This document shows positions 1 to 64,000 of a stretch of 64,000 nt of DNA, one piece after another. Origin of the DNA: Streptomyces sp. NBC_01275 (lineage in GTDB: Bacteria; Actinomycetota; Actinomycetes; Streptomycetales; Streptomycetaceae); NCBI RefSeq assembly GCF_026340655.1, contig NZ_JAPEOZ010000001.1, positions 868,001 to 932,000 of the forward strand. The letters run 5' to 3'. Positions within the stretch are counted from its first letter, which is position 1. Each line of letters starts with the position of its first letter. The notes below the pieces were generated by a model that was not told the DNA's origin, did no database searches, and saw only the letters and a list, made by a program, of their open reading frames with translations. Position numbers and translations under genes: made by a program.

Positions 1-675
1 GTCGGAGGGGGCAGGCCCGTGCTCGGCGACGAGTTCGAGGGTCTTGTGGTCGGCTTCGGGCGAGGTGAGCGCGGAGACGAGGACCTGGGCGATCTGCCGG
101 CGGGAGATGACTCCGTCGCTGGGGTCGCCGGCGTGCCGGGCGTCACCCTGCAGCATCGTCAGGGCGAGCTGGCCGGGAGCGTGGTAATCGAACCAGCCCG
201 GGCGGACGATCGTGTACGGGCGCCCGCCGGCGCGCACGAGGCGTTCACCGCGGCGCTTCCACGCGTGGGCGTCGGTGATCATGTCGTCGCGGACCGTGCC
301 GTCGGCGTTCCTGGGGCGGCCCGTGACGCCGATCGCGGTCATCAGTGAGATCCGCGCCGGCTGGTCGCCCAGCGCCGTCAGGGTGTTGCGGACGGCCCCG
401 TAGTCGATGAGTTCCGCCTGGCCGGGCCGGCCGTGGGAGCCGTGGGTGAAGACCACGGCGTCGACGCCGTCGACGGCCTCCTTGAGCGTGTCGGCATCGG
501 TGAGGTCCCCGGTGACGAGCCGAGCGGCCTGAGGCAGCACGGTCCGGGCGCGCCCGGGATCGCGGACGAGGGCTTTCACCTGGTGGCCCTGCCGGAGGGC
601 TTCGGCGACGACGAGGGTTCCGATGCTGCCGGTGGCACCGACGACCAGAACGGTCAGAGGGGCGGTGTTGGTCAT
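1..675 (-). CDS. NAD(P)-binding NmrA-like SDR (3' end outside window)
   Basis: The reverse strand is open from an ATG at 675 to the window edge (225 codons, no stop), so the C-terminus is missing. The N-terminus begins MTNTAPLTVLVVGATGSIGT, a glycine-rich dinucleotide-binding loop of the atypical SDR/NmrA type (GATGSIG). A later YTIVRPGWFDY segment matches the SDR5/NmrA 'TIvRPg' signature. The usual family length is about 220-290 residues, so little is missing. The substrate is unknown; the family contains quinone oxidoreductases, nucleotide-sugar-like reductases and redox sensors. It ends about 90 bp from the convergently placed side of the AKR gene and is probably transcribed on its own. 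Confidence 0.8.
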   Translation of the reverse strand, partial: MTNTAPLTVLVVGATGSIGTLVVAEALRQGHQVKALVRDPGRARTVLPQAARLVTGDLTDADTLKEAVDGVDAVVFTHGSHGRPGQAELIDYGAVRNTLTALGDQPARISLMTAIGVTGRPRNADGTVRDDMITDAHAWKRRGERLVRAGGRPYTIVRPGWFDYHAPGQLALTMLQGDARHAGDPSDGVISRRQIAQVLVSALTSPEADHKTLELVAEHGPAPSD

Positions 676-763
676 GGCGGAGGCTCTTCCGTGAGGGCAG
701 GGGTCAGCGGTACGTCGATGTGCTGAGGGGAGGCGTCGGCGAACCGCACCGCCGCCGGCGACT

Positions 764-1645
764 TCACGCCTCGGGGATCTCGCGCCCGTACGCCTCCAGG
801 GTGATGCTCTCCGGCTCGGGTCCGCCGCGTACGCCGGTGTCGAGCGCGTCGATCGCGACGAGCTGCTCGGTGGTCAGCTCGAAGTCGAAGACGTCGAAGT
901 TCTCGGCGATGCGGGCGGGCTTGATCGACTTCGGGATCGCGGAGCGGCCCTCCTGCAGATGCCAGCGCAGCATCACCTGCGCGGCCGACTTGCCGTGCTG
1001 CCCGGCGATCTCCAGCAGGACCGGGTCGTCGAAGGTCCGCTTCTCGCCGCCGCGGTAGGAGGTGATGCCGCCGATGGGCGACCACGCCTGGGTCAGGATG
1101 CCGTGCTGGACGTGCAGGCGCTGCAGCGCGGTCTGCTGGAAGTAGGGATGGACCTCGATCTGGTTGACCACGGGCACGGCGGACGTCTCGGCCAGCAGCC
1201 GCTCCAGGTGCTCGGGCATGAAGTTGCTGACGCCGATGGCCCGTACCCGGCCGTCGGCGAGCAGCTTCTCCAGCGCCCGGTAGGCGTCGAGGGTGCGGTC
1301 GAAGGCGGAGGGCAGGGGCTGGTGGAGCAGCAGCAGGTCGAGCTGGTCGACGCCGAGTTTGCCCGCGCTCTTGTCGAAGGCGTGCAGCGCGCTGTCGTAG
1401 CCGTAGTCGCTGATCCAGAGCTTCGTCTCGATGAACACCTCGTCGCGGGCCAGGCCCGAGCGGCGGATGCCGTCGCCGACCTCCCGCTCGTTGCCGTAGG
1501 CGGCGGCCGTGTCGATGTGGCGGTAGCCGACGCGCAGGGCTTCCTCGACCGAGGCGGTCGTGACGTCGGGCGGTGTCTGGAAGACGCCGAGCCCGATGGC
1601 CGGAAGCTCCACACCGTTGCTCAGAGTGATCGTGAGGGGAGACAT
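764..1645 (-). CDS. Aldo/keto reductase
   Basis: A 293-residue NAD(P)H-dependent carbonyl reductase with an (alpha/beta)8 barrel. The catalytic tetrad is visible as Asp45 (HIDTAAAYGNE), Tyr50, Lys75 (ETKLW) and His108 (LLLLHQP). The start at 1645 gives MSPLTITLSNGVELPAIGLG, the normal N-terminus of the family; an upstream in-frame ATG would add an unrelated tail. LHQP replaces the more usual LHWP, a tolerated variant. It acts in the cytosol on an aldehyde or ketone that cannot be predicted. No operon partner is obvious. Confidence 0.9.
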   Translation of the reverse strand: MSPLTITLSNGVELPAIGLGVFQTPPDVTTASVEEALRVGYRHIDTAAAYGNEREVGDGIRRSGLARDEVFIETKLWISDYGYDSALHAFDKSAGKLGVDQLDLLLLHQPLPSAFDRTLDAYRALEKLLADGRVRAIGVSNFMPEHLERLLAETSAVPVVNQIEVHPYFQQTALQRLHVQHGILTQAWSPIGGITSYRGGEKRTFDDPVLLEIAGQHGKSAAQVMLRWHLQEGRSAIPKSIKPARIAENFDVFDFELTTEQLVAIDALDTGVRGGPEPESITLEAYGREIPEA

Positions 1646-1919
1646 GTTTCGACGATATGCAGGCGTTCGGCGCCCGCGCATCTCCTCTGGGGGGCCCTGT
1701 CACTACCCCGTATCCCACACCCCGGCACAGCTCGGCCCGGAACACCCGGGGGTCCGGCCGCACACCGAGAGAGCTCGAAGGATCACCTCCTTCTCCGGTG
1801 TCCCGGCCGTCAGCCGGGGGATCCCGGGGAGACCAGGAGAGTCTCGCTGACCAGCACGCAGGCGCCCGCTCCGGGCAGCGCCGCCACCACTTCGGCCGGC
1901 GGCGGCAGGACCACCAGCC

Positions 1920-2395
1920 TCGGCGGCCTGCGGCCTGGCGCCCACCCTGCCCGTCCTGGTCGCGGCCCGCCTGGTGCAGGGCGCGGGCGCGGCGGTCATG
2001 ATGCCCGCCGCCCTCGCTCTGATCCGCGAGGCGTACCCGGACGCCGCCCATCGCGCCCGCGCTCTCGGGTTCCGGGCGCTGGGCGGCTCGGTCGGCTCGG
2101 CCGCGGGGCCCCTGCTCGGCGGCGCGCTGAGCGCCGTGGACTGGCGGTGGATCTTCTTCATCAACCTGCCCGGTCGGCGCCTCGGCTTCTCCTGGCCCAG
2201 AAGCCCTGGATCGTGCCGATACCCAGCACCACCAGGCTGTCCCACCTCCTGGAGAACATCGGCGCAGAAGAAGTCAGGTTCAGCCCCGACGAACTCCAGG
2301 AGCTGAACGCCGCCGTCGCGCAGATCACCGTCCACGGTGACCGGCTCCCGGCGGCAGCCCTCGCGATGACGGGGGTCGAAGCGCCGGCCCGCTGA
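1920..2395 (+). pseudogene. Chimeric remnant: MFS transporter fragment joined to an aldo/keto reductase 3' end
   Basis: From about 1920 to 2178 the plus strand encodes an internal piece of a DHA2-type MFS exporter (QGAGAAVMMPAALAL, then VDWRWIFFINLP), without start or end. At about 2185 the similarity switches frame and family to the C-terminal quarter of an aldo/keto reductase (PWIVPIPSTTRL, LLENIGAEE, FSPDELQEL), which ends at a TGA at 2393-2395. The AKR tail belongs to the YakC-like subfamily, unlike the intact AKR at 764-1645. No single frame joins them, so this is a deletion scar, not a fusion protein. Confidence 0.75.
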
Positions 2396-2430
2396 CCGAC
2401 CACGCGGGCCCGCCCCGGCAGTATCCGGCA

Positions 2431-2467
2431 GGTGTGGGTCGTCCGGAAGTTCCGGACACCCCACACC
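2431..2467. terminator. Imperfect inverted repeat, terminator-like
   Basis: Arms GGTGTGGGTCGTCCGG (2431-2446) and its near-complement at 2452-2467 pair with two central mismatches around a 5-nt loop. It follows the AKR remnant stop by 36 bp. There is no T-run, as is usual for high-GC actinobacterial terminators. The rest of 2396-2752 shows no gene. Confidence 0.55.
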
Positions 2468-2752
2468 CTTGTCGTTCTCGGCCTGTGGCTGCCGGACGGT
2501 GTGCCGCCGGGGACCGGTACGGCGTCCCCAGAAGAGGGGGCGGATTCGTACGCCGGGTACAGGCCTCCACGGCAGAGCGACGACATCCCCGTGCGGAGTT
2601 CTCCACGGCTCCCTGGATTGGCTGGCGCGGATGGCGGGCCGCGTCTGGGCGCTGGACGTCCGGGACGCGCTCCGGGAGGTCGCCCAAAGGCTTGATGCAT
2701 CTGGGCCACAGCGCCCGCCGCAGAGGTGATCCGTCAGGGGAGGGACGTCGCT

Positions 2753-4282
2753 TCAGGCAGACCGGTCGGTTTCGACCAGCGGGAGGACCAGCCGGAACGT
2801 GCACCCCTCGCCTGGTGCGGTGTCCAACTCGAGTCGGCCGCCGTGTCCCTGGGCGATCGCGGTGGCGATGGCGAGACCGAGGCCGCTGCCTCCGTGGTCG
2901 CGGGAGCGGGAGGGGTCGACACGGTAGAAGCGCTCGAAGACCCGCTCGGCCTCCTCCGGCGACAGTCCGGGGCCCTGGTCGACGACGGCGATGACGCAGA
3001 CCGGCGTGCCCTCGACGAGGGGCGGGAAGGCGCTGGTCCGGCCGGGGCGGTCGGTGCCGCCCGTCTCCGCTCCCGCGCGGGTGGTGCCCACCCGTACGTC
3101 CACGGGGGTAGCGGGGGGCGTGTGGACGAGTGCGTTGGAGAGGAGGTTGTTGACGACCTGGAGCAGGCGGTCGGGATCTCCCACGGTCTCCACGACGTCG
3201 AGTTCGGCGTCCTCCACCTGCTCGTCGAGCGGGCTGAGCGTGACGCGGTGCTCGCCACCGGCGCGTACGGCCGCGGCGCTGACCGCGTCGGCCGCGAGGG
3301 ACAGCAGGTCGACGGGGTCGGTGCGGTACGTCGGTTCCTGGTCGAGTCTGGCGAGCAGCAGCAGGTCGTCGACGAGGAGGTTCATGCGCTCGGCGTTCCT
3401 GGCGACCTGCTCGTCGGCCTCCCTGCGCTGGGCGGCGGGGCGGTCCGGATGGCGCAGTGCCAGCTGGGCGAAGCCCTGGATGGAGGTGAGCGGGGTGCGC
3501 AGCTCATGGCCGGCGTCAGCGACGAAGCGGCGCAGCCGGGCCTCCGAGAACTCCCGCTGCTGTAGGGCCTGTTGAAGCCGCTCGAGCATGTCGTTCAGTA
3601 CGGTGCTCAGTCTGCCGGTCTCGGTGCGCGGGTCGGTGTCGGGCAGCCGCAGGCTGAGGTGCCCGGCCCTGATGTCCTGGGCCGTGTTCTCCATCCGGGT
3701 CAGCGGAAGCAGGCCGAGGCGCACCACCCACCGGCCGACGGCGATCAACCCGACCACGGCCGCCGCGAGGATGCCCGCGTTGAGGGCCAGGAGCTTGGAC
3801 ATCACCTCGTCCGCTGTGTCGAGCGGCAGGGCCACCACGAAGGTGGTTCGCTGGACCGGACCGTCCTTCCACAGCACCCTCCAGTGACCGTCACCGGACT
3901 CGGCGGGGACCGTGGCCTGGCGCCCCTCCCGCAGGTGCAGTTCGCTCGTCGACCGTGGGAGCTTCGGCCCCGGTTTCTGCCCACCTCCCAGGGTTCCCCG
4001 CTCTTCGCCCGAGGCCGAGTAGAAGGTGACCCGGAAGTCCGAGGGCAGCGTGACGGAGTCGGGGGCCGGTCTGCTGGGCAGCGCGTCGCGGTCGGCGAAA
4101 GCCTGGTCCGGGAGGATGAACTCCGCCAGCTGCTGGTCGACCCGGTTCAGCAGCCAGGAGTGCAGAACCAGAACCCCGGTGCTCTGCGCGGTGAGGACGG
4201 CGGCCGCGGCGAGCAGGGTCACGCCCCACACCAGGCGGCCGCGCAGCGAACGGGGCCGCCTGGTCCACTGGCCGGCGATCAC
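2753..4282 (-). CDS. Sensor histidine kinase
   Basis: A 509-residue membrane kinase, partner of the regulator just upstream. It has an N-terminal transmembrane helix (LVWGVTLLAAAAVL), an extracytoplasmic domain of about 120 residues, a second membrane segment (ILAAAVVGLIAVG) and a HAMP linker. The HisKA box is DAGHELRTPLTSIQG, and the ATPase domain carries NLLSNALVHTP, DQGPGL and GGSGLGLAIA. The GTG start at 4282 overlaps the regulator stop as GTGA, which fixes the start and implies translational coupling. The sensed signal is unknown; the linked glycosyltransferases suggest a cell-envelope cue. Confidence 0.93.
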   Translation of the reverse strand: MIAGQWTRRPRSLRGRLVWGVTLLAAAAVLTAQSTGVLVLHSWLLNRVDQQLAEFILPDQAFADRDALPSRPAPDSVTLPSDFRVTFYSASGEERGTLGGGQKPGPKLPRSTSELHLREGRQATVPAESGDGHWRVLWKDGPVQRTTFVVALPLDTADEVMSKLLALNAGILAAAVVGLIAVGRWVVRLGLLPLTRMENTAQDIRAGHLSLRLPDTDPRTETGRLSTVLNDMLERLQQALQQREFSEARLRRFVADAGHELRTPLTSIQGFAQLALRHPDRPAAQRREADEQVARNAERMNLLVDDLLLLARLDQEPTYRTDPVDLLSLAADAVSAAAVRAGGEHRVTLSPLDEQVEDAELDVVETVGDPDRLLQVVNNLLSNALVHTPPATPVDVRVGTTRAGAETGGTDRPGRTSAFPPLVEGTPVCVIAVVDQGPGLSPEEAERVFERFYRVDPSRSRDHGGSGLGLAIATAIAQGHGGRLELDTAPGEGCTFRLVLPLVETDRSA

Positions 4283-5031
4283 CGGTCGGCCCCCGCACCC
4301 TGCTGGTCCCGGGGGAGCCGCAGGCAGTAGCCGACTCCGCGGACGGTGTGCAGCAGGGGCGGGTCGAAACGGTCGATCTTGCGACGCAGGTACTTGACGT
4401 AGGTCTCCACGATGCGACCGTCGCCGGCGAAGTCGTACCCCCACACATGGTTGAGGATCTTGGTCTTGCTCAGTACGTGGTTGGTGTTCTCCATCAGGTA
4501 GACGAGCAGGTTGAACTCGGTCGGTGACAGCGGGACGTACTCGCCGGCCCGGTGCACTTCGTGGGCGTTCTCGTCGAGCTCCAGGTCGGCGAAGCGCAGG
4601 ATTCCGCTCTCGGCGCCCTCCGTACCGGACGGGTGGTCGGGGTCCGTCCGGCGCAGGATGGCGCGGATCCGCAGCAGCACCTCCTCGATGCTGAACGGCT
4701 TGGTCACGTAGTCGTCGCCGCCGGCGGTCAGGCCCGCGATGCGGTCGGCGACCTCACCGCGGGCTGTGAGGAACAGCACCGGTGTCCGGTCGCCCACCGC
4801 CCGCAGGCTGCGGGTGACCGCGAGACCGTCCAGATCGGGCAGCATCACATCCAGCAGGATCAGATCGGGGAGGAGACTCTCGACGTCCCGCAGGGCGTCC
4901 CGCCCGGTGGCGGCACTGGCGACCTCGTAGCCGGACAGCCGCAGCGCCGACTCCAGCAGCATGCGGATGCCCGGGTCGTCCTCGACCACCAGGAGGCGGT
5001 GCGGGGCGGAGGCGGCAGGCGATTCGGGCAT
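4279..5031 (-). CDS. OmpR/PhoB-family response regulator
   Basis: A 250-residue two-domain regulator. The receiver domain (about residues 12-125) has the acidic pair in VVEDD, the phospho-acceptor Asp61 in LILLDVMLPD, and the conserved Lys in DDYVTKPFS. A C-terminal winged helix of the Trans_reg_C type covers about 145-240 (LSPTEFNLLVYLMEN, ETYVKYLRRKID, VRGVGYCLR). It is the last-but-one gene of the minus-strand operon and lies 30 bp after the GT39 stop. It probably controls envelope glycosylation genes, perhaps its own operon. Confidence 0.93.
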   Translation of the reverse strand: MPESPAASAPHRLLVVEDDPGIRMLLESALRLSGYEVASAATGRDALRDVESLLPDLILLDVMLPDLDGLAVTRSLRAVGDRTPVLFLTARGEVADRIAGLTAGGDDYVTKPFSIEEVLLRIRAILRRTDPDHPSGTEGAESGILRFADLELDENAHEVHRAGEYVPLSPTEFNLLVYLMENTNHVLSKTKILNHVWGYDFAGDGRIVETYVKYLRRKIDRFDPPLLHTVRGVGYCLRLPRDQQGAGADR

Positions 5032-5061
5032 GGTGCGGTGTGATCCGTTCTGCCGCTGCTG

Positions 5062-7251
5062 TTACTTCGTCGTGCTCTCGGCGGCGCAGTCGTACAAGGT
5101 CGTGCCGGTACGGCCCATCATGCCGCCCGCGGCCGAGCCGGAGCCGCTGGTGCTGCCGCCGTACTCCTTGGCCGGGACCTTGGTGCAGTTCTCGGTGATC
5201 CAGGTCGACCGCTGGGAGGCCGCGCTGTCCGCGCCGCCCATCATGGCGCCCAGGCCGCCGGAGGAGTCGGAGCCCAGGACGTAGCGCAGTTCGCCGTTCC
5301 TGGTCCACTTCCGCAGCTGCCGTACGGAGGGTGCGTCGTCGCTGCCGATGAAGCCGCCCATGCCGATGACCGTGGCGTCGCTGTTCAGGATGAACGTGGC
5401 AGCGCCCGTGGCTCCGCCCTCGACCGCGAGGGTGATGCGGGCATCGCCGGAGTGCTCGGTGGCGTAGTCGAGGATCTTGCGCTGGTCGGAGGTGAGGGTG
5501 GTGCCGCCGCCCAGGCCGCCGAAGCCGCCGGGCGCTCCGGAGCCTCCCCCCGCGGAGCCACCTCCGGTTCCGGGGAAGGACGGCATCACGCCGCCCGATC
5601 CCGAGCCCGAGCCCCAACCGCCGCCTCCGCCGGGCATTCCCGAGGCGCCTGCGCCGGATCCTTCCGGCATCTCGAAGCCTTCAGGCAACTCGAAGCCACC
5701 GCCGCCACCGCCGGACGACCGCCCCGTCCCGAAGGACGTCGTCAACGGCCCGGCCGTCGGATTGGCCCCGCCCATCGCCGATCCGGACCCGCCGGGCACA
5801 CTCACCGCCCACGCGCCCGGCGCGAACAGCACCGCCAGCAGTGCTCCGCCCAGGGCGACCGGAACAAGCCGTACCGCCCACAGCGCGGCGACCAGCAGTC
5901 CGACGGCGACCAGTCCCAGGAGCAGGACCACCCACGCCAGCCACCCGTGCCAGGACGGCACCCGGCGGATCACGACGGCGGCCCAGCCCACGGTCACCAG
6001 CACGGTCCCGGCGCCGACGGGCAGCGCCCAGCGCCCGCCCGCCCGGTGCGCCCGCACCAGCGCCGTCGCCAGACCCGCGGTCAACGCGGCGACGGCAGGC
6101 GCGAGTTGGGTCGTGTAGTACGGGTGGAAGGTGCCCTCCTGGGTGGAATACACCAGGCCGCACACCACCAGCCAGGTGCCCCACAGCACCCACCCGGAAC
6201 CTGCCAGGGCCTCGCCCGCCGAGCTCTTGCCGCGTCGGCGCAGCACCGCCCCGGCCACGGCGACGGCCAGCGCCACGGCGCTCACCGACAGCAGCCAGCT
6301 GATCTGCCCGGCCACCTGGTCGTTGAACAGGCGCAGCAGCCCGGCCTCGCCACCGAAGGCGCCGCCGATGTTCCCCATGCCGCCGCTCGAGCTCTCGCTC
6401 TCGCCGAAGATCCGACCGAGTCCGTTGTAGCCGGTCACCAGGTCCCAGGCGCCGCCGTCGGTGCTGCCGCCGATGTAGGGCTGCCCGCCCGGCCACCAGG
6501 CGACCATCGCCACCCACCACAGCGAGGAGACCGCGCACACGGCACCGGCGATCAACAACCGCCCGACACGCGCGAGCCAAGACCCGGTCGCGCCGACCAG
6601 CCAGGCCGCCGTGAGGGCCGGGAGCACCATCCAGGCCGCCATCATCTTCGCGAGGAACCCGCAGCCGATCAGGAACCCGCTCGCACACAGCCACCAGGTG
6701 CCGCGCCGACCCGCGTCGCTCTGCAGGGCTCGGGTCAGGGCGTAGACCGCGGCGACCAGGAACAGCACGAGCAGCGAGTCGGGGTTGTTGTCGCGGTTGA
6801 TGGCCACGGTGATCGGCGTCAGGGTCATCACCAGCGCCGCGAGCAGCGCCGCGCCCTCGCCCGCCCAGCGCCGGACCGTGCGGTGCAGCACGAAGACGGC
6901 AGCGACGCCCTCCACGACCTGGGGCAGGATCAGCGACCACCCGTGCAGACCGAAGATCTTGCTACTGACGACCTGCGGCCACAGCGCGGCCGGCGGCTTG
7001 TCGACGGTGACGACTCCGGCGGGATCGAAGGAGCCGAACAGGAAGTTCGTCCAGTTGCGGCCCATCGACTTCACCGCGGCCGAGTAGTAGCTGTTGCCCC
7101 AGCCGAGGGAGCCGAGTGCCCAGCCGTAGAGCAGAGCGGACAGGAGCAGGATCGTTCCCAGGGCGGCAGGGGCCGCCCAGCCCGGCAGGGAACGGCTCGT
7201 GACGGGGAGGCGCGGGTCGGTGCTCGACCGCGCCTCGGCAGTATGGGTCAT
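5062..7251 (-). CDS. GT39-family membrane glycosyltransferase (YkcB/ArnT-like)
   Basis: A 729-residue polytopic protein of the PMT/ArnT fold that transfers a sugar from a polyprenyl-phosphate donor to an outer-surface acceptor. The first luminal loop carries the acidic, aromatic-rich GWGNSYYSAAVKSM and VTVDKPPAALW motifs typical of bacterial GT39 (catalytic Asp in VDKPP). About a dozen hydrophobic helices follow. Between roughly residues 500 and 600 lies a long Gly/Ser-rich low-complexity insertion, then a soluble extracytoplasmic C-terminal domain with conserved Cys. The 33-bp gap to the GT2-GtrA gene suggests that protein makes the lipid-linked donor. Confidence 0.9.
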   Translation of the reverse strand: MTHTAEARSSTDPRLPVTSRSLPGWAAPAALGTILLLSALLYGWALGSLGWGNSYYSAAVKSMGRNWTNFLFGSFDPAGVVTVDKPPAALWPQVVSSKIFGLHGWSLILPQVVEGVAAVFVLHRTVRRWAGEGAALLAALVMTLTPITVAINRDNNPDSLLVLFLVAAVYALTRALQSDAGRRGTWWLCASGFLIGCGFLAKMMAAWMVLPALTAAWLVGATGSWLARVGRLLIAGAVCAVSSLWWVAMVAWWPGGQPYIGGSTDGGAWDLVTGYNGLGRIFGESESSSGGMGNIGGAFGGEAGLLRLFNDQVAGQISWLLSVSAVALAVAVAGAVLRRRGKSSAGEALAGSGWVLWGTWLVVCGLVYSTQEGTFHPYYTTQLAPAVAALTAGLATALVRAHRAGGRWALPVGAGTVLVTVGWAAVVIRRVPSWHGWLAWVVLLLGLVAVGLLVAALWAVRLVPVALGGALLAVLFAPGAWAVSVPGGSGSAMGGANPTAGPLTTSFGTGRSSGGGGGGFELPEGFEMPEGSGAGASGMPGGGGGWGSGSGSGGVMPSFPGTGGGSAGGGSGAPGGFGGLGGGTTLTSDQRKILDYATEHSGDARITLAVEGGATGAATFILNSDATVIGMGGFIGSDDAPSVRQLRKWTRNGELRYVLGSDSSGGLGAMMGGADSAASQRSTWITENCTKVPAKEYGGSTSGSGSAAGGMMGRTGTTLYDCAAESTTK

Positions 7252-7284
7252 GGGGGAATTCGCTCTCGGAGTGGGGGACGGAGA

Positions 7285-8559
7285 TCAGGACGCGCGGCGG
7301 CGGAACACGGCCAGCCGCAGCACCAGGAAGCGGACGGCGGTCACCAGAACCGAGGAGCCGGCGAGCACGAGGGTCTCGGCGGCAGCCGTCGCGTCGGGTA
7401 CGGCGTCCCGGAACAGCAGCACGGCCGCCGAGGTGACCAGGTAGCCGACGACGAACAGCGCTCCGGCACCCAGATGGGCGCGTCCGGCTCCGATGCCGTC
7501 TGCGGAGTGGCGGAAGGTGAGGCGGCGGTTGGCCTCGGTGTTGAGGAGCGTGAGCACCAGCAGGGACACGAAGTTGGCCGCAGCAGGCTGCCACCAGCCC
7601 CGCAACAGCCAGTACAGGAGGGCCTGTCCCGCGGTCGAGGCGATCCCGATGACGGCGAAGCAGCCTATCTGCCAGGTGAGTTGGGAGCGTGCGGCGTCCG
7701 GGGCGAGCACGGCGTCGGGGTGCTCGGCGGCGGGCTCCGGGCGGCGCGGCACCGGAACGCTGGCGGCGCCCGACGCCTTGAGCCGGGCCATGCGCCACAG
7801 CCCCTTGAGGTCGTCGGTGGCGGTGCCGACGACGTCCACCCGGGTGTCGACGTCCTCCACCCAGTCGACGGGGACCTCGTGGATGCGCAGTCCGTTGTGC
7901 TCGGCGAGCAGCAGCAGTTCGGTGTCGAAGAACCAGGCGTCGTCCTGGGTCTTGGCCAGCAGCGGCCGCAGGACGTCGGTGCGGGCGGCCTTGAATCCGC
8001 ACTGGGCGTCGCTGAAGCGGGCGCCGTGGGTGCGGCGGATCAGCGCGTTGTAGCAGCGGGAGATCAGCTCGCGGCGTGGGCCGCGCACCGTACGGGCGCC
8101 GGGCGCGAGACGGCTGCCGACGGCGAGGTCGGAATGGCCGCTGGCCAGCGGGGCGATCAGGGGCAGCAGACCGTCGAGACCGGTGGACAGGTCGACGTCC
8201 ATGTAGACGACGATGTCGGCGTCGCTCGTCCCCCACACGGTGCGCAGCGCCAGACCGCGGCCCTTGCGCTCCATATGGACGACACCGACACCAGGCAGCT
8301 CGTCGGCGAGCTCCTCGGCCACAGCGAGGGTGCAGTCGACGCTGGCGTTGTCAGCGACGGTGATGCGCCAGGGATAGGGCAGTTCGTCGCACAGCCGGGC
8401 GTGCAGGGTGCGGAGGCAGCCGGGCAGGGCCCGTTCCTCGTTGTAGACGGGGATGACGATCTCTACGGTCGGCGTCCGCGTGGTGGTCGAGCCATTGGCG
8501 GCCGGGACCGGCAGCTGAAAACGCCGAGCCGTACGCAGGCCACTGCTTGTATGCGTCAT
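7285..8559 (-). CDS. Bifunctional GT2 glycosyltransferase-GtrA protein (dolichyl-phosphate mannose synthase-like)
   Basis: A 424-residue fusion. Residues about 30-260 are a GT-A domain of the DPM1 type: VEIVIPVYNEE, ADNASVDCTL, the metal-binding VYMDVDLSTG and QCGFKAARTD. Residues about 290-420 form four membrane helices of the GtrA/flippase type. It should make a polyprenyl-phosphate sugar and help move it across the membrane for the GT39 enzyme encoded next. The start at 8559 follows family length; an upstream in-frame ATG at 8610 adds an unrelated tail. It is first in the four-gene operon. Confidence 0.9.
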   Translation of the reverse strand: MTHTSSGLRTARRFQLPVPAANGSTTTRTPTVEIVIPVYNEERALPGCLRTLHARLCDELPYPWRITVADNASVDCTLAVAEELADELPGVGVVHMERKGRGLALRTVWGTSDADIVVYMDVDLSTGLDGLLPLIAPLASGHSDLAVGSRLAPGARTVRGPRRELISRCYNALIRRTHGARFSDAQCGFKAARTDVLRPLLAKTQDDAWFFDTELLLLAEHNGLRIHEVPVDWVEDVDTRVDVVGTATDDLKGLWRMARLKASGAASVPVPRRPEPAAEHPDAVLAPDAARSQLTWQIGCFAVIGIASTAGQALLYWLLRGWWQPAAANFVSLLVLTLLNTEANRRLTFRHSADGIGAGRAHLGAGALFVVGYLVTSAAVLLFRDAVPDATAAAETLVLAGSSVLVTAVRFLVLRLAVFRRRAS

Positions 8560-8676
8560 GGGTTCCTCAGGCGGTGGGGGGTCGGTGGGGCGGCTCCCGC
8601 GCGCGCCCACGTTCCGGCGGCGCGCATGGTCGACTCTGACCGGCGCGGCAGGGGAAACGCGGGGAAAAAGCTGGGA

Positions 8677-8700
8677 ACTGACGGGGAGTCCGCTGTCAGT
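8677..8700. promoter_or_regulatory. Inverted repeat upstream of the glycosyltransferase/two-component operon
   Basis: ACTGAC at 8677-8682 and GTCAGT at 8695-8700 form perfect 6-bp arms separated by 12 bp, 118 bp upstream of the GT2-GtrA start. The position fits an operator, possibly for the operon's own response regulator. This is inference from position only. Confidence 0.35.
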
Positions 8701-8844
8701 CCGCCCGTCGGATGACGGCGGAGGACGCCCTCGATCCTGGCCGTACGACCTGGGAGGCCGAGGTCAGCCGCCCGGGAATCAGCCGAGAGGACACTGTGCC
8801 CCGGCTACGCCGTGGAGCGGCGGGCCCGCTGGGATCACGAGCGG

Positions 8845-8945
8845 CGCCTTCGACGAGGTGATTGCGGATGCGGTGAAGGACGGCGACGACCCCGCCGTCG
8901 TCGCCAAAGTGATCGTCACTGCGGCCACCGGGCATTCTGTGGGCA
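8845..8945 (+). pseudogene. SDR C-terminal fragment
   Basis: The plus strand reads FDEVIADAVKDGDDPAVVAK then VIVTAATG, closely matching the C-terminal segment of the intact SDR at 51654-52472 (VMAEAIRDGDAPAIVAK, IVAAAT). No start, Rossmann motif or catalytic YxxxK is present upstream. The following bases end in FGL-like residues in a shifted frame. It is a decayed 3' remnant. Confidence 0.6.
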
Positions 8946-9034
8946 GCGCTCCGTCTCGTCGACATCGTCGACCCCGTGGAGTCGCCATGTTCGGCCTGAC
9001 GACAGAGCGCACAGGCAGTGCGCCGTAGCGCCCC

Positions 9035-9138
9035 CTGATCGATCAAACGGTTCGAGCAGCAGCCCGCCGACACGCGGACGCCCGACGGCCGCGTCATCGA
9101 CGACGTGTGGAGCCGGATGCGCTTCGACATCGTCCGGT
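9035..9138 (+). pseudogene. 3' fragment of a (hydroxyquinol-type) intradiol dioxygenase gene
   Basis: About 100 bp align base by base with the end of the intact dioxygenase gene at 34037-34130. The translated match is RFEQQP, then TPDGRVID, then WSRMRFDIV. Relative to the intact gene, an extra GATC at 9041-9044 breaks the frame. Similarity stops abruptly after the codons for FDIV. It is a dead remnant of a second copy or of a close homologue. Confidence 0.75.
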
Positions 9139-9209
9139 GGCTTTCGGTGGCGCCGGCGAGGCCGGTTGGATCACTCCGGGGCGGGGTCATCCGGGGGTGC
9201 CGGGTGGCT

Positions 9210-9275
9210 CGGCGGAAGTCGACGACGAGCTTTGGGCGGCGATCCAGCCACTGCTGCCCCGCCGACCCACGACCG
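9210..9275 (+). mobile_element. IS5-family transposase N-terminal remnant
   Basis: The segment reads VDDELWAAIQPLLPRRP, the near-invariant start of actinobacterial IS5-family transposases (DELWxxIxPLLPP). The frame then degenerates and closes at 9340 with no DDE catalytic region. No terminal inverted repeats were found. It indicates past IS activity at the island's left edge. Confidence 0.6.
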
Positions 9276-9311
9276 TTGCCGCGGCGGTGAGCACAACGGA
9301 CGCCGCAAGTA

Positions 9312-9332
9312 GTTGGCCTGTCCAACAAGGCC
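9312..9332. promoter_or_regulatory. Candidate operator for the adjacent TetR regulator
   Basis: GTTGG-cctgt-CCAAC (9312-9326) is a perfect inverted repeat, and GGCCT/AGGCC (9315-9319 and 9328-9332) overlaps it. It sits 19 bp before the GTG start of the TetR gene, a typical autoregulatory position. Confidence 0.45.
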
Positions 9333-9350
9333 GCCGGTAAGGTCGTCCAT

Positions 9351-10091
9351 GTGACAGGGGAAGAGGCGACACCAGGAAAGTCGGGAGCGGCGTCCGGCAG
9401 GCAGCAGCGCCGGAGGCACCCCGATGATCCCGGTCGTCAGCGCGACCCGGTGGGCACCCGGCGGGCCATTCTGGCCGCCGCCGGCGCGGAGTTCGCCGCC
9501 CACGGTTTCGACGGGGCCCGGGTCGTGCGGATCGCGGAGTCGGCCGGCGTCAGCCATCAGCTGATCACCTACTACTTCGGGGGCAAACGCGGGCTGTACG
9601 AGGCGCTGAGCGATCAGTGGCTCGAGGAGTCCATGCGCGTCAGCCAGGCCCGTACCTTCGCGGATGCCGCGCGGCGCTACGTCCACTGGGCCCATGAGGA
9701 CCCCGCGTGGGTGCACACGCTGACGCGCGAAGAGCCCGGCACGCGCCCGCCCGCCGAGGACGAGCGGGCCGCCGAGCTGTTCAAGCACGTCGAGGAACTC
9801 CGCGCCCGGCAGGCGCGCGGTGAATTCCGGAGCGACCTCGACGTGGGAGCCGTGGCCCTCGTCTTCTTCGCCGCCTCGATCGCTCCGGTGGCCATCCCGT
9901 GGATCGCCCGTGAACTCGGCCAACAGGACCCAGAATCACCGGAGTTCATCGACCACTACGCGGAGCAGGTGGGCCGGATCGTCTCCGCGCTCGCCGAAGC
10001 GACAACAGCGACACAGACGGCACAGGCGGCACAGGCGGCACAGGCGGCACAGGACGAGAGCTCGCCGGTGGACGGCGAGCCCCAGGACTGA
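9351..10091 (+). CDS. TetR-family transcriptional regulator
   Basis: A 246-residue repressor. The helix-turn-helix lies at about residues 40-85 (ILAAAGAEFAAHGFDGARV, AESAGVSHQLITYYFGGK). The C-terminal half is a TetR_C ligand-binding bundle. The GTG at 9351 is the chosen start; the first 35 residues are basic and disordered. The C-terminus ends in a repeated TAQAAQAAQAAQ run coded by a 9-bp minisatellite. It converges on the Rieske module A genes, 52 bp apart, and is the likely local regulator of that module. Confidence 0.88.
   Translation: MTGEEATPGKSGAASGRQQRRRHPDDPGRQRDPVGTRRAILAAAGAEFAAHGFDGARVVRIAESAGVSHQLITYYFGGKRGLYEALSDQWLEESMRVSQARTFADAARRYVHWAHEDPAWVHTLTREEPGTRPPAEDERAAELFKHVEELRARQARGEFRSDLDVGAVALVFFAASIAPVAIPWIARELGQQDPESPEFIDHYAEQVGRIVSALAEATTATQTAQAAQAAQAAQDESSPVDGEPQD
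10013..10053 (+). repeat. 9-bp coding minisatellite (ACAGGCGGC)
   Basis: About four tandem copies of ACAGGCGGC lie inside the TetR gene and encode an in-frame AQA repeat. The unit length keeps the frame, so copy-number change would lengthen or shorten the tail without inactivating the protein. Confidence 0.7.
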
Positions 10092-10143
10092 CGACCACCG
10101 GATCCCCGACCGGATCCCTGGGTTCCGGGAGTCCGTGCGCCGC

Positions 10144-10587
10144 TCAGCCGGGCGGCAGCCGCCGGGCCATCTGGAGGTGCGCCAGCTGCCGGCCGCCCGA
10201 CGGGGAGCGCACCCAGACCCGAGTGACGGCGGCCTGGATGACGAACGGGGTGAGCTCGGGCACGAAGGCGACCCGCATCTCCTGCAGGCAGCTGACCACG
10301 GCCGTGGTGCCGAAGCGCTGGACGGTCACGTCATGGGTGTCCACCTGACTGGTACGCCCCAGGCGTGCCGCGTACCGCAGCCAGTCGTCGACGCCGTGGA
10401 TGTGGCCCACCGCCGAGTGCACGATCACGCAGTCGGGATGCATCAGGGCGCGGAGCGCCGGTTCCGGGTCCGGGAGGGTCTGTGCGACGAGCCAGGCGGC
10501 CTCGGCCTCCTCGACCGTGGCGGGAGCGGAGGCGGGGACGGGGGCAGCGGCGGCGAGGTCTTTTGCCGCGGTCGATGAGGTGGTCAC
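10144..10587 (-). CDS. NTF2/SnoaL-like protein A, coupled to a Rieske reductase
   Basis: A 147-residue protein with the small alpha+beta cone fold of the NTF2/SnoaL superfamily. The hallmark stretches are EEAEAAWLVAQ near the start, CVIVHSAVGHIHG in the middle, and CLQEMRV and TRVWV near the end. Two paralogues sit at 29256-29672 and 40062-40481 with the same AEAAWLVA box. The GTG start at 10587 overlaps the reductase stop as GTGA, so the two are co-translated. The role is unknown: it may be a divergent oxygenase small subunit, a substrate/product-binding isomerase, or an assembly partner. Confidence 0.85.
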   Translation of the reverse strand: MTTSSTAAKDLAAAAPVPASAPATVEEAEAAWLVAQTLPDPEPALRALMHPDCVIVHSAVGHIHGVDDWLRYAARLGRTSQVDTHDVTVQRFGTTAVVSCLQEMRVAFVPELTPFVIQAAVTRVWVRSPSGGRQLAHLQMARRLPPG

Positions 10588-11549
10588 AGCTCCAGCTCCA
10601 GGATCGGGGACTTCGACCGGGACGAGCACGGGGTGAACAGACCCTCCCCGCGCTCCTCGTCGGTCAGGACGTCGTCCCGGTGGTCGGGCTCACCGGCGCG
10701 CACCCGCACGATGCATTCGCCGCAGATGCCCTGTCCGCACGAGTTGGGCGCCTCGACGCCGTTCGCCAGCAGGACGTCCAGGACGCTCTGGTCCTCGGGA
10801 ACGAGGTACTCCGCTCCCGTGGAGGACAGGCGCACGGTGAATCCGCCCTCCCCTCCCCCGCCGGGCTCGGCCGCGACCGGGGGCGAGGCGCTGAAGCGCT
10901 CCTTGTGCAGGGCGGACGCGGGCCATCCGAGCTCGGCCGCCCGCCCCAGCGCGTAGTCCATGAAGCCGCCGGGGCCGCAGACGTAGACCGCGGTCCCGGG
11001 AGCGGGGTCCCCCAAGTCGCTTCCCAGATCCAAGCGTTGCTCCGGGGGCTCGTCGTCGAAGTGGAGGGTGACCCGTGGGTGGTGCTCCAGGTCGGCGAGG
11101 AAGGCGGCCTCGCTCCGGCTGCGGGCGCAGTAGTGCAGGTGGTAGTCGCCCCCGGTGGCGTCGAGGCTCTGGGCCATCGACAGCAGCGGGGTGATGCCGA
11201 TGCCGCCCGCGAGAAGCACGTGCCGACGCGCGGACGTCAGGCCGAAGCGGTTGCGCGGCGCCGCGATGCGCAGGGTGTCGCCCTCGGCGAGGGCGTGCAT
11301 GGCGCGTGAACCGCCGCGCGAGGCGGGCTCGTCGAGGACCGCGAGCCGGTACTGCTTGCGGATGCCCGGTGGTCCGCACAGGGAGTACTGCCGGATCAGC
11401 CCCGCCGTACCGACCTGTACGTCGATGTGGGCGCCCGGCTCGTACTCCCACAGCTCGTCGCCGTCGGCCCGGGCGAGGTCGAAGACCGCGATTCTCGGCG
11501 TGGCGTCGTACCGGGCCACGACGACCGCGTCCGTCCAGGTGGTGCTCAC
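10584..11549 (-). CDS. Rieske oxygenase reductase A (FMN, NADH, C-terminal 2Fe-2S)
   Basis: A 321-residue electron-transfer protein of the phthalate dioxygenase reductase/VanB class. The order is flavin domain (RQYSLCGPP), NAD domain (LLAGGIGITPLLSMA, YVCGPGGFMD), then a plant-type ferredoxin with cysteines in NSCGQGICGEC and a final Cys in FTPCSS. It passes NADH electrons to the oxygenase encoded upstream. The GTG start at 11549 lies 7 bp after the oxygenase stop. Confidence 0.93.
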   Translation of the reverse strand: MSTTWTDAVVVARYDATPRIAVFDLARADGDELWEYEPGAHIDVQVGTAGLIRQYSLCGPPGIRKQYRLAVLDEPASRGGSRAMHALAEGDTLRIAAPRNRFGLTSARRHVLLAGGIGITPLLSMAQSLDATGGDYHLHYCARSRSEAAFLADLEHHPRVTLHFDDEPPEQRLDLGSDLGDPAPGTAVYVCGPGGFMDYALGRAAELGWPASALHKERFSASPPVAAEPGGGGEGGFTVRLSSTGAEYLVPEDQSVLDVLLANGVEAPNSCGQGICGECIVRVRAGEPDHRDDVLTDEERGEGLFTPCSSRSKSPILELEL

Positions 11550-11556
11550 GCTTCGG

Positions 11557-12855
11557 TCACGCCCCTGCCGCCGTGGGCGCTGCCGCCCGGTCCGTCCCCG
11601 TGGGCGCCTCCGGCCGGGTGACGAGGCCGGCCTCCACACGGCGGACCGGCTCGCCGGGGGCGGCGACGCCGAGCGGGGTGCGTCCGGCCTCGACGTCGTC
11701 CAGCATGGTGCGCAGCATGCGCCGGAGCATGACAACGCCCCTGTCGGACGGCGCCAGGGTCTCTTCGGAGTGCTGGGTAATGGGACCCTGTGACCACTGG
11801 GCCTCGTAGTCGCCGGGAAAGCGCTGTTTCTCCTCCTCGCTCAGCTGCCAGCCGTCCTTGCCGTTCTGCTTGATGCCGAACATGAAGGACGTGGCCCGCT
11901 CGGGGTCTGCGGAGCGGATGGAGAAGACCAGCCGGTGGTGGGTGTCGTCGGCGGGGACGACCCAGATCAGCATGTCGTTGCGGACGTCGGGGGTCGAGCG
12001 GATGAAGTCGGGCAGGGCGATGATGTTGGGCAGCATGCACTCCACCGACCACTCCAGGTCGACGGGTGCGCCACCGTCGCCCTTGGTGTCCTGGTAGCGC
12101 CAGACGTACTTCACGCCGTTGTCGGTGCGGTGGTAGGTGGTGCGCTCGGCGGCGGTGCGGTGGTCGTAGTAGTGCTCGGGGAAGCCGGTCGTGCCGGTGC
12201 CCTGGAACTGGAACCCGCTGTGGTTGGAGTGCAGCCACGCGGCGTGGACGGGGTCGACGGCGTTCTCGAACAGCTGGAGCCAGTTGTAGTCCTGCTCCAG
12301 GCCGATGACCTCGGCGCCGGGCACCATCCAGCTGGTGTGGTAGCTCTCGCCCTCGCCCAGGGGTTCGAGGCTGTCGTAGTGCGGCAGCGGGGGCTTGAGC
12401 TCGGGCGGGCCCATGTAGACGAAGACCAGGCCGTAGGCCTCCTCCACCGGATACCACGGCTGACGTGCGAGATTGCGGCGCTTGCCGCCGTCGGGTTCGC
12501 AGGCCTGGTCCAGGCAGCGGCCCTGCACGTCGAACTTCCAGCCGTGGTAGCAGCAGCGGATGCCGTCCTCCTCGACGCGGCCGTAGAAGAGGCTGCTGCC
12601 GCGGTGCGCGCACCGCTCGAAGACGACGCCGGGGCGGCCCTGGCCGTCCCGGAAGACGATCAGGTTCTCGCCCAGCAGGCGCACGCGGTGCGGAACGTCG
12701 CTGGTCAGGGCGGTGGAGCTGGCGATCGGCTGCCAGTGGCGGCGCAGCGCCTCGCCCATCGGGGCGCCGGGGCCGACCTCGGTCAGGCGGGCGTCGTGGG
12801 AGGAGGGCTTACGGCCGTAGCCGGTTCCCGTGTCGGGCTCGGTCGGGTCGGTCAT
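11557..12855 (-). CDS. Rieske non-heme iron oxygenase A (phthalate 4,5-dioxygenase/O-demethylase-like)
   Basis: A 432-residue oxygenase. The Rieske 2Fe-2S ligands are Cys82, His84 (CAHRG) and Cys101, His104 (CCYHGW). The mononuclear iron site is visible as DPVHAAWLH. Its length and C-terminal form fit the homotrimeric alpha-only class (phthalate, vanillate, dicamba type), which hydroxylates or O-demethylates aromatic substrates. The ATG at 12855 sits 9 nt after GAGGAG; an ATG at 12864 directly abuts that ribosome site and is less likely. Module B carries a clear paralogue. The substrate is unknown. Confidence 0.93.
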   Translation of the reverse strand: MTDPTEPDTGTGYGRKPSSHDARLTEVGPGAPMGEALRRHWQPIASSTALTSDVPHRVRLLGENLIVFRDGQGRPGVVFERCAHRGSSLFYGRVEEDGIRCCYHGWKFDVQGRCLDQACEPDGGKRRNLARQPWYPVEEAYGLVFVYMGPPELKPPLPHYDSLEPLGEGESYHTSWMVPGAEVIGLEQDYNWLQLFENAVDPVHAAWLHSNHSGFQFQGTGTTGFPEHYYDHRTAAERTTYHRTDNGVKYVWRYQDTKGDGGAPVDLEWSVECMLPNIIALPDFIRSTPDVRNDMLIWVVPADDTHHRLVFSIRSADPERATSFMFGIKQNGKDGWQLSEEEKQRFPGDYEAQWSQGPITQHSEETLAPSDRGVVMLRRMLRTMLDDVEAGRTPLGVAAPGEPVRRVEAGLVTRPEAPTGTDRAAAPTAAGA

Positions 12856-13062
12856 GTGGACCATCTCCTCGGCGTTGAGGCAGGGGGACGCGTGTACGAG
12901 GGCCGTTCGAGGGGTCGGACAGTCCGCGGTCGAGGCTGCTTCGCGCTGTCGCGAGGCGTTGCGGTGCGAGTGTGCGGCGGCTCTCCGGCACCCTCGGGCA
13001 GAGGGACGGACAGGGGCGGACGGGCACGGCGAGCGGTGTGTGCCCCTGAGGCGTTTCATGCC

Positions 13063-13091
13063 GTTGTACGGCCCTGATGAAAAACTGTCAA
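13063..13091 (-). promoter_or_regulatory. Consensus sigma-70-type promoter for Rieske module A
   Basis: Read on the minus strand, TTGACA (13091-13086) is followed after exactly 17 bp by TACAAC (13068-13063). This is a near-perfect -35/-10 pair in an AT-rich island. It would give a leader of about 200 nt before the oxygenase start at 12855. That leader contains no convincing gene. Confidence 0.7.
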
Positions 13092-13304
13092 TGGCTCCGA
13101 CCTGCTTTGATGAATTACTTGCAGCCCCCTGTCGGATCGCCGGACGCCCTTGTTACGGTGACCCGGCACCGAGGTGACGCCCCGCTCGCGGACTTGGCCG
13201 CACCTCGTGACAACACCTGAGAACGTGCCGAGCCGGCGACCGCCTCCCCGCGATTTTCCGCAGCTCCTCCAGCGCGCGTTCGCTCCAGAGCCGAAGGAGA
13301 CGAG

Positions 13305-13337
13305 ATGTCCGGACCCAGCGCAGGACCCTCCGTATGA
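13305..13337 (+). CDS. Ten-residue leader peptide coupled to the GMC oxidoreductase
   Basis: An ideal ribosome site, GAAGGAG (13293-13299), precedes an ATG at 13305 that opens a 10-codon frame, [10 protein letters not shown]. Its stop overlaps the GMC start as ATGA (13334-13337). The GMC ATG has no good ribosome site of its own. The peptide therefore probably delivers ribosomes to the operon by translational coupling. It has no residue bias that would suggest classic attenuation. Confidence 0.5.
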
Positions 13338-14995
13338 GCGCCGGGCACGGCGCCGAGTACGACTACGTCGTCGTCGGCGCGGGTACGGCCGGCTGCGTCC
13401 TCGCCGCGCGCCTGTCCGCGGCCACCGGGACACGGGTGCTGCTGATCGAGGCCGGCCCGCCCGCGGACCGCGGTCTGCTCGTTCAACTCCCCCTCGGGGT
13501 CGGGCTGCTGTCGGGACGCAAGGACATCGGCTGGGGTTACGAGTCGGAGCCCGAGCCGGGCCTGAACGGCAGGCGTATCCCGGTCCCGCGTGGCCGGCTG
13601 GTCGGCGGCACCGGATCGGTCAACGGCTCGACCCATGTCCGCGCGCACCGCCTCGACTACGACGACTGGGTCACGTCCGGTGCGAAGGGCTGGGGTTGGG
13701 ATGACCTGCTGCCGTACTTCCGCCGCTCGGAGAGCAGTTGGCGCGGGGACACCGAGCACCACGGCGGGTACGGACCCGTCACCGTGTCGACCACGGTCCG
13801 GCGAGGTCCCTTCGGCCGCCGTCTGGACCGCGCCGCCCGATCGCTGGGCATCGAGTTCCCCGACGACACCCAGAGCGGGGACCCCACCGGAGCAGGCCAG
13901 GTCGAGAACGCCATCCACCGCGGGCGACGGCACAGCACCGCCGCCGCGTACCTGCGCCCCGCGCTGCGGCGACGCCCCGGCCTCGCCCTGCTCACCGGGG
14001 TGCTGGTGGACACGCTCGTGCTCGACCGGGGACGCGTGACGGGCGTCCGTGTCGTGAAGGGCGGACAGAGCCGGGTGATCCGGGCGGCCCACGAGGTCGT
14101 GGTCTGCGCGGGTGTCTACAACTCGCCGCAGCTGCTGATGCGTTCGGGCATCGGACCGGCGGATCACCTGCGCGAGCACGGCATCGAACCGGTGGCGGAC
14201 CTGGCCGGCGTCGGCGCCAACCTCCAGGACCACCCGGCGGCCCCCGTGCTGTTCGACGTCAGGGATCCGGTGACCTTCCACGAGCACCTGCGCGTCGACC
14301 GCGCGGCAGTGGGCGCGCTCCGCTGGCTGCTCACGGGGAACGGTCCGCTGGCCGGGATGCCCGAGTTCCTCTCCGCCTACATTCGCACCCGCCCCGACCT
14401 GGACCGTCCCGACGGGTTCCTCGGCATCCTGGCCGGCGGTTTCGACGCCCGGCCGTGGTTCCCCGGCATCCGGCCGCTGAAGGACCGGCACTGCGTGGCC
14501 CTCAACGCCGTCGCGACCCCCCGCAGCCGCGGCGAGGTCAGGCTGGGCTCCGCCGACCCGGCCGCCCCGCCGCGGATCACGTTCAACCTGCTCACCGAGC
14601 CGGAGGACGTCGCCGCGCTGCGGGAGACCGTGCGCACCACGCTGGCCCTCCTGCGCAGCCCGGAGGTCTCCCCGATGATCCGGGCGGAGCTCGCGCCGGG
14701 CCCCGACGTGCGCACCGACGCCGACTTCGAGCGCTATCTGCGCGAGACCGGCTACTCCGCCAACCACGCCTGCGGCACGTGCGCCATCGGAACCTCCGAG
14801 ACCGCGGTCGTCGACCCCGAGCTGCGGGTGCGCGGCATCGACGGACTGCGTGTCGTCGACGCGTCGGTGCTGCCGACCGTGCCCGGCGCGAACATCAACG
14901 CCACCGTCATCGCCGTGGCGGAGAAGGCCTCGGACCTGATCCGCGGGATCCCGGCAGCCTCCGGTGCCCCGCTCCGTGAGAGGACCGCGGGATGA
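13334..14995 (+). CDS. GMC-family FAD oxidoreductase (choline dehydrogenase-like)
   Basis: A 553-residue alcohol oxidase/dehydrogenase. The FAD-binding loop is [17 protein letters not shown] near residue 12. The GMC signatures are [17 protein letters not shown] (about 93-109) and [13 protein letters not shown] (about 258). The C-terminal active-site region contains [10 protein letters not shown] (catalytic His) and PGANINATV. It is first in a plus-strand operon with ATGA overlap to the next gene. It probably oxidises a benzylic or side-chain alcohol of the island's substrate, which is inference from context. Confidence 0.9.
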
Positions 14996-15414
14996 GGGAA
15001 CCACTGTCGTACGCCATCGCGCACAAGGCGGCCGAGGCCGCGCTGGACGCGGCCCGGGCCGAGGGGGCGCGGATCTGCGTGGCGGTCGTCAACCGCAGCG
15101 GCATCACCAAGGTGCTGCTCAGCGACGACGGAGTCGGCCCCATCGGGATCGAGACCGCGCGCCGCAAGGCCTACACCGCCGCCGTCACCGGCGTGCCGAC
15201 CTCGAAGTTCGCCGCTTTCGCCGCGTCACCCGCGATGGCGGTCGCGCCCGTGCACCACGTCGACGCCGGCCTCCTCGCCGTACCGGGCGGGGTGCCCATC
15301 ACCGTGGACGACGGCGAGGTCATCGGTGCCGTCGGCGTCGGCGGAGCCGACGCCGAGACCGACGAACGACTCGCCTCCCGCGCCCTGGAAAGCCTGAAGG
15401 ACCTGACCGCGTGA
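14992..15414 (+). CDS. HbpS/GlcG-family protein (DUF336), copy 1
   Basis: A 140-residue protein starting [18 protein letters not shown]. It has the family core [18 protein letters not shown], the ARRKAYTAA helix, [20 protein letters not shown] and the closing ADAETDE. HbpS of Streptomyces binds heme and GlcG is of uncertain function; related proteins occur in many catabolic operons. A paralogue with the same N-terminus lies at 25564-25986, beside the second Rieske module. There is no signal peptide, so it is cytosolic. Confidence 0.88.
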
Positions 15415-15451
15415 GCGCCTCTGCCGCCCGTGACACCAAAGGAGAACGACC

Positions 15452-16528
15452 GTGATCGAGGACTTCCTCGTCGTCGAGGGCGTGGCCCACAACTACAACT
15501 TCCGGCCCGAGAACTGCGTCAACCCGCACATCGGAGCGGCCATCGGCGAGCACCTCTACGGCCTGCACAAGCGGGTCAGCGGCCCCGAATACACCCTCGA
15601 ACGCTCCACCTACATGCAGGGCGCGGGCGCGGACATCATCGGCCGGGCCCTGCTCGCGGAGAGCCAGACCGACGTGATCGCCTACCACGAGACGCCCATC
15701 TACGGCCACTTCCGGGACGGGGGCTCGGCGCTGGGCTTCGGCCTTGAGATGCGCGAGAAGTGGCCGGAGCGCGTGCTGATCTACGGCGCGGTGTCCCCGC
15801 TGCACCCCGGCGCCCTGGACCGGGTGGACGAGCTGGTGGAGAAGCACCGGGTCAACGCCCTCAAGCTCTATCCGATCGACGTCGTCGAGGGCCGGGCGAC
15901 CGCGCTGGACATGGGTGACCCGGAGATCTGCTTCCCGCTGTTGGAGCGGGCCCGGCAGCACGGTCTGAAGGTCGTGGCCATCCACAAGGCCCTCCCGGTC
16001 GGGCCCGGGCCGACCTCCGCCCTCGGGATGAGCGACGTGGAAGCCGCCGCGCTGGCCTTCCCCGACCTCACCTTCGAAGTCGTCCACGGCGGCATGGCCT
16101 TCGTCGAGGAGACGGCCCTTCAGCTGGAGTCCTTCCACAACATATGGGTCAACCTGGAGGCCACGTCGTTCATGGCGGTCTACGCGCCCCGCCGCTTCGC
16201 CCAGGCATTGGGTGCCTTCCTCCAGGCCGGCGCCGCCGAGCGGATCATCTGGGCGACCGGCTGCGACGCCGTCCACCCCCGGCCGGCGATCGAGGCGTTC
16301 TGGAACTTCGAGATGCCCCGTGACCTGATCGAGGAGTACGGGCTGCCCGAGCTCACCAAGGAGATCAAGGCCGGCATCCTCGGCCGCAACTTCCTGCGGA
16401 TGCACGGAATCGACGAGAAGGACCTCCGCGAGCGCATCCGAGGCGACGAGTTCGACACCACCGAACTCCGGGAGCCGTGGGGCGGACGCGTCGCCCCGGT
16501 CGACGACGCGTTGGCCGGTGCCCGATGA
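15452..16528 (+). CDS. Amidohydrolase-superfamily protein (ACMSD/resorcylate decarboxylase-like)
   Basis: A 358-residue TIM-barrel protein from a GTG start preceded by AAGGAGA. The barrel-end residues visible are His in VVAIHKALP, His in EVVHGGMAF, and Asp in ATGCDAVHPRP, as in the Amidohydro_2 family of decarboxylases and hydrolases. The usual N-terminal HxH metal motif is not obvious; the place is taken by EGVAHNYNF. Decarboxylation or hydrolysis of a ring carboxylate or ring-opened product is the best guess. It overlaps the next gene as ATGA. Confidence 0.82.
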   Translation: MIEDFLVVEGVAHNYNFRPENCVNPHIGAAIGEHLYGLHKRVSGPEYTLERSTYMQGAGADIIGRALLAESQTDVIAYHETPIYGHFRDGGSALGFGLEMREKWPERVLIYGAVSPLHPGALDRVDELVEKHRVNALKLYPIDVVEGRATALDMGDPEICFPLLERARQHGLKVVAIHKALPVGPGPTSALGMSDVEAAALAFPDLTFEVVHGGMAFVEETALQLESFHNIWVNLEATSFMAVYAPRRFAQALGAFLQAGAAERIIWATGCDAVHPRPAIEAFWNFEMPRDLIEEYGLPELTKEIKAGILGRNFLRMHGIDEKDLRERIRGDEFDTTELREPWGGRVAPVDDALAGAR

Positions 16529-16923
16529 CGGTCACGGAAACCCAGGTCCGCGCGACGCTCAACGAGATCCTCGATCCGTGCAGCATCACCGCGGGAGTCC
16601 CCGCCGGGCTCGACGACATGGGACTCGTCGGTGACATTCGCGTACAGGACGACGGCGCCGGCGGTCAGCGCATCGCGGTCACCGTCGGCGTGACCGAGCC
16701 GAGCTGCGTGCTCATCGGCTCGTTCGCGACCGAGGCCCAGGTCCGGCTCACGGCTCTGCCCGGTGTCTCCGCGGTGGACGTGCGGCTGGCGGACGACTTC
16801 GACTGGACCCCGGACAGGCTCGCACCGCACTACCGGCAACGGCTCGACGAACACCGTGAACACAAGCGTCGTGCCCTCCCCCTTCTCGCCATGACCAGGA
16901 CAGGACCAGCCGTTGACCAGTGA
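16525..16923 (+). CDS. MIP18/PaaD-like (DUF59) iron-sulfur assembly-type protein
   Basis: A 132-residue protein with an N-terminal DUF59 domain: LNEILDPCSI, the GLVGDIRV strand, TVGVTEPSCVLIGSF with the conserved Cys, and VSAVDVRLADDFDW. Relatives help load Fe-S clusters or serve multicomponent oxygenases, as PaaD does in phenylacetate degradation. Lying within an oxygenase island, a role in maturing the Rieske or reductase clusters is reasonable but inferred. Overlaps on both sides (ATGA upstream, 11 bp downstream) show tight coupling. Confidence 0.82.
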   Translation: MTVTETQVRATLNEILDPCSITAGVPAGLDDMGLVGDIRVQDDGAGGQRIAVTVGVTEPSCVLIGSFATEAQVRLTALPGVSAVDVRLADDFDWTPDRLAPHYRQRLDEHREHKRRALPLLAMTRTGPAVDQ

Positions 16924-17926
16924 GACCCCACAGGAGCCGTACACCTCCGACCCGACGGCCGTGGCGGCGAACAACGCCGCGGTCATGGGCCGCTTCATGG
17001 AAGGGCTCAGCCGGGCACCGCTCCCGCCCGAGAGGGTCGACCCGACGTCCGTCCGGGTGGTGCGCGACATCGCGTACGGCGCGGCGCCGGGCGCGGAACT
17101 GCGGATGGATCTGTACCTGCCGACGACGTCCGCGACGGCTCCCACCCCCGTGATCGTATGGCTGCCGGGTGGCGGCTGGCGGCATCAGCGCCGGGGCTAC
17201 GGGCCCCGCTTGACCCGGCTCTTCGCCGAACGCGGATACGCCATGGCGGACATCGAGTACCGCTCCTCCGAGGTCGCCGTCTGGCCCGCGCAACTGCACG
17301 ACGTCCAGGACGCGTTGGGCCGCCTGCACGACCTCGCGGACACCCACGGCCTGGACCCGGCGTCGATCGGCCTGTGGGGCAGCTCGTCAGGCGCGCACCT
17401 CGCACTGCTCACGGCCTTCGCCACCGACGCCGACGGTTCCCCCGCGGTGCCCGGCGTACGCGCGGTGGTGGCGGGCTATCCCCCGACCGACCTGCTCCGG
17501 CTCAATGAGGACGCGCTGCCCGGTGGAATGCTGGGCGTGGATCCCTCCGATCCGGCGTGGGGTCTGCTGGGCGGCCGGCCGTCGGACCGGGCCGCCGCCG
17601 CGGTCGAGGCCAGCCCGGCCCGGCAGGCCCACCCGCGGGTGCCGCCCGTGCTGCTCCTGCACGGCGACGCCGACCTGCTCATCGGCCCGGCCCAGAGCCG
17701 CCGCCTCCACGACACCCTGGTCGCCGCGGGCGCCGAGTCCCATCTGCTGCTGGTGCACGGCGCCGACCACGGCCTCCTCAACACCGGCGCCTGGGAACTG
17801 AACCCCATGACGGCCACGGTGCGGTCCTCGCACTCGCCGGACGCCGAGGCCTCCGTGCGGCTGACCCCCCAGCTGATCGAGCGCTTCTTCGACCGCCACC
17901 TGCGAACGGACCCCTGGAACACCTGA
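16913..17926 (+). CDS. Alpha/beta hydrolase (esterase/HSL-like)
   Basis: A 337-residue hydrolase. The oxyanion motif is VWLPGGGWRHQ, the nucleophile elbow is GLWGSSSGAHLALL, and the acid and His are in LLHGDADLLIG and VHGADHGLL. The start is the TTG at 16913, which overlaps the preceding gene; the next in-frame ATG would cut into the conserved N-terminus only slightly (16985) and is the alternative. It is last in the five-gene operon and may hydrolyse an ester, lactone or ring-cleavage product. No signal peptide. Confidence 0.85.
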   Translation: MTSETPQEPYTSDPTAVAANNAAVMGRFMEGLSRAPLPPERVDPTSVRVVRDIAYGAAPGAELRMDLYLPTTSATAPTPVIVWLPGGGWRHQRRGYGPRLTRLFAERGYAMADIEYRSSEVAVWPAQLHDVQDALGRLHDLADTHGLDPASIGLWGSSSGAHLALLTAFATDADGSPAVPGVRAVVAGYPPTDLLRLNEDALPGGMLGVDPSDPAWGLLGGRPSDRAAAAVEASPARQAHPRVPPVLLLHGDADLLIGPAQSRRLHDTLVAAGAESHLLLVHGADHGLLNTGAWELNPMTATVRSSHSPDAEASVRLTPQLIERFFDRHLRTDPWNT

Positions 17927-18086
17927 CCCACCACGGCGCCACGACGACATCGGCCGCGCTCCGCTGCCACCTCCGTGACTCACCTCCGGCTCACGGCATC
18001 GTGCGCTTCGTCATCACTCCAGGCGTCTTGTGCCGACGCGCTGTCCGGTTGCCGCTCGGCGTTGTCCACCACCTTTCGCGGCACGT

Positions 18087-18123
18087 GACAAGGGTCGGGG
18101 TCGGGACGACTCCGACCCTTGTC
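18087..18123. terminator. Bidirectional terminator hairpin
   Basis: Perfect 12-bp arms, GACAAGGGTCGG (18087-18098) and CCGACCCTTGTC (18112-18123), enclose a 13-nt loop. It lies between the convergent hydrolase operon (stop 17926) and the CoA-transferase genes (stop 18225). The rest of 17927-18224 shows no gene. Confidence 0.8.
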
Positions 18124-18224
18124 GACGCTGTTCAGCGGCCGGGAGAGCGGGGCCGGTCGGCCGGCCAGGTGGTCGCCTTCCGCCGGAACCCGGCACAGTC
18201 CGGGCGGTGCGGCAAGGAAGCGGT

Positions 18225-18887
18225 CTACGGCAGTTGAATGCCGAGTCGTCCTGCGATTTCGTGGGTGCTGACGCCGTAGGTCTCCCGGATCCGTACGCCG
18301 TCGGGGCCGACGTCGAAGACGCCGTGGTCGGTGTAGACGCGGCTGACGCAGCCGACGCCGGTGAGCGGGTAGGTGCACTGCGGCACGAGCTTGGGCTCAC
18401 CGGAGCGGGTGAAGAGCGTCATCATCACGTAGACGTCCCTGGCGCCGATGGCGAGGTCCATGGCGCCGCCGACGGCTGGGATGTCGTCGGGCTTGCCGGT
18501 GGTCCAGTTGGCGAGGTCGCCGTCGAAGGCGACCTGGTAGGCCCCCAGGACGCAGACGTCGAGGTGCCCGCCGCGCATCATGGCGAAGGAGTCGGCGTGG
18601 TGGAAGTACGCCGCCCCGGGCAGCTCGGTCACCGGGACCTTGCCGGCGTTGGTCAGGTCGGGGTCGACCGCATCGCCCTCGGCCTTCGGGCCCATGTTGA
18701 GCATGCCGTTCTCGGTATGCAGCACCACCCCGGAGCCGGCCGGCAGATGGTCGGCGATCTTGGTGGGCCGGCCGATACCGAGGTTGACGAAGGAACCGGC
18801 CGGGATGTCACGTGCGATGACGGCGGCCAGTTCATCCATCGAGAGCCGGTGGTCGGCGCGCACCTGATCGCTTCGCGTGCTGGTCAT
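18225..18887 (-). CDS. pcaJ: 3-oxoadipate/3-oxoacid CoA-transferase subunit B
   Basis: A 220-residue beta subunit. The catalytic glutamate lies in VLHTENGMLNMGP, and the family segments GGHLDVCVLGAYQV, PAVGGAMDLAIGA and CTYPLTGVGCVSRVYTD are intact. With subunit A it moves CoA from succinyl-CoA to 3-oxoadipate in the cytosol. Its start overlaps the subunit A stop as ATGA. Maleylacetate reductase in the same island makes 3-oxoadipate, which supports this substrate over acetoacetate. A truncated homologue lies at 43681-44006. Confidence 0.92.
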   Translation of the reverse strand: MTSTRSDQVRADHRLSMDELAAVIARDIPAGSFVNLGIGRPTKIADHLPAGSGVVLHTENGMLNMGPKAEGDAVDPDLTNAGKVPVTELPGAAYFHHADSFAMMRGGHLDVCVLGAYQVAFDGDLANWTTGKPDDIPAVGGAMDLAIGARDVYVMMTLFTRSGEPKLVPQCTYPLTGVGCVSRVYTDHGVFDVGPDGVRIRETYGVSTHEIAGRLGIQLP

Positions 18888-19579
18888 CGTGCCCCCTGCA
18901 CGGTGTAGTGACGGGCCTCGACCTGGACGACCCTGTCGACGTAGATGGACGGGGTGACGACGGCCTCGGGGTCGAGCTTTCCGGGCTCGACGACTTCGTC
19001 GACCTGGACGATGGTCGTCGTCGCGGCCGTGGCCATGACCGGTCCGAAGTTGCGGGCGGTCTTTCGGTACAAGAGGTTGCCCAGCGCGTCCGCGATGTGC
19101 GCACCGATCAGCGCGTAGTCGCCTTTGATGGGGTACTCCAGCAGGTACTTCCGGCCGTCGATCTCCCGCTCCTCCTTCCCCTCGGCCAGCGGAGTGCCGA
19201 CCGCGGTCGGGCAGTAGAAGGCGCCGATACCGGCACCGGCCGCGCGCATCCGCTCGGCGAGGTTGCCCTGCGGCACCACCTCGAGTTCGATCTTCCCGGC
19301 GCGGTAGAGGCCGTCGAAGACCCAGGAGTCGGCCTGGCGCGGGAAGGAGCACAGCACCTTGCGCACCCGGCCCGCGGCCAGCAGCGCGGCCAGCCCGACC
19401 TCACCGTTGCCGGCGTTGTTGGACACGATCGTGAGGTCCTTCGCGCCCTGCCGGATGAGCGCGTCGATCAGGTCGAACGGCATCCCGGCCAGACCGAAGC
19501 CGCCGACGAGGATCGTGGACTCGTCTTCGATCCCGGCGACCGCGGCGTCGGTGCTTTCGAGGATTTCCGCCCGGCTCAT
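18884..19579 (-). CDS. pcaI: 3-oxoadipate/3-oxoacid CoA-transferase subunit A
   Basis: A 231-residue alpha subunit with the CoA-transferase glycine loop ILVGGFGLAGMPFDLI near residue 25 and the GNGEVGLAALLAAGRV and NFGPVMATAA segments. It works with the subunit B encoded next. Its start overlaps the thiolase stop as ATGA, so thiolase, A and B form one translational unit. The set is the CoA end of the 3-oxoadipate pathway. Confidence 0.92.
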   Translation of the reverse strand: MSRAEILESTDAAVAGIEDESTILVGGFGLAGMPFDLIDALIRQGAKDLTIVSNNAGNGEVGLAALLAAGRVRKVLCSFPRQADSWVFDGLYRAGKIELEVVPQGNLAERMRAAGAGIGAFYCPTAVGTPLAEGKEEREIDGRKYLLEYPIKGDYALIGAHIADALGNLLYRKTARNFGPVMATAATTTIVQVDEVVEPGKLDPEAVVTPSIYVDRVVQVEARHYTVQGAR

Positions 19580-20781
19580 CGGTCCGACCCCATGACATCG
19601 CAGTTCTCGAGCACGACGGCCAGGCCCTGACCGACCCCGATGCAGATCGCGGCGACGCCGTAGCGCTGCCTCGTCTCGCGCAGCACCTTGGCCAGCGTGG
19701 CGAGAACGCGGCCGCCCGAGGCGCCCAATGGGTGACCGATCGCGATGGCGCCGCCCTTCTGGTTGACGATGCCCGGGTCGACCTTCCACGCGTCGACGCA
19801 CGCCAGCGACTGCACGGCGAAGGCCTCGTTGAGCTCGACCGCGCCCACCTGGTCCCAGCCGATCCCGGCCCGCGCCAGCGCACGGTTCGCGGCCTCGACG
19901 GGGGCGTAGCCGAAGGCCTGCGGCTCCAGCGCCATCACACCGCGGCCCGCGATACGGGCGATCGGGTCGGCCCCGATCACAGCCGCGGCCTTCTCGCTGC
20001 CCAACAGCACCGCGGAGGCACCGTCGTTGAGCGGGCTGGCGTTGCCCGCCGTGATGGTGCCGCCCTGCTCCGCCGTACGGAAGACCGGCCGCAGCCCGGC
20101 CAGGACCTCCGGCGTGGATCCGGCCCGGATGCCCTCGTCGCGCGCCAGGTCGACGCCTGCGACCGGCGCCACCAGGTCATCGTAAAAGCCCGATTCCCAT
20201 GCCCGGTAGGCGAGTTGGTGGGAGCGGGCGGCGAACTCGTCCTGCCGCTCACGGGAGATCCCGAAGCGCTCCCGGAGCTGCTCGTTGGCCTCGCCGAGGC
20301 TCACCGTCCACTCCTTCGGCATCCGCGGGTTGACCAGCCGCCAGCCGAGCGTGGTCGAGACAGCGGTGACATCGCCGGCCGGGAACGGCATCGCCGACTT
20401 CGGCAGCACCCACGGTGCACGCGTCATCGACTCCACGCCGCCGGTCAGCACCACCTCGGCATCACCGGACTCGATCGTGCGACTGGCCGTCATCGCCGCG
20501 TCGAGGCTCGACCCGCACAGCCGGTTGACCGTGGTGCCGGGCACGCTCACCGGGAGACCGGCGAGCAGCGCCGCCATGCGGCCGACGTTGCGGTTCTCCT
20601 CGCCGGCGCCGTTGGCGTTGCCCCACACCACGTCGTCGATCGCGGCGGGGTCCAGGCCCGGCACCCGGGCGAGCGTCGAGGTGATCGCGGCGGCGGCGAG
20701 GTCGTCGGGGCGCACCCCGGCCAGTGCGCCGTTGAAGCGGCCGAACGGCGTGCGTGACGCGGCGTAGATGAAAGCGCTCAT
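19576..20781 (-). CDS. pcaF: 3-oxoadipyl-CoA/acetyl-CoA C-acyltransferase (thiolase)
   Basis: A 401-residue thiolase. The nucleophile is Cys89 in TVNRLCGSSLDA, and the acid/base residues lie in GHPLGASGGR and CIGVGQGLAVVLE. The N-terminus FIYAASRTPFGRFNGALAGV is normal. The segment MTRAPWVLPKS is typical of PcaF-like 3-oxoadipyl-CoA thiolases. It cleaves 3-oxoadipyl-CoA to succinyl-CoA and acetyl-CoA. It heads the minus-strand thiolase-CoA-transferase operon and is divergent from a LysR gene 71 bp away. Confidence 0.92.
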   Translation of the reverse strand: MSAFIYAASRTPFGRFNGALAGVRPDDLAAAAITSTLARVPGLDPAAIDDVVWGNANGAGEENRNVGRMAALLAGLPVSVPGTTVNRLCGSSLDAAMTASRTIESGDAEVVLTGGVESMTRAPWVLPKSAMPFPAGDVTAVSTTLGWRLVNPRMPKEWTVSLGEANEQLRERFGISRERQDEFAARSHQLAYRAWESGFYDDLVAPVAGVDLARDEGIRAGSTPEVLAGLRPVFRTAEQGGTITAGNASPLNDGASAVLLGSEKAAAVIGADPIARIAGRGVMALEPQAFGYAPVEAANRALARAGIGWDQVGAVELNEAFAVQSLACVDAWKVDPGIVNQKGGAIAIGHPLGASGGRVLATLAKVLRETRQRYGVAAICIGVGQGLAVVLENCDVMGSDR

Positions 20782-20806
20782 GGCAACGAAGCTAATCCCG
20801 GGCCAC

Positions 20807-20844
20807 GATATTCTGAAGTACGCATATCCGAGCCGATTGATATG
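20807..20844. promoter_or_regulatory. LysR-type operator cluster between thiolase and LysR genes
   Basis: GATAT (20807-20811) pairs with ATATC (20824-20828) across 12 bp, and CATATC (20823-20828) pairs with GATATG (20839-20844) across 10 bp. The central ATATC is shared, giving three half-sites in the 71-bp divergent gap. This is the expected layout for a LysR recognition and activation site. Confidence 0.65.
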
Positions 20845-20852
20845 GACGACAT

Positions 20853-21734
20853 ATGGATCTGCGTCACCTGCGGTACTTCGTGGCGGTGGCCGAGGAGCGC
20901 CACTTCGGTCGCGCCGCCGAGCGGCTCCACATGGCCCAGCCGCCGCTCTCCCAGCAGATCCGCCAGCTCGAGACCGAGCTCGGCCTCGAGCTGCTCCACC
21001 GCACCACACGCCGGGTCGACCTCACCGAGGCCGGCCGGGCCTACCTCGAGCGGGCGCGCGCGATCCTCGCCGACGTCGACGAGGCCGCCCACCACGCACG
21101 GCTCGTCGCCGCCGGCTCGGTGGGCCACCTCGCGATCGGATGCGTGGGCTCGGCCACGTACAGCCTCCTGCCCGCACTCTCGCGGCGGCTCACGGAGGAG
21201 CTGCCCGGCGTCGACTTCTCCTTCCGCGGTGAGATGCTCGCCCCCGACCAGGTCGAGGCACTGCGCACCGGCGCGATCGATGTCGCCCTGCTGCGTCCTC
21301 CGGCGGCCGACCTCTCACTCACCGTGCGCACCCTGCGCCGGGACCGGCTCGTCGTCGCCGTACCGGTCGACCACCCACTGGCCCACCGTAAACGGCTGCG
21401 GGCAGCGGACCTGGCCGGTGCCGACCTGATCGTGCACTCCGCCGACCGCCGGTCGGTGATGTACGACGTGGTGCTGGGCCTTCTGCGCGACGCCGGTGTC
21501 GAGCCGCGCATCCGCCACGAGGTCGGCGAGACCTCGACGCTGGTCACGCTCGTGGCCGGCGGCCTCGGCGTCGCGGTCGTGCCCGAGCCGGTGACTGCGC
21601 TGGCGCTCGACGGCGTCACCTACCTGCCGTTGGCCGGCGCCGACGCCCGCGTGGAGCTGGCCGTCGCCCACCGCGCGGACCGCTCCGAGCCGCACCTGGC
21701 GCGCACCGTGGGGATCATCCAGGCGATGTTCTGA
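20853..21734 (+). CDS. LysR-family regulator (PcaQ/CatM-like)
   Basis: A 293-residue regulator. The N-terminal winged helix covers about residues 1-60 (RHLRYFVAVAEERHFGRAAE, MAQPPLSQQIRQLE). A periplasmic-binding-type effector domain follows (about 90-290), ending ARTVGIIQAMF. It is divergent from the 3-oxoadipate pathway genes and probably activates them on binding a pathway intermediate such as 3-oxoadipate or a muconate. Confidence 0.92.
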   Translation: MDLRHLRYFVAVAEERHFGRAAERLHMAQPPLSQQIRQLETELGLELLHRTTRRVDLTEAGRAYLERARAILADVDEAAHHARLVAAGSVGHLAIGCVGSATYSLLPALSRRLTEELPGVDFSFRGEMLAPDQVEALRTGAIDVALLRPPAADLSLTVRTLRRDRLVVAVPVDHPLAHRKRLRAADLAGADLIVHSADRRSVMYDVVLGLLRDAGVEPRIRHEVGETSTLVTLVAGGLGVAVVPEPVTALALDGVTYLPLAGADARVELAVAHRADRSEPHLARTVGIIQAMF

Positions 21735-21750
21735 GGCGTCCACCGACGCC
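21735..21750 (+). terminator. Short hairpin after LysR
   Basis: GGCGTC-cacc-GACGCC begins at the base after the LysR stop codon. It is short but GC-only and ideally placed. Confidence 0.45.
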
Positions 21751-21877
21751 GGACAAGGCCCCCCGCTCGGCGCGACAACCCTGCCTGGCAACGTCGGGTG
21801 ACTCAGTGGGCCCGGTGGGCGCCGGCCTGCGGAGCTGCCACCCCCATGGCCGTCCCTCCCCCTGGGCTCGGCCTTCA

Positions 21878-21995
21878 CGGAAACTCATCCTCACCAGGAA
21901 GTCGCCGTGGCCGGTACGCGCCGCGGTCTCGTCGGGCAGCGTGAAGAGTCTGGCCCGGATCGACGCCTGTGGGATCAGCCTGCCGCTGAAGGAGC
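21878..21995 (-). pseudogene. Metallo-beta-lactamase-fold hydrolase 3' fragment
   Basis: The minus strand reads ASIRARLFTLPDETAARTGH then GDF, which matches the conserved LPDxTxVxxGHG segment of MBL-fold hydrolases. No start, HxHxDH motif or proper C-terminus is present, and the frame is not open on either side. The rest of 21751-22135 has no recognisable gene. Confidence 0.4.
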
Positions 21996-22135
21996 GGCCG
22001 GGTCGAGCTGCACGAGCACCGTCTTCGATCGGATCCCGGTCACTTCCGGCCGTTCAGTGTGATCATTCGATTCGGACTGCACCTGGTTGCCGGAATCCGC
22101 GGCAGGCTCTGCTGCCGGTCCCGGCAGCGGCAGGT

Positions 22136-23167
22136 TCAGGAGGCCGGGCCGCAGTTCAGTACGGCGGGGTTGATCGTTCCGCGCTGCACCTTCGCGTCGT
22201 GGGGCTCGGCGAAACCGGCGTTGGTGATGTAGAGCCGGTTTCCGCGTACCGCGACGGAGGTGGGTGAAGCGAGGCCGTCCGAGGCGGTCAGGACGGTCTC
22301 GGTGGCCCCGTCGGGGTGGACGACCGCGACCTGGTTGAGGCCGTTCTGCGCGGCGAACACCACGTCAGTGCGGTCGTTGAGAAAGTTGAAGTCGTCGACG
22401 CTGGTGAGGCCGCTGGCCACGGTGCGGATCCGGCCCGGGGCTCCGGTGGCGGTGACGGGGATCCGCAGCAGGGTGCCCTTGGCGAGGTTGGAGACCCAGA
22501 CGGCGTCTCTGTGGAAGCGGAGACCGTTCGCACCGAGGGGTAGGAGTCCGGACGGGTCGGCCGCGAGGGCGGGGCCGGTCAGCCAGGCGGTCGCCTTTCC
22601 GCCGGAGGCCGGGACGGCCCAGACGGCGCCCTTGTTGCTGTCGGCCACGTACAGGGTGCGCCCGGCGCGGTCGAGGGCCAGGCCGTTGGGGAGTCCGTCG
22701 GTGGGCAGAGCGGCGATGCGGCGAGGGGCGCCGCCCGGGGGCAGCTTCCATACGCCGGCCCGGGAGGCGTCATCAGAGACCACGTTGTAATAGGTGGTGC
22801 CGTCGCGGTCGCGCGCGATGCCGCTGAATGCGTCGCCCTGCTGCCCGGCCGCGATCACCGTGCTGCGCCCGGACGGGTCGATCCGCAACAGTGCCGGGCG
22901 CTCGCCCGCCGCAGTGTGCCCGCCCAGAGTGGAGACGGTCAGCGAGTTGTCCGGGTTGACAGTGATGTTCTCCGGGGAGTCGCCGGCGGTGAAGTCCAAT
23001 GCGGCGAGAGTTCTCACGTCGGCGACGACCGGCTTGGAGGACTCTTGTTGTGTCGCTGCGGATGCGTACGGCGCCGAGGCGAGGAGGGCCGCCGCGGCGA
23101 TCAACGCCGCACGTCCGGACCGCTTCTTCAGGAGGGTTGCCGTGGGGACCGCTACGGAGATGTCCAT
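22136..23167 (-). CDS. Secreted SMP-30/NHL-like beta-propeller protein
   Basis: A 343-residue protein with an N-terminal signal peptide (basic RSGR, hydrophobic AALIAAAALLASAPYASA, cleavage near AAT). The mature part has repeated propeller blades with DSPENITVNPD, LPNGLALDRAGRTLYVADS, GLRFHRDAVWVSN and TSVAVRGNRLYITNAG. Similar secreted proteins are annotated as SMP-30/gluconolactonase/LRE-like; enzymatic activity is not evident from motifs. It lies 97 bp after the DUF6069 gene, past a hairpin, so it may have its own promoter. Confidence 0.85.
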   Translation of the reverse strand: MDISVAVPTATLLKKRSGRAALIAAAALLASAPYASAATQQESSKPVVADVRTLAALDFTAGDSPENITVNPDNSLTVSTLGGHTAAGERPALLRIDPSGRSTVIAAGQQGDAFSGIARDRDGTTYYNVVSDDASRAGVWKLPPGGAPRRIAALPTDGLPNGLALDRAGRTLYVADSNKGAVWAVPASGGKATAWLTGPALAADPSGLLPLGANGLRFHRDAVWVSNLAKGTLLRIPVTATGAPGRIRTVASGLTSVDDFNFLNDRTDVVFAAQNGLNQVAVVHPDGATETVLTASDGLASPTSVAVRGNRLYITNAGFAEPHDAKVQRGTINPAVLNCGPAS

Positions 23168-23232
23168 GTGGGCTTCGCACTCTTCTCGAGAGGGCGCAGA
23201 TCTGCCTGCGCGGGAAGTGGGACATGAGGGGG

Positions 23233-23252
23233 GCCGGGGCAGTCGCCCCGGC
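23233..23252. terminator. Hairpin between DUF6069 gene and beta-propeller gene
   Basis: GCCGGGGC-agtc-GCCCCGGC is a perfect 8-bp stem located just after the DUF6069 stop (minus strand). Confidence 0.6.
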
Positions 23253-23263
23253 GTGTTGCGTGG

Positions 23264-23704
23264 TCAGTCCTGAGTGGCGGGGAGGGGCAGGAGTCGCCGG
23301 TAAGCAGGGACGGCGATGGCGGCGACGACGACGTGCATGACCATCAAGGCGATGACGGCACCCCAGCTGGTGCCGGGCCGGCTGTCGGAGATTCCGACCA
23401 TGATGTCCGGGATCAGGCTGACGATCAGAATGGCGGGCACGAGGGTGCGCAGCAGCCGGGCCGGGTGTGCCGAGCGTGCGCGGATGATCGCCCAGGCGGC
23501 AGCGGCGGCCAGAACGCCGAAAACGGTGAGGGGGGCGTAGGCGGAGAGTTGGAGGGGCTGGAAGTCGTCCGAGGCTCCGGCGGCGTGGGCTGTCGCAGCG
23601 ACGATGGCGTTGACGGCGACGGCGACGGCGGCGGTGCCGATCAGACCGCCGGTGACGACGAGGCCGCCGGGACGGGCCGGGCGGGTGGCGAGCTGGTGGC
23701 TCAT
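23264..23704 (-). CDS. DUF6069 family four-helix membrane protein
   Basis: A 146-residue integral membrane protein with four hydrophobic helices (GGLIGTAAVAVAVNAIVA; YAPLTVFGVLAAAAAWAII; TLVPAILIVSLIPDIMVGI; VIALMVMHVVVAAIAVPAY). The PDIMVGI and MHVVVA positions match DUF6069. Function is unknown. It is 49 bp after the NmrA gene on the same strand and probably in one operon with it, under the MarR control region. Confidence 0.85.
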   Translation of the reverse strand: MSHQLATRPARPGGLVVTGGLIGTAAVAVAVNAIVAATAHAAGASDDFQPLQLSAYAPLTVFGVLAAAAAWAIIRARSAHPARLLRTLVPAILIVSLIPDIMVGISDSRPGTSWGAVIALMVMHVVVAAIAVPAYRRLLPLPATQD

Positions 23705-23753
23705 GGCGATTCTCCGGATCGGGTGGGGAGGAGACGGGGGAAACGGTGTCGGG

Positions 23754-24362
23754 TCAGCCGGCGATGACGACAGAGCGACGGCTGGTGGTCGTGTCGGTGA
23801 GCGCGGTGAGCATCCAGGCGGCGACGTCGGCGCGGCTGATGGTGTCCCCCATGCGCAAGGTGGCCGACCCGGGCAGCGGCTTGGCGACACCTGTGGCGGG
23901 GCCGTTGGTGAGGCGGACGGCGTGGACGAGGGTGTAGTCGAGGTCGCTGGCGCGCAGCGCGTCCTCGGCGGCCGCCTTGTCCTTGACCATGGCGCCCATG
24001 GCCGTGCTGGACATGAGCCTGGCGGGCGCGCTCAGGCGCTCGCGCAGCACGGCGAAGGAGGAAAGCTCCACGAACCGGGTGACGCCGGTGGTGGTGGCAC
24101 CGGATATGACGGCATGCGTGGCGTCGGTGATGACGGTTCCGCCGGTGGCGCCGAGCGTGCTGATCACCGCACCGACGCCCGACATGGCCTGCGTGACGTC
24201 ACCGGCGTCGGTGGCCTGCCCGGCAACCATGTCGAGGCCGGGCCGGGCATCCAGCTTCTGGGGTGAGCGAACGAGCGCGCGCACAGTGTGGCCCGCGGCC
24301 AGGGCCTGGTCGACGACGAGGCGCCCGGTGGCACCGGTGGCACCGAGTACAAGCAGCTTCAC
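23754..24362 (-). CDS. NAD(P)H-binding NmrA-like oxidoreductase
   Basis: A 202-residue atypical SDR. The dinucleotide loop is LLVLGATGATGRLVVDQAL. ELSSFAVLRE and the DYTLVHAVRLTNG segment fit the YwnB/BVR-B-like NAD(P)-binding group. The GTG at 24362 has GAGGAG seven bases upstream; this decides the start. It is divergent from a MarR gene with a repeated-motif control region between them, so it is probably repressed by that MarR. Confidence 0.88.
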   Translation of the reverse strand: MKLLVLGATGATGRLVVDQALAAGHTVRALVRSPQKLDARPGLDMVAGQATDAGDVTQAMSGVGAVISTLGATGGTVITDATHAVISGATTTGVTRFVELSSFAVLRERLSAPARLMSSTAMGAMVKDKAAAEDALRASDLDYTLVHAVRLTNGPATGVAKPLPGSATLRMGDTISRADVAAWMLTALTDTTTSRRSVVIAG

Positions 24363-24405
24363 GGGAGGACTCCTCAAGGCTTCGATGCTGCACGGAACCC
24401 CCGGG

Positions 24406-24485
24406 CAGTGACTTCAAGCGTTAACTCAAAACTAGCGCCAGTGACTTCAAGCTTCAAGTGAAAACGAGGTGGATTCACTTCAAGC
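24406..24485. promoter_or_regulatory. Three 33-bp-spaced ACTTCAAGC boxes (MarR control region)
   Basis: CAGTGACTTCAAGC occurs exactly at 24406-24419 and 24439-24452, and GATTCACTTCAAGC at 24472-24485. The three copies are 33 bp apart, three helical turns, so they lie on one face of the DNA. A CTTCA-agca-TGAAG palindrome overlaps the last copy (24478-24491). The array fills the divergent gap between the NmrA and MarR genes. Confidence 0.75.
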
Positions 24486-24510
24486 ATGAAGCGTCGGTAC
24501 ATTGGAGGGC

Positions 24511-25005
24511 ATGACGAACACCCCCGCTGACGAGGTGCCCCGCTGGCTTGACGAGGAGGAGCGCCGCGCCTGGCTCGGTTTGATGGGCGTGATGCGGCGC
24601 CTGGAACACGCGCTCGACACGCAACTGCGCGACGAGGGGCTGACACACTTCGAGTACGGGGTGATGGCGGCGCTGTCGGAGTCACCGCAGCGGGAACTGC
24701 GCATGAGCGCCCTCGCCGCGTACGCCGAGGGCTCGCTCTCCCGTCTTTCCCAGGTCGTGGCTCGTCTCGAGCGCAAGGGGTACGCCCATCGCCGCCCCGA
24801 TCCGGCCGACGGCCGCTACACCCTGGCCGCCCTGACCGACGAGGGATACGAGAAGATCGTCAACGCCGCTCCTGGCCACGTCGCAGAGGTGCGCCGCCTG
24901 GTGTTCGACCCGTTGACCAAGGCGCAGGTCAAACAGCTCTCCCACATCGGCCGACGCATCCTGCACGCCATCGACCCCGACCACAGCGACGGCGACCGCG
25001 GCTGA
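24511..25005 (+). CDS. MarR-family transcriptional regulator
   Basis: A 164-residue winged-helix dimer. Visible parts are LEHALDTQLRDEGLTHFEYG, the recognition region SALAAYAEGSLSRLSQVVAR, and the beta-wing KGYAHRRPDPADGRYTLAALT. The ATG at 24511 follows GGAGGG closely; a TTG at 24502 is a weaker option. It is divergent from the NmrA-DUF6069 operon and probably represses it through the three upstream boxes. Confidence 0.92.
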   Translation: MTNTPADEVPRWLDEEERRAWLGLMGVMRRLEHALDTQLRDEGLTHFEYGVMAALSESPQRELRMSALAAYAEGSLSRLSQVVARLERKGYAHRRPDPADGRYTLAALTDEGYEKIVNAAPGHVAEVRRLVFDPLTKAQVKQLSHIGRRILHAIDPDHSDGDRG

Positions 25006-25041
25006 GCCCCTCACACCGGCCGGGCGCCCACCCGTGGGCTC

Positions 25042-25073
25042 AGGCGCGCCGTCTCCCCGACGCCGGCGCGCCT
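25042..25073 (+). terminator. Terminator hairpin after MarR
   Basis: AGGCGCGCC (25042-25050) and GGCGCGCCT (25065-25073) pair perfectly across 14 nt, 36 bp past the MarR stop. A second stem, AGCCGGC/GCCGGCT, follows at 25095-25115. The rest of 25116-25563 shows no recognisable gene. Confidence 0.7.
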
Positions 25074-25563
25074 CTCGGGGCAAACACACAGACAAGCCGG
25101 CTCGCACGGCCGGCTGCTGCCGCTTCTCGCTACCGCCGCTTCTCGCGAATATCGAACACTTCCTGGCAACGGCGCCGCCCAACGAGATGAACAGCCGCGG
25201 AAGGCGCGAGGCCACGGGGCCGGCGTCGCATCAGAGTCCAGATAGACGATCCACAACCGGCTCTGACCAAGAGCGACGGAGAGCCGACCTCTCATGCGAC
25301 AAGCGCGGGGCGTGATCGCCACCGCGTCCGGCCTGGGCATGAAGTCCGACACACACGCTTCGGCCGCGAACTCCAGCTCACCCTTCCGCGCGAGCGGCGC
25401 CGTCATCGCATCGACCCGGGTCGACGGTCCTGGGAGCGCCGGGCACGCCACGCGAGGTCACACGGACCGGTGCCCAGAGATCAGCCATACCCAGGGGCCG
25501 CGACGACGGCAGAGACGCTCAGCCCAGCCGCCGCACCGACCAGGGGCATGTCCAGGCAACGAC

Positions 25564-25986
25564 CTACGCGACGATCTTCGCGACGGAATCGCGAGCCTGC
25601 TGCGCGATGCGGTCGTCAGTGACGTCGTCAGCCCCGCCCACGCCGATCGCGCCGATGACCTCCCCGTCGGCCGTCACGATCGGCACGCCGCCGGCGACCG
25701 GCAGAAGGTTGGCATCGACCAGGTGGGGAGGTGCCACCTGCATCTGCGGGGACGCGGCGAATGTCGCGAACTTGGCCGTGGGGACACCACTCACTGCCGA
25801 GGTGTAGGCCTTGCGTCGCGCGGTCTCCACGCCGAGGAGGCCAACGCCGTCGTCGCTGAGAAGGATCTTCGTGACGCCACTTCGGTTGACCACGACAGCA
25901 CACACCTTGTGCCCGTCGGCCCTTCCTGCTTCGAGAGCGGCAAGTGCGGCGCCGTGCGCGATCTCGTAGCTGAGCGGCTCTCGCAT
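25564..25986 (-). CDS. HbpS/GlcG-family protein (DUF336), copy 2
   Basis: A 140-residue paralogue of the protein at 14992-15414, with the same start (MREPLSYEIAHGAALAALE) and the same core (VVVNRSGVTKILLSDDG, ARRKAYTSAVSGVPTAKFA, GGVPIVTADGEVIGAIGVGG). It lies 95 bp after a TetR gene on the same strand and near the second Rieske module. Function in catabolism is unproven; heme binding or degradation, or a cofactor/sensor role, is known or proposed for relatives. Confidence 0.88.
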   Translation of the reverse strand: MREPLSYEIAHGAALAALEAGRADGHKVCAVVVNRSGVTKILLSDDGVGLLGVETARRKAYTSAVSGVPTAKFATFAASPQMQVAPPHLVDANLLPVAGGVPIVTADGEVIGAIGVGGADDVTDDRIAQQARDSVAKIVA

Positions 25987-26042
25987 GGAGCGGGTCCTTT
26001 CCTCGACGACCGAGCGCCCAGTATGTCGCCGCCCGACGCTAA

Positions 26043-26068
26043 TGTGAAGCGATCCTCGCATTCGCATC
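26043..26068. promoter_or_regulatory. Candidate operator before HbpS copy 2
   Basis: ATGTGAA near 26043 and TTCGCAT near 26062 form an imperfect 7-bp inverted repeat in the 95-bp gap between the TetR and HbpS genes. Read on the minus strand it contains ATGCGAATGCGA, matching ATGCGAATGTGA at 26881-26892 in front of the Rieske B operon. Confidence 0.45.
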
Positions 26069-26081
26069 ACAGGCCCGGAGC

Positions 26082-26723
26082 TCACTGCGCCGGTGCGCCG
26101 AGGAGGTACAGGCAGGCGACGCCCACGAGCTCGTCGGTGAGCTGACGCCACGTCAGCGGCCGGTCGGACTCGAACAGTTCGCCGTACAGCACGCGGTTCT
26201 GACAGGCCCCGTAGATCAACCGGTAGACGACGTCCAGGCGCAACTCCGGCTCCGGCGCGTCGATCATCGGCACGATCGGCTCCAAGAACTGCCGGAAGAC
26301 ACGGTTGGCGTCCATGGCAGCCTCGGACCCGACCCGAGCCACGGCGGCATCGGTGGCGCCCGCGGCCAGAAAGACGCGCATCAGACGCTCGTGCGCTTGA
26401 TACGTCTCGGTGAGCCCAGTGACCGCCGAGGCGACCAGCGCGGTCGGATCCGTTCGCAGCGGAGCGAAGCGGTGAATGATGTCGGCGCGAAACTGGTCGA
26501 TCATGTCGTGTTGCAGCGCCGCGAGCAGGCGGTCCTTGTCGCCGAACCGCCGATACACACTGCCCACCGAGACGCCCGCCCGAGAAGCGACGGCCGCGAT
26601 GGTGAGCGCCTCGGTGCCGCCCTCCTCGAGGAGGGCCGTACCCGCCTCCAGGATCCGCTGCCGGGTCAGTCGGCTGCGCGCCTGCTGCGCCGGGGGCAGA
26701 TCGAGTGTCGGTTCGGTACTCAC
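26082..26723 (-). CDS. TetR-family transcriptional regulator (module B)
   Basis: A 213-residue regulator with the HTH at about residues 18-64 (RQRILEAGTALLEEGGTEAL, AAVASRAGVSVGSVYRRFGD). The GTG at 26723 is chosen because the upstream frame is unlike the family. It is divergent from the Rieske B operon (277 bp away) and upstream of HbpS copy 2. A shared ATGCGAATG(C/T)GA motif in both control regions suggests it governs both. Confidence 0.9.
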   Translation of the reverse strand: MSTEPTLDLPPAQQARSRLTRQRILEAGTALLEEGGTEALTIAAVASRAGVSVGSVYRRFGDKDRLLAALQHDMIDQFRADIIHRFAPLRTDPTALVASAVTGLTETYQAHERLMRVFLAAGATDAAVARVGSEAAMDANRVFRQFLEPIVPMIDAPEPELRLDVVYRLIYGACQNRVLYGELFESDRPLTWRQLTDELVGVACLYLLGAPAQ

Positions 26724-26879
26724 CGCCCCAGCGTAAAGGCAGCCAGGGGCCATACGCCTCGGGCATGGACGGCACCGCGCCCGACCGGCCCGCGACCGAG
26801 GCCGCCATCGGGCCATTCCTCCCGGTCCGAGGGGGCACCGGGAGCACCCGAACGTGCCTCTTGACGCACGGTGAAGTGA

Positions 26880-26896
26880 AATGCGAATGTGAATTA
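26880..26896 (+). promoter_or_regulatory. Candidate TetR box before Rieske operon B
   Basis: AATGCG-AATGTG-AATTAA is a run of three AATNNG-like hexamers about 110 bp before the oxygenase start. A TTGACG hexamer at 26861-26866 could be the -35 element of the same promoter, which would place the box over the core promoter. Confidence 0.45.
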
Positions 26897-27000
26897 ACAA
26901 TCCTATTCGAGGTCGCACATGGCGGTGCTCTCGCAGGTGATCTCCCCCTGCCCTGCGCGCGCCACCGGCTGTGCGCCCGAGCCGCACGGGAGACAGCACG

Positions 27001-28287
27001 ATGACCACCACTTCAGAGGTCGACACCGGCACGGCCTACGGCCGCCCGAAGCCCTCGTACAACGCCCGCCTGCGAGAGGTGGGGCCCGGTACACCCATGG
27101 GTGAGGCGCTGCGTCGCTACTGGCACCCGATCGCCAGCTCCGAAACGCTGATCGCCGGCGCCCTGCCGCAGAAGACCCGCGTACTGGGCGAGGATCTGGT
27201 CGTGTTCCGGGACGGGCAGGGCAATCCCGGTGTCGTGATCGAGCGCTGCACACACCGCGGCGCCAGCCTCTTCTACGGGCGCGTCGAGGACGACGGCATC
27301 CGCTGCTGTTACCACGGCTGGAAGTTCGACGTCCAGGGCCGCTGCATCGAGCAGGCGTGCGAGCCGGGCCTGGGGCGCAGGCGCGACGCCGCCCGTCAGC
27401 CGTGGTACCCCGTCGCCGAGCGCTACGGCCTGGTCTTCGTCTACATGGGCCCGCCCGAGCTCAAGCCCGAACTCCCCCGCTATGACGCGCTGGAGAGCCC
27501 CGCGGAGGACGAGAAGTACTTCGCCAGCTGGCCGGTCCCGCACGCCGCGGTCCTCGGCATGCCGGCGGACTTCAGCTGGCTCAACATCTACGAGAACTCC
27601 GCCGACCCGACGCACGTCACCTGGCTCCACTCCACGCACAGCGGGTACCAGATGCTGGGCGCCGGCGCCTTCGGCTACCCCGAGAACTTCTTCGACCCGG
27701 CCACCATCGCCGAGCGCCTGACGTACGAGCGCACCGACCACGGTCTGAAGTACACCCAGCGGTTCGAGATGGAGGGCGAGGACGGCGAGGTCACCGAGTA
27801 CGGCTTCGCGGTCGATCAACACCTGCCCAACGTCTTCGGCCTGCCGGACTACGTGAAGCCCACGCCCGACGGGCGGGCAGACCAGTTGCTGTGGGTCGTG
27901 CCCTCCGACGACACCAGCCACCGGGTCTTCTTCTCGATCCGCACGAACGATCCCGAACGCATGGTCCGCTTCGTGATCGGCATCACGCAGAACGGGAAGC
28001 AGAACCACGAGCTGACCGACGAGGAGCGCCAGAGGTTCCCGGGTGACACGGAGGCCCAGGGCTCGCAGGGCGCGATCACCCTGGACTCCGAGGAGACCCT
28101 GGCCACCGGCGACCGCGGCGTCGTCATGCTGCGTCGCATGCTTCTCGCGATGGCCGACGACGTCGAGGCCGGGCGCGACCCGATCAACATCGTCCGCGAC
28201 GCGTCGGAGGTCCACCGCGTCGAGACCGGCCTCTTCACCCTCGGCAGGCGCCCGGCGGGCGACGACGCCACGGCCGCCGCAGTCTGA
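27001..28287 (+). CDS. Rieske non-heme iron oxygenase B
   Basis: A 428-residue paralogue of the oxygenase at 11557-12855. Rieske ligands are Cys83, His85 (CTHRG), Cys102 and His105 (CCYHGW); the iron site is DPTHVTWLH. The two proteins share long blocks (GVGPGxPMGEALRR-like start, FYGRV, ACEP, YMGPPELKP) but differ in the catalytic domain, so they probably act on different aromatic substrates. The ATG at 27001 follows GGGAGAC. It leads a plus-strand operon reaching the dioxygenase at 34151. Confidence 0.93.
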   Translation: MTTTSEVDTGTAYGRPKPSYNARLREVGPGTPMGEALRRYWHPIASSETLIAGALPQKTRVLGEDLVVFRDGQGNPGVVIERCTHRGASLFYGRVEDDGIRCCYHGWKFDVQGRCIEQACEPGLGRRRDAARQPWYPVAERYGLVFVYMGPPELKPELPRYDALESPAEDEKYFASWPVPHAAVLGMPADFSWLNIYENSADPTHVTWLHSTHSGYQMLGAGAFGYPENFFDPATIAERLTYERTDHGLKYTQRFEMEGEDGEVTEYGFAVDQHLPNVFGLPDYVKPTPDGRADQLLWVVPSDDTSHRVFFSIRTNDPERMVRFVIGITQNGKQNHELTDEERQRFPGDTEAQGSQGAITLDSEETLATGDRGVVMLRRMLLAMADDVEAGRDPINIVRDASEVHRVETGLFTLGRRPAGDDATAAAV

Positions 28288-28296
28288 GCGAGAACG

Positions 28297-29259
28297 ATGA
28301 ACAACGAGTGGTTCGACACCATCGTGGTCGCCCGGCGCGACGCGACCAGCCGGATCGTGGTGCTCGACCTGGTCAGGCCCGACAACGGCGAGCTCCCGGA
28401 GTTCGCCGCCGGCGCCCACGTCGACGTCCTCGTGGACGGTGCGGCCGGGCTGGTCCGTCAGTACTCCCTGTGCGGGCCGCCGCAGGACCGCACTCGATAC
28501 CGGCTGGCCGTGCTGGCCGAGGCGGCGTCGCGCGGCGGCTCGCTGGGGATGCACCGGCTCCGCGAGGGCGACAGGTTGCAGATCTCGCGTCCGCGCAACA
28601 GGTTCGGGGTCTCGGACGAGGCACGTCGCCATCTGCTGGTGGCCGGCGGCATCGGCGTCACTCCCCTGCTGGCGATGGCGCACGCGCTCGAAGCCAAGGG
28701 CGCGGAGCACGAGTTGCACTACTGCGCCCGGAGCCGGGCGGATTCGGCGTTCGTCGAGGAGTTGGAGAACAACCCCCGTGTGCAGCTCCACTTCGACGAC
28801 GGCCCGGACGACCAGCGCTTCAGCGTCGCCGGCGCCATCGGCCCGCCCGACCCCGAGGCGGCGATCTACGTCTGCGGTCCCGGGGGCTTCATGGACTTCG
28901 TGATCTCCTCCGCACGTGGAGCGGGATGGCCCGCCGAAGCGATCCACAAGGAGCGCTTCGCACCCGTGGAGGACACCGCCGCGCACACGGCGGGCGGGAC
29001 CTTCACTGTGCGGCTCGCCAAGTCCGGGAACGAGTACGAGATCAAGGACGGCGAGAGCGTCCTCGACGTCCTGCTCGCGGCCGGCGTCGACGCCCCCTAC
29101 TCCTGCCAGCAGGGAATCTGCGGCGAGTGCATCGTGCGCGTGCTCGCCGGAGAGCCCGACCACCGCGACGACATCCTGACTGATCGTGAGCGCGCCGACG
29201 GCATGTTCACCACGTGCTCCTCGCGAGCACACTCACCGATTCTGGAGTTGGACCTATGA
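28297..29259 (+). CDS. Rieske oxygenase reductase B
   Basis: A 320-residue FMN/NADH/2Fe-2S reductase, paralogue of the module A reductase. Visible are RQYSLCGPP (flavin), LLVAGGIGVTPLLAMA and YVCGPGGFMD (NAD), and the ferredoxin cysteines in YSCQQGICGEC with a last Cys in FTTCSSR. It starts 9 bp after the oxygenase and overlaps the NTF2-like gene as ATGA. Confidence 0.93.
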   Translation: MNNEWFDTIVVARRDATSRIVVLDLVRPDNGELPEFAAGAHVDVLVDGAAGLVRQYSLCGPPQDRTRYRLAVLAEAASRGGSLGMHRLREGDRLQISRPRNRFGVSDEARRHLLVAGGIGVTPLLAMAHALEAKGAEHELHYCARSRADSAFVEELENNPRVQLHFDDGPDDQRFSVAGAIGPPDPEAAIYVCGPGGFMDFVISSARGAGWPAEAIHKERFAPVEDTAAHTAGGTFTVRLAKSGNEYEIKDGESVLDVLLAAGVDAPYSCQQGICGECIVRVLAGEPDHRDDILTDRERADGMFTTCSSRAHSPILELDL

Positions 29260-29672
29260 CGACAACCGCATCCACCGCAACCACCGCAACCACCGGGACC
29301 ATCGAGGCGATCGAGCAGGCAGAGGCCGCGTGGCTCGTGGCTCTCACCGAGAGCGAAGAAGCGATCGCCTCTCTCATGCTGGAGGACAGCCGGGCCGTCC
29401 ACGGCCCCGTCGGAAAGATCGACGACGGCAGGACCTTCGCCCATTTCACCTGGACCCGCCGCCGCCACGTTTTCGCCAAGGCCGAGGAGCTCAGCATCAC
29501 GGTGCGTGGCACCACGGCGATCACCACGTGTCTCCAGGAGATGCACATCATCTTCGACGAGAGCCTCCCGCCGTTCCCGGTCCAGGAGACGGTGACGCGC
29601 GTCTGGGAGGAGACCTCGGAGGGCTGGCGCCTGGCGCACCTGCACCAGTCCAAGCGGATGCCGCCGGTCTGA
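29256..29672 (+). CDS. NTF2/SnoaL-like protein B
   Basis: A 138-residue paralogue of the protein at 10144-10587: EQAEAAWLVALT, RAVHGPVGKIDDG, TCLQEMHI, TRVWEE and a final LAHLHQSKRMPPV. The start at 29256 overlaps the reductase stop (ATGA). The gene order oxygenase-reductase-NTF2 is identical in both modules, which argues for a functional partnership with the oxygenase system. Confidence 0.87.
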   Translation: MTTTASTATTATTGTIEAIEQAEAAWLVALTESEEAIASLMLEDSRAVHGPVGKIDDGRTFAHFTWTRRRHVFAKAEELSITVRGTTAITTCLQEMHIIFDESLPPFPVQETVTRVWEETSEGWRLAHLHQSKRMPPV

Positions 29673-29816
29673 GGCCCGGGAAGGCCGACATCGTCCCCCC
29701 CCCACTCCGCTGTTCGATGAACGGACAAGAGGCTTCAGCGCGGGCCGTCGGCCCCAGAGAGTTCAACACGAAGAGTTCGCGCGGCGATCGCCGCTGTCGT
29801 GAAGGTGAGGCAACAC

Positions 29817-31307
29817 ATGTCAGCCACTGAGACCGAGGCACCCACGTCCGGTGCGGTCCGGACCAGCGATCTCCTCATCGCGGGCGAGCACGTCTCGGCC
29901 AGGGACGGCCGCTATTTCGAGACGACCGAGGCCCTGACCGGTGAACCGATCGCGCGGGTCGCGGCGGCCTCCGTCGAGGACGTCAACCTCGCCGTGGACG
30001 CGGCGGCGGCCGCCCTTCCGAAGTGGTCGAGCCTCCCGCCGGCCGCACGCCGGTCGGTTCTGGAGCGTGCGGCCGTCCTGCTGGGCGAGCGCACCGACGA
30101 GATCGTGGCCACGATGAGCCGCGAGATGGGTGCCACTCTCCCCTGGTGCGGCTTCAACGTGCATGTCGCGAAGGGCATGTTCGTCGAGGCGGCCGCCCAG
30201 GCGTACGCGGCCGTCGGCGAGGTCATCCCGTCGGACGTGCCCGGCCTCACCGCTCTCGGCGTACGTCAGCCGGTCGGCGTCGTCGTCGGCATCGCACCGT
30301 GGAACGCACCGCTGATCCTCGGCGTACGCGCCATCGTGTGGCCGCTGGTGTGGGGCAACACCGTGGTCCTGAAGTCCTCCGAGCAGACGCCGCTCACCCA
30401 GGCCGCCATCGTGCAGGTACTGCACGATGCCGGCGTGCCCGCCGGAGCGGTCAACCTCATCAGCAACGCGCCCCAGGACGGCCCGAGCGTCGTCGAAGCG
30501 CTGATCGCCCACCCGGCCGTGACGCGCGTGAACTTCACCGGATCCAGCAGGGTCGGCCGCATCATCGGCGAGCTCGGCGGTCGCCACCTGACCCGCGTGG
30601 TCCTCGAACTCGGTGGCAAGGCGCCCTTCCTGGTGCTTCCCGACGCCGATCTGGAGGAGGCCGCCGCCGCGGCCAGCTTCGGCGCCTTCATGAACCAGGG
30701 CGAGATCTGTATGTCGACCGAGCGCGTCATCGTCGACAGAACTGTCGCCGACGAGCTTTCCTCCCGCCTGGCCGAGCGTGCCGCCAAGCTGGTCGTCGGG
30801 CCGCCGAGCGATCCCGCCTCACAGATCGGTCCGCTGGTCCACGCCGCCGCCCGAGACCACGTGATCGCGCTGATCGAGGACGCCCGTGACAAGGGTGCTC
30901 AGGTCCTGACCGGTGGCACGGCCGACGGCCTGCTCGTGCAGCCCACCGTGCTGCGTGGTGTCACGCCGGACATGCGCATCTACAGCGAGGAGTCCTTCGG
31001 ACCGGTGGTCTCGATCATCGAGGTGGATTCGACCGACGAAGCCGTCGCGGTCGCCAACGACACCGAGTACGGACTCTCCGCAGCGGTCTTCGGCAAGGAC
31101 GCGGCCGCCGCGCTCGACGTGGCCCGCCGGATCAGATCCGGCATCTGCCACATCAACGGCGCCACTGTGCACGACGAACCCCAGATGCCCTTCGGCGGTG
31201 TCGGCGCCAGCGGCTGGGGCCGGTTCGGGTCCCGCGCCGCGCTCGAGGAGTTCACCGAGTTGCGCTGGATCACCATCCAGTCCGGATCCCGCCACTACCC
31301 CATCTGA
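29817..31307 (+). CDS. NAD(P)-dependent aldehyde dehydrogenase (vanillin/salicylaldehyde-type)
   Basis: A 496-residue ALDH. The cofactor/catalytic segments are APWNAPLILGVRA, the FTGSSRVGR turn, Glu in VVLELGGKAP, and the nucleophile Cys in NQGEICMSTERVIV. The GEICMSTERV form resembles aromatic aldehyde dehydrogenases such as vanillin and salicylaldehyde dehydrogenases. The ATG at 29817 follows GGTGAGG. In the island it may oxidise an aldehyde released from an aromatic side chain or O-demethylation. Confidence 0.92.
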   Translation: MSATETEAPTSGAVRTSDLLIAGEHVSARDGRYFETTEALTGEPIARVAAASVEDVNLAVDAAAAALPKWSSLPPAARRSVLERAAVLLGERTDEIVATMSREMGATLPWCGFNVHVAKGMFVEAAAQAYAAVGEVIPSDVPGLTALGVRQPVGVVVGIAPWNAPLILGVRAIVWPLVWGNTVVLKSSEQTPLTQAAIVQVLHDAGVPAGAVNLISNAPQDGPSVVEALIAHPAVTRVNFTGSSRVGRIIGELGGRHLTRVVLELGGKAPFLVLPDADLEEAAAAASFGAFMNQGEICMSTERVIVDRTVADELSSRLAERAAKLVVGPPSDPASQIGPLVHAAARDHVIALIEDARDKGAQVLTGGTADGLLVQPTVLRGVTPDMRIYSEESFGPVVSIIEVDSTDEAVAVANDTEYGLSAAVFGKDAAAALDVARRIRSGICHINGATVHDEPQMPFGGVGASGWGRFGSRAALEEFTELRWITIQSGSRHYPI

Positions 31308-31309
31308 CG

Positions 31310-31498
31310 ATGCGACGAGGTCGTACGGCGCACGTGACACGGCGTGCGCCGCGCCTCCGGTCCGTGCTCCCCTGGCTGTGGTGCCTTGCCGCAGCCTTCA
31401 GCCCGGCGGTGGGAGCGGCATGGCCGGCGGACACGCGGGAGACAGAGGCCTCTCAGCAACTCGACCGAGAGCTGGAGGAGTTCTTCCGGCCCCTCTGA
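31310..31498 (+). CDS. Small putative exported peptide (uncertain)
   Basis: A 62-codon frame starts 2 bp after the ALDH stop. It has a basic N-terminus (RRAPRLR), a hydrophobic run (SVLPWLWCLAAAFSPAVGAAW) of signal-like or membrane character shown here in part only, and an acidic tail. No family is recognised and the ribosome site is poor. It may be spurious. Confidence 0.25.
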   Translation: MRRGRTAHVTRRAPRLRSVLPWLWCLAAAFSPAVGAAWPADTRETEASQQLDRELEEFFRPL

Positions 31499-31543
31499 CG
31501 AAGCCCCTGTACCAGGGATCTTCACCTCTCCAAGGAGTCAACA

Positions 31544-32140
31544 ATGTCTCAGGCCGACCATGACCGCCACGAGATCCGCCGGCTCATCGAGAACTGGGCG
31601 CTGTGGCGCGACGCCGGGGACTGGGGCCGCTTCGCCACGGTCTGGCATCCGCGTGACGGCTGGATGAGCGCCACCTGGTTCCAGGGAAGTGCCACCGACT
31701 TCATCAAGGCCAGTCGCGAGGGCTTCGAGAACGGCGTCAGCATCCTCCACTTCCTGGGTGGCCACACCGCAGACGTCGGCGGCGACCGGGCCATCGCCCA
31801 GACGAAGATGACCATCAACCAGCGCGGGGGCATCGACGGCGTCGAGGTCGATGTCGTCTGCACCGGCCGCTTCTACGACTTCCTCTCCCGCCACGAGGGG
31901 CGCTGGACCCTCGTACGCCGGCAGCCGATCTACGAGAAGGACCGGCTCGACGTCGTAGATCCCGCCGCCTCACTGACGTTGGATCCCGAGCTGCTGGACC
32001 GGTTCCCGACCGGCTACCGGCATCTGGCCTATCTCCAGACCAAGGCGGGTTTCACGGTGAAGGACGGGCTTCCCGGCCTCACCGGCACAGCAGTCGAGCA
32101 GCTCTACTCGGAAGGCAAGCAATGGCTGGCGGGAGCCTGA
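31544..32140 (+). CDS. SnoaL-like polyketide cyclase/NTF2-superfamily protein
   Basis: A 198-residue SnoaL_4-type protein: RLIENWALWRDAGDWGRFAT, HPRDGWMSATWFQG, ILHFLGGHTADV and CTGRFYDFLSR. AAGGAG lies seven bases before the ATG. It differs from the three small NTF2-like paralogues in length and motifs. Its stop overlaps the maleylacetate reductase start as TGATG. Known relatives are isomerases, dehydratases or binding proteins; the substrate is unknown. Confidence 0.85.
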   Translation: MSQADHDRHEIRRLIENWALWRDAGDWGRFATVWHPRDGWMSATWFQGSATDFIKASREGFENGVSILHFLGGHTADVGGDRAIAQTKMTINQRGGIDGVEVDVVCTGRFYDFLSRHEGRWTLVRRQPIYEKDRLDVVDPAASLTLDPELLDRFPTGYRHLAYLQTKAGFTVKDGLPGLTGTAVEQLYSEGKQWLAGA

Positions 32141-33207
32141 TGAAGTTCACCCACGAAACCCTCCCCCAGCGGGTGGTGTTCGCGGCCGGAGAGTCGCCCG
32201 CCGCCGTGGCGGCGGAGGTCGAGGCGCTCGGCGGTTCCAAGGTCATGCTGATCGCGTCGGACCGCGAGAAGGAGCTGGCCGACCCGATCGCCAAGGAGAT
32301 CCCGGTCGTACTGCGTCACGAGGAGGTCGTGATGCACGTACCGGTCGAAGTCGCGGCACGAGCCCTCCAGGCCGCAGCCGGCGCGGGCGCGGACATCCTG
32401 GTCAGCGTCGGCGGCGGCTCGACCACGGGTCTGGCCAAGGCGGTGGCGCTGACCACCGGACTGCCGATCGTCGCGGTACCCACCACGTACGCCGGCTCGG
32501 AGGCGACCAACGTGTGGGGCCTGACCGAGGGTGAGACCAAGACCACCGGTGTGGACGGCAAGGTGTTGCCCGCGTCGGTCGTCTACGACGCCGGTCTGCT
32601 GACCACGCTGCCCGGCGAGATGACCGTGGCCAGCGGCCTGAACTCGATGGCGCACTGCGTGGACTCGATGTGGGCGCCGCGTACCGACCCGCTCGACCGC
32701 GCGATGGCGCAGGAGGGCATCCGCGCACTGGCGACCGGCCTGCCGGCGGTGGCCGACGACTCGACGAGCGTCGACGGCATCGAGCAGACGCTGTACGGCG
32801 CCTACCTCGCCGCGGTCGCGTTCGCCTCGGCCGGCTCCGGGATGCATCACAAGATCTGCCACGTCCTCGGCGGCATGTTCAACCTCCCGCACGCACAGAC
32901 CCACGCGGTCGTGCTGCCCTACGTGCTGGCCTTCAACGCCCCGCAGGCCCCCGAGGCGGAGGCGCGTATCGCCCAGGCCTTCGGCACGGTCTTCCCCACG
33001 GACGGGGCGAGCGCCGGCCTGGCCGCCCTGCGCCAGGTGCTGGACGCGCCGAGGGCGCTGCGCGACTACGGCATGCCCGAGGACGGCATCGCCAAGGCGC
33101 TGGGGCCGATCACACAGGCGATCCCGGCCGACAACCCGACCCCCGTCACCGACGAGAACCTGACCGCGCTGCTGAAGGCGGCGTGGGCCGGCGCCCCGAT
33201 CAACTGA
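32140..33207 (+). CDS. Maleylacetate reductase
   Basis: A 355-residue iron-containing alcohol dehydrogenase-fold enzyme. The NAD loop is [17 protein letters not shown], followed by [15 protein letters not shown], and metal-region histidines lie in [12 protein letters not shown] and [12 protein letters not shown]. These are hallmarks of maleylacetate reductases, which reduce maleylacetate to 3-oxoadipate. The ATG at 32140 follows GGGAG. It sits directly before the hydroxyquinol dioxygenase, the enzyme that supplies its substrate. Confidence 0.93.
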
Positions 33208-33218
33208 AGGAGGCCGTC

Positions 33219-34151
33219 ATGGCTACCTACGTCAATCCCGGCTCAGCCCAGGCCCACGGCACCGTCTACCGCGAGGTGTCGTCGGAGCAGCAGGCAGTCG
33301 AGCAGCAGCTCGTCGACAACGTCCTGGCCTCCTTCGACGCCTGCCAGGATCCGCGGCTGCAGGAACTCATGACCTCCCTGGTCGAGCACCTGCACTCCTT
33401 CATCCGCGAGGTCCGGCTGACCGAGGAGGAGTGGGGGACGGCGATCGGCTTCCTCACCAAGGCCGGCCACATCACCGACGAGGTCCGGCAGGAGTTCATC
33501 CTGCTGTCCGACACCCTCGGCGCGAGCATGCAGACGATCAACGTCAACAACCAGGCCTACAAGGGCGCCACCGAGGCGACCGTCTTCGGGCCGTTCTTCG
33601 TCGAGGACGCCCCGGCGATCGAGCTCGGCGACGACCTGGCCTTCGGCGCCCCCGGTGAGCCCTGTTGGGTCGAGGGCACCGTCACCGACACCGACGGCAT
33701 CCCGCTCGCCGGCGCGCGGATCGAGGTCTGGGAGGCCGACGAGGACGGGCTCTACGACGTGCAGTACCAGGCCGACAAGCGGGCCGGCCGGGCGCACCTC
33801 CTCTCCTCGGCCGACGGCAGCTACCGCTTCTGGGGCCTCACCCCGACGCCGTACCCCATCCCGAACGACGGACCCGTCGGCAATATGCTCGACGCGGTCG
33901 GCCGCTCACCGCTGCGCGCCGCCCATCTGCACTTCATGGTGTCCCACGAGGGCGCGCGCACCCTGGTGACGCACATCTTCCCCGAGGGCGACCCGATCGG
34001 CCGCAAGGACACCGTCTTCGGCGTGAAGGACTCCCTGATCAAGCGGTTCGAGCAGCAGCCCACCGGCACGCCCACGCCCGACGGCCGCGTCATCGACGGC
34101 ACGTGGAGCCGGGTGCGCTTCGACATCGTGCTCGCCCCCAAGGGCGTATGA
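33219..34151 (+). CDS. Hydroxyquinol 1,2-dioxygenase (intradiol)
   Basis: A 310-residue intradiol dioxygenase. An N-terminal helical dimer domain (about residues 25-110, [18 protein letters not shown]) precedes the catalytic beta domain ([33 protein letters not shown]). The Fe(III) ligands are Tyr in GLYDVQY, Tyr in [12 protein letters not shown], and two His in [10 protein letters not shown]. The LYDVQYQ and PIPNDGPVG forms favour hydroxyquinol over catechol. AAGGAGG precedes the ATG. It opens 1,2,4-trihydroxybenzene to maleylacetate. Confidence 0.93.
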
Positions 34152-34156
34152 CCTGC

Positions 34157-34336
34157 CTACCAACGCTTCGCGTCTCCCAGGGCCAGCAGGCCGGCCACCA
34201 CCAGGCCGGCCAGGGCCTCCGCCCTGGCGAGACGGTCCGTCTGTGACAGGTGCTCGGGGCGGCCCAGGCGCCGGGCGAAAGTCTCCTGCACCAGTCCTGC
34301 CACGGGAGCGATGACGGCGAAGAGCAGGACGTCCAT
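34157..34336 (-). CDS. Small putative membrane protein (uncertain)
   Basis: A 59-codon frame with two hydrophobic stretches (MDVLLFAVIAPVAGLVQET; ALAGLVVAGLLALGDAKRW) around a charged middle (SQTDRLARAEA). It converges on the dioxygenase with a 5-bp gap. The ribosome site is weak and no family is recognised, but the composition is protein-like. Confidence 0.4.
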   Translation of the reverse strand: MDVLLFAVIAPVAGLVQETFARRLGRPEHLSQTDRLARAEALAGLVVAGLLALGDAKRW

Positions 34337-34486
34337 TCCCCATCGCCCCCGCCACAGGCCCCACCCATGCCCCCGACCAGGCTTGCCGAGGCGGCCCTTA
34401 CACCCGACGAGTCCACCCTCTGGACCGGCCCGACCACCGGCAAGAGCCATCCCACGCGCGGGAAGGTCACCATCCAACGACGGCGA

Positions 34487-34518
34487 AACGCTGCGGACGA
34501 CCGGTCGTCCGCAGCGTT
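34487..34518. terminator. Perfect 32-bp palindrome, bidirectional terminator
   Basis: AACGCTGCGGACGACC at 34487-34502 is followed immediately by its exact complement to 34518. It lies 20 bp past the VOC gene stop (minus) and also faces the module B operon. It would form a strong stem in RNA from either strand. A dimeric-protein operator is an alternative. Confidence 0.7.
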
Positions 34519-34538
34519 CGTCCGGCCTTCGACAGGAG

Positions 34539-35087
34539 TCAGGCCGGCAGCAACTCCGCGAAGTCGCGCAGAGGTCGCGACCCGTCCCAGTCGACTGATG
34601 CCCGCCAGACGCCTGTGAAGATCTCTCGCGTGATCTCGCTGTCCTGGACGAGCTCGATCATCCCCGGGGCAACTTCACCGGCTTCCAGGAAGTAGACATC
34701 CCCGCCTGGGGTCAGATCGTGAAAACGCACCGACGCTCCGCTCGCCTCACGACGTTCGACCTCTTCCCTGACGTTCGGCACAGCCTTGGCGACGTGGTGG
34801 AAGCCGTAGCCGTGGCGTTCGTAGGCGTCCTTGTAGATGGAAGGCTCGTCGTCGAGGGTCTGGATGAGCTCGACCATCGTGTGCCCCGAGAAGGCGAGGG
34901 CGAGGGCGAACTCGGCCTTCCCCGGCTCACCACGGTAGGTGGAGCCCTCGCCGCCGATCCTCTCGTTCACGAACCAGGGCCCGACGCCGAGTTCATCGGT
35001 CCACCAGCGCATCCCGTCAGCGAGGTCGGGGACCGTGTACGCGACCTGGATGATGGCGTCGGTCGGCTGGCCGAAGGGAAACTCCAT
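34539..35087 (-). CDS. VOC-superfamily (glyoxalase/dioxygenase-fold) protein
   Basis: A 182-residue vicinal-oxygen-chelate protein: QVAYTVPDLADGMRWWTDEL, a GPWFVNER strand, HTMVELIQTLDDEPSIY and GYGFHHVAKAV with the candidate metal-ligand His. The family contains isomerases, lyases and extradiol-like enzymes. It is last in the ThDP-SDR-VOC operon and 59 bp after the SDR. The reaction is unknown. Confidence 0.85.
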   Translation of the reverse strand: MEFPFGQPTDAIIQVAYTVPDLADGMRWWTDELGVGPWFVNERIGGEGSTYRGEPGKAEFALALAFSGHTMVELIQTLDDEPSIYKDAYERHGYGFHHVAKAVPNVREEVERREASGASVRFHDLTPGGDVYFLEAGEVAPGMIELVQDSEITREIFTGVWRASVDWDGSRPLRDFAELLPA

Positions 35088-35146
35088 GGTGGTTGTCCTC
35101 GCTCGGGTCCTGGGGCGCGACTGGTGATCGACGGCGCCCGTCGCCT

Positions 35147-35965
35147 CTATGCCGGCGGGCGGGTGAAGCCGGTGGCGCCGCCGTCCACCGGGAGCGCCGC
35201 GCCTGTGATGAAGCTGGCTTCGGACGAGGCCAGGAAGAGCACGGCGTCGGCGAGCTCGTCCGGTTCTCCTTCTCGGAGCATGGGAGTGCTGACCCTGACT
35301 CGCTCCCGGAAGGCCTCGGCTCCACCGGGCGGAAGGCCCGTCGTGCGGGCGGCGATGTCGGTGTTCATGCCGCCCGGGATGACGATGTTGACCCGGATTC
35401 CCTCGCCGATGACTTCAGCGGCGAGGATGCGTGTCAGGTGCTCGAGTGCGGCCTTGCTGGTCCCGTAGGCGGCGATTCCCGCGCTGGCCCTTCGACCGGC
35501 TGCAGAGCCGCAGAAGACGACGGCCCCGCCGGGTGCGAGCAAGGGCCTGAGACCCTGCATGAGGAAGAACGAGCCCTTGACGTTGGTGTTGAACACCATG
35601 TCCCAGGTGGCTTCGTCCATGTCGTCGAGGCGCTTGATGCCCGCCCGCCCGGCATTGAGGAAGGCGGCATCGACGTGGTCGACTTGTGCGGTGACCTCCG
35701 TGACAGCAGCCTTGATGCCGACCGGCGAGGAGAGGTCGGCTGCCACGGCGATCGTGCCCTCGCCGATCAGACCGCTCGCGATCTTCAGTCGGTCGGGGTC
35801 GCGCGCGATGATGACCACGCGTGCACCCTCGCGCGCGAACGCCTGTGCGGCTGCCAGTCCCAGTCCTCTGCTGCCGCCGGTGACGAGGCAGGTCTTCCCG
35901 AGGAAACGCTGACGCCGGTCCTCGACGGTCCGGTCGTGGGTTCCGGCGTCAGTCGTGTCGTTCAT
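35147..35965 (-). CDS. SDR-family oxidoreductase
   Basis: A 272-residue classical SDR. The cofactor loop is CLVTGGSRGLGLAAA, the structural motif is FLNAGRAG (in place of NNAG), and the catalytic YxxxK is AAYGTSKAALEHL; VVFCGSAAGR carries the Ser. It lies between the ThDP enzyme (34-bp gap) and the VOC gene (59-bp gap), one operon. Probably reduces or oxidises the product of the ThDP enzyme. Confidence 0.9.
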   Translation of the reverse strand: MNDTTDAGTHDRTVEDRRQRFLGKTCLVTGGSRGLGLAAAQAFAREGARVVIIARDPDRLKIASGLIGEGTIAVAADLSSPVGIKAAVTEVTAQVDHVDAAFLNAGRAGIKRLDDMDEATWDMVFNTNVKGSFFLMQGLRPLLAPGGAVVFCGSAAGRRASAGIAAYGTSKAALEHLTRILAAEVIGEGIRVNIVIPGGMNTDIAARTTGLPPGGAEAFRERVRVSTPMLREGEPDELADAVLFLASSEASFITGAALPVDGGATGFTRPPA

Positions 35966-35999
35966 GGTTCTCCTTCGTGGGGGGGTCAGGAGTGCTGGT

Positions 36000-37736
36000 T
36001 CAAGCGTCGATCTCGATGCCGCCGAACGGAGCTCCGCCGTTCAGGACGCGCTCCTCCGGCGGAATGGGCGCAAGGCTCACGCGCACGTCGATGCACGTCG
36101 GCCTGCGGGCCGCGAGAGCGGCCTCGATCGCCGGGCGGAGCTGGTCGAGTTCCGCGACGTCGACACCGTCCGCACCCAGAGCTCGTGCCACGCCGCTGTA
36201 GGAGCCGTTCTGCAGGCGGTTGTTGGTGACGCGGTCCTGTCCGAAGAAGAACTGCTGGGTGTGCAGGGTGGCGCCCCATGCCTGGTTGTTGAGGACGATC
36301 ACGATGACCGGGAGTCCCGCGCGGACGAGGGTGTCGAACTCGGCGAGGCTGTAGCCGACGGCGCCGTCGCCGGTGACGAGGATGGTCGCCTTGTCGGGGG
36401 TCGCGTACTGGGCTCCGACGGCCACGCCGAAGTTGCTCCCCATCGAGCTGAGGTAGCCGTGCCCGAGGTAGTGGGCCAGCGGGGCGAGGGCGATCGTCTC
36501 GGAGAGCCACAGCTCGGTCAGGGCGCCGTCGACGACCACGGTGGCGTTCTCGGGGACGCTCTCGGCGATCGTGCGGACCGCGAGGTACGGGTGGATCGCG
36601 TCGTCCCCGTGCTCCTCGGTCTCGGCGGCGAGCGCGGATCGCCGGGTGGCGGAGATGTCCCGCAGGGTCTTCAGCCAGTCGTCGCGCCCGGGGGGCACGG
36701 GGCTGTCGCCCAGGCGCTCGTTCAGCACGCCGACCGAGCCGACCGCGTCGGCCTGGATGCCGAGTTCGACCTCCTGCAGACGGCCGAGTTCACGGCCGTC
36801 TGGGTCGATCTGGAAGATCCGCGCGCTCTTCGGGAGCAGTCGTCCGGTGCCGAACTGGGTGGCCATTCCGAAGCGCAGCCCGAGCATCAGGACCAGGTCG
36901 GGCCGCTCGTCCTCGGGGACGGTGGCCAGGGTCTGGAGGAGACCGACGTGCCGCCCGGAGCCGACGATCGCCCCGAGACCCTCCCAGTCGGAGAAGAGAG
37001 GCACTCCGGTACGAGCGGCGAACTCGTGCAACTGAGCCCGTGCGTCGGCAGTGACGAAGGACTTGCCGACCAGCGCGATCGGCCGCTCGGCTGTGCTGAG
37101 CGCCGCGACGATCCGATCGACGCCGTCGGCGGAGGCGATGCCGCTGCCGTCGATCTCGACGCGGTAGTCCTCGGCCTCTTCGACGTCGACCTGCTGGCGG
37201 AGGACGTCCCAGGGAATGTCGAGGAGCACTGGCCCCTTGGGCTCCGACTGAGCTATCCGGATCGCCTGCGCGACCAGGCGGGGGATCAGCTCGGTACGGG
37301 TGACGCGGTGCGCGAACTTGGTCACCGGGGTTGCCATCGCCACCTGGTCGAACCCGGCCTGCTGGTCGTTGACCTGGTCCGTCTCAAGGGGCCCGGAGCC
37401 CACAACATAGAGGACCGGGGTCCGGTCCAGATGTGCGTTGGCGACAGACGTCAGGACGTTGGTGAAGCCGCCGCCGGCCGTGACGACGGCGACCCCCAGG
37501 TTTCCGGTGACCCGCGCATAGCCCTCGGCCGCGTGGCCGGCGTTCATTTCGTGGCGCACGTCGACGATCCGGAGCTTGGCATCCAGGGCGTCCTGGAGGA
37601 TGCCGTCGATGTGTGCTCCGGGCAGGCCGAAGGCGACGTTGACTCCGGCTCGCTGCAGCGTTCGCACGACGAGCCCACTACCGGTTGCGGGTGCCATTCG
37701 GTGATCCGCCCTTCTGGACGTACTCAGGGTTTCCAT
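36000..37736 (-). CDS. Thiamine diphosphate-dependent enzyme (acetolactate synthase/benzoylformate decarboxylase-like)
   Basis: A 578-residue ThDP enzyme. The N-terminal domain has FGLPGAHIDGIL and the catalytic Glu in VRHEMNAGHAAEGYAR. A central domain follows (SDWEGLGAIVGSG, FQIDPDGRELGR). The C-terminal cofactor motif runs from TGDGAVGYSLAEF to VIVLNNQAWG. The start is ATG 37736; ATG 37697 (MAPATGSGLVVRTL) also fits the family. It may act as a 2-oxoacid decarboxylase or carboligase. An IclR-type box lies 81 bp upstream. Confidence 0.88.
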   Translation of the reverse strand: METLSTSRRADHRMAPATGSGLVVRTLQRAGVNVAFGLPGAHIDGILQDALDAKLRIVDVRHEMNAGHAAEGYARVTGNLGVAVVTAGGGFTNVLTSVANAHLDRTPVLYVVGSGPLETDQVNDQQAGFDQVAMATPVTKFAHRVTRTELIPRLVAQAIRIAQSEPKGPVLLDIPWDVLRQQVDVEEAEDYRVEIDGSGIASADGVDRIVAALSTAERPIALVGKSFVTADARAQLHEFAARTGVPLFSDWEGLGAIVGSGRHVGLLQTLATVPEDERPDLVLMLGLRFGMATQFGTGRLLPKSARIFQIDPDGRELGRLQEVELGIQADAVGSVGVLNERLGDSPVPPGRDDWLKTLRDISATRRSALAAETEEHGDDAIHPYLAVRTIAESVPENATVVVDGALTELWLSETIALAPLAHYLGHGYLSSMGSNFGVAVGAQYATPDKATILVTGDGAVGYSLAEFDTLVRAGLPVIVIVLNNQAWGATLHTQQFFFGQDRVTNNRLQNGSYSGVARALGADGVDVAELDQLRPAIEAALAARRPTCIDVRVSLAPIPPEERVLNGGAPFGGIEIDA

Positions 37737-37816
37737 GGAAATCACTGGGGACAGGGCCGTGTCTCAGGCCGTCCGCACCGGAGTCTCCGGCGTGGTCTGG
37801 GGGAGGACAATGGCCG

Positions 37817-37833
37817 TGTTCGTTGGATGGTCA
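37817..37833. promoter_or_regulatory. IclR-box copy 1 (ThDP-SDR-VOC operon)
   Basis: TGTTCGTTGGATGG at 37817-37830 is identical, on the other strand, to 39195-39208 beside the IclR gene. It lies in the 168-bp gap upstream of the ThDP enzyme start. Confidence 0.7.
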
Positions 37834-37904
37834 ACGCCTTGATCGACTTGGGAACATCGAGACCTCGTCGACCGGACCGGCCGGGGCGGAGCCTCCTGGC
37901 CGGT

Positions 37905-39104
37905 TCACACCGAGGCCGAGACAGCGACCTCGGGGTCGTACTCGTAGATCCAGCCGTTCGCTCTGAGTGGGTCGGCCTGCGAGTAGGCGAGGTCGCGTGC
38001 CTGCTGCTCGGGGCCGTCCGGAAGGTGGTTGATGTGAGACCTTCCGTGCGACACCTCCTGCAGGCGTGCCGTGCGGTGTCGACGGAGCTCTTCGTAGCGC
38101 CCCAGCGCCGCGATCGGGTTGTCCGGGTCCTCGGCAAGGCAGAGGGCCAGGACAGCGCCGTCCTCGATCGCCTGGGCGGCGCCCTGGGCGAAGAACGGGA
38201 ACATCGGGTGGGCCGCGTCACCCAGGAGGGTCGCGTTTCCGCGGTTCCAGTGGTCGAGGGGCTCGCGGTCGAGCAACGCCCAGCGCCCCGGCGTGTCTGC
38301 GGCCCTGATCAGCTCCACCAGACGCGGATCCCAGCCGGCGAACTCGTCGAGCAGTTCCTCGAGCGTCGCGGTGGCCGTCCACGACTCGACACTGCTCATT
38401 CCGGCCGGTGCGAAGGCGACGAGGTTGACGTACTCCTCGCCGGAGACCGGGTAGTGCACGAGGTGACGGTCGGGGCCGATCCAGAGGGTCTGGGCGCGCC
38501 GCCTCGCGAACTCGGGCGCCTTCGCCGCCGGTACGAGGGCGCGGAAGGCGCAGATGCCCGACTCCCTGGCCTGAGTCGGACCGACGACGGCGCCGCGCAC
38601 GCGTGAGTGGACTCCGTCGGCGCCGATGAGGATGTCCGGGCTGATCGTGTCACCGTCCTCGAACCGCAGAACCGCCTGGTCGCCTTCGAACTCGACCGAG
38701 ACGCAGCGCTTGCCGAGGTGGACCGAGTGCTCGGGGACAGCCGACCTCAAGGCGTCCAGCAGGTCGGCGCGGTGCGCGGCGTAGGTGTGCTCGCCGTACA
38801 GGCGTTTGCAGCCGTCCTGAAGGTTCTCCGCGGAGAGGACGGCGCCGTTCTCCCAGCGCCGGAACTCCCAGCCGATCTCCATCCGCACCGCGCGCTCGAC
38901 GAACCGGTCCAGCACGCCGAGACGCCGGAGCAGGCGGGCGGCGTTGGGGGCGGCCACCAGGCCGGCACCGACCTCGGTCAGGGCGGCCGCCTGCTCGTAG
39001 ACGTCACTGTCGAAGCCCTTCTCGCGAAGGAAGGCCGCGGCAGCGAGGCCTCCGATGCCGCCGCCCAGGATCGCGATCTTCGGGCCGGCTTCCGTACTCA
39101 TCAT
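37905..39104 (-). CDS. FAD-dependent aromatic monooxygenase (salicylate hydroxylase-like)
   Basis: A 399-residue group A flavoprotein monooxygenase. The FAD loop is IAILGGGIGGLAAAAFLRE, the DG motif is LIGADGVHSRVRG, and the GD motif is ATLLGDAAHPMFPFFAQG, where FFAQGAAQAIEDG is typical of salicylate/6-hydroxynicotinate hydroxylases. It could hydroxylate or decarboxylatively hydroxylate a phenol, feeding hydroxyquinol; this is inference. Two adjacent ATGs (39104 and 39101) are possible. It is divergent from the IclR gene. Confidence 0.92.
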   Translation of the reverse strand: MMSTEAGPKIAILGGGIGGLAAAAFLREKGFDSDVYEQAAALTEVGAGLVAAPNAARLLRRLGVLDRFVERAVRMEIGWEFRRWENGAVLSAENLQDGCKRLYGEHTYAAHRADLLDALRSAVPEHSVHLGKRCVSVEFEGDQAVLRFEDGDTISPDILIGADGVHSRVRGAVVGPTQARESGICAFRALVPAAKAPEFARRRAQTLWIGPDRHLVHYPVSGEEYVNLVAFAPAGMSSVESWTATATLEELLDEFAGWDPRLVELIRAADTPGRWALLDREPLDHWNRGNATLLGDAAHPMFPFFAQGAAQAIEDGAVLALCLAEDPDNPIAALGRYEELRRHRTARLQEVSHGRSHINHLPDGPEQQARDLAYSQADPLRANGWIYEYDPEVAVSASV

Positions 39105-39191
39105 GCTCTTTCACTCCCGTGGACCTTGAGCGAGGTAGGTGACTGGCTGCGGTACGAGACTTCAGCAAGCTGCGCATTGTTAGAACAGAGT

Positions 39192-39208
39192 CATCCATCC
39201 AACGAACA
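39192..39208. promoter_or_regulatory. IclR-box copy 2 (flavin monooxygenase/IclR gap)
   Basis: CCATCCAACGAACA at 39195-39208 is the exact complement of the box at 37817-37830. It lies in the 149-bp divergent gap between the flavin monooxygenase and IclR genes, fitting both autoregulation and control of the monooxygenase. Confidence 0.72.
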
Positions 39209-39253
39209 TGAAAGGTAGAGTGACCGGCGCCGCACATGATGAAGGAGAGGCCC

Positions 39254-40033
39254 ATGCCTCGTGCGAACGAGCCAGGACGCACCGTCAGCTCCCGACTCTG
39301 GGATCTGCTGTTCGCCTTCGACCCCAACAACACCGAGCTGACCCTCGCCGACCTGGTCCGGCGCACCGGCATGCCGCACGCCACCGCCAGGCGCCTGACA
39401 CTCGAACTCGTGGCGGCCGGCGCGCTGGAGCGCACCAGCGACAACCGGTTCGCGATCGGCCTGCCCCTGTGGCGCCTCGGGACCCTCGCACCGCGCGCCG
39501 AGACGCTCCGCAGCGCCGCGCAGCCGTTCGTGGAGGACCTGTACGCGGCGCTTCGCCAGCATGTGCAGCTGGCCGTCCTCCAGGGCGACCAGGCCGTGAT
39601 CATCGAGCGGCTGTCGGCGGTCAACGCCGTCGGTCTGACGTCGCAGGTCGGCAGCCTTCTGCCCTTGCACTGCTCAGGTGTGGGCAAGGTGCTGCTGAGC
39701 CACGGCAGTCCGGCCTTCATCGATGAGGTGCTGGCGGGAAGGCTCCAGCGCTTCACTCCCAAGACGATCGTGGACCCGGCCGAACTCCGTCGCGAACTGG
39801 CGTCCTGCCGCTCGACCGGAACGGTGGTCGTCAAGGAAGAGCTGAGCGAAGGGGCCGAGTCGGTCGCGACGCGCATCGTCGACGGCAGCGGCAAAGTCGT
39901 CGCGGCTCTTTCCGTCGTGGTGGCCGCCGGCTCGATCAAACTGCAAGCGGTCGTGCCCTCCCTGGTCACGAGCGGACTGGGACTGTCCAGGAGTCTCGGC
40001 TGGAGACCGGGCATTCCCATTCGCACCGCGTGA
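39254..40033 (+). CDS. IclR-family transcriptional regulator
   Basis: A 259-residue regulator. The winged helix covers about residues 10-70 (LTLADLVRRTGMPHATARRL, ELVAAGALER). The IclR effector domain follows, with HCSGVGKVLLSHG and RIVDGSGKVVAALSVVV. The ATG at 39254 has AAGGAG six to seven bases upstream; earlier in-frame ATGs at 39236 and 39239 lack one. It probably controls module C through the three matching boxes. Confidence 0.92.
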   Translation: MPRANEPGRTVSSRLWDLLFAFDPNNTELTLADLVRRTGMPHATARRLTLELVAAGALERTSDNRFAIGLPLWRLGTLAPRAETLRSAAQPFVEDLYAALRQHVQLAVLQGDQAVIIERLSAVNAVGLTSQVGSLLPLHCSGVGKVLLSHGSPAFIDEVLAGRLQRFTPKTIVDPAELRRELASCRSTGTVVVKEELSEGAESVATRIVDGSGKVVAALSVVVAAGSIKLQAVVPSLVTSGLGLSRSLGWRPGIPIRTA

Positions 40034-40061
40034 CCCTTCGCGGGGCGAGGAATCCGGCACG

Positions 40062-40481
40062 TCATACCGACGGTTGCCGCCGGGAGAGCTGCATGTGGCC
40101 GAGGCGCCATCCCTCGTCGGTCGAGAACCACACCCGGGTGGCCACGGCCTGCACCAGGAACGGCGGCAGGTCGGGCAGGCGCCGGATGCGCATCTTCTGA
40201 AAGCACGTCACGATGGCCCGTCCCCCTCGCTCACGGCACATCACTTCGCTGGTCTCAGCCTCGACGGTGGGTCCCATGGACGCGTTGTAGCCGAGGAAGT
40301 GCTCGCGGTCATGGACGTTCCCGACCGGGCCGTGGACGATCACACAGTCGCGGAGCATGAGGTGACGCTGCTCCTCGTCGCCCTTTGTGATCGCGACGAG
40401 CCACGCCGCCTCCGCCTGAGCGACCGTGGCCGGCATGCGGTCGTCGTTCGTGCCGGTCGGCTCCGAGTATGCGGTGGTCAT
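40062..40481 (-). CDS. NTF2/SnoaL-like protein C
   Basis: A 139-residue third paralogue: AQAEAAWLVAITKG, CVIVHGPVGNVHD, TCFQKMRI, TRVWFS and LGHMQLSRRQPSV. Unlike copies A and B it has no adjacent Rieske reductase; it converges on the IclR gene and precedes the MFS gene on the same strand by orientation. It may serve the flavin monooxygenase or be left from a lost third Rieske module. Confidence 0.83.
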   Translation of the reverse strand: MTTAYSEPTGTNDDRMPATVAQAEAAWLVAITKGDEEQRHLMLRDCVIVHGPVGNVHDREHFLGYNASMGPTVEAETSEVMCRERGGRAIVTCFQKMRIRRLPDLPPFLVQAVATRVWFSTDEGWRLGHMQLSRRQPSV

Positions 40482-40642
40482 TGTTCGACTCCTGTCCGAG
40501 TGCGTCTGTCGATCGTTGTGTCGTGTACGCCGCGGCCCGCCGCGACTGCCGCTCTTGAGGAGGAGGTGGAGTCGCGGCGGGCGGCCGGTTGACCTGGCCG
40601 GACTGCTACCCGTGTCCCGGCCCAGGCGCGTTCGTCATGCGG

Positions 40643-42352
40643 TCAGTCGGCGAGGGTGTGCGGGTCGTCATCGAGATGAGCCTGGTCCACGCCGCCGCGC
40701 ACGCCGACGAGAATGAGCGCCGCCGCCACGAGAGCCGCCACGCCGGCGAGCACGTACGCGATGGAGTAACTGCTGCTGAGGGCGTCGAAAGCGACGTCCT
40801 TGAGCGGGTTGAAAGGCACCACCTTGCCATCCGGCAGTGTGATGTCGGCCGGCACCGAGTTGGCGCCGAGCGGGCCCGATTGCACGGCGTGCACCGCTGC
40901 CTCGAGCTGTGGTCTCTGATCCGCGGGAGCATGGGCCGCGGATGCCTGGAATGCCTCGTAGGCCTTGCTCAGTGCGGGATCACCGGCCAGCTTGCGGGCG
41001 ATCTCGTCGGAGGCCCGGCCCAGTGCGACAGCACCGGCGATCGCGGGGCCGAGGGCGAACCCGAGGTCCCGGAACGTGCTCGTGACACCACTCGCCATAC
41101 CGGCGAGGTGGTTGGGCAACGTGTTGACGGCGACCGCGGTGATGGAGGCGAAGGCGAGTGCCGAGCCGACACCGGCGAGGATCAGCGGCCCGACGATGGC
41201 GCCGATGGACCGACTGGTCGTCGGGATGACGGCGAACCACAGCCCGCTGGCACCGATGAGGGTCAGGGCCGTGCAGAGAACCCAGCGGGGGTTGTAGCGC
41301 TCGAGCAGCTTGGAGGTGAGGGGCAGCAGTACGAAGCCGATGCCCCCGAAGAAGAGGTAGGCGACGGAGCTCTGCAGTGGGCTGAATCCCTGGATGATGG
41401 TGAGGCGGATACTGGTGCTGTACATGATCACGAGGAACGCGAACATACCGATCAGGGTGACCACCGAGTTCACGGCGAACGCCCGGTTCCGGAACACGCT
41501 CAGGAGAAGCAGCGGCGCGGCCGCACGGCTCTCGGCGAAGACGAACAGCACGAGGAAGACGGCCGCGGCGATGAACGCGATGGCGATCTGGGGGCTCCCC
41601 CAGCCGGTCTCGGAGCCCTGGATCACGGCGTACATCAGAGCGAACAGGCCGAGCGCGGCAGTGATCTGCCCCGGCCAGTCGACGGAGCGGCCCTCGGGCG
41701 AGGCGGAGTTCTGAGCGAGGGCCAGCGACAGGACGACGCTCACCACGGCGATGACAAGGACGCCGACGAAGGCCCATCGCCAGTTCGCGTTCCCGGCCCA
41801 GCCGAGGTCGATCTTGGCGGCGAGGCCTGCCAGCAGCGGGCCGAGGAAGCCGCCGACCGAGAGCGCGGTGGCCCAGATCGCCACGCCACGCGCGCGGGTG
41901 GCGGTGGTGTGCGTACCGGCCGCCACCATGGCCAGGCTCGTCGGGAAGATGGCCGCGGCCCCGATACCACCGAGGACTTGGGCGAGGATCAGCAACGTCA
42001 CCCGGGTGTCGGACGAGTGTCCCGCACCCGGCACCAGGATCGCGAGAGCCGACCCCACGGCAATGAGCGCGGCGCCCCCGACGAGCAGGCGCTTACGGCC
42101 GAAGAGGTCGCCGAACACGCCGAAGCCCAGTCCCAGGGCGGCGACGGGAAGCATGAAGGCCTCGGTGATCCAAGTCAGTTGGGCCGAGGACGGCGCGAGA
42201 TCCTGCTGGATCAGCCCATTGATGAGCGAGGGGACGGAGAGGGCTATCTGCGCGAGGCACACGGCGAGAACCACCGCGGCCAGGGTGCCCGGGGCCAGGG
42301 TGTATCTGCCCCCCTCTCCCTCCGCTGCCTTGGGTGAATCGATCTGAACCAT
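40643..42352 (-). CDS. MFS transporter, DHA2-like (EmrB/QacA)
   Basis: A 569-residue polytopic transporter with about 14 predicted helices. Motif A is GVFGDLFGRKRLLVGG; the family TM5-like segment is VLGGIGAAAIFPTSLAMVA. An unusual soluble loop (about residues 440-530) precedes the last helix. AAGGAG six bases before ATG 42352 decides the start. It probably exports a toxic intermediate or takes up the aromatic substrate; DHA2 members are mostly proton-driven exporters. Confidence 0.9.
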   Translation of the reverse strand: MVQIDSPKAAEGEGGRYTLAPGTLAAVVLAVCLAQIALSVPSLINGLIQQDLAPSSAQLTWITEAFMLPVAALGLGFGVFGDLFGRKRLLVGGAALIAVGSALAILVPGAGHSSDTRVTLLILAQVLGGIGAAAIFPTSLAMVAAGTHTTATRARGVAIWATALSVGGFLGPLLAGLAAKIDLGWAGNANWRWAFVGVLVIAVVSVVLSLALAQNSASPEGRSVDWPGQITAALGLFALMYAVIQGSETGWGSPQIAIAFIAAAVFLVLFVFAESRAAAPLLLLSVFRNRAFAVNSVVTLIGMFAFLVIMYSTSIRLTIIQGFSPLQSSVAYLFFGGIGFVLLPLTSKLLERYNPRWVLCTALTLIGASGLWFAVIPTTSRSIGAIVGPLILAGVGSALAFASITAVAVNTLPNHLAGMASGVTSTFRDLGFALGPAIAGAVALGRASDEIARKLAGDPALSKAYEAFQASAAHAPADQRPQLEAAVHAVQSGPLGANSVPADITLPDGKVVPFNPLKDVAFDALSSSYSIAYVLAGVAALVAAALILVGVRGGVDQAHLDDDPHTLAD

Positions 42353-42585
42353 GGACGACTCCTTGGCGCAAAGCGCTGCTGTCGGAACCGGCGTCCGCTG
42401 CCGGACCCTGCTGTGGGTGCATTTGTCGCGGTCATCCCGGCAACACCGCTGCCGTGCCGCCCCTGAGCCTTGCGGAGTGCCTCCACGCCGCCCTTCCACC
42501 GGACCTGATTCAGGACGCTCGGCGCGGTGGCCGACCCGCCGAGCAGCGTCAAGGTAGGAACGACCCCCGTCACGCTCAACAGCCA

Positions 42586-42602
42586 TGTTCATTGGACGAA
42601 CA
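42586..42602. promoter_or_regulatory. IclR-box copy 3 (MFS/SDR divergent gap)
   Basis: TGTTC-attggac-GAACA is a 17-bp element with perfect 5-bp arms and shares TGTTCRTTGGAYG with the boxes at 37817 and 39192. It lies 92 bp before the SDR start and 234 bp before the MFS start. The rest of 42353-42693 holds no gene. Confidence 0.7.
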
Positions 42603-42693
42603 AGCCGCCGCTGATCCGCGGTCTCGAAGCGCACCATCCCTGGGGGACGGCCTGGCCACGGCCGCCCGGCAGCACCGGAAGGAGCAGTGACTG

Positions 42694-43440
42694 ATGGCTG
42701 GGAGGCTGACGGGCAGGACCGCCGTCGTGACCGGAGGCAGTACGGGCATCGGGCAGGAGATCGCGCGCAGGCTCGCGGCGGAGGGAGCGGACATCGCGGT
42801 CGCGGACATCGATCCGGCCGACGAGACGCGGGACCTCGTCGCGGAGACCGGCCGGCGATTCTTCAGCGACAAGGTCGACGTCTCGGACGAGGACGCCATC
42901 CACGGGTTCGCCGCCCGGGTCCGACGTGAGCTCGGCGCCGCCGACATCCTGGTGAACAACGCGGCCGTCGTTCTTCCGGCCGACATCGACCACGTGACCT
43001 TCGAGGAATGGCGTCGCACCTTCGCCGTCAACGTGGACGGCCCCTTCCTGGCCTCCCGGGCGTTCCTGTCGGACCTGAAGGAGTCCGGGTCGGGACGGAT
43101 CATCAACATCACGTCCGCGAGCTACTGGACTCCGCCGCCTCCCTTCGTCTCCTATGTCTCCGCCAAGGGCGCGCTGAACGGATTCACCTCGGTCCTGGCC
43201 GCCGACCTCGCCGCTCACCACATCACCGTCAACGGCGTCGCAGCGAGCCTGGTCCGGACAGCCACGGCCGCGGAGAAGACGAGCGAGCTCTTCTTCGAGC
43301 AGACCGTGCGGATGCAGAACATCAAGCGGGTCCAGATGCCGGCCGACGTCTCGGGCGTCGTGGCGTTTCTCGCCTCCGACGACGCCGCGTTCATCACGGG
43401 GCAGATCGTCGTCGCGGACGGCGGAAGCACACGCCGCTGA
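42694..43440 (+). CDS. SDR-family oxidoreductase
   Basis: A 248-residue classical SDR: AVVTGGSTGIGQEIARRLA, DILVNNAAVVLP, IINITSAS and the YxxxK in FVSYVSAKGALNG; the end HITGQIVVADGG-like motif reads ITGQIVVADGGSTR. AAGGAG lies nine bases before the ATG. It is divergent from the MFS gene and carries an IclR box upstream. Likely a dehydrogenase of an alcohol or dihydrodiol intermediate. Confidence 0.9.
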   Translation: MAGRLTGRTAVVTGGSTGIGQEIARRLAAEGADIAVADIDPADETRDLVAETGRRFFSDKVDVSDEDAIHGFAARVRRELGAADILVNNAAVVLPADIDHVTFEEWRRTFAVNVDGPFLASRAFLSDLKESGSGRIINITSASYWTPPPPFVSYVSAKGALNGFTSVLAADLAAHHITVNGVAASLVRTATAAEKTSELFFEQTVRMQNIKRVQMPADVSGVVAFLASDDAAFITGQIVVADGGSTRR

Positions 43441-43482
43441 GGGGGCTCTTCGGAGTGGGCGCCCCCCCCTCAGCGGCTCTTC

Positions 43483-43680
43483 CGCGGTTGGCCCGGCTGG
43501 TGACGGCGCCGACCGACGAGGCCCCGGAGCGCCGGCAGGACGCCAGCCGGGCTTTGATCCCCCTGCCCTACCCCAAGCTCCCCGAGCAGCAGTCGGCCCT
43601 GCTCCAGTACGTCGCCGAGCACGACGGCGCGACCGTCCACAAGGCCGCCGACGCGCTGCGGATGATGCCGAACAACGTCC
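43483..43680 (+). pseudogene. Truncated winged-helix (MarR-like) regulator fragment
   Basis: The frame reads LARLVTAPTDEAPERRQD, then PKLPEQQSALLQYVAEHDGA, then TVHKAADALRMMPNNV, an N-terminal MarR-like helix-turn-helix. It breaks off at about 43680, exactly where the minus-strand CoA-transferase fragment begins. There is no start codon context. It is a recombination scar. Confidence 0.5.
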
Positions 43681-44006
43681 GGTCAGAGCCGCCAGGGAGT
43701 CCACCGTGTTGTCGCCGAACGTCTCGCGCACGCGCAGTCCGTCGGGCGTGACGTCGAGCACCGCGTGATCGGTGCAGATGCGGGTCACGCAGCGCACTCC
43801 GGTCAGCGGGTAGGTGCAGGTGGCGACGAGTTTCGGCGTGCCCTGCTTGGTGAGCAGGTCGGTCATCACGTAGAACGACTTCGCGCCGATCGCGAGATCC
43901 ATCGCTCCGCCGACGGCGGGAATCGCGCCGGGCTCGCCCGTCGACCAGTTCGCGAGATCGCCGGTTTCTGACACCTGGAACGCGCCAAGGACACACACGT
44001 CCAGAG
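43681..44006 (-). pseudogene. CoA-transferase subunit B fragment
   Basis: About 105 codons match the C-terminal half of subunit B at 18225-18887: DVCVLGAFQVSETGDLANW, PAVGGAMDLAIGA, CTYPLTGVRCVTRICTDH, LRVRETFGDN. Both ends are missing: the N-terminal half with the catalytic ENG motif, and the last few residues. The remaining 44007-44294 shows only short repeats (AGTCAGAGG twice) and no recognised gene. Confidence 0.8.
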
Positions 44007-44294
44007 TCAGAGGAAACCGCTCTGATTCGACCCCGGTTCGACCCGGGTCGCTCGGAGACAGTCAGAGGCAGCGACCTCCGCAACAGGCCTCTGAGGGACC
44101 TGAGTTGGCCGGTGTGGATCACCAGTGGACCACTCTGGCGGTGCTCTGTTTCGACCTCGGTCGAGCTGCGATGGGGACGCCTGCCTCCGCTCGGGGCCAG
44201 GCATTCGAGGGTTTCCAGGACGGCCATTCTGGAGACCTTGCCGGCGCCGACGGAGGTCGGTTCCGGACACCACTCGTGGTCTTAGCGGGCCTGG

Positions 44295-45632
44295 GTGGCG
44301 TCCACGTCTTTGCGAGACGACTCCACCGTGCCAGACAGCACCCATCACGCCCTCTCTCAACGAAACTCCACCGAATTCCGCGGAATTCTCAGCCCCGTCC
44401 AGCTTCCGTCGGCCGCGACCGATCTCATTCGGCTCGGAGACCTCACCGGCAGCTACGCCACCGGCAGTTACAGCAGGCTCGCCTCCAACGGCCGAAGTCT
44501 GGTCCTGCGTGAAAACCGCGCGGGCGCTGCCGAGCACGGGCACCGGATCACCGCGGCCATCGCCTGCCACGTGGCCCATGCCGGTGGCACCATCGACCAG
44601 CTGACGCAGTTCCTGCTGCACCCGGAGCATGAGGGCGGCAGGCACGCCTGGAGCATCGCGCTGCGTTCCGGGCAGTCGTGTGCCTTGGGCTACATCCGCC
44701 GGGTGTGGGCCAGCGCTTCGGAAGCGGTCAGCACCACCAGGCTTCTCAGGTCCCGGCACGAGGTATACGAGGTTCTCGCTGCGCTGCGCGACCGCATCGA
44801 GACCACGCCCTGGCGCGGCGAGCGGGGACGTACCGCGCTGCGGGTACTGCGGGCGCATCTGAACTTCGCCGAGATCGCGGGCGGCCCCCTGCACCACGCC
44901 AGCGAACGGCAGACCGCCGAAGAAGCCGGCATCTCCCGCACGACGCTGCGAGCCGTCTACGAGAAGGTCCTCAAACCGCACGGCTGGCTGCGCCGGCTGC
45001 GAGTCGGCCACGGCCGCGAAGGCTCGACCTGGCACCTGGACACTTGGCCGTCTCGTTTCCGGACCACTCAGTACCCCCCCGACCCGGCACTTGAGGAGTG
45101 GACCACCCCTGAGACGGCCACGACGGCCGTCATCGACTCCACCGTCCTCGGCCACCTGATGGGCCTTGATGCCTTCGCCCACCAAGGCCTCGGCAGCGCC
45201 GCCCTCATGATCATCAGTGCTCTGCACCAGCGCCCGGACCAGGCGGTCATTGAGCTCGTCGGCACTTCCTCGGTCTCCCGCGCCACCACCTACCGGTCCC
45301 TGCGGCGCCTCGCCGACCACGGTCTCGTCGAGCACACCGGGGAGACCTGGGCCCTCGCGCCACGTGCGCTGGAGGGCTTCGGTATCCGCCTCCCGGACGC
45401 CGACAACGGCCGCACCGCAGCGTCGGCACAGGGCTGGGACAAGGTCGCCGAGCAACACGGCACCAGGGGCCTCGCGGCCCGGCGCAAGGCCCTGCACGCG
45501 GCCGAGCGGGCGGCCTACCAGGAGGCACTGGACCGGCTTGCGGAGCACCGCAGCAAGGCTCTCGTGATCATCTGCGACGGCCGCCAGGTCCTGGTACCAG
45601 TGCCGCGCCCCGACGAGATCCCACCGCCGTGA
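44295..45632 (+). CDS. Winged-helix replication/plasmid-type protein (uncharacterised)
   Basis: A 445-residue protein not assigned to a named family. The N-terminal third is helical (AIACHVAHAGGTIDQLTQFL, followed by WSIALRSG). The middle has a winged-helix segment (RQTAEEAGISRTTLRAVYEK, LKPHGWLRRLRVG). A second one lies near residue 325 (ELVGTSSVSRATTYRSLRRL). Two winged helices plus a basic C-terminus resemble accessory or replication proteins of actinobacterial plasmids and integrative elements. The start could be the GTG/ATG in this region; 44295 is the first. It overlaps the next frame by GTGA. Confidence 0.65.
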   Translation: MASTSLRDDSTVPDSTHHALSQRNSTEFRGILSPVQLPSAATDLIRLGDLTGSYATGSYSRLASNGRSLVLRENRAGAAEHGHRITAAIACHVAHAGGTIDQLTQFLLHPEHEGGRHAWSIALRSGQSCALGYIRRVWASASEAVSTTRLLRSRHEVYEVLAALRDRIETTPWRGERGRTALRVLRAHLNFAEIAGGPLHHASERQTAEEAGISRTTLRAVYEKVLKPHGWLRRLRVGHGREGSTWHLDTWPSRFRTTQYPPDPALEEWTTPETATTAVIDSTVLGHLMGLDAFAHQGLGSAALMIISALHQRPDQAVIELVGTSSVSRATTYRSLRRLADHGLVEHTGETWALAPRALEGFGIRLPDADNGRTAASAQGWDKVAEQHGTRGLAARRKALHAAERAAYQEALDRLAEHRSKALVIICDGRQVLVPVPRPDEIPPP

Positions 45633-45804
45633 CACGCCCCGGGGGGGGCGGGTCCTCGACCCGGCCACAGGCCGTCCTGCCGCCGACTGGCGGGTCGCCA
45701 CCGACGGCCGGCTGATCCTCATCACCCCATCGGACCAGCGCAGTTACGACGAGCTGGCCGCCGCCCATGCCGAAGCCCTCAGCGAATGGGAGTCCGTCGC
45801 ATGA
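45629..45804 (+). pseudogene. Small coupled gene with a G8 frameshift
   Basis: A GTG at 45629 overlaps the preceding stop as GTGA. After 12 bases comes a run of eight G (45641-45648). Past it, in a shifted frame, a protein-like stretch reads RVLDPATGRPAADWRVATDG, LILITPSDQRSYDEL, then EALSEWESVA and stops as ATGA at the next gene's start. One extra G would restore a 57-58-residue frame. It is either a sequencing error, a slippage/phase-variable site or a true pseudogene. Confidence 0.5.
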
Positions 45805-46340
45805 ACCCACATCCCCCACCCGGCCCCGGCACGAGCGAGGCGGTGACGCCCCAGGCCCTGCGCAAGCAGTACGAGGCCGGTGCCACGGTCGACGAACTCG
45901 TCACCGCCAGCGGCCTGTCGTACGGCACGGTCCTCAACCGGCTGCACGACGCCGGAACCGTCATGCGCACCTCCTGGCAGACCCGCCGGATGCGGCAGAA
46001 CCCACAAGCCCGCAGGCGACTCGCGGCCCGTCTGCGCACCCTGTACGAGCAGCACGGCGCAACTCTCACCGAACTCGCCGCAGCGGCGGGAGAGACGAGG
46101 CGCGGTGCCCGGCGCCTGCTGATCGAAGCCGGCGGCACCGTGCGCACCACGCAGCAGACCCTGCGGATGCGCGCCGCAGCACGGGCCGCCGAACGGTACA
46201 AGGTCGCGCTGTCCCTGCGCGCACGGTACGAGGCCGGCGCCACAGTGCCGGAACTCGCCACGGAGCACAGCGCTTCGCGGGTGAGTCGTCAGCTTATGAG
46301 TGCGATCACCGCGACGTGGAATATCGCTTCGGAACAGTGA
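45801..46340 (+). CDS. Protein with three helix-turn-helix repeats
   Basis: A 179-residue protein with internal repeats: ALRKQYEAGATVDELVTASG then LSYGTVLNRLHDAG; RLRTLYEQHGATLTELAAAA then RRGARRLLIEAGG; and SLRARYEAGATVPELATEHS, where the third recognition helix is lost. Such helix-turn-helix repeat proteins accompany actinobacterial mobile elements. The ATG at 45801 overlaps the preceding frame's stop. DNA binding is likely; targets are unknown. Confidence 0.7.
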   Translation: MNPHPPPGPGTSEAVTPQALRKQYEAGATVDELVTASGLSYGTVLNRLHDAGTVMRTSWQTRRMRQNPQARRRLAARLRTLYEQHGATLTELAAAAGETRRGARRLLIEAGGTVRTTQQTLRMRAAARAAERYKVALSLRARYEAGATVPELATEHSASRVSRQLMSAITATWNIASEQ

Positions 46341-46469
46341 GGGTGGGGTTCGTAGCTGCGGGCATGCCTGGCCCGGGTGCTCGGTGCTTCGTGCCTGCCG
46401 GGTGAGCGGTGCCGTCTGCACCGCGGTCGCCGCCCACCTGCCTGGCTCGGTACCCGGCGAGGTCGCCCC

Positions 46470-46566
46470 AACAGCGCCACCGGCCACACCGTCCGCGTCC
46501 GGCACCCCGCCGGTTCCCTCACCGTCGAGGTCGACGTGAATGGCCCTCGCCTTCCAGATCCGTAGA
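46470..46566 (+). pseudogene. Possible racemase/isomerase 3' fragment
   Basis: A short stretch reads GHTVRVRHPAGSLTVEVDVN then GPRLPDP and a stop. It resembles strands of PrpF/proline-racemase-fold proteins. No start or further conserved part is visible. The rest of 46341-46626 shows nothing recognisable. Confidence 0.2.
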
Positions 46567-46626
46567 GCGACCTATGAATCCCTCGGATGTCTGTTTCTAC
46601 AGGTGAGAGCGTTTTGCTGAACGTTC

Positions 46627-46665
46627 AGGGTCAGCGCCGGGTTGATCCAGCCCGGTGCTGACCCT
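46627..46665. terminator. Strong 15-bp terminator hairpin
   Basis: AGGGTCAGCGCCGGG (46627-46641) pairs with CCCGGTGCTGACCCT (46651-46665) with one G-T wobble, loop of nine. It separates the mobile-type genes from the convergent NmrA gene (stop 46737). Confidence 0.75.
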
Positions 46666-46736
46666 CGCAAGCCACCTCCACGCGTCAAAGGGCGGGATCC
46701 CACGAGTTGGAGAGGTGGGCCGGATCGCTCAGCGGT

Positions 46737-47711
46737 TCAGGCAGACGCCAGCTTCCGGATGCGCGGGTGGTTCTCCAGCGCCCACCGCACGGTCTTCGGC
46801 GGGCGTCCGAGCAGGGTTTCCAGCTGGTCGGTGGTGCCGCGGTAGCCGCCGCCGCCCTTCAGCCGGGTCAGGGTTTTGAGGTGCTCCGCAGTGTGCGGGA
46901 GCGCGGACAGGGCGGTGTCGACGTAGGTTTCGTTCCAGGTTTCAACGTCTTCGGGAACGTACGTGACCTCGCGTCCCAGAACGGCCGCGTAGTCCTCCGC
47001 GAACCCGTGCATGTCCTTCAGTTCCGGGCCGTTGAGGTCGTAGGACTTCGAGATGTGCTCAGCCGGGTCGGCCAGGATCTTCACGCACAGCTCCGCCACG
47101 TCGTAGCCCGCGATGGGCGCGAGCCGGTGGTCACCGAAGGGCAGGCGCAGTTCACCCCTGCTCAGCGGCTCCAGCGCCAGCCAGGTCATCAGGGGGTTCT
47201 CGACGAACATGGCCGCCCGGATGTTGACTGTCGGGAGGCCGGACCAGTCCAGCACCTGCTCGGCGACCCAGTGGGCGCGTTGCTGCGGCGACCAGTTGGC
47301 GACGAGTCCGCCGAGCCACGCACGCCGCTCATCCTCCGGCGCGGTCATCTTGTCGAACGTCATGAACGACTGCTCGTACTCGGAGATGTTGACGAAGACC
47401 TCGATGTCGCCCTGGGCCCGTGCCGCGGCGGCCATCAGGCTGACGGCGTCGGTGTAGTACGGCGACAGGCTCATGCTGAAGTAGATGCGGCGGACGCCCT
47501 TCAGCGCGGCGCTCACGTCGGCGATGGTGAGCAGGTCACCGACGAAGACCTCGGCCCCGGCCTGGCGGAGCGCATGCGCGCGCTCGTCGTCCTGGCGCAC
47601 GAACGCGCGCACCGGGTGCCCTTGTTCGAGCAGCATGTCGACCATCGTCCGGCTCACACCGCCGACTTCGCCGGCGGCACCGGTGATCAGGATGGGGTTG
47701 CGCTCTGGCAT
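46737..47711 (-). CDS. NmrA-like NAD(P)-binding protein
   Basis: A 324-residue NmrA-family protein: ILITGAAGEVGGVSRTMVDM, RAFVRQDDERAHALRQAGAE, GVRRIYFSMSLSPYYTDAV, and the C-terminal SYDLNGPELKDM. The ATG at 47711 follows AGAGGAC. The reading frame is open upstream through a pseudogene, so start choice matters; the Rossmann motif begins at residue 6. Function may be a quinone/alkene reductase or redox sensor. Confidence 0.87.
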   Translation of the reverse strand: MPERNPILITGAAGEVGGVSRTMVDMLLEQGHPVRAFVRQDDERAHALRQAGAEVFVGDLLTIADVSAALKGVRRIYFSMSLSPYYTDAVSLMAAAARAQGDIEVFVNISEYEQSFMTFDKMTAPEDERRAWLGGLVANWSPQQRAHWVAEQVLDWSGLPTVNIRAAMFVENPLMTWLALEPLSRGELRLPFGDHRLAPIAGYDVAELCVKILADPAEHISKSYDLNGPELKDMHGFAEDYAAVLGREVTYVPEDVETWNETYVDTALSALPHTAEHLKTLTRLKGGGGYRGTTDQLETLLGRPPKTVRWALENHPRIRKLASA

Positions 47712-47782
47712 CAATGTGTCCTCTGTCTGGTGGTGGGGGGATTCAGTTGTTGAGAAAGCCACGTGGCGGATGCCGCGTAGCG

Positions 47783-48362
47783 TCATCGGGACGCGGGGTC
47801 GTCGATGCGGGTGAGGGAAGTCGAGGAGTGCGGCGTCGACCTCGGCGGGACGCTCCTGCTGTGTCCAGTGCCCGCAACCCGGCAGCACCACCGGGCCGTG
47901 CAGTTGAGGCACGGCAGCGGTCAGCGGGTTGCCCGACCCGCCCTGACCACGGAAAATCTCACTCAGCGAGCTGCCCCGCCCAGGGGACCCGGCGCGGTGA
48001 CCAAGGTCGTGGTCTCCCACCACATACAGCGCAGGACCGTCGATCCCGAGACCCCGGAGGGGTGCGAGCAGTTCGTTGTTGCGTTCGATGTTCCGGCACC
48101 AGTCGAAGGCCCCGGTGAACGCCCGCTCGCCGTGCAGGACGAACTCCTGCACGTACGCCGGAATGTCGTCCTCTGTCGGCCACCCCGGGAGAGCGGGTGA
48201 CTCCCGGCGTAGCCGCGCTGGTCGGGGGCGACGACCCGGTACCCGGCCGCCGCCAGCGCCCCGAACTGGTGACGCCCGGAGTACCAGGTCTCCGGCCAGC
48301 CGTGCAGCAGCAGGATCAGCGGCCTGCCCTTGTTCGGCGATGTGCAGCCGGACCCCGTTCAC
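47783..48362 (-). pseudogene. Epoxide hydrolase-like alpha/beta hydrolase, deleted and frameshifted
   Basis: Pieces of one hydrolase lie in several frames: [12 protein letters not shown], then [20 protein letters not shown] and [11 protein letters not shown] (oxyanion HGWP), then [20 protein letters not shown], then GCGHWTQQERPAEVDAALLDF, and finally LTRIDDPASR before a stop at 47783. The nucleophile region between DQRGY and PAYVQEF is missing, and an extra C near 47817 shifts the last frame. It is inactive. Confidence 0.82.
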
Positions 48363-48422
48363 ATCGACGAAGCGGTGGGTGGGCGAGCTTGGACACGCGG
48401 CTCCCTGGAAACGCGGGTGGTG

Positions 48423-49124
48423 TCACTTCTTCAGCTGGGCGTACATGGCTTCCAGGTCGGAGGACAGCTGCGACTTGACCCAGCGGGTGGTGTCGTCGGC
48501 CAGCACCTCGTGTGCTCCCGCCTCGATGCCGTCGAGTGCGGCCACAGCGATGTCGCGGGGGTCGGCCTTGGGTGCGTCGAGACCCGAGGTCATTTCAGTG
48601 TCCACGTAGGCCATGTGGAGCCCGGTCACCGCGATGCCGCGCGGCTGCAGCTCCAGGCGCAGGGAGTTGGTCTGCGACCACAGGGCGGCCTTGGAGGCGC
48701 CGTAGGGCGTGCCGTCGGCCAGCCAGGACAGGGCGGAATGGGCGTTGAGGATGTGGCCCCCGCCGTTGCGTTCGATGACCGGCACGAAGGCCCGGGTGAC
48801 CAGCAGCGGCCCGTAGAAGTTGGTCTCCAGATCCCGGCGCACGTCCTCCATCGGGGAGTTGAGGTACGAAGCACGGACGGAGGCGCCGGCGTTGTTGATC
48901 AGGATGGTGACGTCCTGGGCCTGCTCGGCTGCGGCTGCCACGGATGCCGGGTCGGTGGCCTCGAGCGCCAGCGGAACGGCATCGGGGTGAGTCACCGTGC
49001 GCGGGTCACGGGCCGTGGCATAGACCTTGCCGGCCCCACGCGCATAGAGCTCCTCGACCAGCATCTTGCCGATGCCACGGCTGCCTCCGGTGACGAAGAC
49101 GCTGGCGCCCTTGATTGCTGTCAT
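48423..49124 (-). CDS. SDR-family oxidoreductase (TetR-regulon member)
   Basis: A 233-residue SDR: VFVTGGSRGIGKMLVEELYA, ILINNAGASVRA, NAHSALSWLADG and the catalytic YxxxK in TPYGASKAALW. The ATG at 49124 follows GGAGG. Two AAACCGATCGGTTT palindromes lie 20-57 bp upstream. The same palindrome precedes another SDR, a TetR and a membrane exporter-like gene further right. Confidence 0.9.
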   Translation of the reverse strand: MTAIKGASVFVTGGSRGIGKMLVEELYARGAGKVYATARDPRTVTHPDAVPLALEATDPASVAAAAEQAQDVTILINNAGASVRASYLNSPMEDVRRDLETNFYGPLLVTRAFVPVIERNGGGHILNAHSALSWLADGTPYGASKAALWSQTNSLRLELQPRGIAVTGLHMAYVDTEMTSGLDAPKADPRDIAVAALDGIEAGAHEVLADDTTRWVKSQLSSDLEAMYAQLKK

Positions 49125-49144
49125 GACTACCTCCACGAAGATGA

Positions 49145-49181
49145 AAACCGATCGGTTTCACCACCGTAAACCGATCGGTTT
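49145..49181. promoter_or_regulatory. Double TetR operator before SDR (48423-49124)
   Basis: AAACCGATCGGTTT occurs perfectly at 49145-49158 and 49168-49181, centres 23 bp apart. Each copy is a 14-bp perfect palindrome. From 49182 to 49885 no gene was recognised on either strand. Confidence 0.85.
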
Positions 49182-49885
49182 CGTGATGCAAGTCCGGCGG
49201 ACCTCAGGCACCAGGGGCTGGCCTCGTGTCCATCGGCGAAGTCCGTACTCGCCGGGCGCAGGCCGGTGAAGCCGCGAGCCCGCCGACAGTGATCGACGTG
49301 GCCTGGCTGGGCCTCAGGCGGAGGTCAGCGGGGTGACATGAGGAGTGGCGTGCCGTACGGCTCGGTGTCGCCGACGTGCTCGGCCGCTCGCACTCGCGAG
49401 CCGGCCTGGGGTCGGCGACCAAGGGCGGCCGGCCACCGGCGGCGCAAGGGCAGCTCAAGTACGGCGGGCGGATCGGCGAGGCGCGCGACGGCAGGGAAGA
49501 CAGGCCCGACGGCCCCGACGACCTTTGTGGCGTCGCGACCTCGCGACGAGAGGCCCAGTCCGCGGGGGCCGGCGCGCGGCCCCGTACGGACGGGTCGCGC
49601 ACCGTGCGTGAGCTGGAGCCCACGTACCAGAGTCGCGGGATGATCCGGCCCCCGATCCGGCCCTCCTTGTGTCGCCTGTCGCCGACGCGACACCGCGCCG
49701 GTGGCCGAGCGCCTCGACGCCGCATGCACAGGCGCCCCGGTCGCTGGTGCGTTGGGAGGTAAACGGATCAGGCCGGTGGGTGACGATCAATCCCACGTCT
49801 GTGGCGGCTCGACGGACGTAGTGCCGAGGATCACCCTGTGCGAGATGGAGTCGCCCATGTCCACCGTGTGGATCTCCGGTGCTTC

Positions 49886-51589
49886 TTATGGGACCGGAAC
49901 CACCGGCAGGACGATGCGGGAGGGGCGGGCGGGGTCGTGGAGGACGCGCTGGCGGGCCACTCTGACCGTGGTCGCGCTCTCCTCCGGCTCGCCCGTGTTG
50001 AGGTTGCGGTCCCAGCGGGGGAAGTTGCTGGAGGTGACCTGGACCCGTATCCGGTGGCCCGCCTTGAAGACGATGCTGGTCGACCACAGGTCCACGACGT
50101 GCTCGGCCGCCTCCCCTGGCGTCGCCGCGCGCACCCGCACGATGCCGTCGGTCACATTGCGGGAGACACCGCTCTCATCGACGTCGCACAGGCGTGCCAC
50201 CCAGTCGGTCGAGGGTCCGTCCGTGGCAGCGAAGAGCACCGCCCGGACCCGGCCGGTCACCTCGACGTCCTCGGTGAGCGGTTCGGTGGTGAACACCAGG
50301 ACGTCCTCGCGCGCCTCGACGGCCGCCTGGTCGAGCGGCCCGGGACGGAACTCGTCGGTGTTCAGGAGCCCGCCGCCCATGAGGAGCGCGCCGCCGGTGG
50401 TCGGCACCGGGTCCATGGGGTCGTAGGTGAACTCCTCGGCCTGCTCGGCGGTGGACGGCGGCTCCTGCGTCAGGCGTCCGTCCGCGCGCAGGTGGAAGTC
50501 CGTGTCCACGGCCCGCGACAGAGGCCATTCCGTCTCCTCGCGCCACTGGTTGATGCCCATGACGAACAGCAGCACCGTGCCCGTGTCCGGCCCCACAGCT
50601 CCGCCTTCGCCGCCTTCGCCGAGGGTGCGATGGAACCAGTCGAACTGCATGTCGTGCAGGCGTCCGCGCATGCCCATGTAGTCGGAGTGCGCACCGAACC
50701 CGAAGTTGACGTCCCCGACCACGTGCCGCCAGTTGGTGTGGGTCCACGGGCCCATGACCAGCGTGGCGGACCGGCCGGCGCGGCGCATGGCGGTGAAGTT
50801 GTCGAGTGTGCCCTGGCCGAAGATGTCGAACCAGCCGCCGACCTGGAAGGTGGGCAGATCGACCTCGCCGTGCCGGCCCACGACGGTGCAGGACGCCGCC
50901 CACTCGGGCTCCCGCCGGGAACGCTCGTAGCCCAGCTCGGGCAGGTCGTGCCGGGCGAACGCGGGAAACCGACCGGCGGGCAGCTCCCCGTAACCGCCGC
51001 TCGCCAGGCCGTCGAAATCCTGCACGAGCCCGGTGATGCCGTTCACGAGCCCGTCCAGATCGGTGGAGTAACGGCGCATCAGGGTGTCGGCCCCCTGCAG
51101 GAGCGACCAGGGCACGCTGAGGCCGAGCTCGATCGCGCCGCCACGTGTCCACAGTCCGTCGTCCGGGTCGGACCAGGTGATCATCGGCGCGATGGCCTTC
51201 AGCTCCGGCGGCTTGGACAGCGCCGCCATCCACTGGGTGTTGCCGAAGTAGCTGCCGCCGATCATGCCGACGGAGCCGTTCGAGCCGGGGAGGGCGGCGG
51301 CCCACCGTACGGTGTCGTAACCGTCGCTCTCCTCATGCGTGAACGGCTCCCACTCGCCCTCGGAGGCGAACCGGCCACGGGTGTCCTGGAGGACCACCAT
51401 GAAACCGTGCCGGGCAGCCGCCAGAGGATCGAGTACGACGCCCATCATGGGCGTCTGCTTGCCGTACGGCAGCCGGCTCAGCAGCACCGGCCACGGTCCC
51501 GTACCGCCGGGCCGGTAAACATCCGCACGCAACACCGTGCCGTCACGCATCTCTGCCGGAACGTCGAACTCGATCTGTGTCTCCGCCAT
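49886..51589 (-). CDS. CocE/NonD-family hydrolase (X-Pro dipeptidyl-peptidase fold)
   Basis: A 567-residue serine hydrolase. The alpha/beta domain has RADVYRPGG, the nucleophile Ser in VGMIGGSYFGNTQW, the oxyanion-type RLPYGK, and the His in MGPWTHTNWRH. The C-terminal jelly-roll domain contains VVDLWSTSIVFKAGHRIRVQ and SSNFPRWDRNLNTGE. Family members include cocaine esterase and other acylases/esterases. The ATG at 51589 follows GGAG at four to five bases. No signal peptide. Confidence 0.92.
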   Translation of the reverse strand: MAETQIEFDVPAEMRDGTVLRADVYRPGGTGPWPVLLSRLPYGKQTPMMGVVLDPLAAARHGFMVVLQDTRGRFASEGEWEPFTHEESDGYDTVRWAAALPGSNGSVGMIGGSYFGNTQWMAALSKPPELKAIAPMITWSDPDDGLWTRGGAIELGLSVPWSLLQGADTLMRRYSTDLDGLVNGITGLVQDFDGLASGGYGELPAGRFPAFARHDLPELGYERSRREPEWAASCTVVGRHGEVDLPTFQVGGWFDIFGQGTLDNFTAMRRAGRSATLVMGPWTHTNWRHVVGDVNFGFGAHSDYMGMRGRLHDMQFDWFHRTLGEGGEGGAVGPDTGTVLLFVMGINQWREETEWPLSRAVDTDFHLRADGRLTQEPPSTAEQAEEFTYDPMDPVPTTGGALLMGGGLLNTDEFRPGPLDQAAVEAREDVLVFTTEPLTEDVEVTGRVRAVLFAATDGPSTDWVARLCDVDESGVSRNVTDGIVRVRAATPGEAAEHVVDLWSTSIVFKAGHRIRVQVTSSNFPRWDRNLNTGEPEESATTVRVARQRVLHDPARPSRIVLPVVPVP

Positions 51590-51653
51590 GTGTCGCTCCA
51601 TACGTCTTACGTCTGAACGTCTTTTGCTTGCAGGTGCTTGAGTGCGGGAGGCG

Positions 51654-52472
51654 TCAGCCGGCCAGCTTGTTCATCTTGCGGATCTGCTTGTCGAAGACCT
51701 GGGCGGGAGCGACGCGGCGCAGTATGCGCGCGCGTCCGGCCAGGGGGCCGGCGGTGTAGCGCAGCTTCGGTTTGGCGTCGGTCGCCGCCGCGACGATCGC
51801 CTTGGCGACGATGGCGGGGGCGTCGCCGTCCCTGATCGCCTCCGCCATCACGCGGTCGACGGTGAGCCGCTGCTTCGCGTAGGCGTGCAGGGGGGTGTCA
51901 GGCTTGGCGCTGTTGGCCTCGAATCCCGTCCTGGTGTAGGCGGGTTCGACGATGAGCGCCCGGATGCCGTGGTCGCGGACCTCGTGGTCGAGGGACTCGG
52001 TGTAGCCCTCGATCGCGTGCTTGGAGGCGGCGTAGGCGGCCATGTAGGGCTGGGGCAGGAACCCGAGTACGGACGAGATGTTGATGATGCGCCCGCGTCG
52101 CTGAGCGCGCATGTGCGGCAGGACCTCGTTCACCATGCGCATGACCCCGAAGACGTTGGTGTCGAAGACGGCCTGGGCTTGCTCGACGGAGGTTTCCTCG
52201 GCCGCACCCGTCGAGCCGACGCCGGCGTTGTTGACCAGGACGTCGATCCGCCCGAACAGTTCGCTCACCTCCTGGACCGCTGTGGCGACCGAGGCGTCAC
52301 TGGCGACGTCGAGCCCGAGGAACGTCACGCCGTCGAGCGGGGTGATGCGTGAGGTGTCACGGCTTGTGCCGACCACGTTGAATCCGGCTGCGACCAGGGC
52401 GAGCGCGGTTTCCTTCCCGATGCCGGATGACGCACCCGTCACGAGTGCCACCGGCCGGTTCGTCGTCATCAT
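51654..52472 (-). CDS. SDR-family oxidoreductase (TetR-regulon member)
   Basis: A 272-residue SDR: ALVTGASSGIGKETALALVA, DVLVNNAGVGSTG, IINISSVLGF and the YxxxK in MAAYAASKHAIEGY. Two operator palindromes lie 18-57 bp upstream. A decayed relative of its C-terminal part lies at 8845-8945. It is followed after 64 bp by the CocE hydrolase on the same strand and may be co-transcribed with it. Confidence 0.9.
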   Translation of the reverse strand: MMTTNRPVALVTGASSGIGKETALALVAAGFNVVGTSRDTSRITPLDGVTFLGLDVASDASVATAVQEVSELFGRIDVLVNNAGVGSTGAAEETSVEQAQAVFDTNVFGVMRMVNEVLPHMRAQRRGRIINISSVLGFLPQPYMAAYAASKHAIEGYTESLDHEVRDHGIRALIVEPAYTRTGFEANSAKPDTPLHAYAKQRLTVDRVMAEAIRDGDAPAIVAKAIVAAATDAKPKLRYTAGPLAGRARILRRVAPAQVFDKQIRKMNKLAG

Positions 52473-52490
52473 GGATGCCTTATTCGTCAG

Positions 52491-52529
52491 AAACTGATCA
52501 GTTTCTGTTCACAGTAAACTGATCGGTTT
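52491..52529. promoter_or_regulatory. Double TetR operator before SDR (51654-52472)
   Basis: AAACTGATCAGTTT (52491-52504, perfect palindrome) and AAACTGATCGGTTT (52516-52529, one mismatch), centres 25 bp apart. Confidence 0.85.
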
Positions 52530-52704
52530 CCATGCGCAAGCTCAAGCGCCAACCCGATCCGGACCGCGCCACCGTCTGCACGCTGAGACCGATCGGGCTG
52601 CGCGGCGGCTGCGGCGTCTCGCCCAAGGTGGGACGGAGCGCTGTTGGTGACGCGCGTTATGGATGGGGTTTCGTTCTGTCCGTTGTCCCACTGCGGGCAT
52701 GGGT

Positions 52705-52731
52705 CAGGGCCCTCCGGTGTGAAGGGCCCTG
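52705..52731. terminator. Hairpin CAGGGCCCT/AGGGCCCTG
   Basis: Perfect 9-bp arms around a 9-nt loop, in a stretch without intact genes. It could terminate transcripts arriving from the right on the minus strand. Confidence 0.55.
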
Positions 52732-52849
52732 GACCAGTGGTGGCGTCGGTTCTGGCACCGTGCTCCGACGCGGTCGCGAACGCGTCGTCCAAGCTTTCGA
52801 TGCTGCCCTGCCCTGCGCGGCGACGCGCAGGGCACCGTGTCCGGGATCG

Positions 52850-52959
52850 CCCGCGCCGCGAGCGCCGCCCGTCGCGGCCTCAAGCTCTTCTCTCAGCTGC
52901 TGGTTCTCCAAGGTGATCCGCTGGATGTGGCAGGCGGCGAGTGCCGCCACCAGGCACAT
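52850..52959 (-). mobile_element. Transposon-associated coiled-coil protein fragment (DUF6262/TnpC-like)
   Basis: The minus strand reads AACHIQRITLENQQLREELE then AATGGARGAG, like the C-terminal coiled coil of small TnpC/DUF6262 proteins carried with tyrosine recombinases. No integrase genes are nearby. The remaining 52530-53037 shows no intact gene. Confidence 0.4.
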
Positions 52960-53037
52960 AGGTCAGGACCAGAGGGACTTCGGTGGCCTGACACGCCGCG
53001 CTTGGCTCCGCACTCGCCGGCGATGACCCTTTTCGGT

Positions 53038-54126
53038 TCACGCGCTGTCGGCGGGCAGCGTCGGGTAGTCGGTGTAGCCGCGGTGGTCGCCGCCGTAGAA
53101 GGTGGCCGTGTCGGGGGTGTTGTAGGGGCCGCCGGCTGTGAGGCGGGCGGGCAGGTCGGGGTTGGCCAGGAACAGCGCGCCGAAAGCGATGATGTCCGCG
53201 GTGCCGTCCGCGATGTGGGCGAGTGCGCCGGGGCCGGTGGCCTCGGGGTGGGTGAAGGGGTTGAGGATGAACGCCGTCGGCCAGTCCTTGCGCAGCCGGT
53301 CGGTCAGGTCGCGGTCCGGGCTCTCGACCAGGTGCAGGTAGGCGAGGTCCAGCCGGGCGAGTCCGGCGATCAGGGTGGTGTAGGTCTCCAGCACGTCCGC
53401 CGGGTCGGTCTCGGCGATGTCGTTGTAGGGGTTGCCGGGAGAGATACGGAAGCCGGTCCGGTGGCCGCCGATCGCCTCCGCGATGGCCGTGGCGACCTCG
53501 ATGCCGAAGCGGACCCGGTCCGCGGCGCCACCTCCCCAGTTGTCGGTGCGCAGATTGGTGTTGGGGGCGAGGAACTGGTGGATCAGGTAGCCGTTCGCCC
53601 CGTGGATCTCCACGCCGTCGAAACCGGCGGCTATCGCGTTGCGCGCGGCGTCGGCGTAGTCGGCGATCGTCTGGGCGATGTCGTCCTGGTCCAGTTCCTT
53701 CGGCGCGACGTAGTCCTGGGGGCCCTGGTAGGTGAACACCTGGCCCGCCGCCGCGACGGAGGAGGGGGCGACGGGGAGGAGTCCGTCGGGCAGCAGGCTG
53801 GGGTGGCTGATCCGGCCGGTGTGCATGAGCTGCGCGAAGATCGTGCCGCCCTGGGCGTGGACGGCGTCGGTCACCTCCCGCCAGGCGTCGACCTGCTGGG
53901 CGGAGTGCAGGCCCGGGGTGTTGGTGTAGCCCTGGCCGCCGACCGACGGCTGTATGCCCTCGGTGATGATCAGGCCGGCGCTCGCGCGCTGGGCGTAATA
54001 GGTGGCCATCAGCTCCGTCGCCGTGGCTGCGGGAGCGTCGGCGCGGCTGCGGGTCATCGGCGCCATGGCGATGCGGTTGGCGAGCGTCTTGCCGCTCAGG
54101 TCGATCGGGTCGAACGCGGTGGTCAT
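53038..54126 (-). CDS. Old yellow enzyme-family alkene reductase
   Basis: A 362-residue FMN flavoprotein with a TIM barrel. Visible are LANRIAMAPMTRSRAD, TYYAQRASAGLIITEG, the QLMHTGRISH strand, the FDGVEIHGANGYLIHQFL segment with substrate-binding His, and FGALFLANPDLPARL. It reduces activated C=C bonds with NAD(P)H. It stands alone between two gaps; a short 180-bp region separates it from the ALDH gene. Confidence 0.93.
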   Translation of the reverse strand: MTTAFDPIDLSGKTLANRIAMAPMTRSRADAPAATATELMATYYAQRASAGLIITEGIQPSVGGQGYTNTPGLHSAQQVDAWREVTDAVHAQGGTIFAQLMHTGRISHPSLLPDGLLPVAPSSVAAAGQVFTYQGPQDYVAPKELDQDDIAQTIADYADAARNAIAAGFDGVEIHGANGYLIHQFLAPNTNLRTDNWGGGAADRVRFGIEVATAIAEAIGGHRTGFRISPGNPYNDIAETDPADVLETYTTLIAGLARLDLAYLHLVESPDRDLTDRLRKDWPTAFILNPFTHPEATGPGALAHIADGTADIIAFGALFLANPDLPARLTAGGPYNTPDTATFYGGDHRGYTDYPTLPADSA

Positions 54127-54306
54127 AGCAGCTTCCTTCGAAGAATGGGTCGGGTGAAAGAGGCAGGCGGCGGCACGGACCTGCGGGGTGCCGGGGAGCT
54201 GGTGATCGACAAGACAGAGACCTCAGCAATCCCCATGCCGCTGGTCAGAGGCACCTTCTGCTGTGCAGATCACCAGTCGGACGGCCTGCTTCACGAAGGC
54301 GCGGGC

Positions 54307-55653
54307 TCAGCTGAGCGGGACGTCCGCGACGGCCTTGAGGTGGCTGAATGCCTCGAGGGAGTACCGGCCGTGGTACCGGCCCATGCCGCTTTCGCCGACG
54401 CCACCGAAAGGCAGGCCGGGCATGAGCAGTTGCATCACCGGCTGGCCCCAGGCGACGCCGCCGGAGGAAGTCTCGTTCACCAGGCGCGACTTGGTGTCCT
54501 CGGAGGTGGTGAAGGCGTAGAGGGCGAGGGGCTTTTCGCGTTCGTTGATGAAGGCGATGGCGGCGTCGAGGTCGGCGACTTCGACGACGGCGAGGATCGG
54601 ACCGAAGATCTCTTCCTGCATGACCGGTGATGCGGGGTCGACATCGGTGAGCACGGTCGGTGCGATGTACAGGTCGTCGCGGTCGTGCTGGCCTCCCACC
54701 GCCGCCCGGCCGGAATCGAGCAGGCGGGTGAGCCGGTCGAAGTGCCGCTCGTTGATGATCCGGCCGAAGTCGGCTGAGGTCTGCGGGGTGGAGCCGAACT
54801 GGGCTTCGACCGCTGCGCGCAGGGCGGGGACCAGTGCGGCGGCGGTGGCAGGTTCGGTCAGAACGTAGTCGGGGGCTATGCACTGCTGCCCCGTGTTGCC
54901 GAACTTGGCGCCGACCAGCCGCTTCGCGGTCTCGTCCACGTCGGCGTCGGGCGCCACGAAGACCGGTGACTTGCCTCCGAGTTCGAGCGTGACCGGGGTG
55001 AGGTTCTTGGCGGCTGCGGCCATGACGATCCGGCCGACCGTGCCGTTGCCGGTGTAGAAGATGTGGTCGAAACGCTGCGCCAGGAGGGCCGTGGTCTCCT
55101 CGGCGCCCCCCTCGACCACGGTGAGTACGTCGGCGTCGAAGTACTCACGCAGGAGGCGTGAAGCGACCGCCGATGTGTGCACCGACATCTCGCTCGGCTT
55201 GGCCACCACGGTGTTCCCGGCGGCCAGCGCGCCGATGATGGGGTCGATGAGAAGGTGCAGCGGGAAATTCCACGGAGCGATCACCAGCACGACCCCGAGC
55301 GGGTCGTACGTGGTGTAGGCCGTTGTCGTGGGACCGAAGTGGGCAGGAACCTCCACCGGGCGAGGCTGAAGCCAGTCGTCGAGATTCGCCAGCGCCTCGT
55401 CGATGTCGGCGACGGTGAAGTCGATCTCCTGCACCTTCGCCTCGGTAGCGTTCTTCCTCAGGTCCGCCCAGAGCGCTTCGATCAGCTCCTGCTCGTTCTC
55501 GACCAGCAGCGCCCGCAGCCGCTGCAGCTGGCTGACGCGCCAGTCCAGCCCGCGGGTGACGCCGGTGTTGAACGTCGCACGAAGGCGGCCGACCACCTCC
55601 GCAGCCGTTTCCGTCCGGTGCGTCCTCGACTCGATCCCCTGTGTTGCGCTCAT
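54307..55653 (-). CDS. Aldehyde dehydrogenase (class 3/coniferyl aldehyde-type)
   Basis: A 448-residue short-form ALDH. VIAPWNFPLHLLIDP, the FYTGNGTVGRIV loop, Glu in VTLELGGKSPVF and the nucleophile Cys in FGNTGQQCIAPDYV are all present; the end SGMGRYHGRYSLEAFSH is typical of class 3 and coniferyl aldehyde dehydrogenases. The start at 55653 has GGAG nine bases upstream. It is divergent from an XRE regulator. Confidence 0.92.
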   Translation of the reverse strand: MSATQGIESRTHRTETAAEVVGRLRATFNTGVTRGLDWRVSQLQRLRALLVENEQELIEALWADLRKNATEAKVQEIDFTVADIDEALANLDDWLQPRPVEVPAHFGPTTTAYTTYDPLGVVLVIAPWNFPLHLLIDPIIGALAAGNTVVAKPSEMSVHTSAVASRLLREYFDADVLTVVEGGAEETTALLAQRFDHIFYTGNGTVGRIVMAAAAKNLTPVTLELGGKSPVFVAPDADVDETAKRLVGAKFGNTGQQCIAPDYVLTEPATAAALVPALRAAVEAQFGSTPQTSADFGRIINERHFDRLTRLLDSGRAAVGGQHDRDDLYIAPTVLTDVDPASPVMQEEIFGPILAVVEVADLDAAIAFINEREKPLALYAFTTSEDTKSRLVNETSSGGVAWGQPVMQLLMPGLPFGGVGESGMGRYHGRYSLEAFSHLKAVADVPLS

Positions 55654-55826
55654 GGGATGTGCTCCGTTCTTGATGCAAGCCACGCCCCGGCCGCCTTCCG
55701 GCCGGGCACGGTGGCCAGCGTCCCGGACGGGCGGGCATCCACCCAGGCCACGGCATTGCGTACGTGCGCGGTGCCTACCACTGGTTGGGTCAGGATGGTG
55801 TGCGTGCGACCGTGGATACTCGAGGC

Positions 55827-56744
55827 ATGGACGAATACCCCGAACCGGTGCACGAGCTGGTCGCCGGCGCTCTGGACCCGCGTGCCGAGCTCAGTGAGTT
55901 CCTGCGCACCCGGCGGGCCCGGCTGAAGCCGGAGGACGTGGGGCTGCGGGGCTTCGGGCGGTACCGGCGGGTGCCGGGGCTGCGCCGCGAGGAGCTGGCG
56001 CAGCTGGCCGGGGTGTCGGTGGCGTACTACACGCGGCTGGAGCAGGGCAACGGGCGGACCGTGTCGGCGGAGGTCCTCGATGCCATCGCCCGCGCGCTCA
56101 GGCTGAGCGACGCCGAGCACGCCCACCTCACGCACCTGGCGAAGCCGAAGCAGCAGAAGAAGCCGGCCGGCCGCGCCCAGCAGGTGCGGGGTCCCCTGCG
56201 GACGCTGCTGGACACCATGGACGGTGTTCCGGCGATCCTCGTGGGGCGGCGCTCGGACATCCTCGTCTGGAACCGGATGGCCGCGGCGGTCTTCGGCGAC
56301 TGGGCCGAGCTGCCGGCCAGGGAGCAGAACTGGGCACGGCTGGTGTTCCTGAGGCCCGAGTACCGCGACCTGTTCGTGGACTGGGAGCACAAAGCCAGCG
56401 ACGTCGTCTCTCAGCTGCGCATGGACGCCGGCTCTCATCCGGACGACCCCCGGCTGTCCGCGCTGGTGGGCGAACTCTCCGTGAAGAGCGAGGAGTTCCG
56501 GCGGCTGTGGGCCACCCACGACGTCAAGGAGAAGTGCCACGGTATCCAGCGCCTGCACCACCCGCTCGTCGGCGAACTCGATCTCCGTCTCGAGTCGTTC
56601 CACCAGGCCGACGCCCACGAGCAGATGCTGGTGACCTACCACGCCGAACCGAACTCCCCGTCGGCGGAGGCTCTGCGACTGCTGGCCAGCTGGGGCGCGG
56701 ATGCGACCCGGGCGGGAACGGGCACGTCTGCACGCACGGCTTGA
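55827..56744 (+). CDS. XRE-family regulator with MmyB-like ligand-binding domain
   Basis: A 305-residue regulator. The N-terminal HTH lies around residues 20-85 (LSEFLRTRRARLKPEDVGL, VPGLRREELAQLAGVSVAYY, TRLEQGN). The C-terminal MmyB domain has NRMAAAVFGDW, NWARLVFLRPEYRDLFVDWE and VTYHAEPNSPSAEALRLLASW. The ATG at 55827 is preferred over the GTG at 55764. It is divergent from the ALDH gene and may regulate it; MmyB-type regulators bind fatty acids or similar ligands. Confidence 0.9.
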   Translation: MDEYPEPVHELVAGALDPRAELSEFLRTRRARLKPEDVGLRGFGRYRRVPGLRREELAQLAGVSVAYYTRLEQGNGRTVSAEVLDAIARALRLSDAEHAHLTHLAKPKQQKKPAGRAQQVRGPLRTLLDTMDGVPAILVGRRSDILVWNRMAAAVFGDWAELPAREQNWARLVFLRPEYRDLFVDWEHKASDVVSQLRMDAGSHPDDPRLSALVGELSVKSEEFRRLWATHDVKEKCHGIQRLHHPLVGELDLRLESFHQADAHEQMLVTYHAEPNSPSAEALRLLASWGADATRAGTGTSARTA

Positions 56745-56826
56745 TGAACTCCCCTTGATCATCGGTAGTTGGCTTCGCGCCACGCCCAGCGTCCTTTCGC
56801 ACGCCAGACGCCTCCGGGGGGCGGAT

Positions 56827-57010
56827 TCAGGACGGCCCGGGTGGCGCGGGCGTGCTGCGGTCGGGCAGTGGAAGAACGGTGCCGCCGCTGCGCAGGGCGT
56901 CGTTTTCGAGGACCTGCTGGCGGATGGCCTCCTCGTACAGAGCGAGGGTGCGGCGCAGGTCGCTGTTCTCCTTCCGTAGCCGGCTCAGGTTGGCAGGCCT
57001 CCGGCGATGG
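56827..57010 (-). mobile_element. Transposon-associated coiled-coil protein 3' fragment (DUF6262/TnpC-like)
   Basis: The minus strand reads NLSRLRKENSDLRRTLALYE, EAIRQQVLENDALRS, then VLPLPDRST and a stop at 56827. This is the C-terminal coiled coil typical of TnpC/DUF6262-like proteins of Tn554-type elements. The N-terminal part is absent. It is the second such scar in 4 kb. Confidence 0.45.
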
Positions 57011-57224
57011 TGCCTCCGGGACGGCGGGCGATGAAATGCACTCGCCAACCGGTGATCGACATGACGCTGGACGATAGTCCGTGGACAGCTCAACAGCGCA
57101 TAACCGAAGGCAGACAGGAGCCCGACTCATGGCGGCCGGCCGCCACAAGGGCCCTGCGGACCAGCGCCCGGTCAGGCGCCTTGCCGGCAGACGCAAACCG
57201 ACCGGCGCCTGCCACAATGACGGC

Positions 57225-57758
57225 ATGGCCAGGATCAGTGCGCAGGAGAGACGCGAAAGCGTCGTCCGCGCAGCGATCGCCGAGTTCGCACTCAAGGGCT
57301 ACTACGGCACCTCCACCGAGGCGATCGCCAAACGCGTCGGCGTCACGCAGCCGTACCTCTTCCGGCTCTTCCCGGGCAAAAAGGCGATCTTCGTCGCCGC
57401 CTTGGTGCGGAGCATGGAAGACACCCGCCTGGCTTTCGAGCGGGCAACCGACGGGATAGCGGGCAGCGAGCAGGCTCTGGGCGCCTTGGCGGGCGCGTAC
57501 GCGCGGCTGATCTCGGCGCGCCCCGAAACGCTTCTGATGCAGATGCAGGGATACGCCGTCGTCGAGGCCGCTGGGGCAGAGGGCGATGACCAGACGGGCG
57601 AGCTCGTCCGGGCCGGCTGGATGAGCCTGTGGGAAACCGTGCACCTGTCGTTGGGGGCCGACGTCCGCGAGACCACAAGCTTCTTTGCCTGTGGCATGCT
57701 CGGCAACACTCTTACGGCCATCGGGCTTCCCTCCGATTGCAGGGAAGCCGGGGCTTGA
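57225..57758 (+). CDS. TetR-family transcriptional regulator
   Basis: A 177-residue regulator starting MARISAQERRESVVRAAIAE, with HTH AIAKRVGVTQPYLFRLFPGK. The C-terminal domain includes LMQMQGYAVVEAAG and SFFACGMLGNTL. The ATG at 57225 is chosen because upstream in-frame residues are unlike the family. It faces the TetR at 57846-58415 tail to tail with an 87-bp gap. A degenerate AAACCGACCGG lies about 35 bp before it. Confidence 0.9.
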   Translation: MARISAQERRESVVRAAIAEFALKGYYGTSTEAIAKRVGVTQPYLFRLFPGKKAIFVAALVRSMEDTRLAFERATDGIAGSEQALGALAGAYARLISARPETLLMQMQGYAVVEAAGAEGDDQTGELVRAGWMSLWETVHLSLGADVRETTSFFACGMLGNTLTAIGLPSDCREAGA

Positions 57759-57845
57759 GGCCATGGGCGCTGCTCCGGCTGCCGGAATCGGGCATCAACC
57801 CGAAAGAGCGCTTCGGTCGCCGATCCTGCTCGAAGACGGGGCGGA

Positions 57846-58415
57846 TCAGTGCATGTCTGCCGCATCGAGCAGGGTGACCACAGTGGGCGCGATGAGCCCG
57901 GCCAGATTGTCGGCGCCGATCCCCGCGCGGGCGCTGGCGCCGTCGAAGACCAGGATCAGCTGCCGGGCCAGCAGGTCAGGGTTGCTCGCGCCACCCTGTT
58001 CGGCCTCGGCACGGAAAAAGGCCGTCAGGTTCGCTTTGATCTGGTGTGCCACCCGGCTCGCGGGGTGGGTCTGATCCTTGAGCTCGATCTGCACAGCCAG
58101 GTAGCGGCAGCCTCGGAACTCAGCCGCACCCGCCTGCGACTCCACCCGCTCGAAGACGTACAGGATCCGCTCGCGGGGGGAACGGCCATCGTCCGCCGGA
58201 GGCAGAGCCATCGCCACGAAGGCAGCGGCACGCTCCTTCAGGCTCGCCGCCAGCAGTTCATCCTTACTCTCGAACAGCTGGTACATGGAGCGCTTCGACA
58301 CCCCCGCCGCCTTGCACAGCGCCTCGACGCCGATGCCGACGCCGTCGCGGTAGGTGAGCGTGGCCGCGGCCTCCAGCAGCCGCTCCCGGGGACTTTGCTT
58401 CACTTCGGTAGTCAT
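57846..58415 (-). CDS. TetR-family regulator, probable owner of the AAACCGATCGGTTT operators
   Basis: A 189-residue regulator: HTH at about residues 10-56 (RERLLEAAATLTYRDGVGIG, ALCKAAGVSKRSMYQLFESK) and a TetR_C domain containing FRGCRYLAVQIELKD. A perfect operator palindrome lies 33 bp upstream (58448-58461). Because the same palindrome recurs at three other promoters within 11 kb, and TetR proteins usually autoregulate, this protein is the best candidate regulator. Confidence 0.9.
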   Translation of the reverse strand: MTTEVKQSPRERLLEAAATLTYRDGVGIGVEALCKAAGVSKRSMYQLFESKDELLAASLKERAAAFVAMALPPADDGRSPRERILYVFERVESQAGAAEFRGCRYLAVQIELKDQTHPASRVAHQIKANLTAFFRAEAEQGGASNPDLLARQLILVFDGASARAGIGADNLAGLIAPTVVTLLDAADMH

Positions 58416-58447
58416 ACCGCGAGGTTAACTCGAATCGGACGAAATAG

Positions 58448-58461
58448 AAACCGATCGGTTT
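58448..58461. promoter_or_regulatory. TetR operator (autoregulatory)
   Basis: AAACCGATCGGTTT, a perfect 14-bp palindrome, single copy, 33 bp before the TetR start codon. Confidence 0.85.
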
Positions 58462-58517
58462 CCATGGGGTGTCGGGGAGATGCCCGCCGCCGTGCGGACG
58501 CCTGGAGCCCAGCCAGA

Positions 58518-58557
58518 GGCTCGGCGACGGTCTTGGGGGAGAGACCGTCGCCGAGCC
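58518..58557 (-). terminator. 16-bp perfect terminator hairpin
   Basis: GGCTCGGCGACGGTCT (58518-58533) and its exact complement (58542-58557) enclose an 8-nt loop. It ends the DUF3533-type gene transcript (stop 58649) before the TetR promoter. Confidence 0.85.
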
Positions 58558-58648
58558 CTGATGGTGCGCGCACCTCTCGTCCCCACGGGGGCGCCGCACA
58601 CCGGGGCCACTCCGAGTAATGGCCCCGTCTTGGGTGAGCCGCCTTCCG

Positions 58649-59947
58649 CTACGGCGGGGCAGCGGTCTTCGCGGGCTCCGTCTCGGCGGGGATGCGGTGC
58701 AACCCCTTGCGGTCGTACCAGCCCGTCACGCCGAAGCCGAAGAGGGCGGCTGCCGCGAGGCCGACGGCCATCATGACCCAGCCCCGGGTCAGGCCGGCGT
58801 CGGCCTGGGCGTCGTAGTAGAGGATCGAGCGGATGCCGCCGGTGATCTGCCGCAGCGGCTCGAACTCCGCCAGGAAGCGGTAGAAGCCGGGCAGCGCCTG
58901 AAGCGGCGTGGTTGCGTTGGCCGTCGGCACCGCCATCCCGATGAAGACCAGAGTGACCACCAGCATGCCGGGCGTACCGAACACGGCGAGCAGGGTGAGC
59001 GCACCGATCCCGGAAACCGCGATGGCGCACACCGAGTACAGCCACAGCAGTGGCAGATGGGCGGCGTGCATCCCCATGAGGCCGACCGCGCCCACCATGA
59101 CCAGGCTCCCCATCAGCAGCGACAGCCCGGCCATGAGAGTGCTGCTGATGGCGAGGGTCTGCACCCGGGTCGCCCGGATCAGCGGGCGGTGCAGGCGCAG
59201 CGGGCCCATGTCGTTGTGGGTGTAGCCGAGGGCGTGGTCCACCTGGCCGCTGATGACGTTTGCGGAGAGCATGCCGCAGACCACCAGGACGAGCGCGTAG
59301 TAGAACGCCGTCAGCCCCAGGCCGCTGTGCGAGTCGAGCGGATGGCCGTCCTGGACCGTGACGGCGGCCGGGTCGGCCAGCAGGACGCGCGCCGCGGCGG
59401 GCAGCTTCGCCTGCCCGGTCCCACTTTGGGCCGTCAGCTCCTTGCCCACCTGGAGCGAGGCGTGCTCGGCCGCCTGCATCGTCGCCGTCCGGGCCAGACT
59501 GGAGCCCACACTGCCGGCGGACTGGTTGGTCAGCACCGTCAGCGTCGGCCGGGTCGGGGCCCCGGTGGTCGCGGCGCCGGTGAGTGCGGTGGTGGAGGAA
59601 GTGAAGTCGGCGGGGACGACGAGCGCGCCGTACAGCTTGCCCTTGCCGATCTCCTCCTTCATCTCCTTTTCATCCATCACCTTCCAGTCGATCTTGCCCC
59701 CGCTCGCACTGGACTTCTTGATCGACTCGGTGATCTGTTTCCCCAGGTTGATCTGCTCGCCGCCAGCATCAGCCCCCTTGTCGGCGTTGACCAGACCGAC
59801 GGGCAGATTCTTCATGTGGTCGACGGGATCGATGTTGGCCCCGACGTAGAACACGGTGAACAGCAGCGCGAGTACGCCCGTGATGACGCCGTTGGCGATC
59901 CACAGGGGTTTGGCACGCAGGACGCGGAACGGGTGAATCCCACTCAT
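58649..59947 (-). CDS. YhgE/Pip-like ABC-2-type membrane protein (DUF3533-like)
   Basis: A 432-residue protein. One N-terminal helix (WIANGVITGVLALLFTVFYV) is followed by a large extracytoplasmic domain with DPVDHMKNLPVGLVNADKG and KLYGALVVPADFTSS. Five C-terminal helices follow (YYALVLVVCGMLSANVI; LMAGLSLLMGSLVMVGAVGL; PGMLVVTLVFIGMAVPTANA). This layout matches YhgE/Pip and SNG1-like transport or phage-infection proteins. It probably exports a toxic compound with unknown energy coupling. Two operators lie 150-190 bp upstream. Confidence 0.87.
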   Translation of the reverse strand: MSGIHPFRVLRAKPLWIANGVITGVLALLFTVFYVGANIDPVDHMKNLPVGLVNADKGADAGGEQINLGKQITESIKKSSASGGKIDWKVMDEKEMKEEIGKGKLYGALVVPADFTSSTTALTGAATTGAPTRPTLTVLTNQSAGSVGSSLARTATMQAAEHASLQVGKELTAQSGTGQAKLPAAARVLLADPAAVTVQDGHPLDSHSGLGLTAFYYALVLVVCGMLSANVISGQVDHALGYTHNDMGPLRLHRPLIRATRVQTLAISSTLMAGLSLLMGSLVMVGAVGLMGMHAAHLPLLWLYSVCAIAVSGIGALTLLAVFGTPGMLVVTLVFIGMAVPTANATTPLQALPGFYRFLAEFEPLRQITGGIRSILYYDAQADAGLTRGWVMMAVGLAAAALFGFGVTGWYDRKGLHRIPAETEPAKTAAPP

Positions 59948-60099
59948 GACTTACTCCGGTCTCGGACAACACACTCATATCCGGAGAAGGGCGGACAGCT
60001 TCATTGCGGTCCGGCGACCCTCGGAACGTTCAATCCCGGCGCACACGGCCGTCGACGCGGAACCGGGCATGCAGCACTCCCGCCGGACTCCGACCGATG

Positions 60100-60139
60100 A
60101 AACCGGTCGGTTTCAAGCCCATCGTAAACCGATCAGTTT
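60100..60139. promoter_or_regulatory. Double TetR operator before the YhgE-like gene
   Basis: AAACCGGTCGGTTT (60100-60113) and AAACCGATCAGTTT (60126-60139), centres 26 bp apart. The rest of 59948-60428 holds no recognised gene; a 60-codon minus-strand frame at 60113-60295 overlaps the operator and looks spurious. Confidence 0.8.
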
Positions 60140-60428
60140 ACAAATTCCAAGTCGCGGCGCTGGCCCATATCCCAGCAGCGCCAGGAAGCCGCACGCCGGC
60201 GCCGCCTCTGTCATCGGGTCGCTTCGAGCCGCGAGCGGACCGGCTCGCTCCAGGTCGCGCAAGCGGTCCAGGTCCGTCGCGCCGAACACGGCCATCGGGG
60301 CCGCCCCGCCCAGCAGTCGCCGTTACCGAGGCGGGAAATGCCAGGCCGGTTCGGCCCGTGGCCTACGGTCTACGGGAGGCGGGGACTGGAAACTGGGCGG
60401 CGGCCACCGCGCAAGCGCCTGCCCCGGC

Positions 60429-61097
60429 TCAGGAGGGTGTGCGCGTTGGCGCCAGCTCGGCTGTTACGGCGTCGGCCACAGCGTCCCTCACCTGCGCCTC
60501 CGTGGGCGTGGGCCGGCCGAGTTCGGCAGCGAGTTGAGCCAACGAGGTCATCCGGACACCGGGCAGGGCGCAGGCCGTGAACGTGGTGTAGACGTCGAGG
60601 TCCGGGTCGACGTTGAGCGCGAATCCGTGGCTGGTCACGCCGCCGCTGATGCGCATGCCGATGGAGGCGATTTTGCGGTGGCCTGGGGTCCACACGCCGA
60701 CCAGGCTCTCGGCGCCTCGGGGTGTGTCCCGGCGTATCGCCTCGAATCCCAGTGATCCCAGCGCACGGATCAGGGCGTGTTCGATCCGTCGTATCAAGCC
60801 GCGCGGTCCCAGCTCGCGTACGTTCAGCACGAGATACCCGATCAGCTGCCCTGGCCCGTGATAGGTGGCGTGACCTCCCCGGTCGACTTCGACCAGGCTG
60901 ATCGGTGAAGCCGGTTCTGGCAGTTGGTCGGCCGGTGTCCGCGCCGTGTAGGTGATCACGGGAGGGTGGGTGAGCAGGACCAGCCGATCCCCAGTACGCC
61001 CCTGCTTTCGCTCGGCCACCCAACCGGCCATGTCGGCCTGCGCCACCTCATACGGCACCTCACCCAGATCGACCCGCTCCATCTCCCCTGCTTGCAT
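60429..61097 (-). CDS. lipB: Octanoyltransferase LipB
   Basis: A 222-residue enzyme that moves octanoyl groups from acyl carrier protein to lipoyl domains. The family motifs are RGGHATYHGPGQLIGYLVLN, the catalytic Lys in RKIASIGMRISGGVTSHGFA, and the catalytic Cys in TACALPGVRMTSLAQL, where ACAL replaces the common PCGL. AGGAGAGG lies before the ATG at 61097. The genomic partner lipA is not in the window, so this may be a second, specialised copy. Confidence 0.9.
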   Translation of the reverse strand: MQAGEMERVDLGEVPYEVAQADMAGWVAERKQGRTGDRLVLLTHPPVITYTARTPADQLPEPASPISLVEVDRGGHATYHGPGQLIGYLVLNVRELGPRGLIRRIEHALIRALGSLGFEAIRRDTPRGAESLVGVWTPGHRKIASIGMRISGGVTSHGFALNVDPDLDVYTTFTACALPGVRMTSLAQLAAELGRPTPTEAQVRDAVADAVTAELAPTRTPS

Positions 61098-61283
61098 TAC
61101 CTCTCCTGTGCCCTTTGAGACGACGTCGCCTCGCGCCGCGCCTGCGAAAACCCGCCCCCGACGAACAGACCACGGCCGCGGCTCTCGCCGCTGCACCAGC
61201 AGACCACCGTGCGTGCGACACAGTCCCGCGGTCAGGTGTCGTCACCCATGACCACGACCAGCCACAGCCGTTTGCGGCTGGCT

Positions 61284-62501
61284 TCAGCGTGGCGTTCCGT
61301 AGCCGTGGATCCCGGGGATGGCCAGTTGTCCGCCTGTCTGTCCGGCCTGGTCGATGTCAGCGTCGTCCAGGCTGAGTTGAAACTTGAGACCGATTTTGCC
61401 GATCGTGTCGTAGAGCCACTCCGGAATGGTGTCCGGGGTGAGGTGCAGGCGGAGGACGGGTGGTGCGGGAAGGTTTTCGATGCTGGAGAGGGTGCCTGTC
61501 AGGCTTTCGACGTACATGGTGATGTCGTCGCCCCGGAGCGTGGAGGTGGAACCGGGCGCTCCGTCGATGTGCTGGAGCTGTGGGCCGACGGGCACCGCCA
61601 TCTTCAAATCGCGGATCGTGACCGCCGCCGCGGTGAACTTGAGCACCCGCTTGGGCCCGGCGGCTGTCTCCACGGTCACCACGCCACCGAAGACGAGGTC
61701 GTGCAGTTCGAGGCGGCTCCCCTTCATGTTCCATGCCTCGGCGGAGAATCGGCTGGCCTCATGTTCCTCGGGGGCCTTGAGGTCGCTGATGTCGCAGGTG
61801 CGGGCTGTTCCTTGGGACGGCTCCGGTCGGGGCGGCGGCTCGACGGCCCGGTGGCTGGGAGCAGGTGATACAGGTGTGGTGGACAGCCGGGGCTCGGGCG
61901 GTGCTCCGGACTCTGGCCTCGAAGTGGCCGAGCTTGGTGAGGGGCTCGCGTGTTGTGAGGGGCTCGCGTCGGGTGACGGGCTTTGCTGCTCGGCGTCGTC
62001 GCGGAAGAGGGGGCCGAGGATGTCCGCAAGGCTCGTTGTCGCGGAGGTTGCGCTGGGTGAGGGGGTGGGAGTGGCGGTCGGTGCTGGGGTCGGGCCCGCT
62101 CCCTCGCCGTCCGCGTCCGACGGCGGCTTGACGGGTTGCCCGCTCGGGTGAGCGCCGGCCGTGCGGGGATCAGCGGACGGGGTGGGGTTTGCGGGAGCGT
62201 TCGTCGCAGAGGTTGAGGTGTCGTCGGGACGGGCGCAGTCGACACCGCTGGTTCCAGTCGTGCCTGCCCCCTCTTCGGAAACGGAGAGCGCCGCGGTGGC
62301 GCTCGTGTCCACGGACTCGGGCAGGCGTTGACTTCCCAGGATGAGGGCGGTCGGCAGTGCGGTCAGCGCGAGAGCCCTCCCGACCGGCAGACGCAGACGT
62401 GTCAACACAGACGTACGGGGGATGGCGTGCCGGCCCCTCGGCGGTCGAGCGAATCGGGGGGCTGCGGCCTCGTTGCGGGTGTCGGGCGACTGGTCACTCA
62501 C
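61284..62501 (-). CDS. Membrane-anchored secreted protein with Pro/Ser linker (DUF6230/DUF6114 partner)
   Basis: A 405-residue protein. A short cytosolic segment and one helix (ALALTALPTALILGSQ) are followed by a long Pro/Ser/Thr/Ala linker (about residues 70-250). A folded C-terminal domain comes last: AWNMKGSRLELHDLVFGGVV, KFTAAAVTIRDLKMAVPVGP, PPVLRLHLTPDTIPEWLYD. The GTG at 62501 overlaps the DUF6114 stop by eight bases (GTGAGTGA). Function is unknown; the domain resembles the DUF6230-type strand pattern of its neighbour. Confidence 0.82.
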   Translation of the reverse strand: MSDQSPDTRNEAAAPRFARPPRGRHAIPRTSVLTRLRLPVGRALALTALPTALILGSQRLPESVDTSATAALSVSEEGAGTTGTSGVDCARPDDTSTSATNAPANPTPSADPRTAGAHPSGQPVKPPSDADGEGAGPTPAPTATPTPSPSATSATTSLADILGPLFRDDAEQQSPSPDASPSQHASPSPSSATSRPESGAPPEPRLSTTPVSPAPSHRAVEPPPRPEPSQGTARTCDISDLKAPEEHEASRFSAEAWNMKGSRLELHDLVFGGVVTVETAAGPKRVLKFTAAAVTIRDLKMAVPVGPQLQHIDGAPGSTSTLRGDDITMYVESLTGTLSSIENLPAPPVLRLHLTPDTIPEWLYDTIGKIGLKFQLSLDDADIDQAGQTGGQLAIPGIHGYGTPR

Positions 62502-62979
62502 TCCCTTGTCCTCCCGCCCGGCCGACGGCGGCTGACGACCCCTCGGCGCCGTCGGGTATGTCCTCCGGGTGCCCGTCCACCGGGCCCCACGCCAGAGCCA
62601 GGAGTCCGCCCGACGCCGCGAGCAGTGTGCCGACGAAGAACCCGCCGAAGTTGGAGATGGGAAGCGACAGCACGCCGAGGAACACCGCGACGCAGCCGGC
62701 GAAGAACCTGATGATCGGCTGGAACCAGAGGAGTCCGCCAAGGACGATCAGAGTCAGGCCGATGACCAGGGACCCGGCCCCCGCGGTGGTGGACATCGCC
62801 ACGGACAGGGCGCCCAGGGAAAGGTTGAAATACGGGAAGTAGATGATGGGCGCAGCGGCAAGGAGCACCAGCAGACCCGCCCAGAAGGGGCGGGTGCGCC
62901 GCCAGTCCCGGAAGTCCCGGCGAGCGCGGATGAAGCCGCTGTCACTGTGGGGGTGCGCGGGTGCACCGGCACTCGTCAT
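62494..62979 (-). CDS. DUF6114 membrane protein
   Basis: A 161-residue protein with four hydrophobic helices: AGLLVLLAAAPIIYFPYF, SLVIGLTLIVLGGLLWF, FFAGCVAVFLGVLSLPIS and GFFVGTLLAASGGLLALAWG. The N-terminal RRDFRDWRRTRPFWAGLL matches the DUF6114 pattern. It is the middle gene of a conserved streptomycete trio with DUF6230 and the linker protein. Confidence 0.87.
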   Translation of the reverse strand: MTSAGAPAHPHSDSGFIRARRDFRDWRRTRPFWAGLLVLLAAAPIIYFPYFNLSLGALSVAMSTTAGAGSLVIGLTLIVLGGLLWFQPIIRFFAGCVAVFLGVLSLPISNFGGFFVGTLLAASGGLLALAWGPVDGHPEDIPDGAEGSSAAVGRAGGQGSE

Positions 62980-63097
62980 GTGGCAGTTCCCAAGTCGTGA
63001 GTGGGTGAGGGTGTCCGCGAGGACGGTGGGGCGCTGCCGCCCCCTGGGCAGTCGCCGGCCGCTTGCGCGCACGGGAGACCAGAGGGCGGGAGCGAGG

Positions 63098-63712
63098 TCA
63101 GAAGCAGTCGTGCCGGCCGGCCGCGATGTTCATGTGCAGGCCCGCCAGTTCGAACGTTCCCGCAGTCGTGGCCCAGACCTTCTGGTGGGCATCGATGATC
63201 TCGACCGCGTCCGCCTGCTGGGCGTAGCCGTTGGGATCGACGTGGTCCTTCGGGTTGACCTGACCCTTGGTCATGGAACCGGTGGCGACGCCGATGTCGA
63301 CGTTGGTGAAGGTGCCCTTCTTCGCCTGGAGGTCGGTCATGTCGATGTACAGGTCCTTGGCCTTGGCCGGCGTACCGTCCCCGCCGGCCTTGAGCGTCAT
63401 GGTGTAGGTCCCGAGGACGGGTATGTCCACCGGGACGGACTGGCACATGTCGGTGATCGTCGCATTCTTGATGGACGAGACGGAGACGGGCACGTGCTTG
63501 CCGTTCTTGGCGACGTCGACCGTGGCGTAGTTGCCGAATCCGGTGCCGCTCAACTTGCCGGCCGAGACCTGGAAGTCGGAACCGGAGATGCTGAACGAAG
63601 CGGCCAGTGCGCCCTGGGCCATGGAGACGGCGACCGCCGCGGTGGCGGCCACCGTCGGGACCGCACCGATGGCGAAGCGCTTCCAGTGGGTCTTGCCGAT
63701 TCGCTGGGACAT
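63098..63712 (-). CDS. DUF6230 secreted/membrane-anchored protein
   Basis: A 204-residue protein. The N-terminus has KTHWKRFAIGAVPTVAATAA followed by a hydrophobic run ending ALAASFSISG, a signal peptide or anchor. The mature part has VSAGKLSGTGFGNYATVD, MTDLQAKKGTFTNVDIGVAT and a C-terminal HMNIAAGRHDCF. It is first in the DUF6230-DUF6114-linker operon and divergent from a regulator at the window edge. Biochemical role is unknown. Confidence 0.88.
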   Translation of the reverse strand: MSQRIGKTHWKRFAIGAVPTVAATAAVAVSMAQGALAASFSISGSDFQVSAGKLSGTGFGNYATVDVAKNGKHVPVSVSSIKNATITDMCQSVPVDIPVLGTYTMTLKAGGDGTPAKAKDLYIDMTDLQAKKGTFTNVDIGVATGSMTKGQVNPKDHVDPNGYAQQADAVEIIDAHQKVWATTAGTFELAGLHMNIAAGRHDCF

Positions 63713-63879
63713 GGTGTGGTTCTCCGTTGTCGAGGCGTACGAGACGACCGGACCCAGAACTCACCGGCTGGGCCCGGAGCGGGGGAAGAACTACGGCTGG
63801 GTGTGGCCGTGGCGGTGCAGGCGGCTTCCGCGAGCGCATGTCGTCCACACGCACGGAGGAAGTGGCACACCGAAGAAGC

Positions 63880-63922
63880 ACTCGATAGCGTTACTACCGA
63901 GTACTCGATAGTGGCACTATCG
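63880..63922. promoter_or_regulatory. Two adjacent palindromic operators before DUF6230
   Basis: ACTCGATAG-cgtta-CTACCGAGT (63880-63902, one mismatch) is followed directly by CGATAGTG-g-CACTATCG (63906-63922, perfect). The shared core is CGATAG. They lie in the divergent gap between DUF6230 and the gene starting near 63986. Confidence 0.75.
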
Positions 63923-63985
63923 ATCCCGTCGGGGCAACCCCCCGGTAACGCGATACTGGTGGGACAGTTGAGCGTGAGGGAGCGC

Positions 63986-64000
63986 ATGAGGATTTCAGAG
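63986..64000 (+). CDS. Start of a divergent regulator gene (truncated by window edge)
   Basis: An ATG at 63986 follows GTGAGGGAGCGC and opens MRISE before the window ends. The position next to palindromic operators suggests a TetR-type regulator, but only five codons are visible. Confidence 0.4.

Follow-up and report, generated by a model that had tools for sequence, protein, structure and literature searches.

By convention, an oxygenase and a reductase make up a full two-component Rieske system, and the locus analysed here raises the question of what a third gene, coding for a small NTF2-like protein and overlapping the reductase gene, is doing in two paralogous operons. Within the window, the whole 64-kb stretch of DNA that was analysed, the gene order oxygenase, reductase, NTF2-like protein (hereafter O, R, and S, with numerals 1-3 for the copies) is present twice, in a Streptomyces gene island for the breakdown of aromatic compounds (Table 1). 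A preliminary description had reported these two sets with a 4-bp R/S overlap in each, and both the coordinates and the junctions agree with it, the R1/S1 overlap reading GTGA and the R2/S2 overlap ATGA, with the GTG start of R1 deduced from the reading frame. Between the sets, O is 61% identical, R 61%, and S 40%. The AEAAWLVA and VHxxVGxIxx-type motifs described for the small proteins were found in S1 and S2 and also in S3, a third paralogue that had been overlooked, as had the fact that the duplicated module includes HbpS-like and TetR genes.

Table 1. Genes of the island by position in the window, with the profile matches and remarks bearing on each assignment
Feature	Position	Strand	Evidence and remarks
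TetR-type regulator, module 1	9351..10091	+	TetR_N 44.2 bits; present in 5/5 S1-type loci
S1, NTF2-like (DUF4440), GTG start	10144..10587	-	DUF4440 41.8 bits (cut-off 25.2)
R1, PDR/VanB-type reductase, NAD-binding and C-terminal 2Fe-2S	10584..11549	-	Fer2 48.6 bits, NAD_binding_1 24.8 (cut-off 22)
O1, phthalate/VanA-type Rieske oxygenase (alpha-only)	11557..12855	-	Pfam Rieske 63.3 bits, VanA_C 25.9 (cut-off 23.5)
GMC oxidoreductase next to O1	13334..14995	+	choline-dehydrogenase-like, 481 bits, below cut-off 605
HbpS-like protein, module 1	14992..15414	+	PF03928 101.2 bits; present in 4/5 S1-type loci
Amidohydro_2 family protein, possible aromatic decarboxylase (putative function)	15452..16528	+	PF04909 58.7 bits
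Two CoA-transferase subunit genes	18225..19801 (approximate, two overlapping frames)	-	PF01144 228.5 and 112.2 bits
Thiolase (start overcalled)	19576..21009	-	Thiolase_N 217.4, Thiolase_C 128.9 bits
HbpS-like protein, module 2	25564..25986	-	PF03928 87.2 bits; present in 14/14 S2-type loci
TetR-type regulator, module 2	26082..27032	-	TetR_N 53.7 bits; present in 13/14 S2-type loci; start overcalled, frame runs into O2 start
O2, phthalate/VanA-type Rieske oxygenase (alpha-only)	27001..28287	+	Pfam Rieske 66.5 bits, VanA_C 25.6
R2, PDR/VanB-type reductase	28297..29259	+	Pfam Fer2 55.8 bits, NAD_binding_1 30.1
S2, NTF2-like (SnoaL_3)	29256..29672	+	SnoaL_3 31.9 bits (cut-off 22)
Aldehyde dehydrogenase, downstream of S2	29817..31307	+	aldehyde dehydrogenase models, below cut-offs
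SnoaL_4 NTF2-like protein, not S family, precedes maleylacetate reductase	31544..32140	+	PF13577 54.9 bits
Iron-containing ADH, likely maleylacetate reductase	32122..33207	+	PF25137/PF00465; R138 homologue annotated maleylacetate reductase
Intradiol dioxygenase, likely hydroxyquinol 1,2-dioxygenase (start approximate)	33216..34151	+	chlorocatechol/catechol 1,2-dioxygenase models below cut-off; putative substrate
Thiamine-diphosphate enzyme	36000..37745	-	acetolactate-synthase-like models below cut-off; in 13/13 intact S3 loci
FAD hydroxylase near S3, 3-hydroxybenzoate 6-hydroxylase/salicylate-hydroxylase-like	37905..39104	-	255 bits, below cut-off 459
IclR/PcaR-type regulator, between FAD hydroxylase and S3	39236..40033	+	TIGR02431 139.3 bits, below cut-off 284.75
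S3, third NTF2-like paralogue	40062..40481	-	DUF4440 28.8 (cut-off 25.2), SnoaL_3 27.8 (cut-off 22)
MFS transporter, upstream of S3 (start overcalled)	40643..42637	-	MFS_1 130.7 bits; in 12/13 intact S3 loci

Judged by their profiles, O1 and O2 are phthalate/VanA-type oxygenases with no beta-subunit gene in the operon, in line with the alpha-only class proposed earlier. Rieske (63-66 bits) and VanA_C are above cut-off in both; Ring_hydroxyl_A stays under its cut-off in O1 and is absent from the O2 listing. In a PDB search made with O2 only, the nearest entries were phthalate dioxygenase-type chains, the best being 7fhr, a putative phthalate 4,5-dioxygenase alpha. R1 and R2 are of VanB type, with NAD_binding_1 and Fer2 above cut-off. 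The small proteins had rightly been called NTF2-like: S1, S2, and S3 are each above the curated cut-off for the DUF4440 and/or SnoaL_3 profiles, and the predicted fold of S is a helix cone over a curved beta sheet (mean pLDDT 89.9). Four residues, E23, H49, Q110, and R134, never vary among the 42 S proteins compared, which come from all contexts, and are candidate functional residues; H128 is kept in 40 of the 42 and so is not invariant. Medians of dN/dS for S ranged from 0.25 to 0.43. The best PDB sequence match of a 21-row S profile was a designed cortisol binder, and the closest solved sequences, this binder and CaMKII hub domains, include no enzymes.

The recurrence of the operon exceeds chance. 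In a search of genome contigs, the O-R-S order recurred in 14/14 S2-type and 5/5 S1-type loci, O-R adjoined S in every one of these 19, and in all 19 S started on ATGA or GTGA within a long open upstream frame; every S1- or S2-type gene in the Streptomyces loci covered sits with O-R. Conversely, S was adjacent to 19 of 21 O copies (O identity at least 59%) in 392 genomes of the genus, one of the 19 being a copy in which a run of N begins soon after the S start. Order and overlap are also kept on the Rhodococcus plasmid pLRE138; at locus L073, which carries a diverged S, a 26-nt gap replaces the overlap. Of the 20 genomes with an S locus in the genome-contig search, 18 also have O. In the other two, S survives just as broken pieces (best matches covering 62 and 38 of 136 positions), a decay that is not specific to O because other pathway genes have been lost there too. 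On a tree of 47 rows, S arises a single time, at the base of the window's oxygenase clade. The conserved operon proposed earlier, and a co-occurrence of S with this oxygenase clade, are supported. Whether the S family occurs mostly without Rieske genes, as had been asked, has a divided answer: of the 36 S loci in the genome contigs, 19 have O-R next to them and 17 lack it, and for 15 of those 17 the host genome has O elsewhere.

The idea that NTF2-like proteins are generally tied to phthalate-type oxygenases was rejected. One O-R clade, comprising L070, L071, and a second set at L032, has no S. In ten Streptomyces loci whose oxygenases have 35-48% identity, no match to the S profile was obtained, and no SnoaL-type family was present among the 25 Pfam families listed, of 40, for 54 of 64 neighbour genes in these ten loci and L070/L071, ten genes having been left out by hand. 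Plasmid relatives L119-L125, seven of the 15 records from plasmids whose oxygenase falls under 60% identity, gave no S-profile hit. Among relatives at about 44% identity, L119 and L121 have O and R together and L120 has them separated by one small gene, in each case without S. In an Aminobacter, the O-R pair sits with thiamine-diphosphate and 4-hydroxybenzoate monooxygenase genes and lacks S, therefore this context does not require S. At L122, a SnoaL_4 gene outside the S family lies about 5 kb from O. In a phylum sample of 396 genomes, O or S was found only in the window's own genome; in 151 genomes around the Mycobacterium considered below, O at E 1e-100 was found only in that Mycobacterium; and of 72,556 plasmid records two carry S.

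S also occurs away from Rieske genes. S3 is 45% identical to S2 and has no Rieske gene adjacent to it but a flavin hydroxylase nearby. At intact S3-type loci, an FAD hydroxylase, an IclR regulator, and a thiamine-diphosphate enzyme were present in 13 of 13, and O was in none of the 13 fetched flanks. Streptomyces himalayensis pairs S3 with an O1-type oxygenase only, so O2 is dispensable for S3. One S of Mycobacterium sp. 1465703.0 is flanked by 4-hydroxybenzoate 3-monooxygenase (pobA) and benzoylformate decarboxylase genes in a pca/IclR locus, and the O of this genome is on a different contig that lacks S and has no R directly beside O, the nearest R-like gene being about 7 kb away. Its O is the sister of the L073 O (support 100/99) and its other S (L031) the sister of the L073 S (support 100/98), a common history without physical linkage. 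Other NTF2-like proteins go with other pathway steps, one being the SnoaL_4 protein of the island, encoded together with the maleylacetate reductase gene in 14/14 S2-type loci, and two more being found in R138.

Taken together, we consider it marginally probable that S is a pathway-bound NTF2 protein, most likely a cofactor-free small enzyme (tautomerase- or dehydratase-like) or a product binder, that handles the reactive hydroxylation product and does not form a structural part of the oxygenase. It probably serves Rieske and flavin hydroxylases alike, as a small enzyme or product handler in a pathway from aromatics to hydroxyquinol. Counted in favour were the S3 and Mycobacterium contexts, the co-occurrence with O, the O-R clade without S, the invariant residues, the dN/dS values, the fold, and the other NTF2-like proteins that go with other steps. 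Against it stand the non-enzyme character of the closest solved sequences, the variation of H128, the Aminobacter context without S, and the S decay that is not specific to O; moreover, a strict overlap with R, and S1- and S2-type genes always placed with O-R, are also what a partner of O-R would show. Under this reading, O-R would hydroxylate or O-demethylate an aromatic substrate, and S1 and S2, sharing a transcript with the pair, would be made in step with it. Their NTF2 cone would take up the product (a dienone, quinol, or hydroquinone), with E23, H49, Q110, and R134 as candidate functional residues, and they would speed its rearomatisation or hand-over; S3 would play the same part for the flavin hydroxylase. 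Ring opening by the intradiol dioxygenase would follow, with the maleylacetate reductase, CoA transferase, and thiolase completing the route. Among the open-licence PMC papers listed for hydroxyquinol or methoxyhydroquinone routes, none matched the island, nor did the available part of a piperine paper (PMC12753220). A larger claim, that S founds a class of oxygenase-coupled NTF2-fold enzymes which rearomatise or pass on unstable hydroxylation products, one family serving Rieske oxygenases through S1 and S2 and flavin hydroxylases through S3 and the Mycobacterium S and kept at the level of the oxygenase by gene overlap, is put forward as speculative and rather unlikely.

The alternative that survives best, although we would not bet on it, is that S is a true accessory component that docks on O or R and gates the substrate, tunes electron transfer, or prevents uncoupling. 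It would account for the constant order and 4-bp overlap in S1/S2 loci and on the Rhodococcus plasmid, the adjacency of S to nearly all O copies, the single appearance of S at the base of the oxygenase clade, and the matching sister groups of O and S, but it sits poorly with S3 and Mycobacterium S genes placed away from Rieske genes, a Mycobacterium O that has no neighbouring S and whose nearest R-like gene is about 7 kb off, a clade that retains O-R without S, and the L119, L120, and L121 relatives, which have O and R but no S. Quite unlikely, in our estimate, is a non-catalytic ligand binder that carries, sequesters, or senses toxic phenolic intermediates without contacting O; the cortisol binder at the top of the PDB matches and the position of S3 between MFS transporter and IclR regulator genes suggest such a role, but S1 and S2 overlap genes of the oxygenase system, not regulators. 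The absence of S from one O-R clade would suit an operon passenger with no role in the pathway, a very unlikely reading given the dN/dS values, the three paralogues retained in one island, and the presence of O in most genomes with an S locus.

Least probable is the detached beta-like subunit, in an alpha3S3 complex, that the preliminary description had offered, a weak reading to which the NTF2-like fold of true ring-hydroxylating dioxygenase beta subunits and the position of S next to an alpha-type oxygenase gene lend some appeal. At E values up to 1, however, PF00866 matched none of S1-S3; the window's genome gave a single borderline PF00866 match, far from the window; and hhalign against eight Streptomyces PF00866 proteins gave a probability of 1.9%. 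Pfam, the genome search, and the profile-profile comparison thus do not support it, and neither do the S genes without Rieske partners, the O-R clade without S, or phthalate dioxygenase itself, which owes its alpha3alpha3 form to an extension of the catalytic domain according to the available part of PMC12445004. No chain among the 50 rows listed by either of two structure searches was titled dioxygenase beta subunit, which excludes nothing. The rows listed also included 3b8l, titled 'putative aromatic ring hydroxylase'. Of the third-component roles suggested earlier, the detached subunit is not supported and the product-processing enzyme is the favoured, predicted one, with S probably a separate helper and not a missing oxygenase subunit.

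Through its overlap with the reductase gene, its presence in both copies of the pair, and its co-inheritance with a single oxygenase clade, the third gene suggests a hydroxylation-linked step outside the textbook scheme. The S family offers a simple knock-out test of whether oxygenase products require enzymatic hand-over, and the practical field concerned is the breakdown of plant-derived aromatics by actinomycetes.

Among known systems, phthalate dioxygenase and vanillate O-demethylase (VanAB) share the Rieske and VanA_C domains of O1/O2 and the NAD-binding and C-terminal 2Fe-2S domains of R, but the window adds the NTF2-like gene overlapping the reductase gene, together with the HbpS-like and TetR genes. 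The PF00866 beta subunits of alpha3beta3 dioxygenases resemble S in fold and in gene position beside an alpha-type oxygenase, yet no sequence or profile relationship of S to them was found, and S also occurs in Rieske-free loci. With the DUF4440/SnoaL_3/CaMKII-hub NTF2-like superfamily S shares profile matches, fold, and nearest solved sequences; it differs in being short and bacterial, in belonging to a catabolic operon, and in having invariant residues of its own. Among the open-licence PMC papers listed, those on the relatives at about 44% identity contained nothing useful, and those on NTF2- or SnoaL-like proteins with Rieske oxygenases gave one related idea that was taken up, MgaD of Pseudomonas sp. 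NGC7, a SnoaL-like protein predicted, in the available part of PMC12314914, to isomerise CHMA in syringate catabolism. Like S, MgaD is NTF2-like, belongs to a gene set for lignin-derived aromatics, and is a proposed small-molecule isomerase; unlike S, it is a SnoaL_4 protein (pfam13577), and that part of the source describes no overlap with a Rieske operon. The closest counterpart is plasmid pLRE138 of Rhodococcus erythropolis R138 (NZ_CP007257.1), which has the same O-R-S set with overlap, TetR and HbpS-like genes, a thiamine-diphosphate enzyme, an FAD monooxygenase, an IclR regulator, an S3-like gene, a maleylacetate reductase, and a dioxygenase, and which, compared with the window, additionally carries folate and formaldehyde genes, a P450, and a gene related to DesA/LigM (188.6 bits against a cut-off of 800).

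The window (70% G+C) contained two operons, designated sets 1 and 2, each encoding a phthalate/VanA-type Rieske oxygenase (O), its reductase (R), and a small NTF2-like protein of the DUF4440/SnoaL_3 type (S), with identities between sets of 61% for O, 61% for R, and 40% for S. The preliminary description had reported two such sets in fixed order with S overlapping R, and this arrangement proved real and conserved, both in the window and in all 19 S1- and S2-type loci retrieved by our searches, where S began with ATGA or GTGA within a long open upstream frame. The accompanying claim of a duplicated module held for the O-R-S genes but fell short in extent, as each copy also included a TetR gene and an HbpS-like gene. 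When S2 was used to query the genome that the window comes from, three S genes were returned, S1, S2, and S3, the last adjoined by IclR-type and MFS genes with an FAD hydroxylase close by and without an adjacent Rieske gene.

Features of the two oxygenase-reductase-NTF2 sets and related genes in the window
Feature	Position	Strand	Description
O1	11557-12855	-	set 1 oxygenase
R1	10584-11549	-	set 1 reductase
S1	10144-10587	-	set 1 NTF2-like; R1/S1 overlap GTGA
O2	27001-28287	+	set 2 oxygenase
R2	28297-29259	+	set 2 reductase
S2	29256-29672	+	set 2 NTF2-like; R2/S2 overlap ATGA
S3	40062-40481	-	third S paralogue, 45% identity to S2
HbpS-like genes (PF03928)	14992-15414 and 25564-25986		one per module copy
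SnoaL_4 NTF2-like protein	31544-32140		distinct from S; directly ahead of likely maleylacetate reductase gene

One scan of the genome_contigs database with S1-S3 gave 36 loci, representing 20 genomes. S was accompanied by O2-R2 in 14/14 S2-type loci (L004-L017) and by O1-R1 in 5/5 S1-type loci (L032-L036), with HbpS-like genes in 14/14 and 4/5 and TetR genes in 13/14 and 5/5, respectively; a SnoaL_4 gene like that at 31544-32140 and a maleylacetate reductase gene were both present in all 14 S2-type loci and also in Rhodococcus erythropolis R138. Genes for an IclR protein, an FAD hydroxylase, and a thiamine-diphosphate enzyme were present in all 13 intact S3-type loci (L018-L030), and O was found in the fetched flanks of none of them. 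Also among the 36 were broken or diverged S3 copies (L037-L039) and a Mycobacterium copy (L031). The co-occurrence check on the S family was thus divided, with 19/36 loci beside O-R and 17/36 away from it, 15 of these 17 from genomes with O elsewhere.

Among 392 genus genomes, O at 59% identity or more occurred in 11, as 21 copies, and S adjoined 19 of them, the exceptions being L070 and L071. The 19 include L072, in which an N-run interrupts the sequence past the S start, and L073, where a 26-nt gap replaces the R/S overlap. S matches at 1e-6 were confined to the same 11 genomes save for one weak match (7.2e-7, G746), and S was found in 0/10 more distant oxygenase loci (35-48% identity). L070, L071, and L032 (15092-16405) were close O-R relatives without S, with TetR and SDR genes nearby. 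Overall, the O-R-S gene association is real and conserved.

In Mycobacterium sp. 1465703.0, contig C26 carried the oxygenase together with HbpS-like and TetR-like genes, with the nearest R-like gene about 7 kb away and no S in the fetched stretch; both S genes were on contig C60. One was flanked by genes for a 4-hydroxybenzoate 3-monooxygenase (547.5 bits against a cut-off of 351; equivalog model TIGR02360 scored under its own threshold) and a benzoylformate decarboxylase (735 bits against 493). Upstream were protocatechuate 3,4-dioxygenase genes, which scored above cut-off, and a pcaB-like gene that, at 314.4 bits, fell short of its cut-off of 355.75. The position of this S between monooxygenase and decarboxylase indicates that a flavin hydroxylase locus can hold S without a nearby Rieske gene. 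The second S adjoined IclR-like and CoA-transferase III genes. The HbpS-like gene remained near O in Mycobacterium although S was not adjacent there. FAA-hydrolase and DUF3500 genes were seen near a Mycobacterium S (L031) and, with heme-binding and SnoaL_4 genes, near a 42% oxygenase on a Paraburkholderia sprentiae plasmid (L122).

O was present in 18 of the 20 genomes with an S locus (11 by whole-genome search, 7 from an O adjoining S in the retrieved loci themselves). The two O-less genomes, DSM 15324 and violaceoruber NRRL S-981, held only broken S (62 and 38 of 136 positions matched), a decay that is not specific evidence because other pathway genes are missing too. In Streptomyces himalayensis, S1 and S3 occurred alongside a single O1-type oxygenase, and O2 was absent. 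On a 47-row oxygenase tree the S-adjacent label needs two changes, for which the preferred reading is a single gain at the clade base and a single loss affecting L070, L071, and the second L032 set; on a 22-row tree including the Mycobacterium O, with main-branch order not starred, three changes are needed, and a scenario of two gains and one loss fits just as well. In the S tree, which included one of the two Mycobacterium S genes (L031), S2 (16 rows) and S3 (15 rows) each fell to one side of a starred branch. The Mycobacterium O was sister to the L073 O in the 22-row tree and the Mycobacterium S (L031) to the L073 S in the S tree, so the two genes have a common history even in the absence of linkage. 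Median dN/dS was 0.25 for S1, 0.43 for S2, and 0.27 for S3; S is under purifying selection.

E23, H49, Q110, and R134 were invariant in 42/42 S proteins from all contexts, and H128 was kept in 40/42. This conservation fits a common small-molecule function better than a common protein interface. Among the roles offered in the preliminary description (detached beta-like subunit, substrate gate, or product-processing enzyme), product processing is best supported: S1 and S2 would be produced together with O and R, S3 would partner a flavin hydroxylase, and S may rearomatise the hydroxylation products or hand them on. Counting against this proposal, the closest solved relatives of S include non-enzymes, and S is absent from two-component relatives at ~44% identity, including an Aminobacter O-R pair found with thiamine-diphosphate and 4-hydroxybenzoate monooxygenase genes. 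Alternatively, S may have a looser accessory role in the oxygenase system. A structural subunit is unlikely, since a profile search gave no PF00866 match for S1, S2, or S3, the window's genome yielded a single borderline PF00866 match 9 Mb from the window, a profile comparison of S with eight Streptomyces PF00866 proteins yielded a probability of 1.9%, and S3 and the Mycobacterium S occur away from Rieske genes. Also against a beta-subunit role, phthalate dioxygenase is described in a review as an alpha3alpha3 hexamer, stacked via a catalytic-domain extension (PMC12445004).

Plasmid pLRE138 of R. erythropolis R138 extended O-R-S, with the overlap, to a second genus, and carried an S3-like gene adjoining IclR and near an FAD-dependent monooxygenase, as well as HbpS-like, TetR, thiamine-diphosphate enzyme, maleylacetate reductase, and dioxygenase genes. 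Extra in this island were a P450, a DesA/LigM-related gene (188.6 bits against a cut-off of 800), and genes related to folate and formaldehyde, a content that hints at methoxylated aromatics as substrates. The stretch of this plasmid that carries the island (L117; NZ_CP007257.1, 138000-178000) included genes for formaldehyde assimilation and four that are annotated as NTF2 family. A Rhodococcus pyridinivorans Y6 plasmid (L121; NZ_CP096039.1) carried two O-R pairs with identical protein accessions, ~45% identical to O2, split by an IS1071-type transposase gene and without S.

Among the matches listed for open-licence PMC full texts on NTF2-like/SnoaL proteins and Rieske/phthalate dioxygenases, we found no earlier description of an O-R-S operon or an NTF2-like third gene. 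The nearest idea to S among those matches concerns MgaD, a SnoaL-like protein for which an isomerase role in syringate catabolism has been predicted (PMC12314914).
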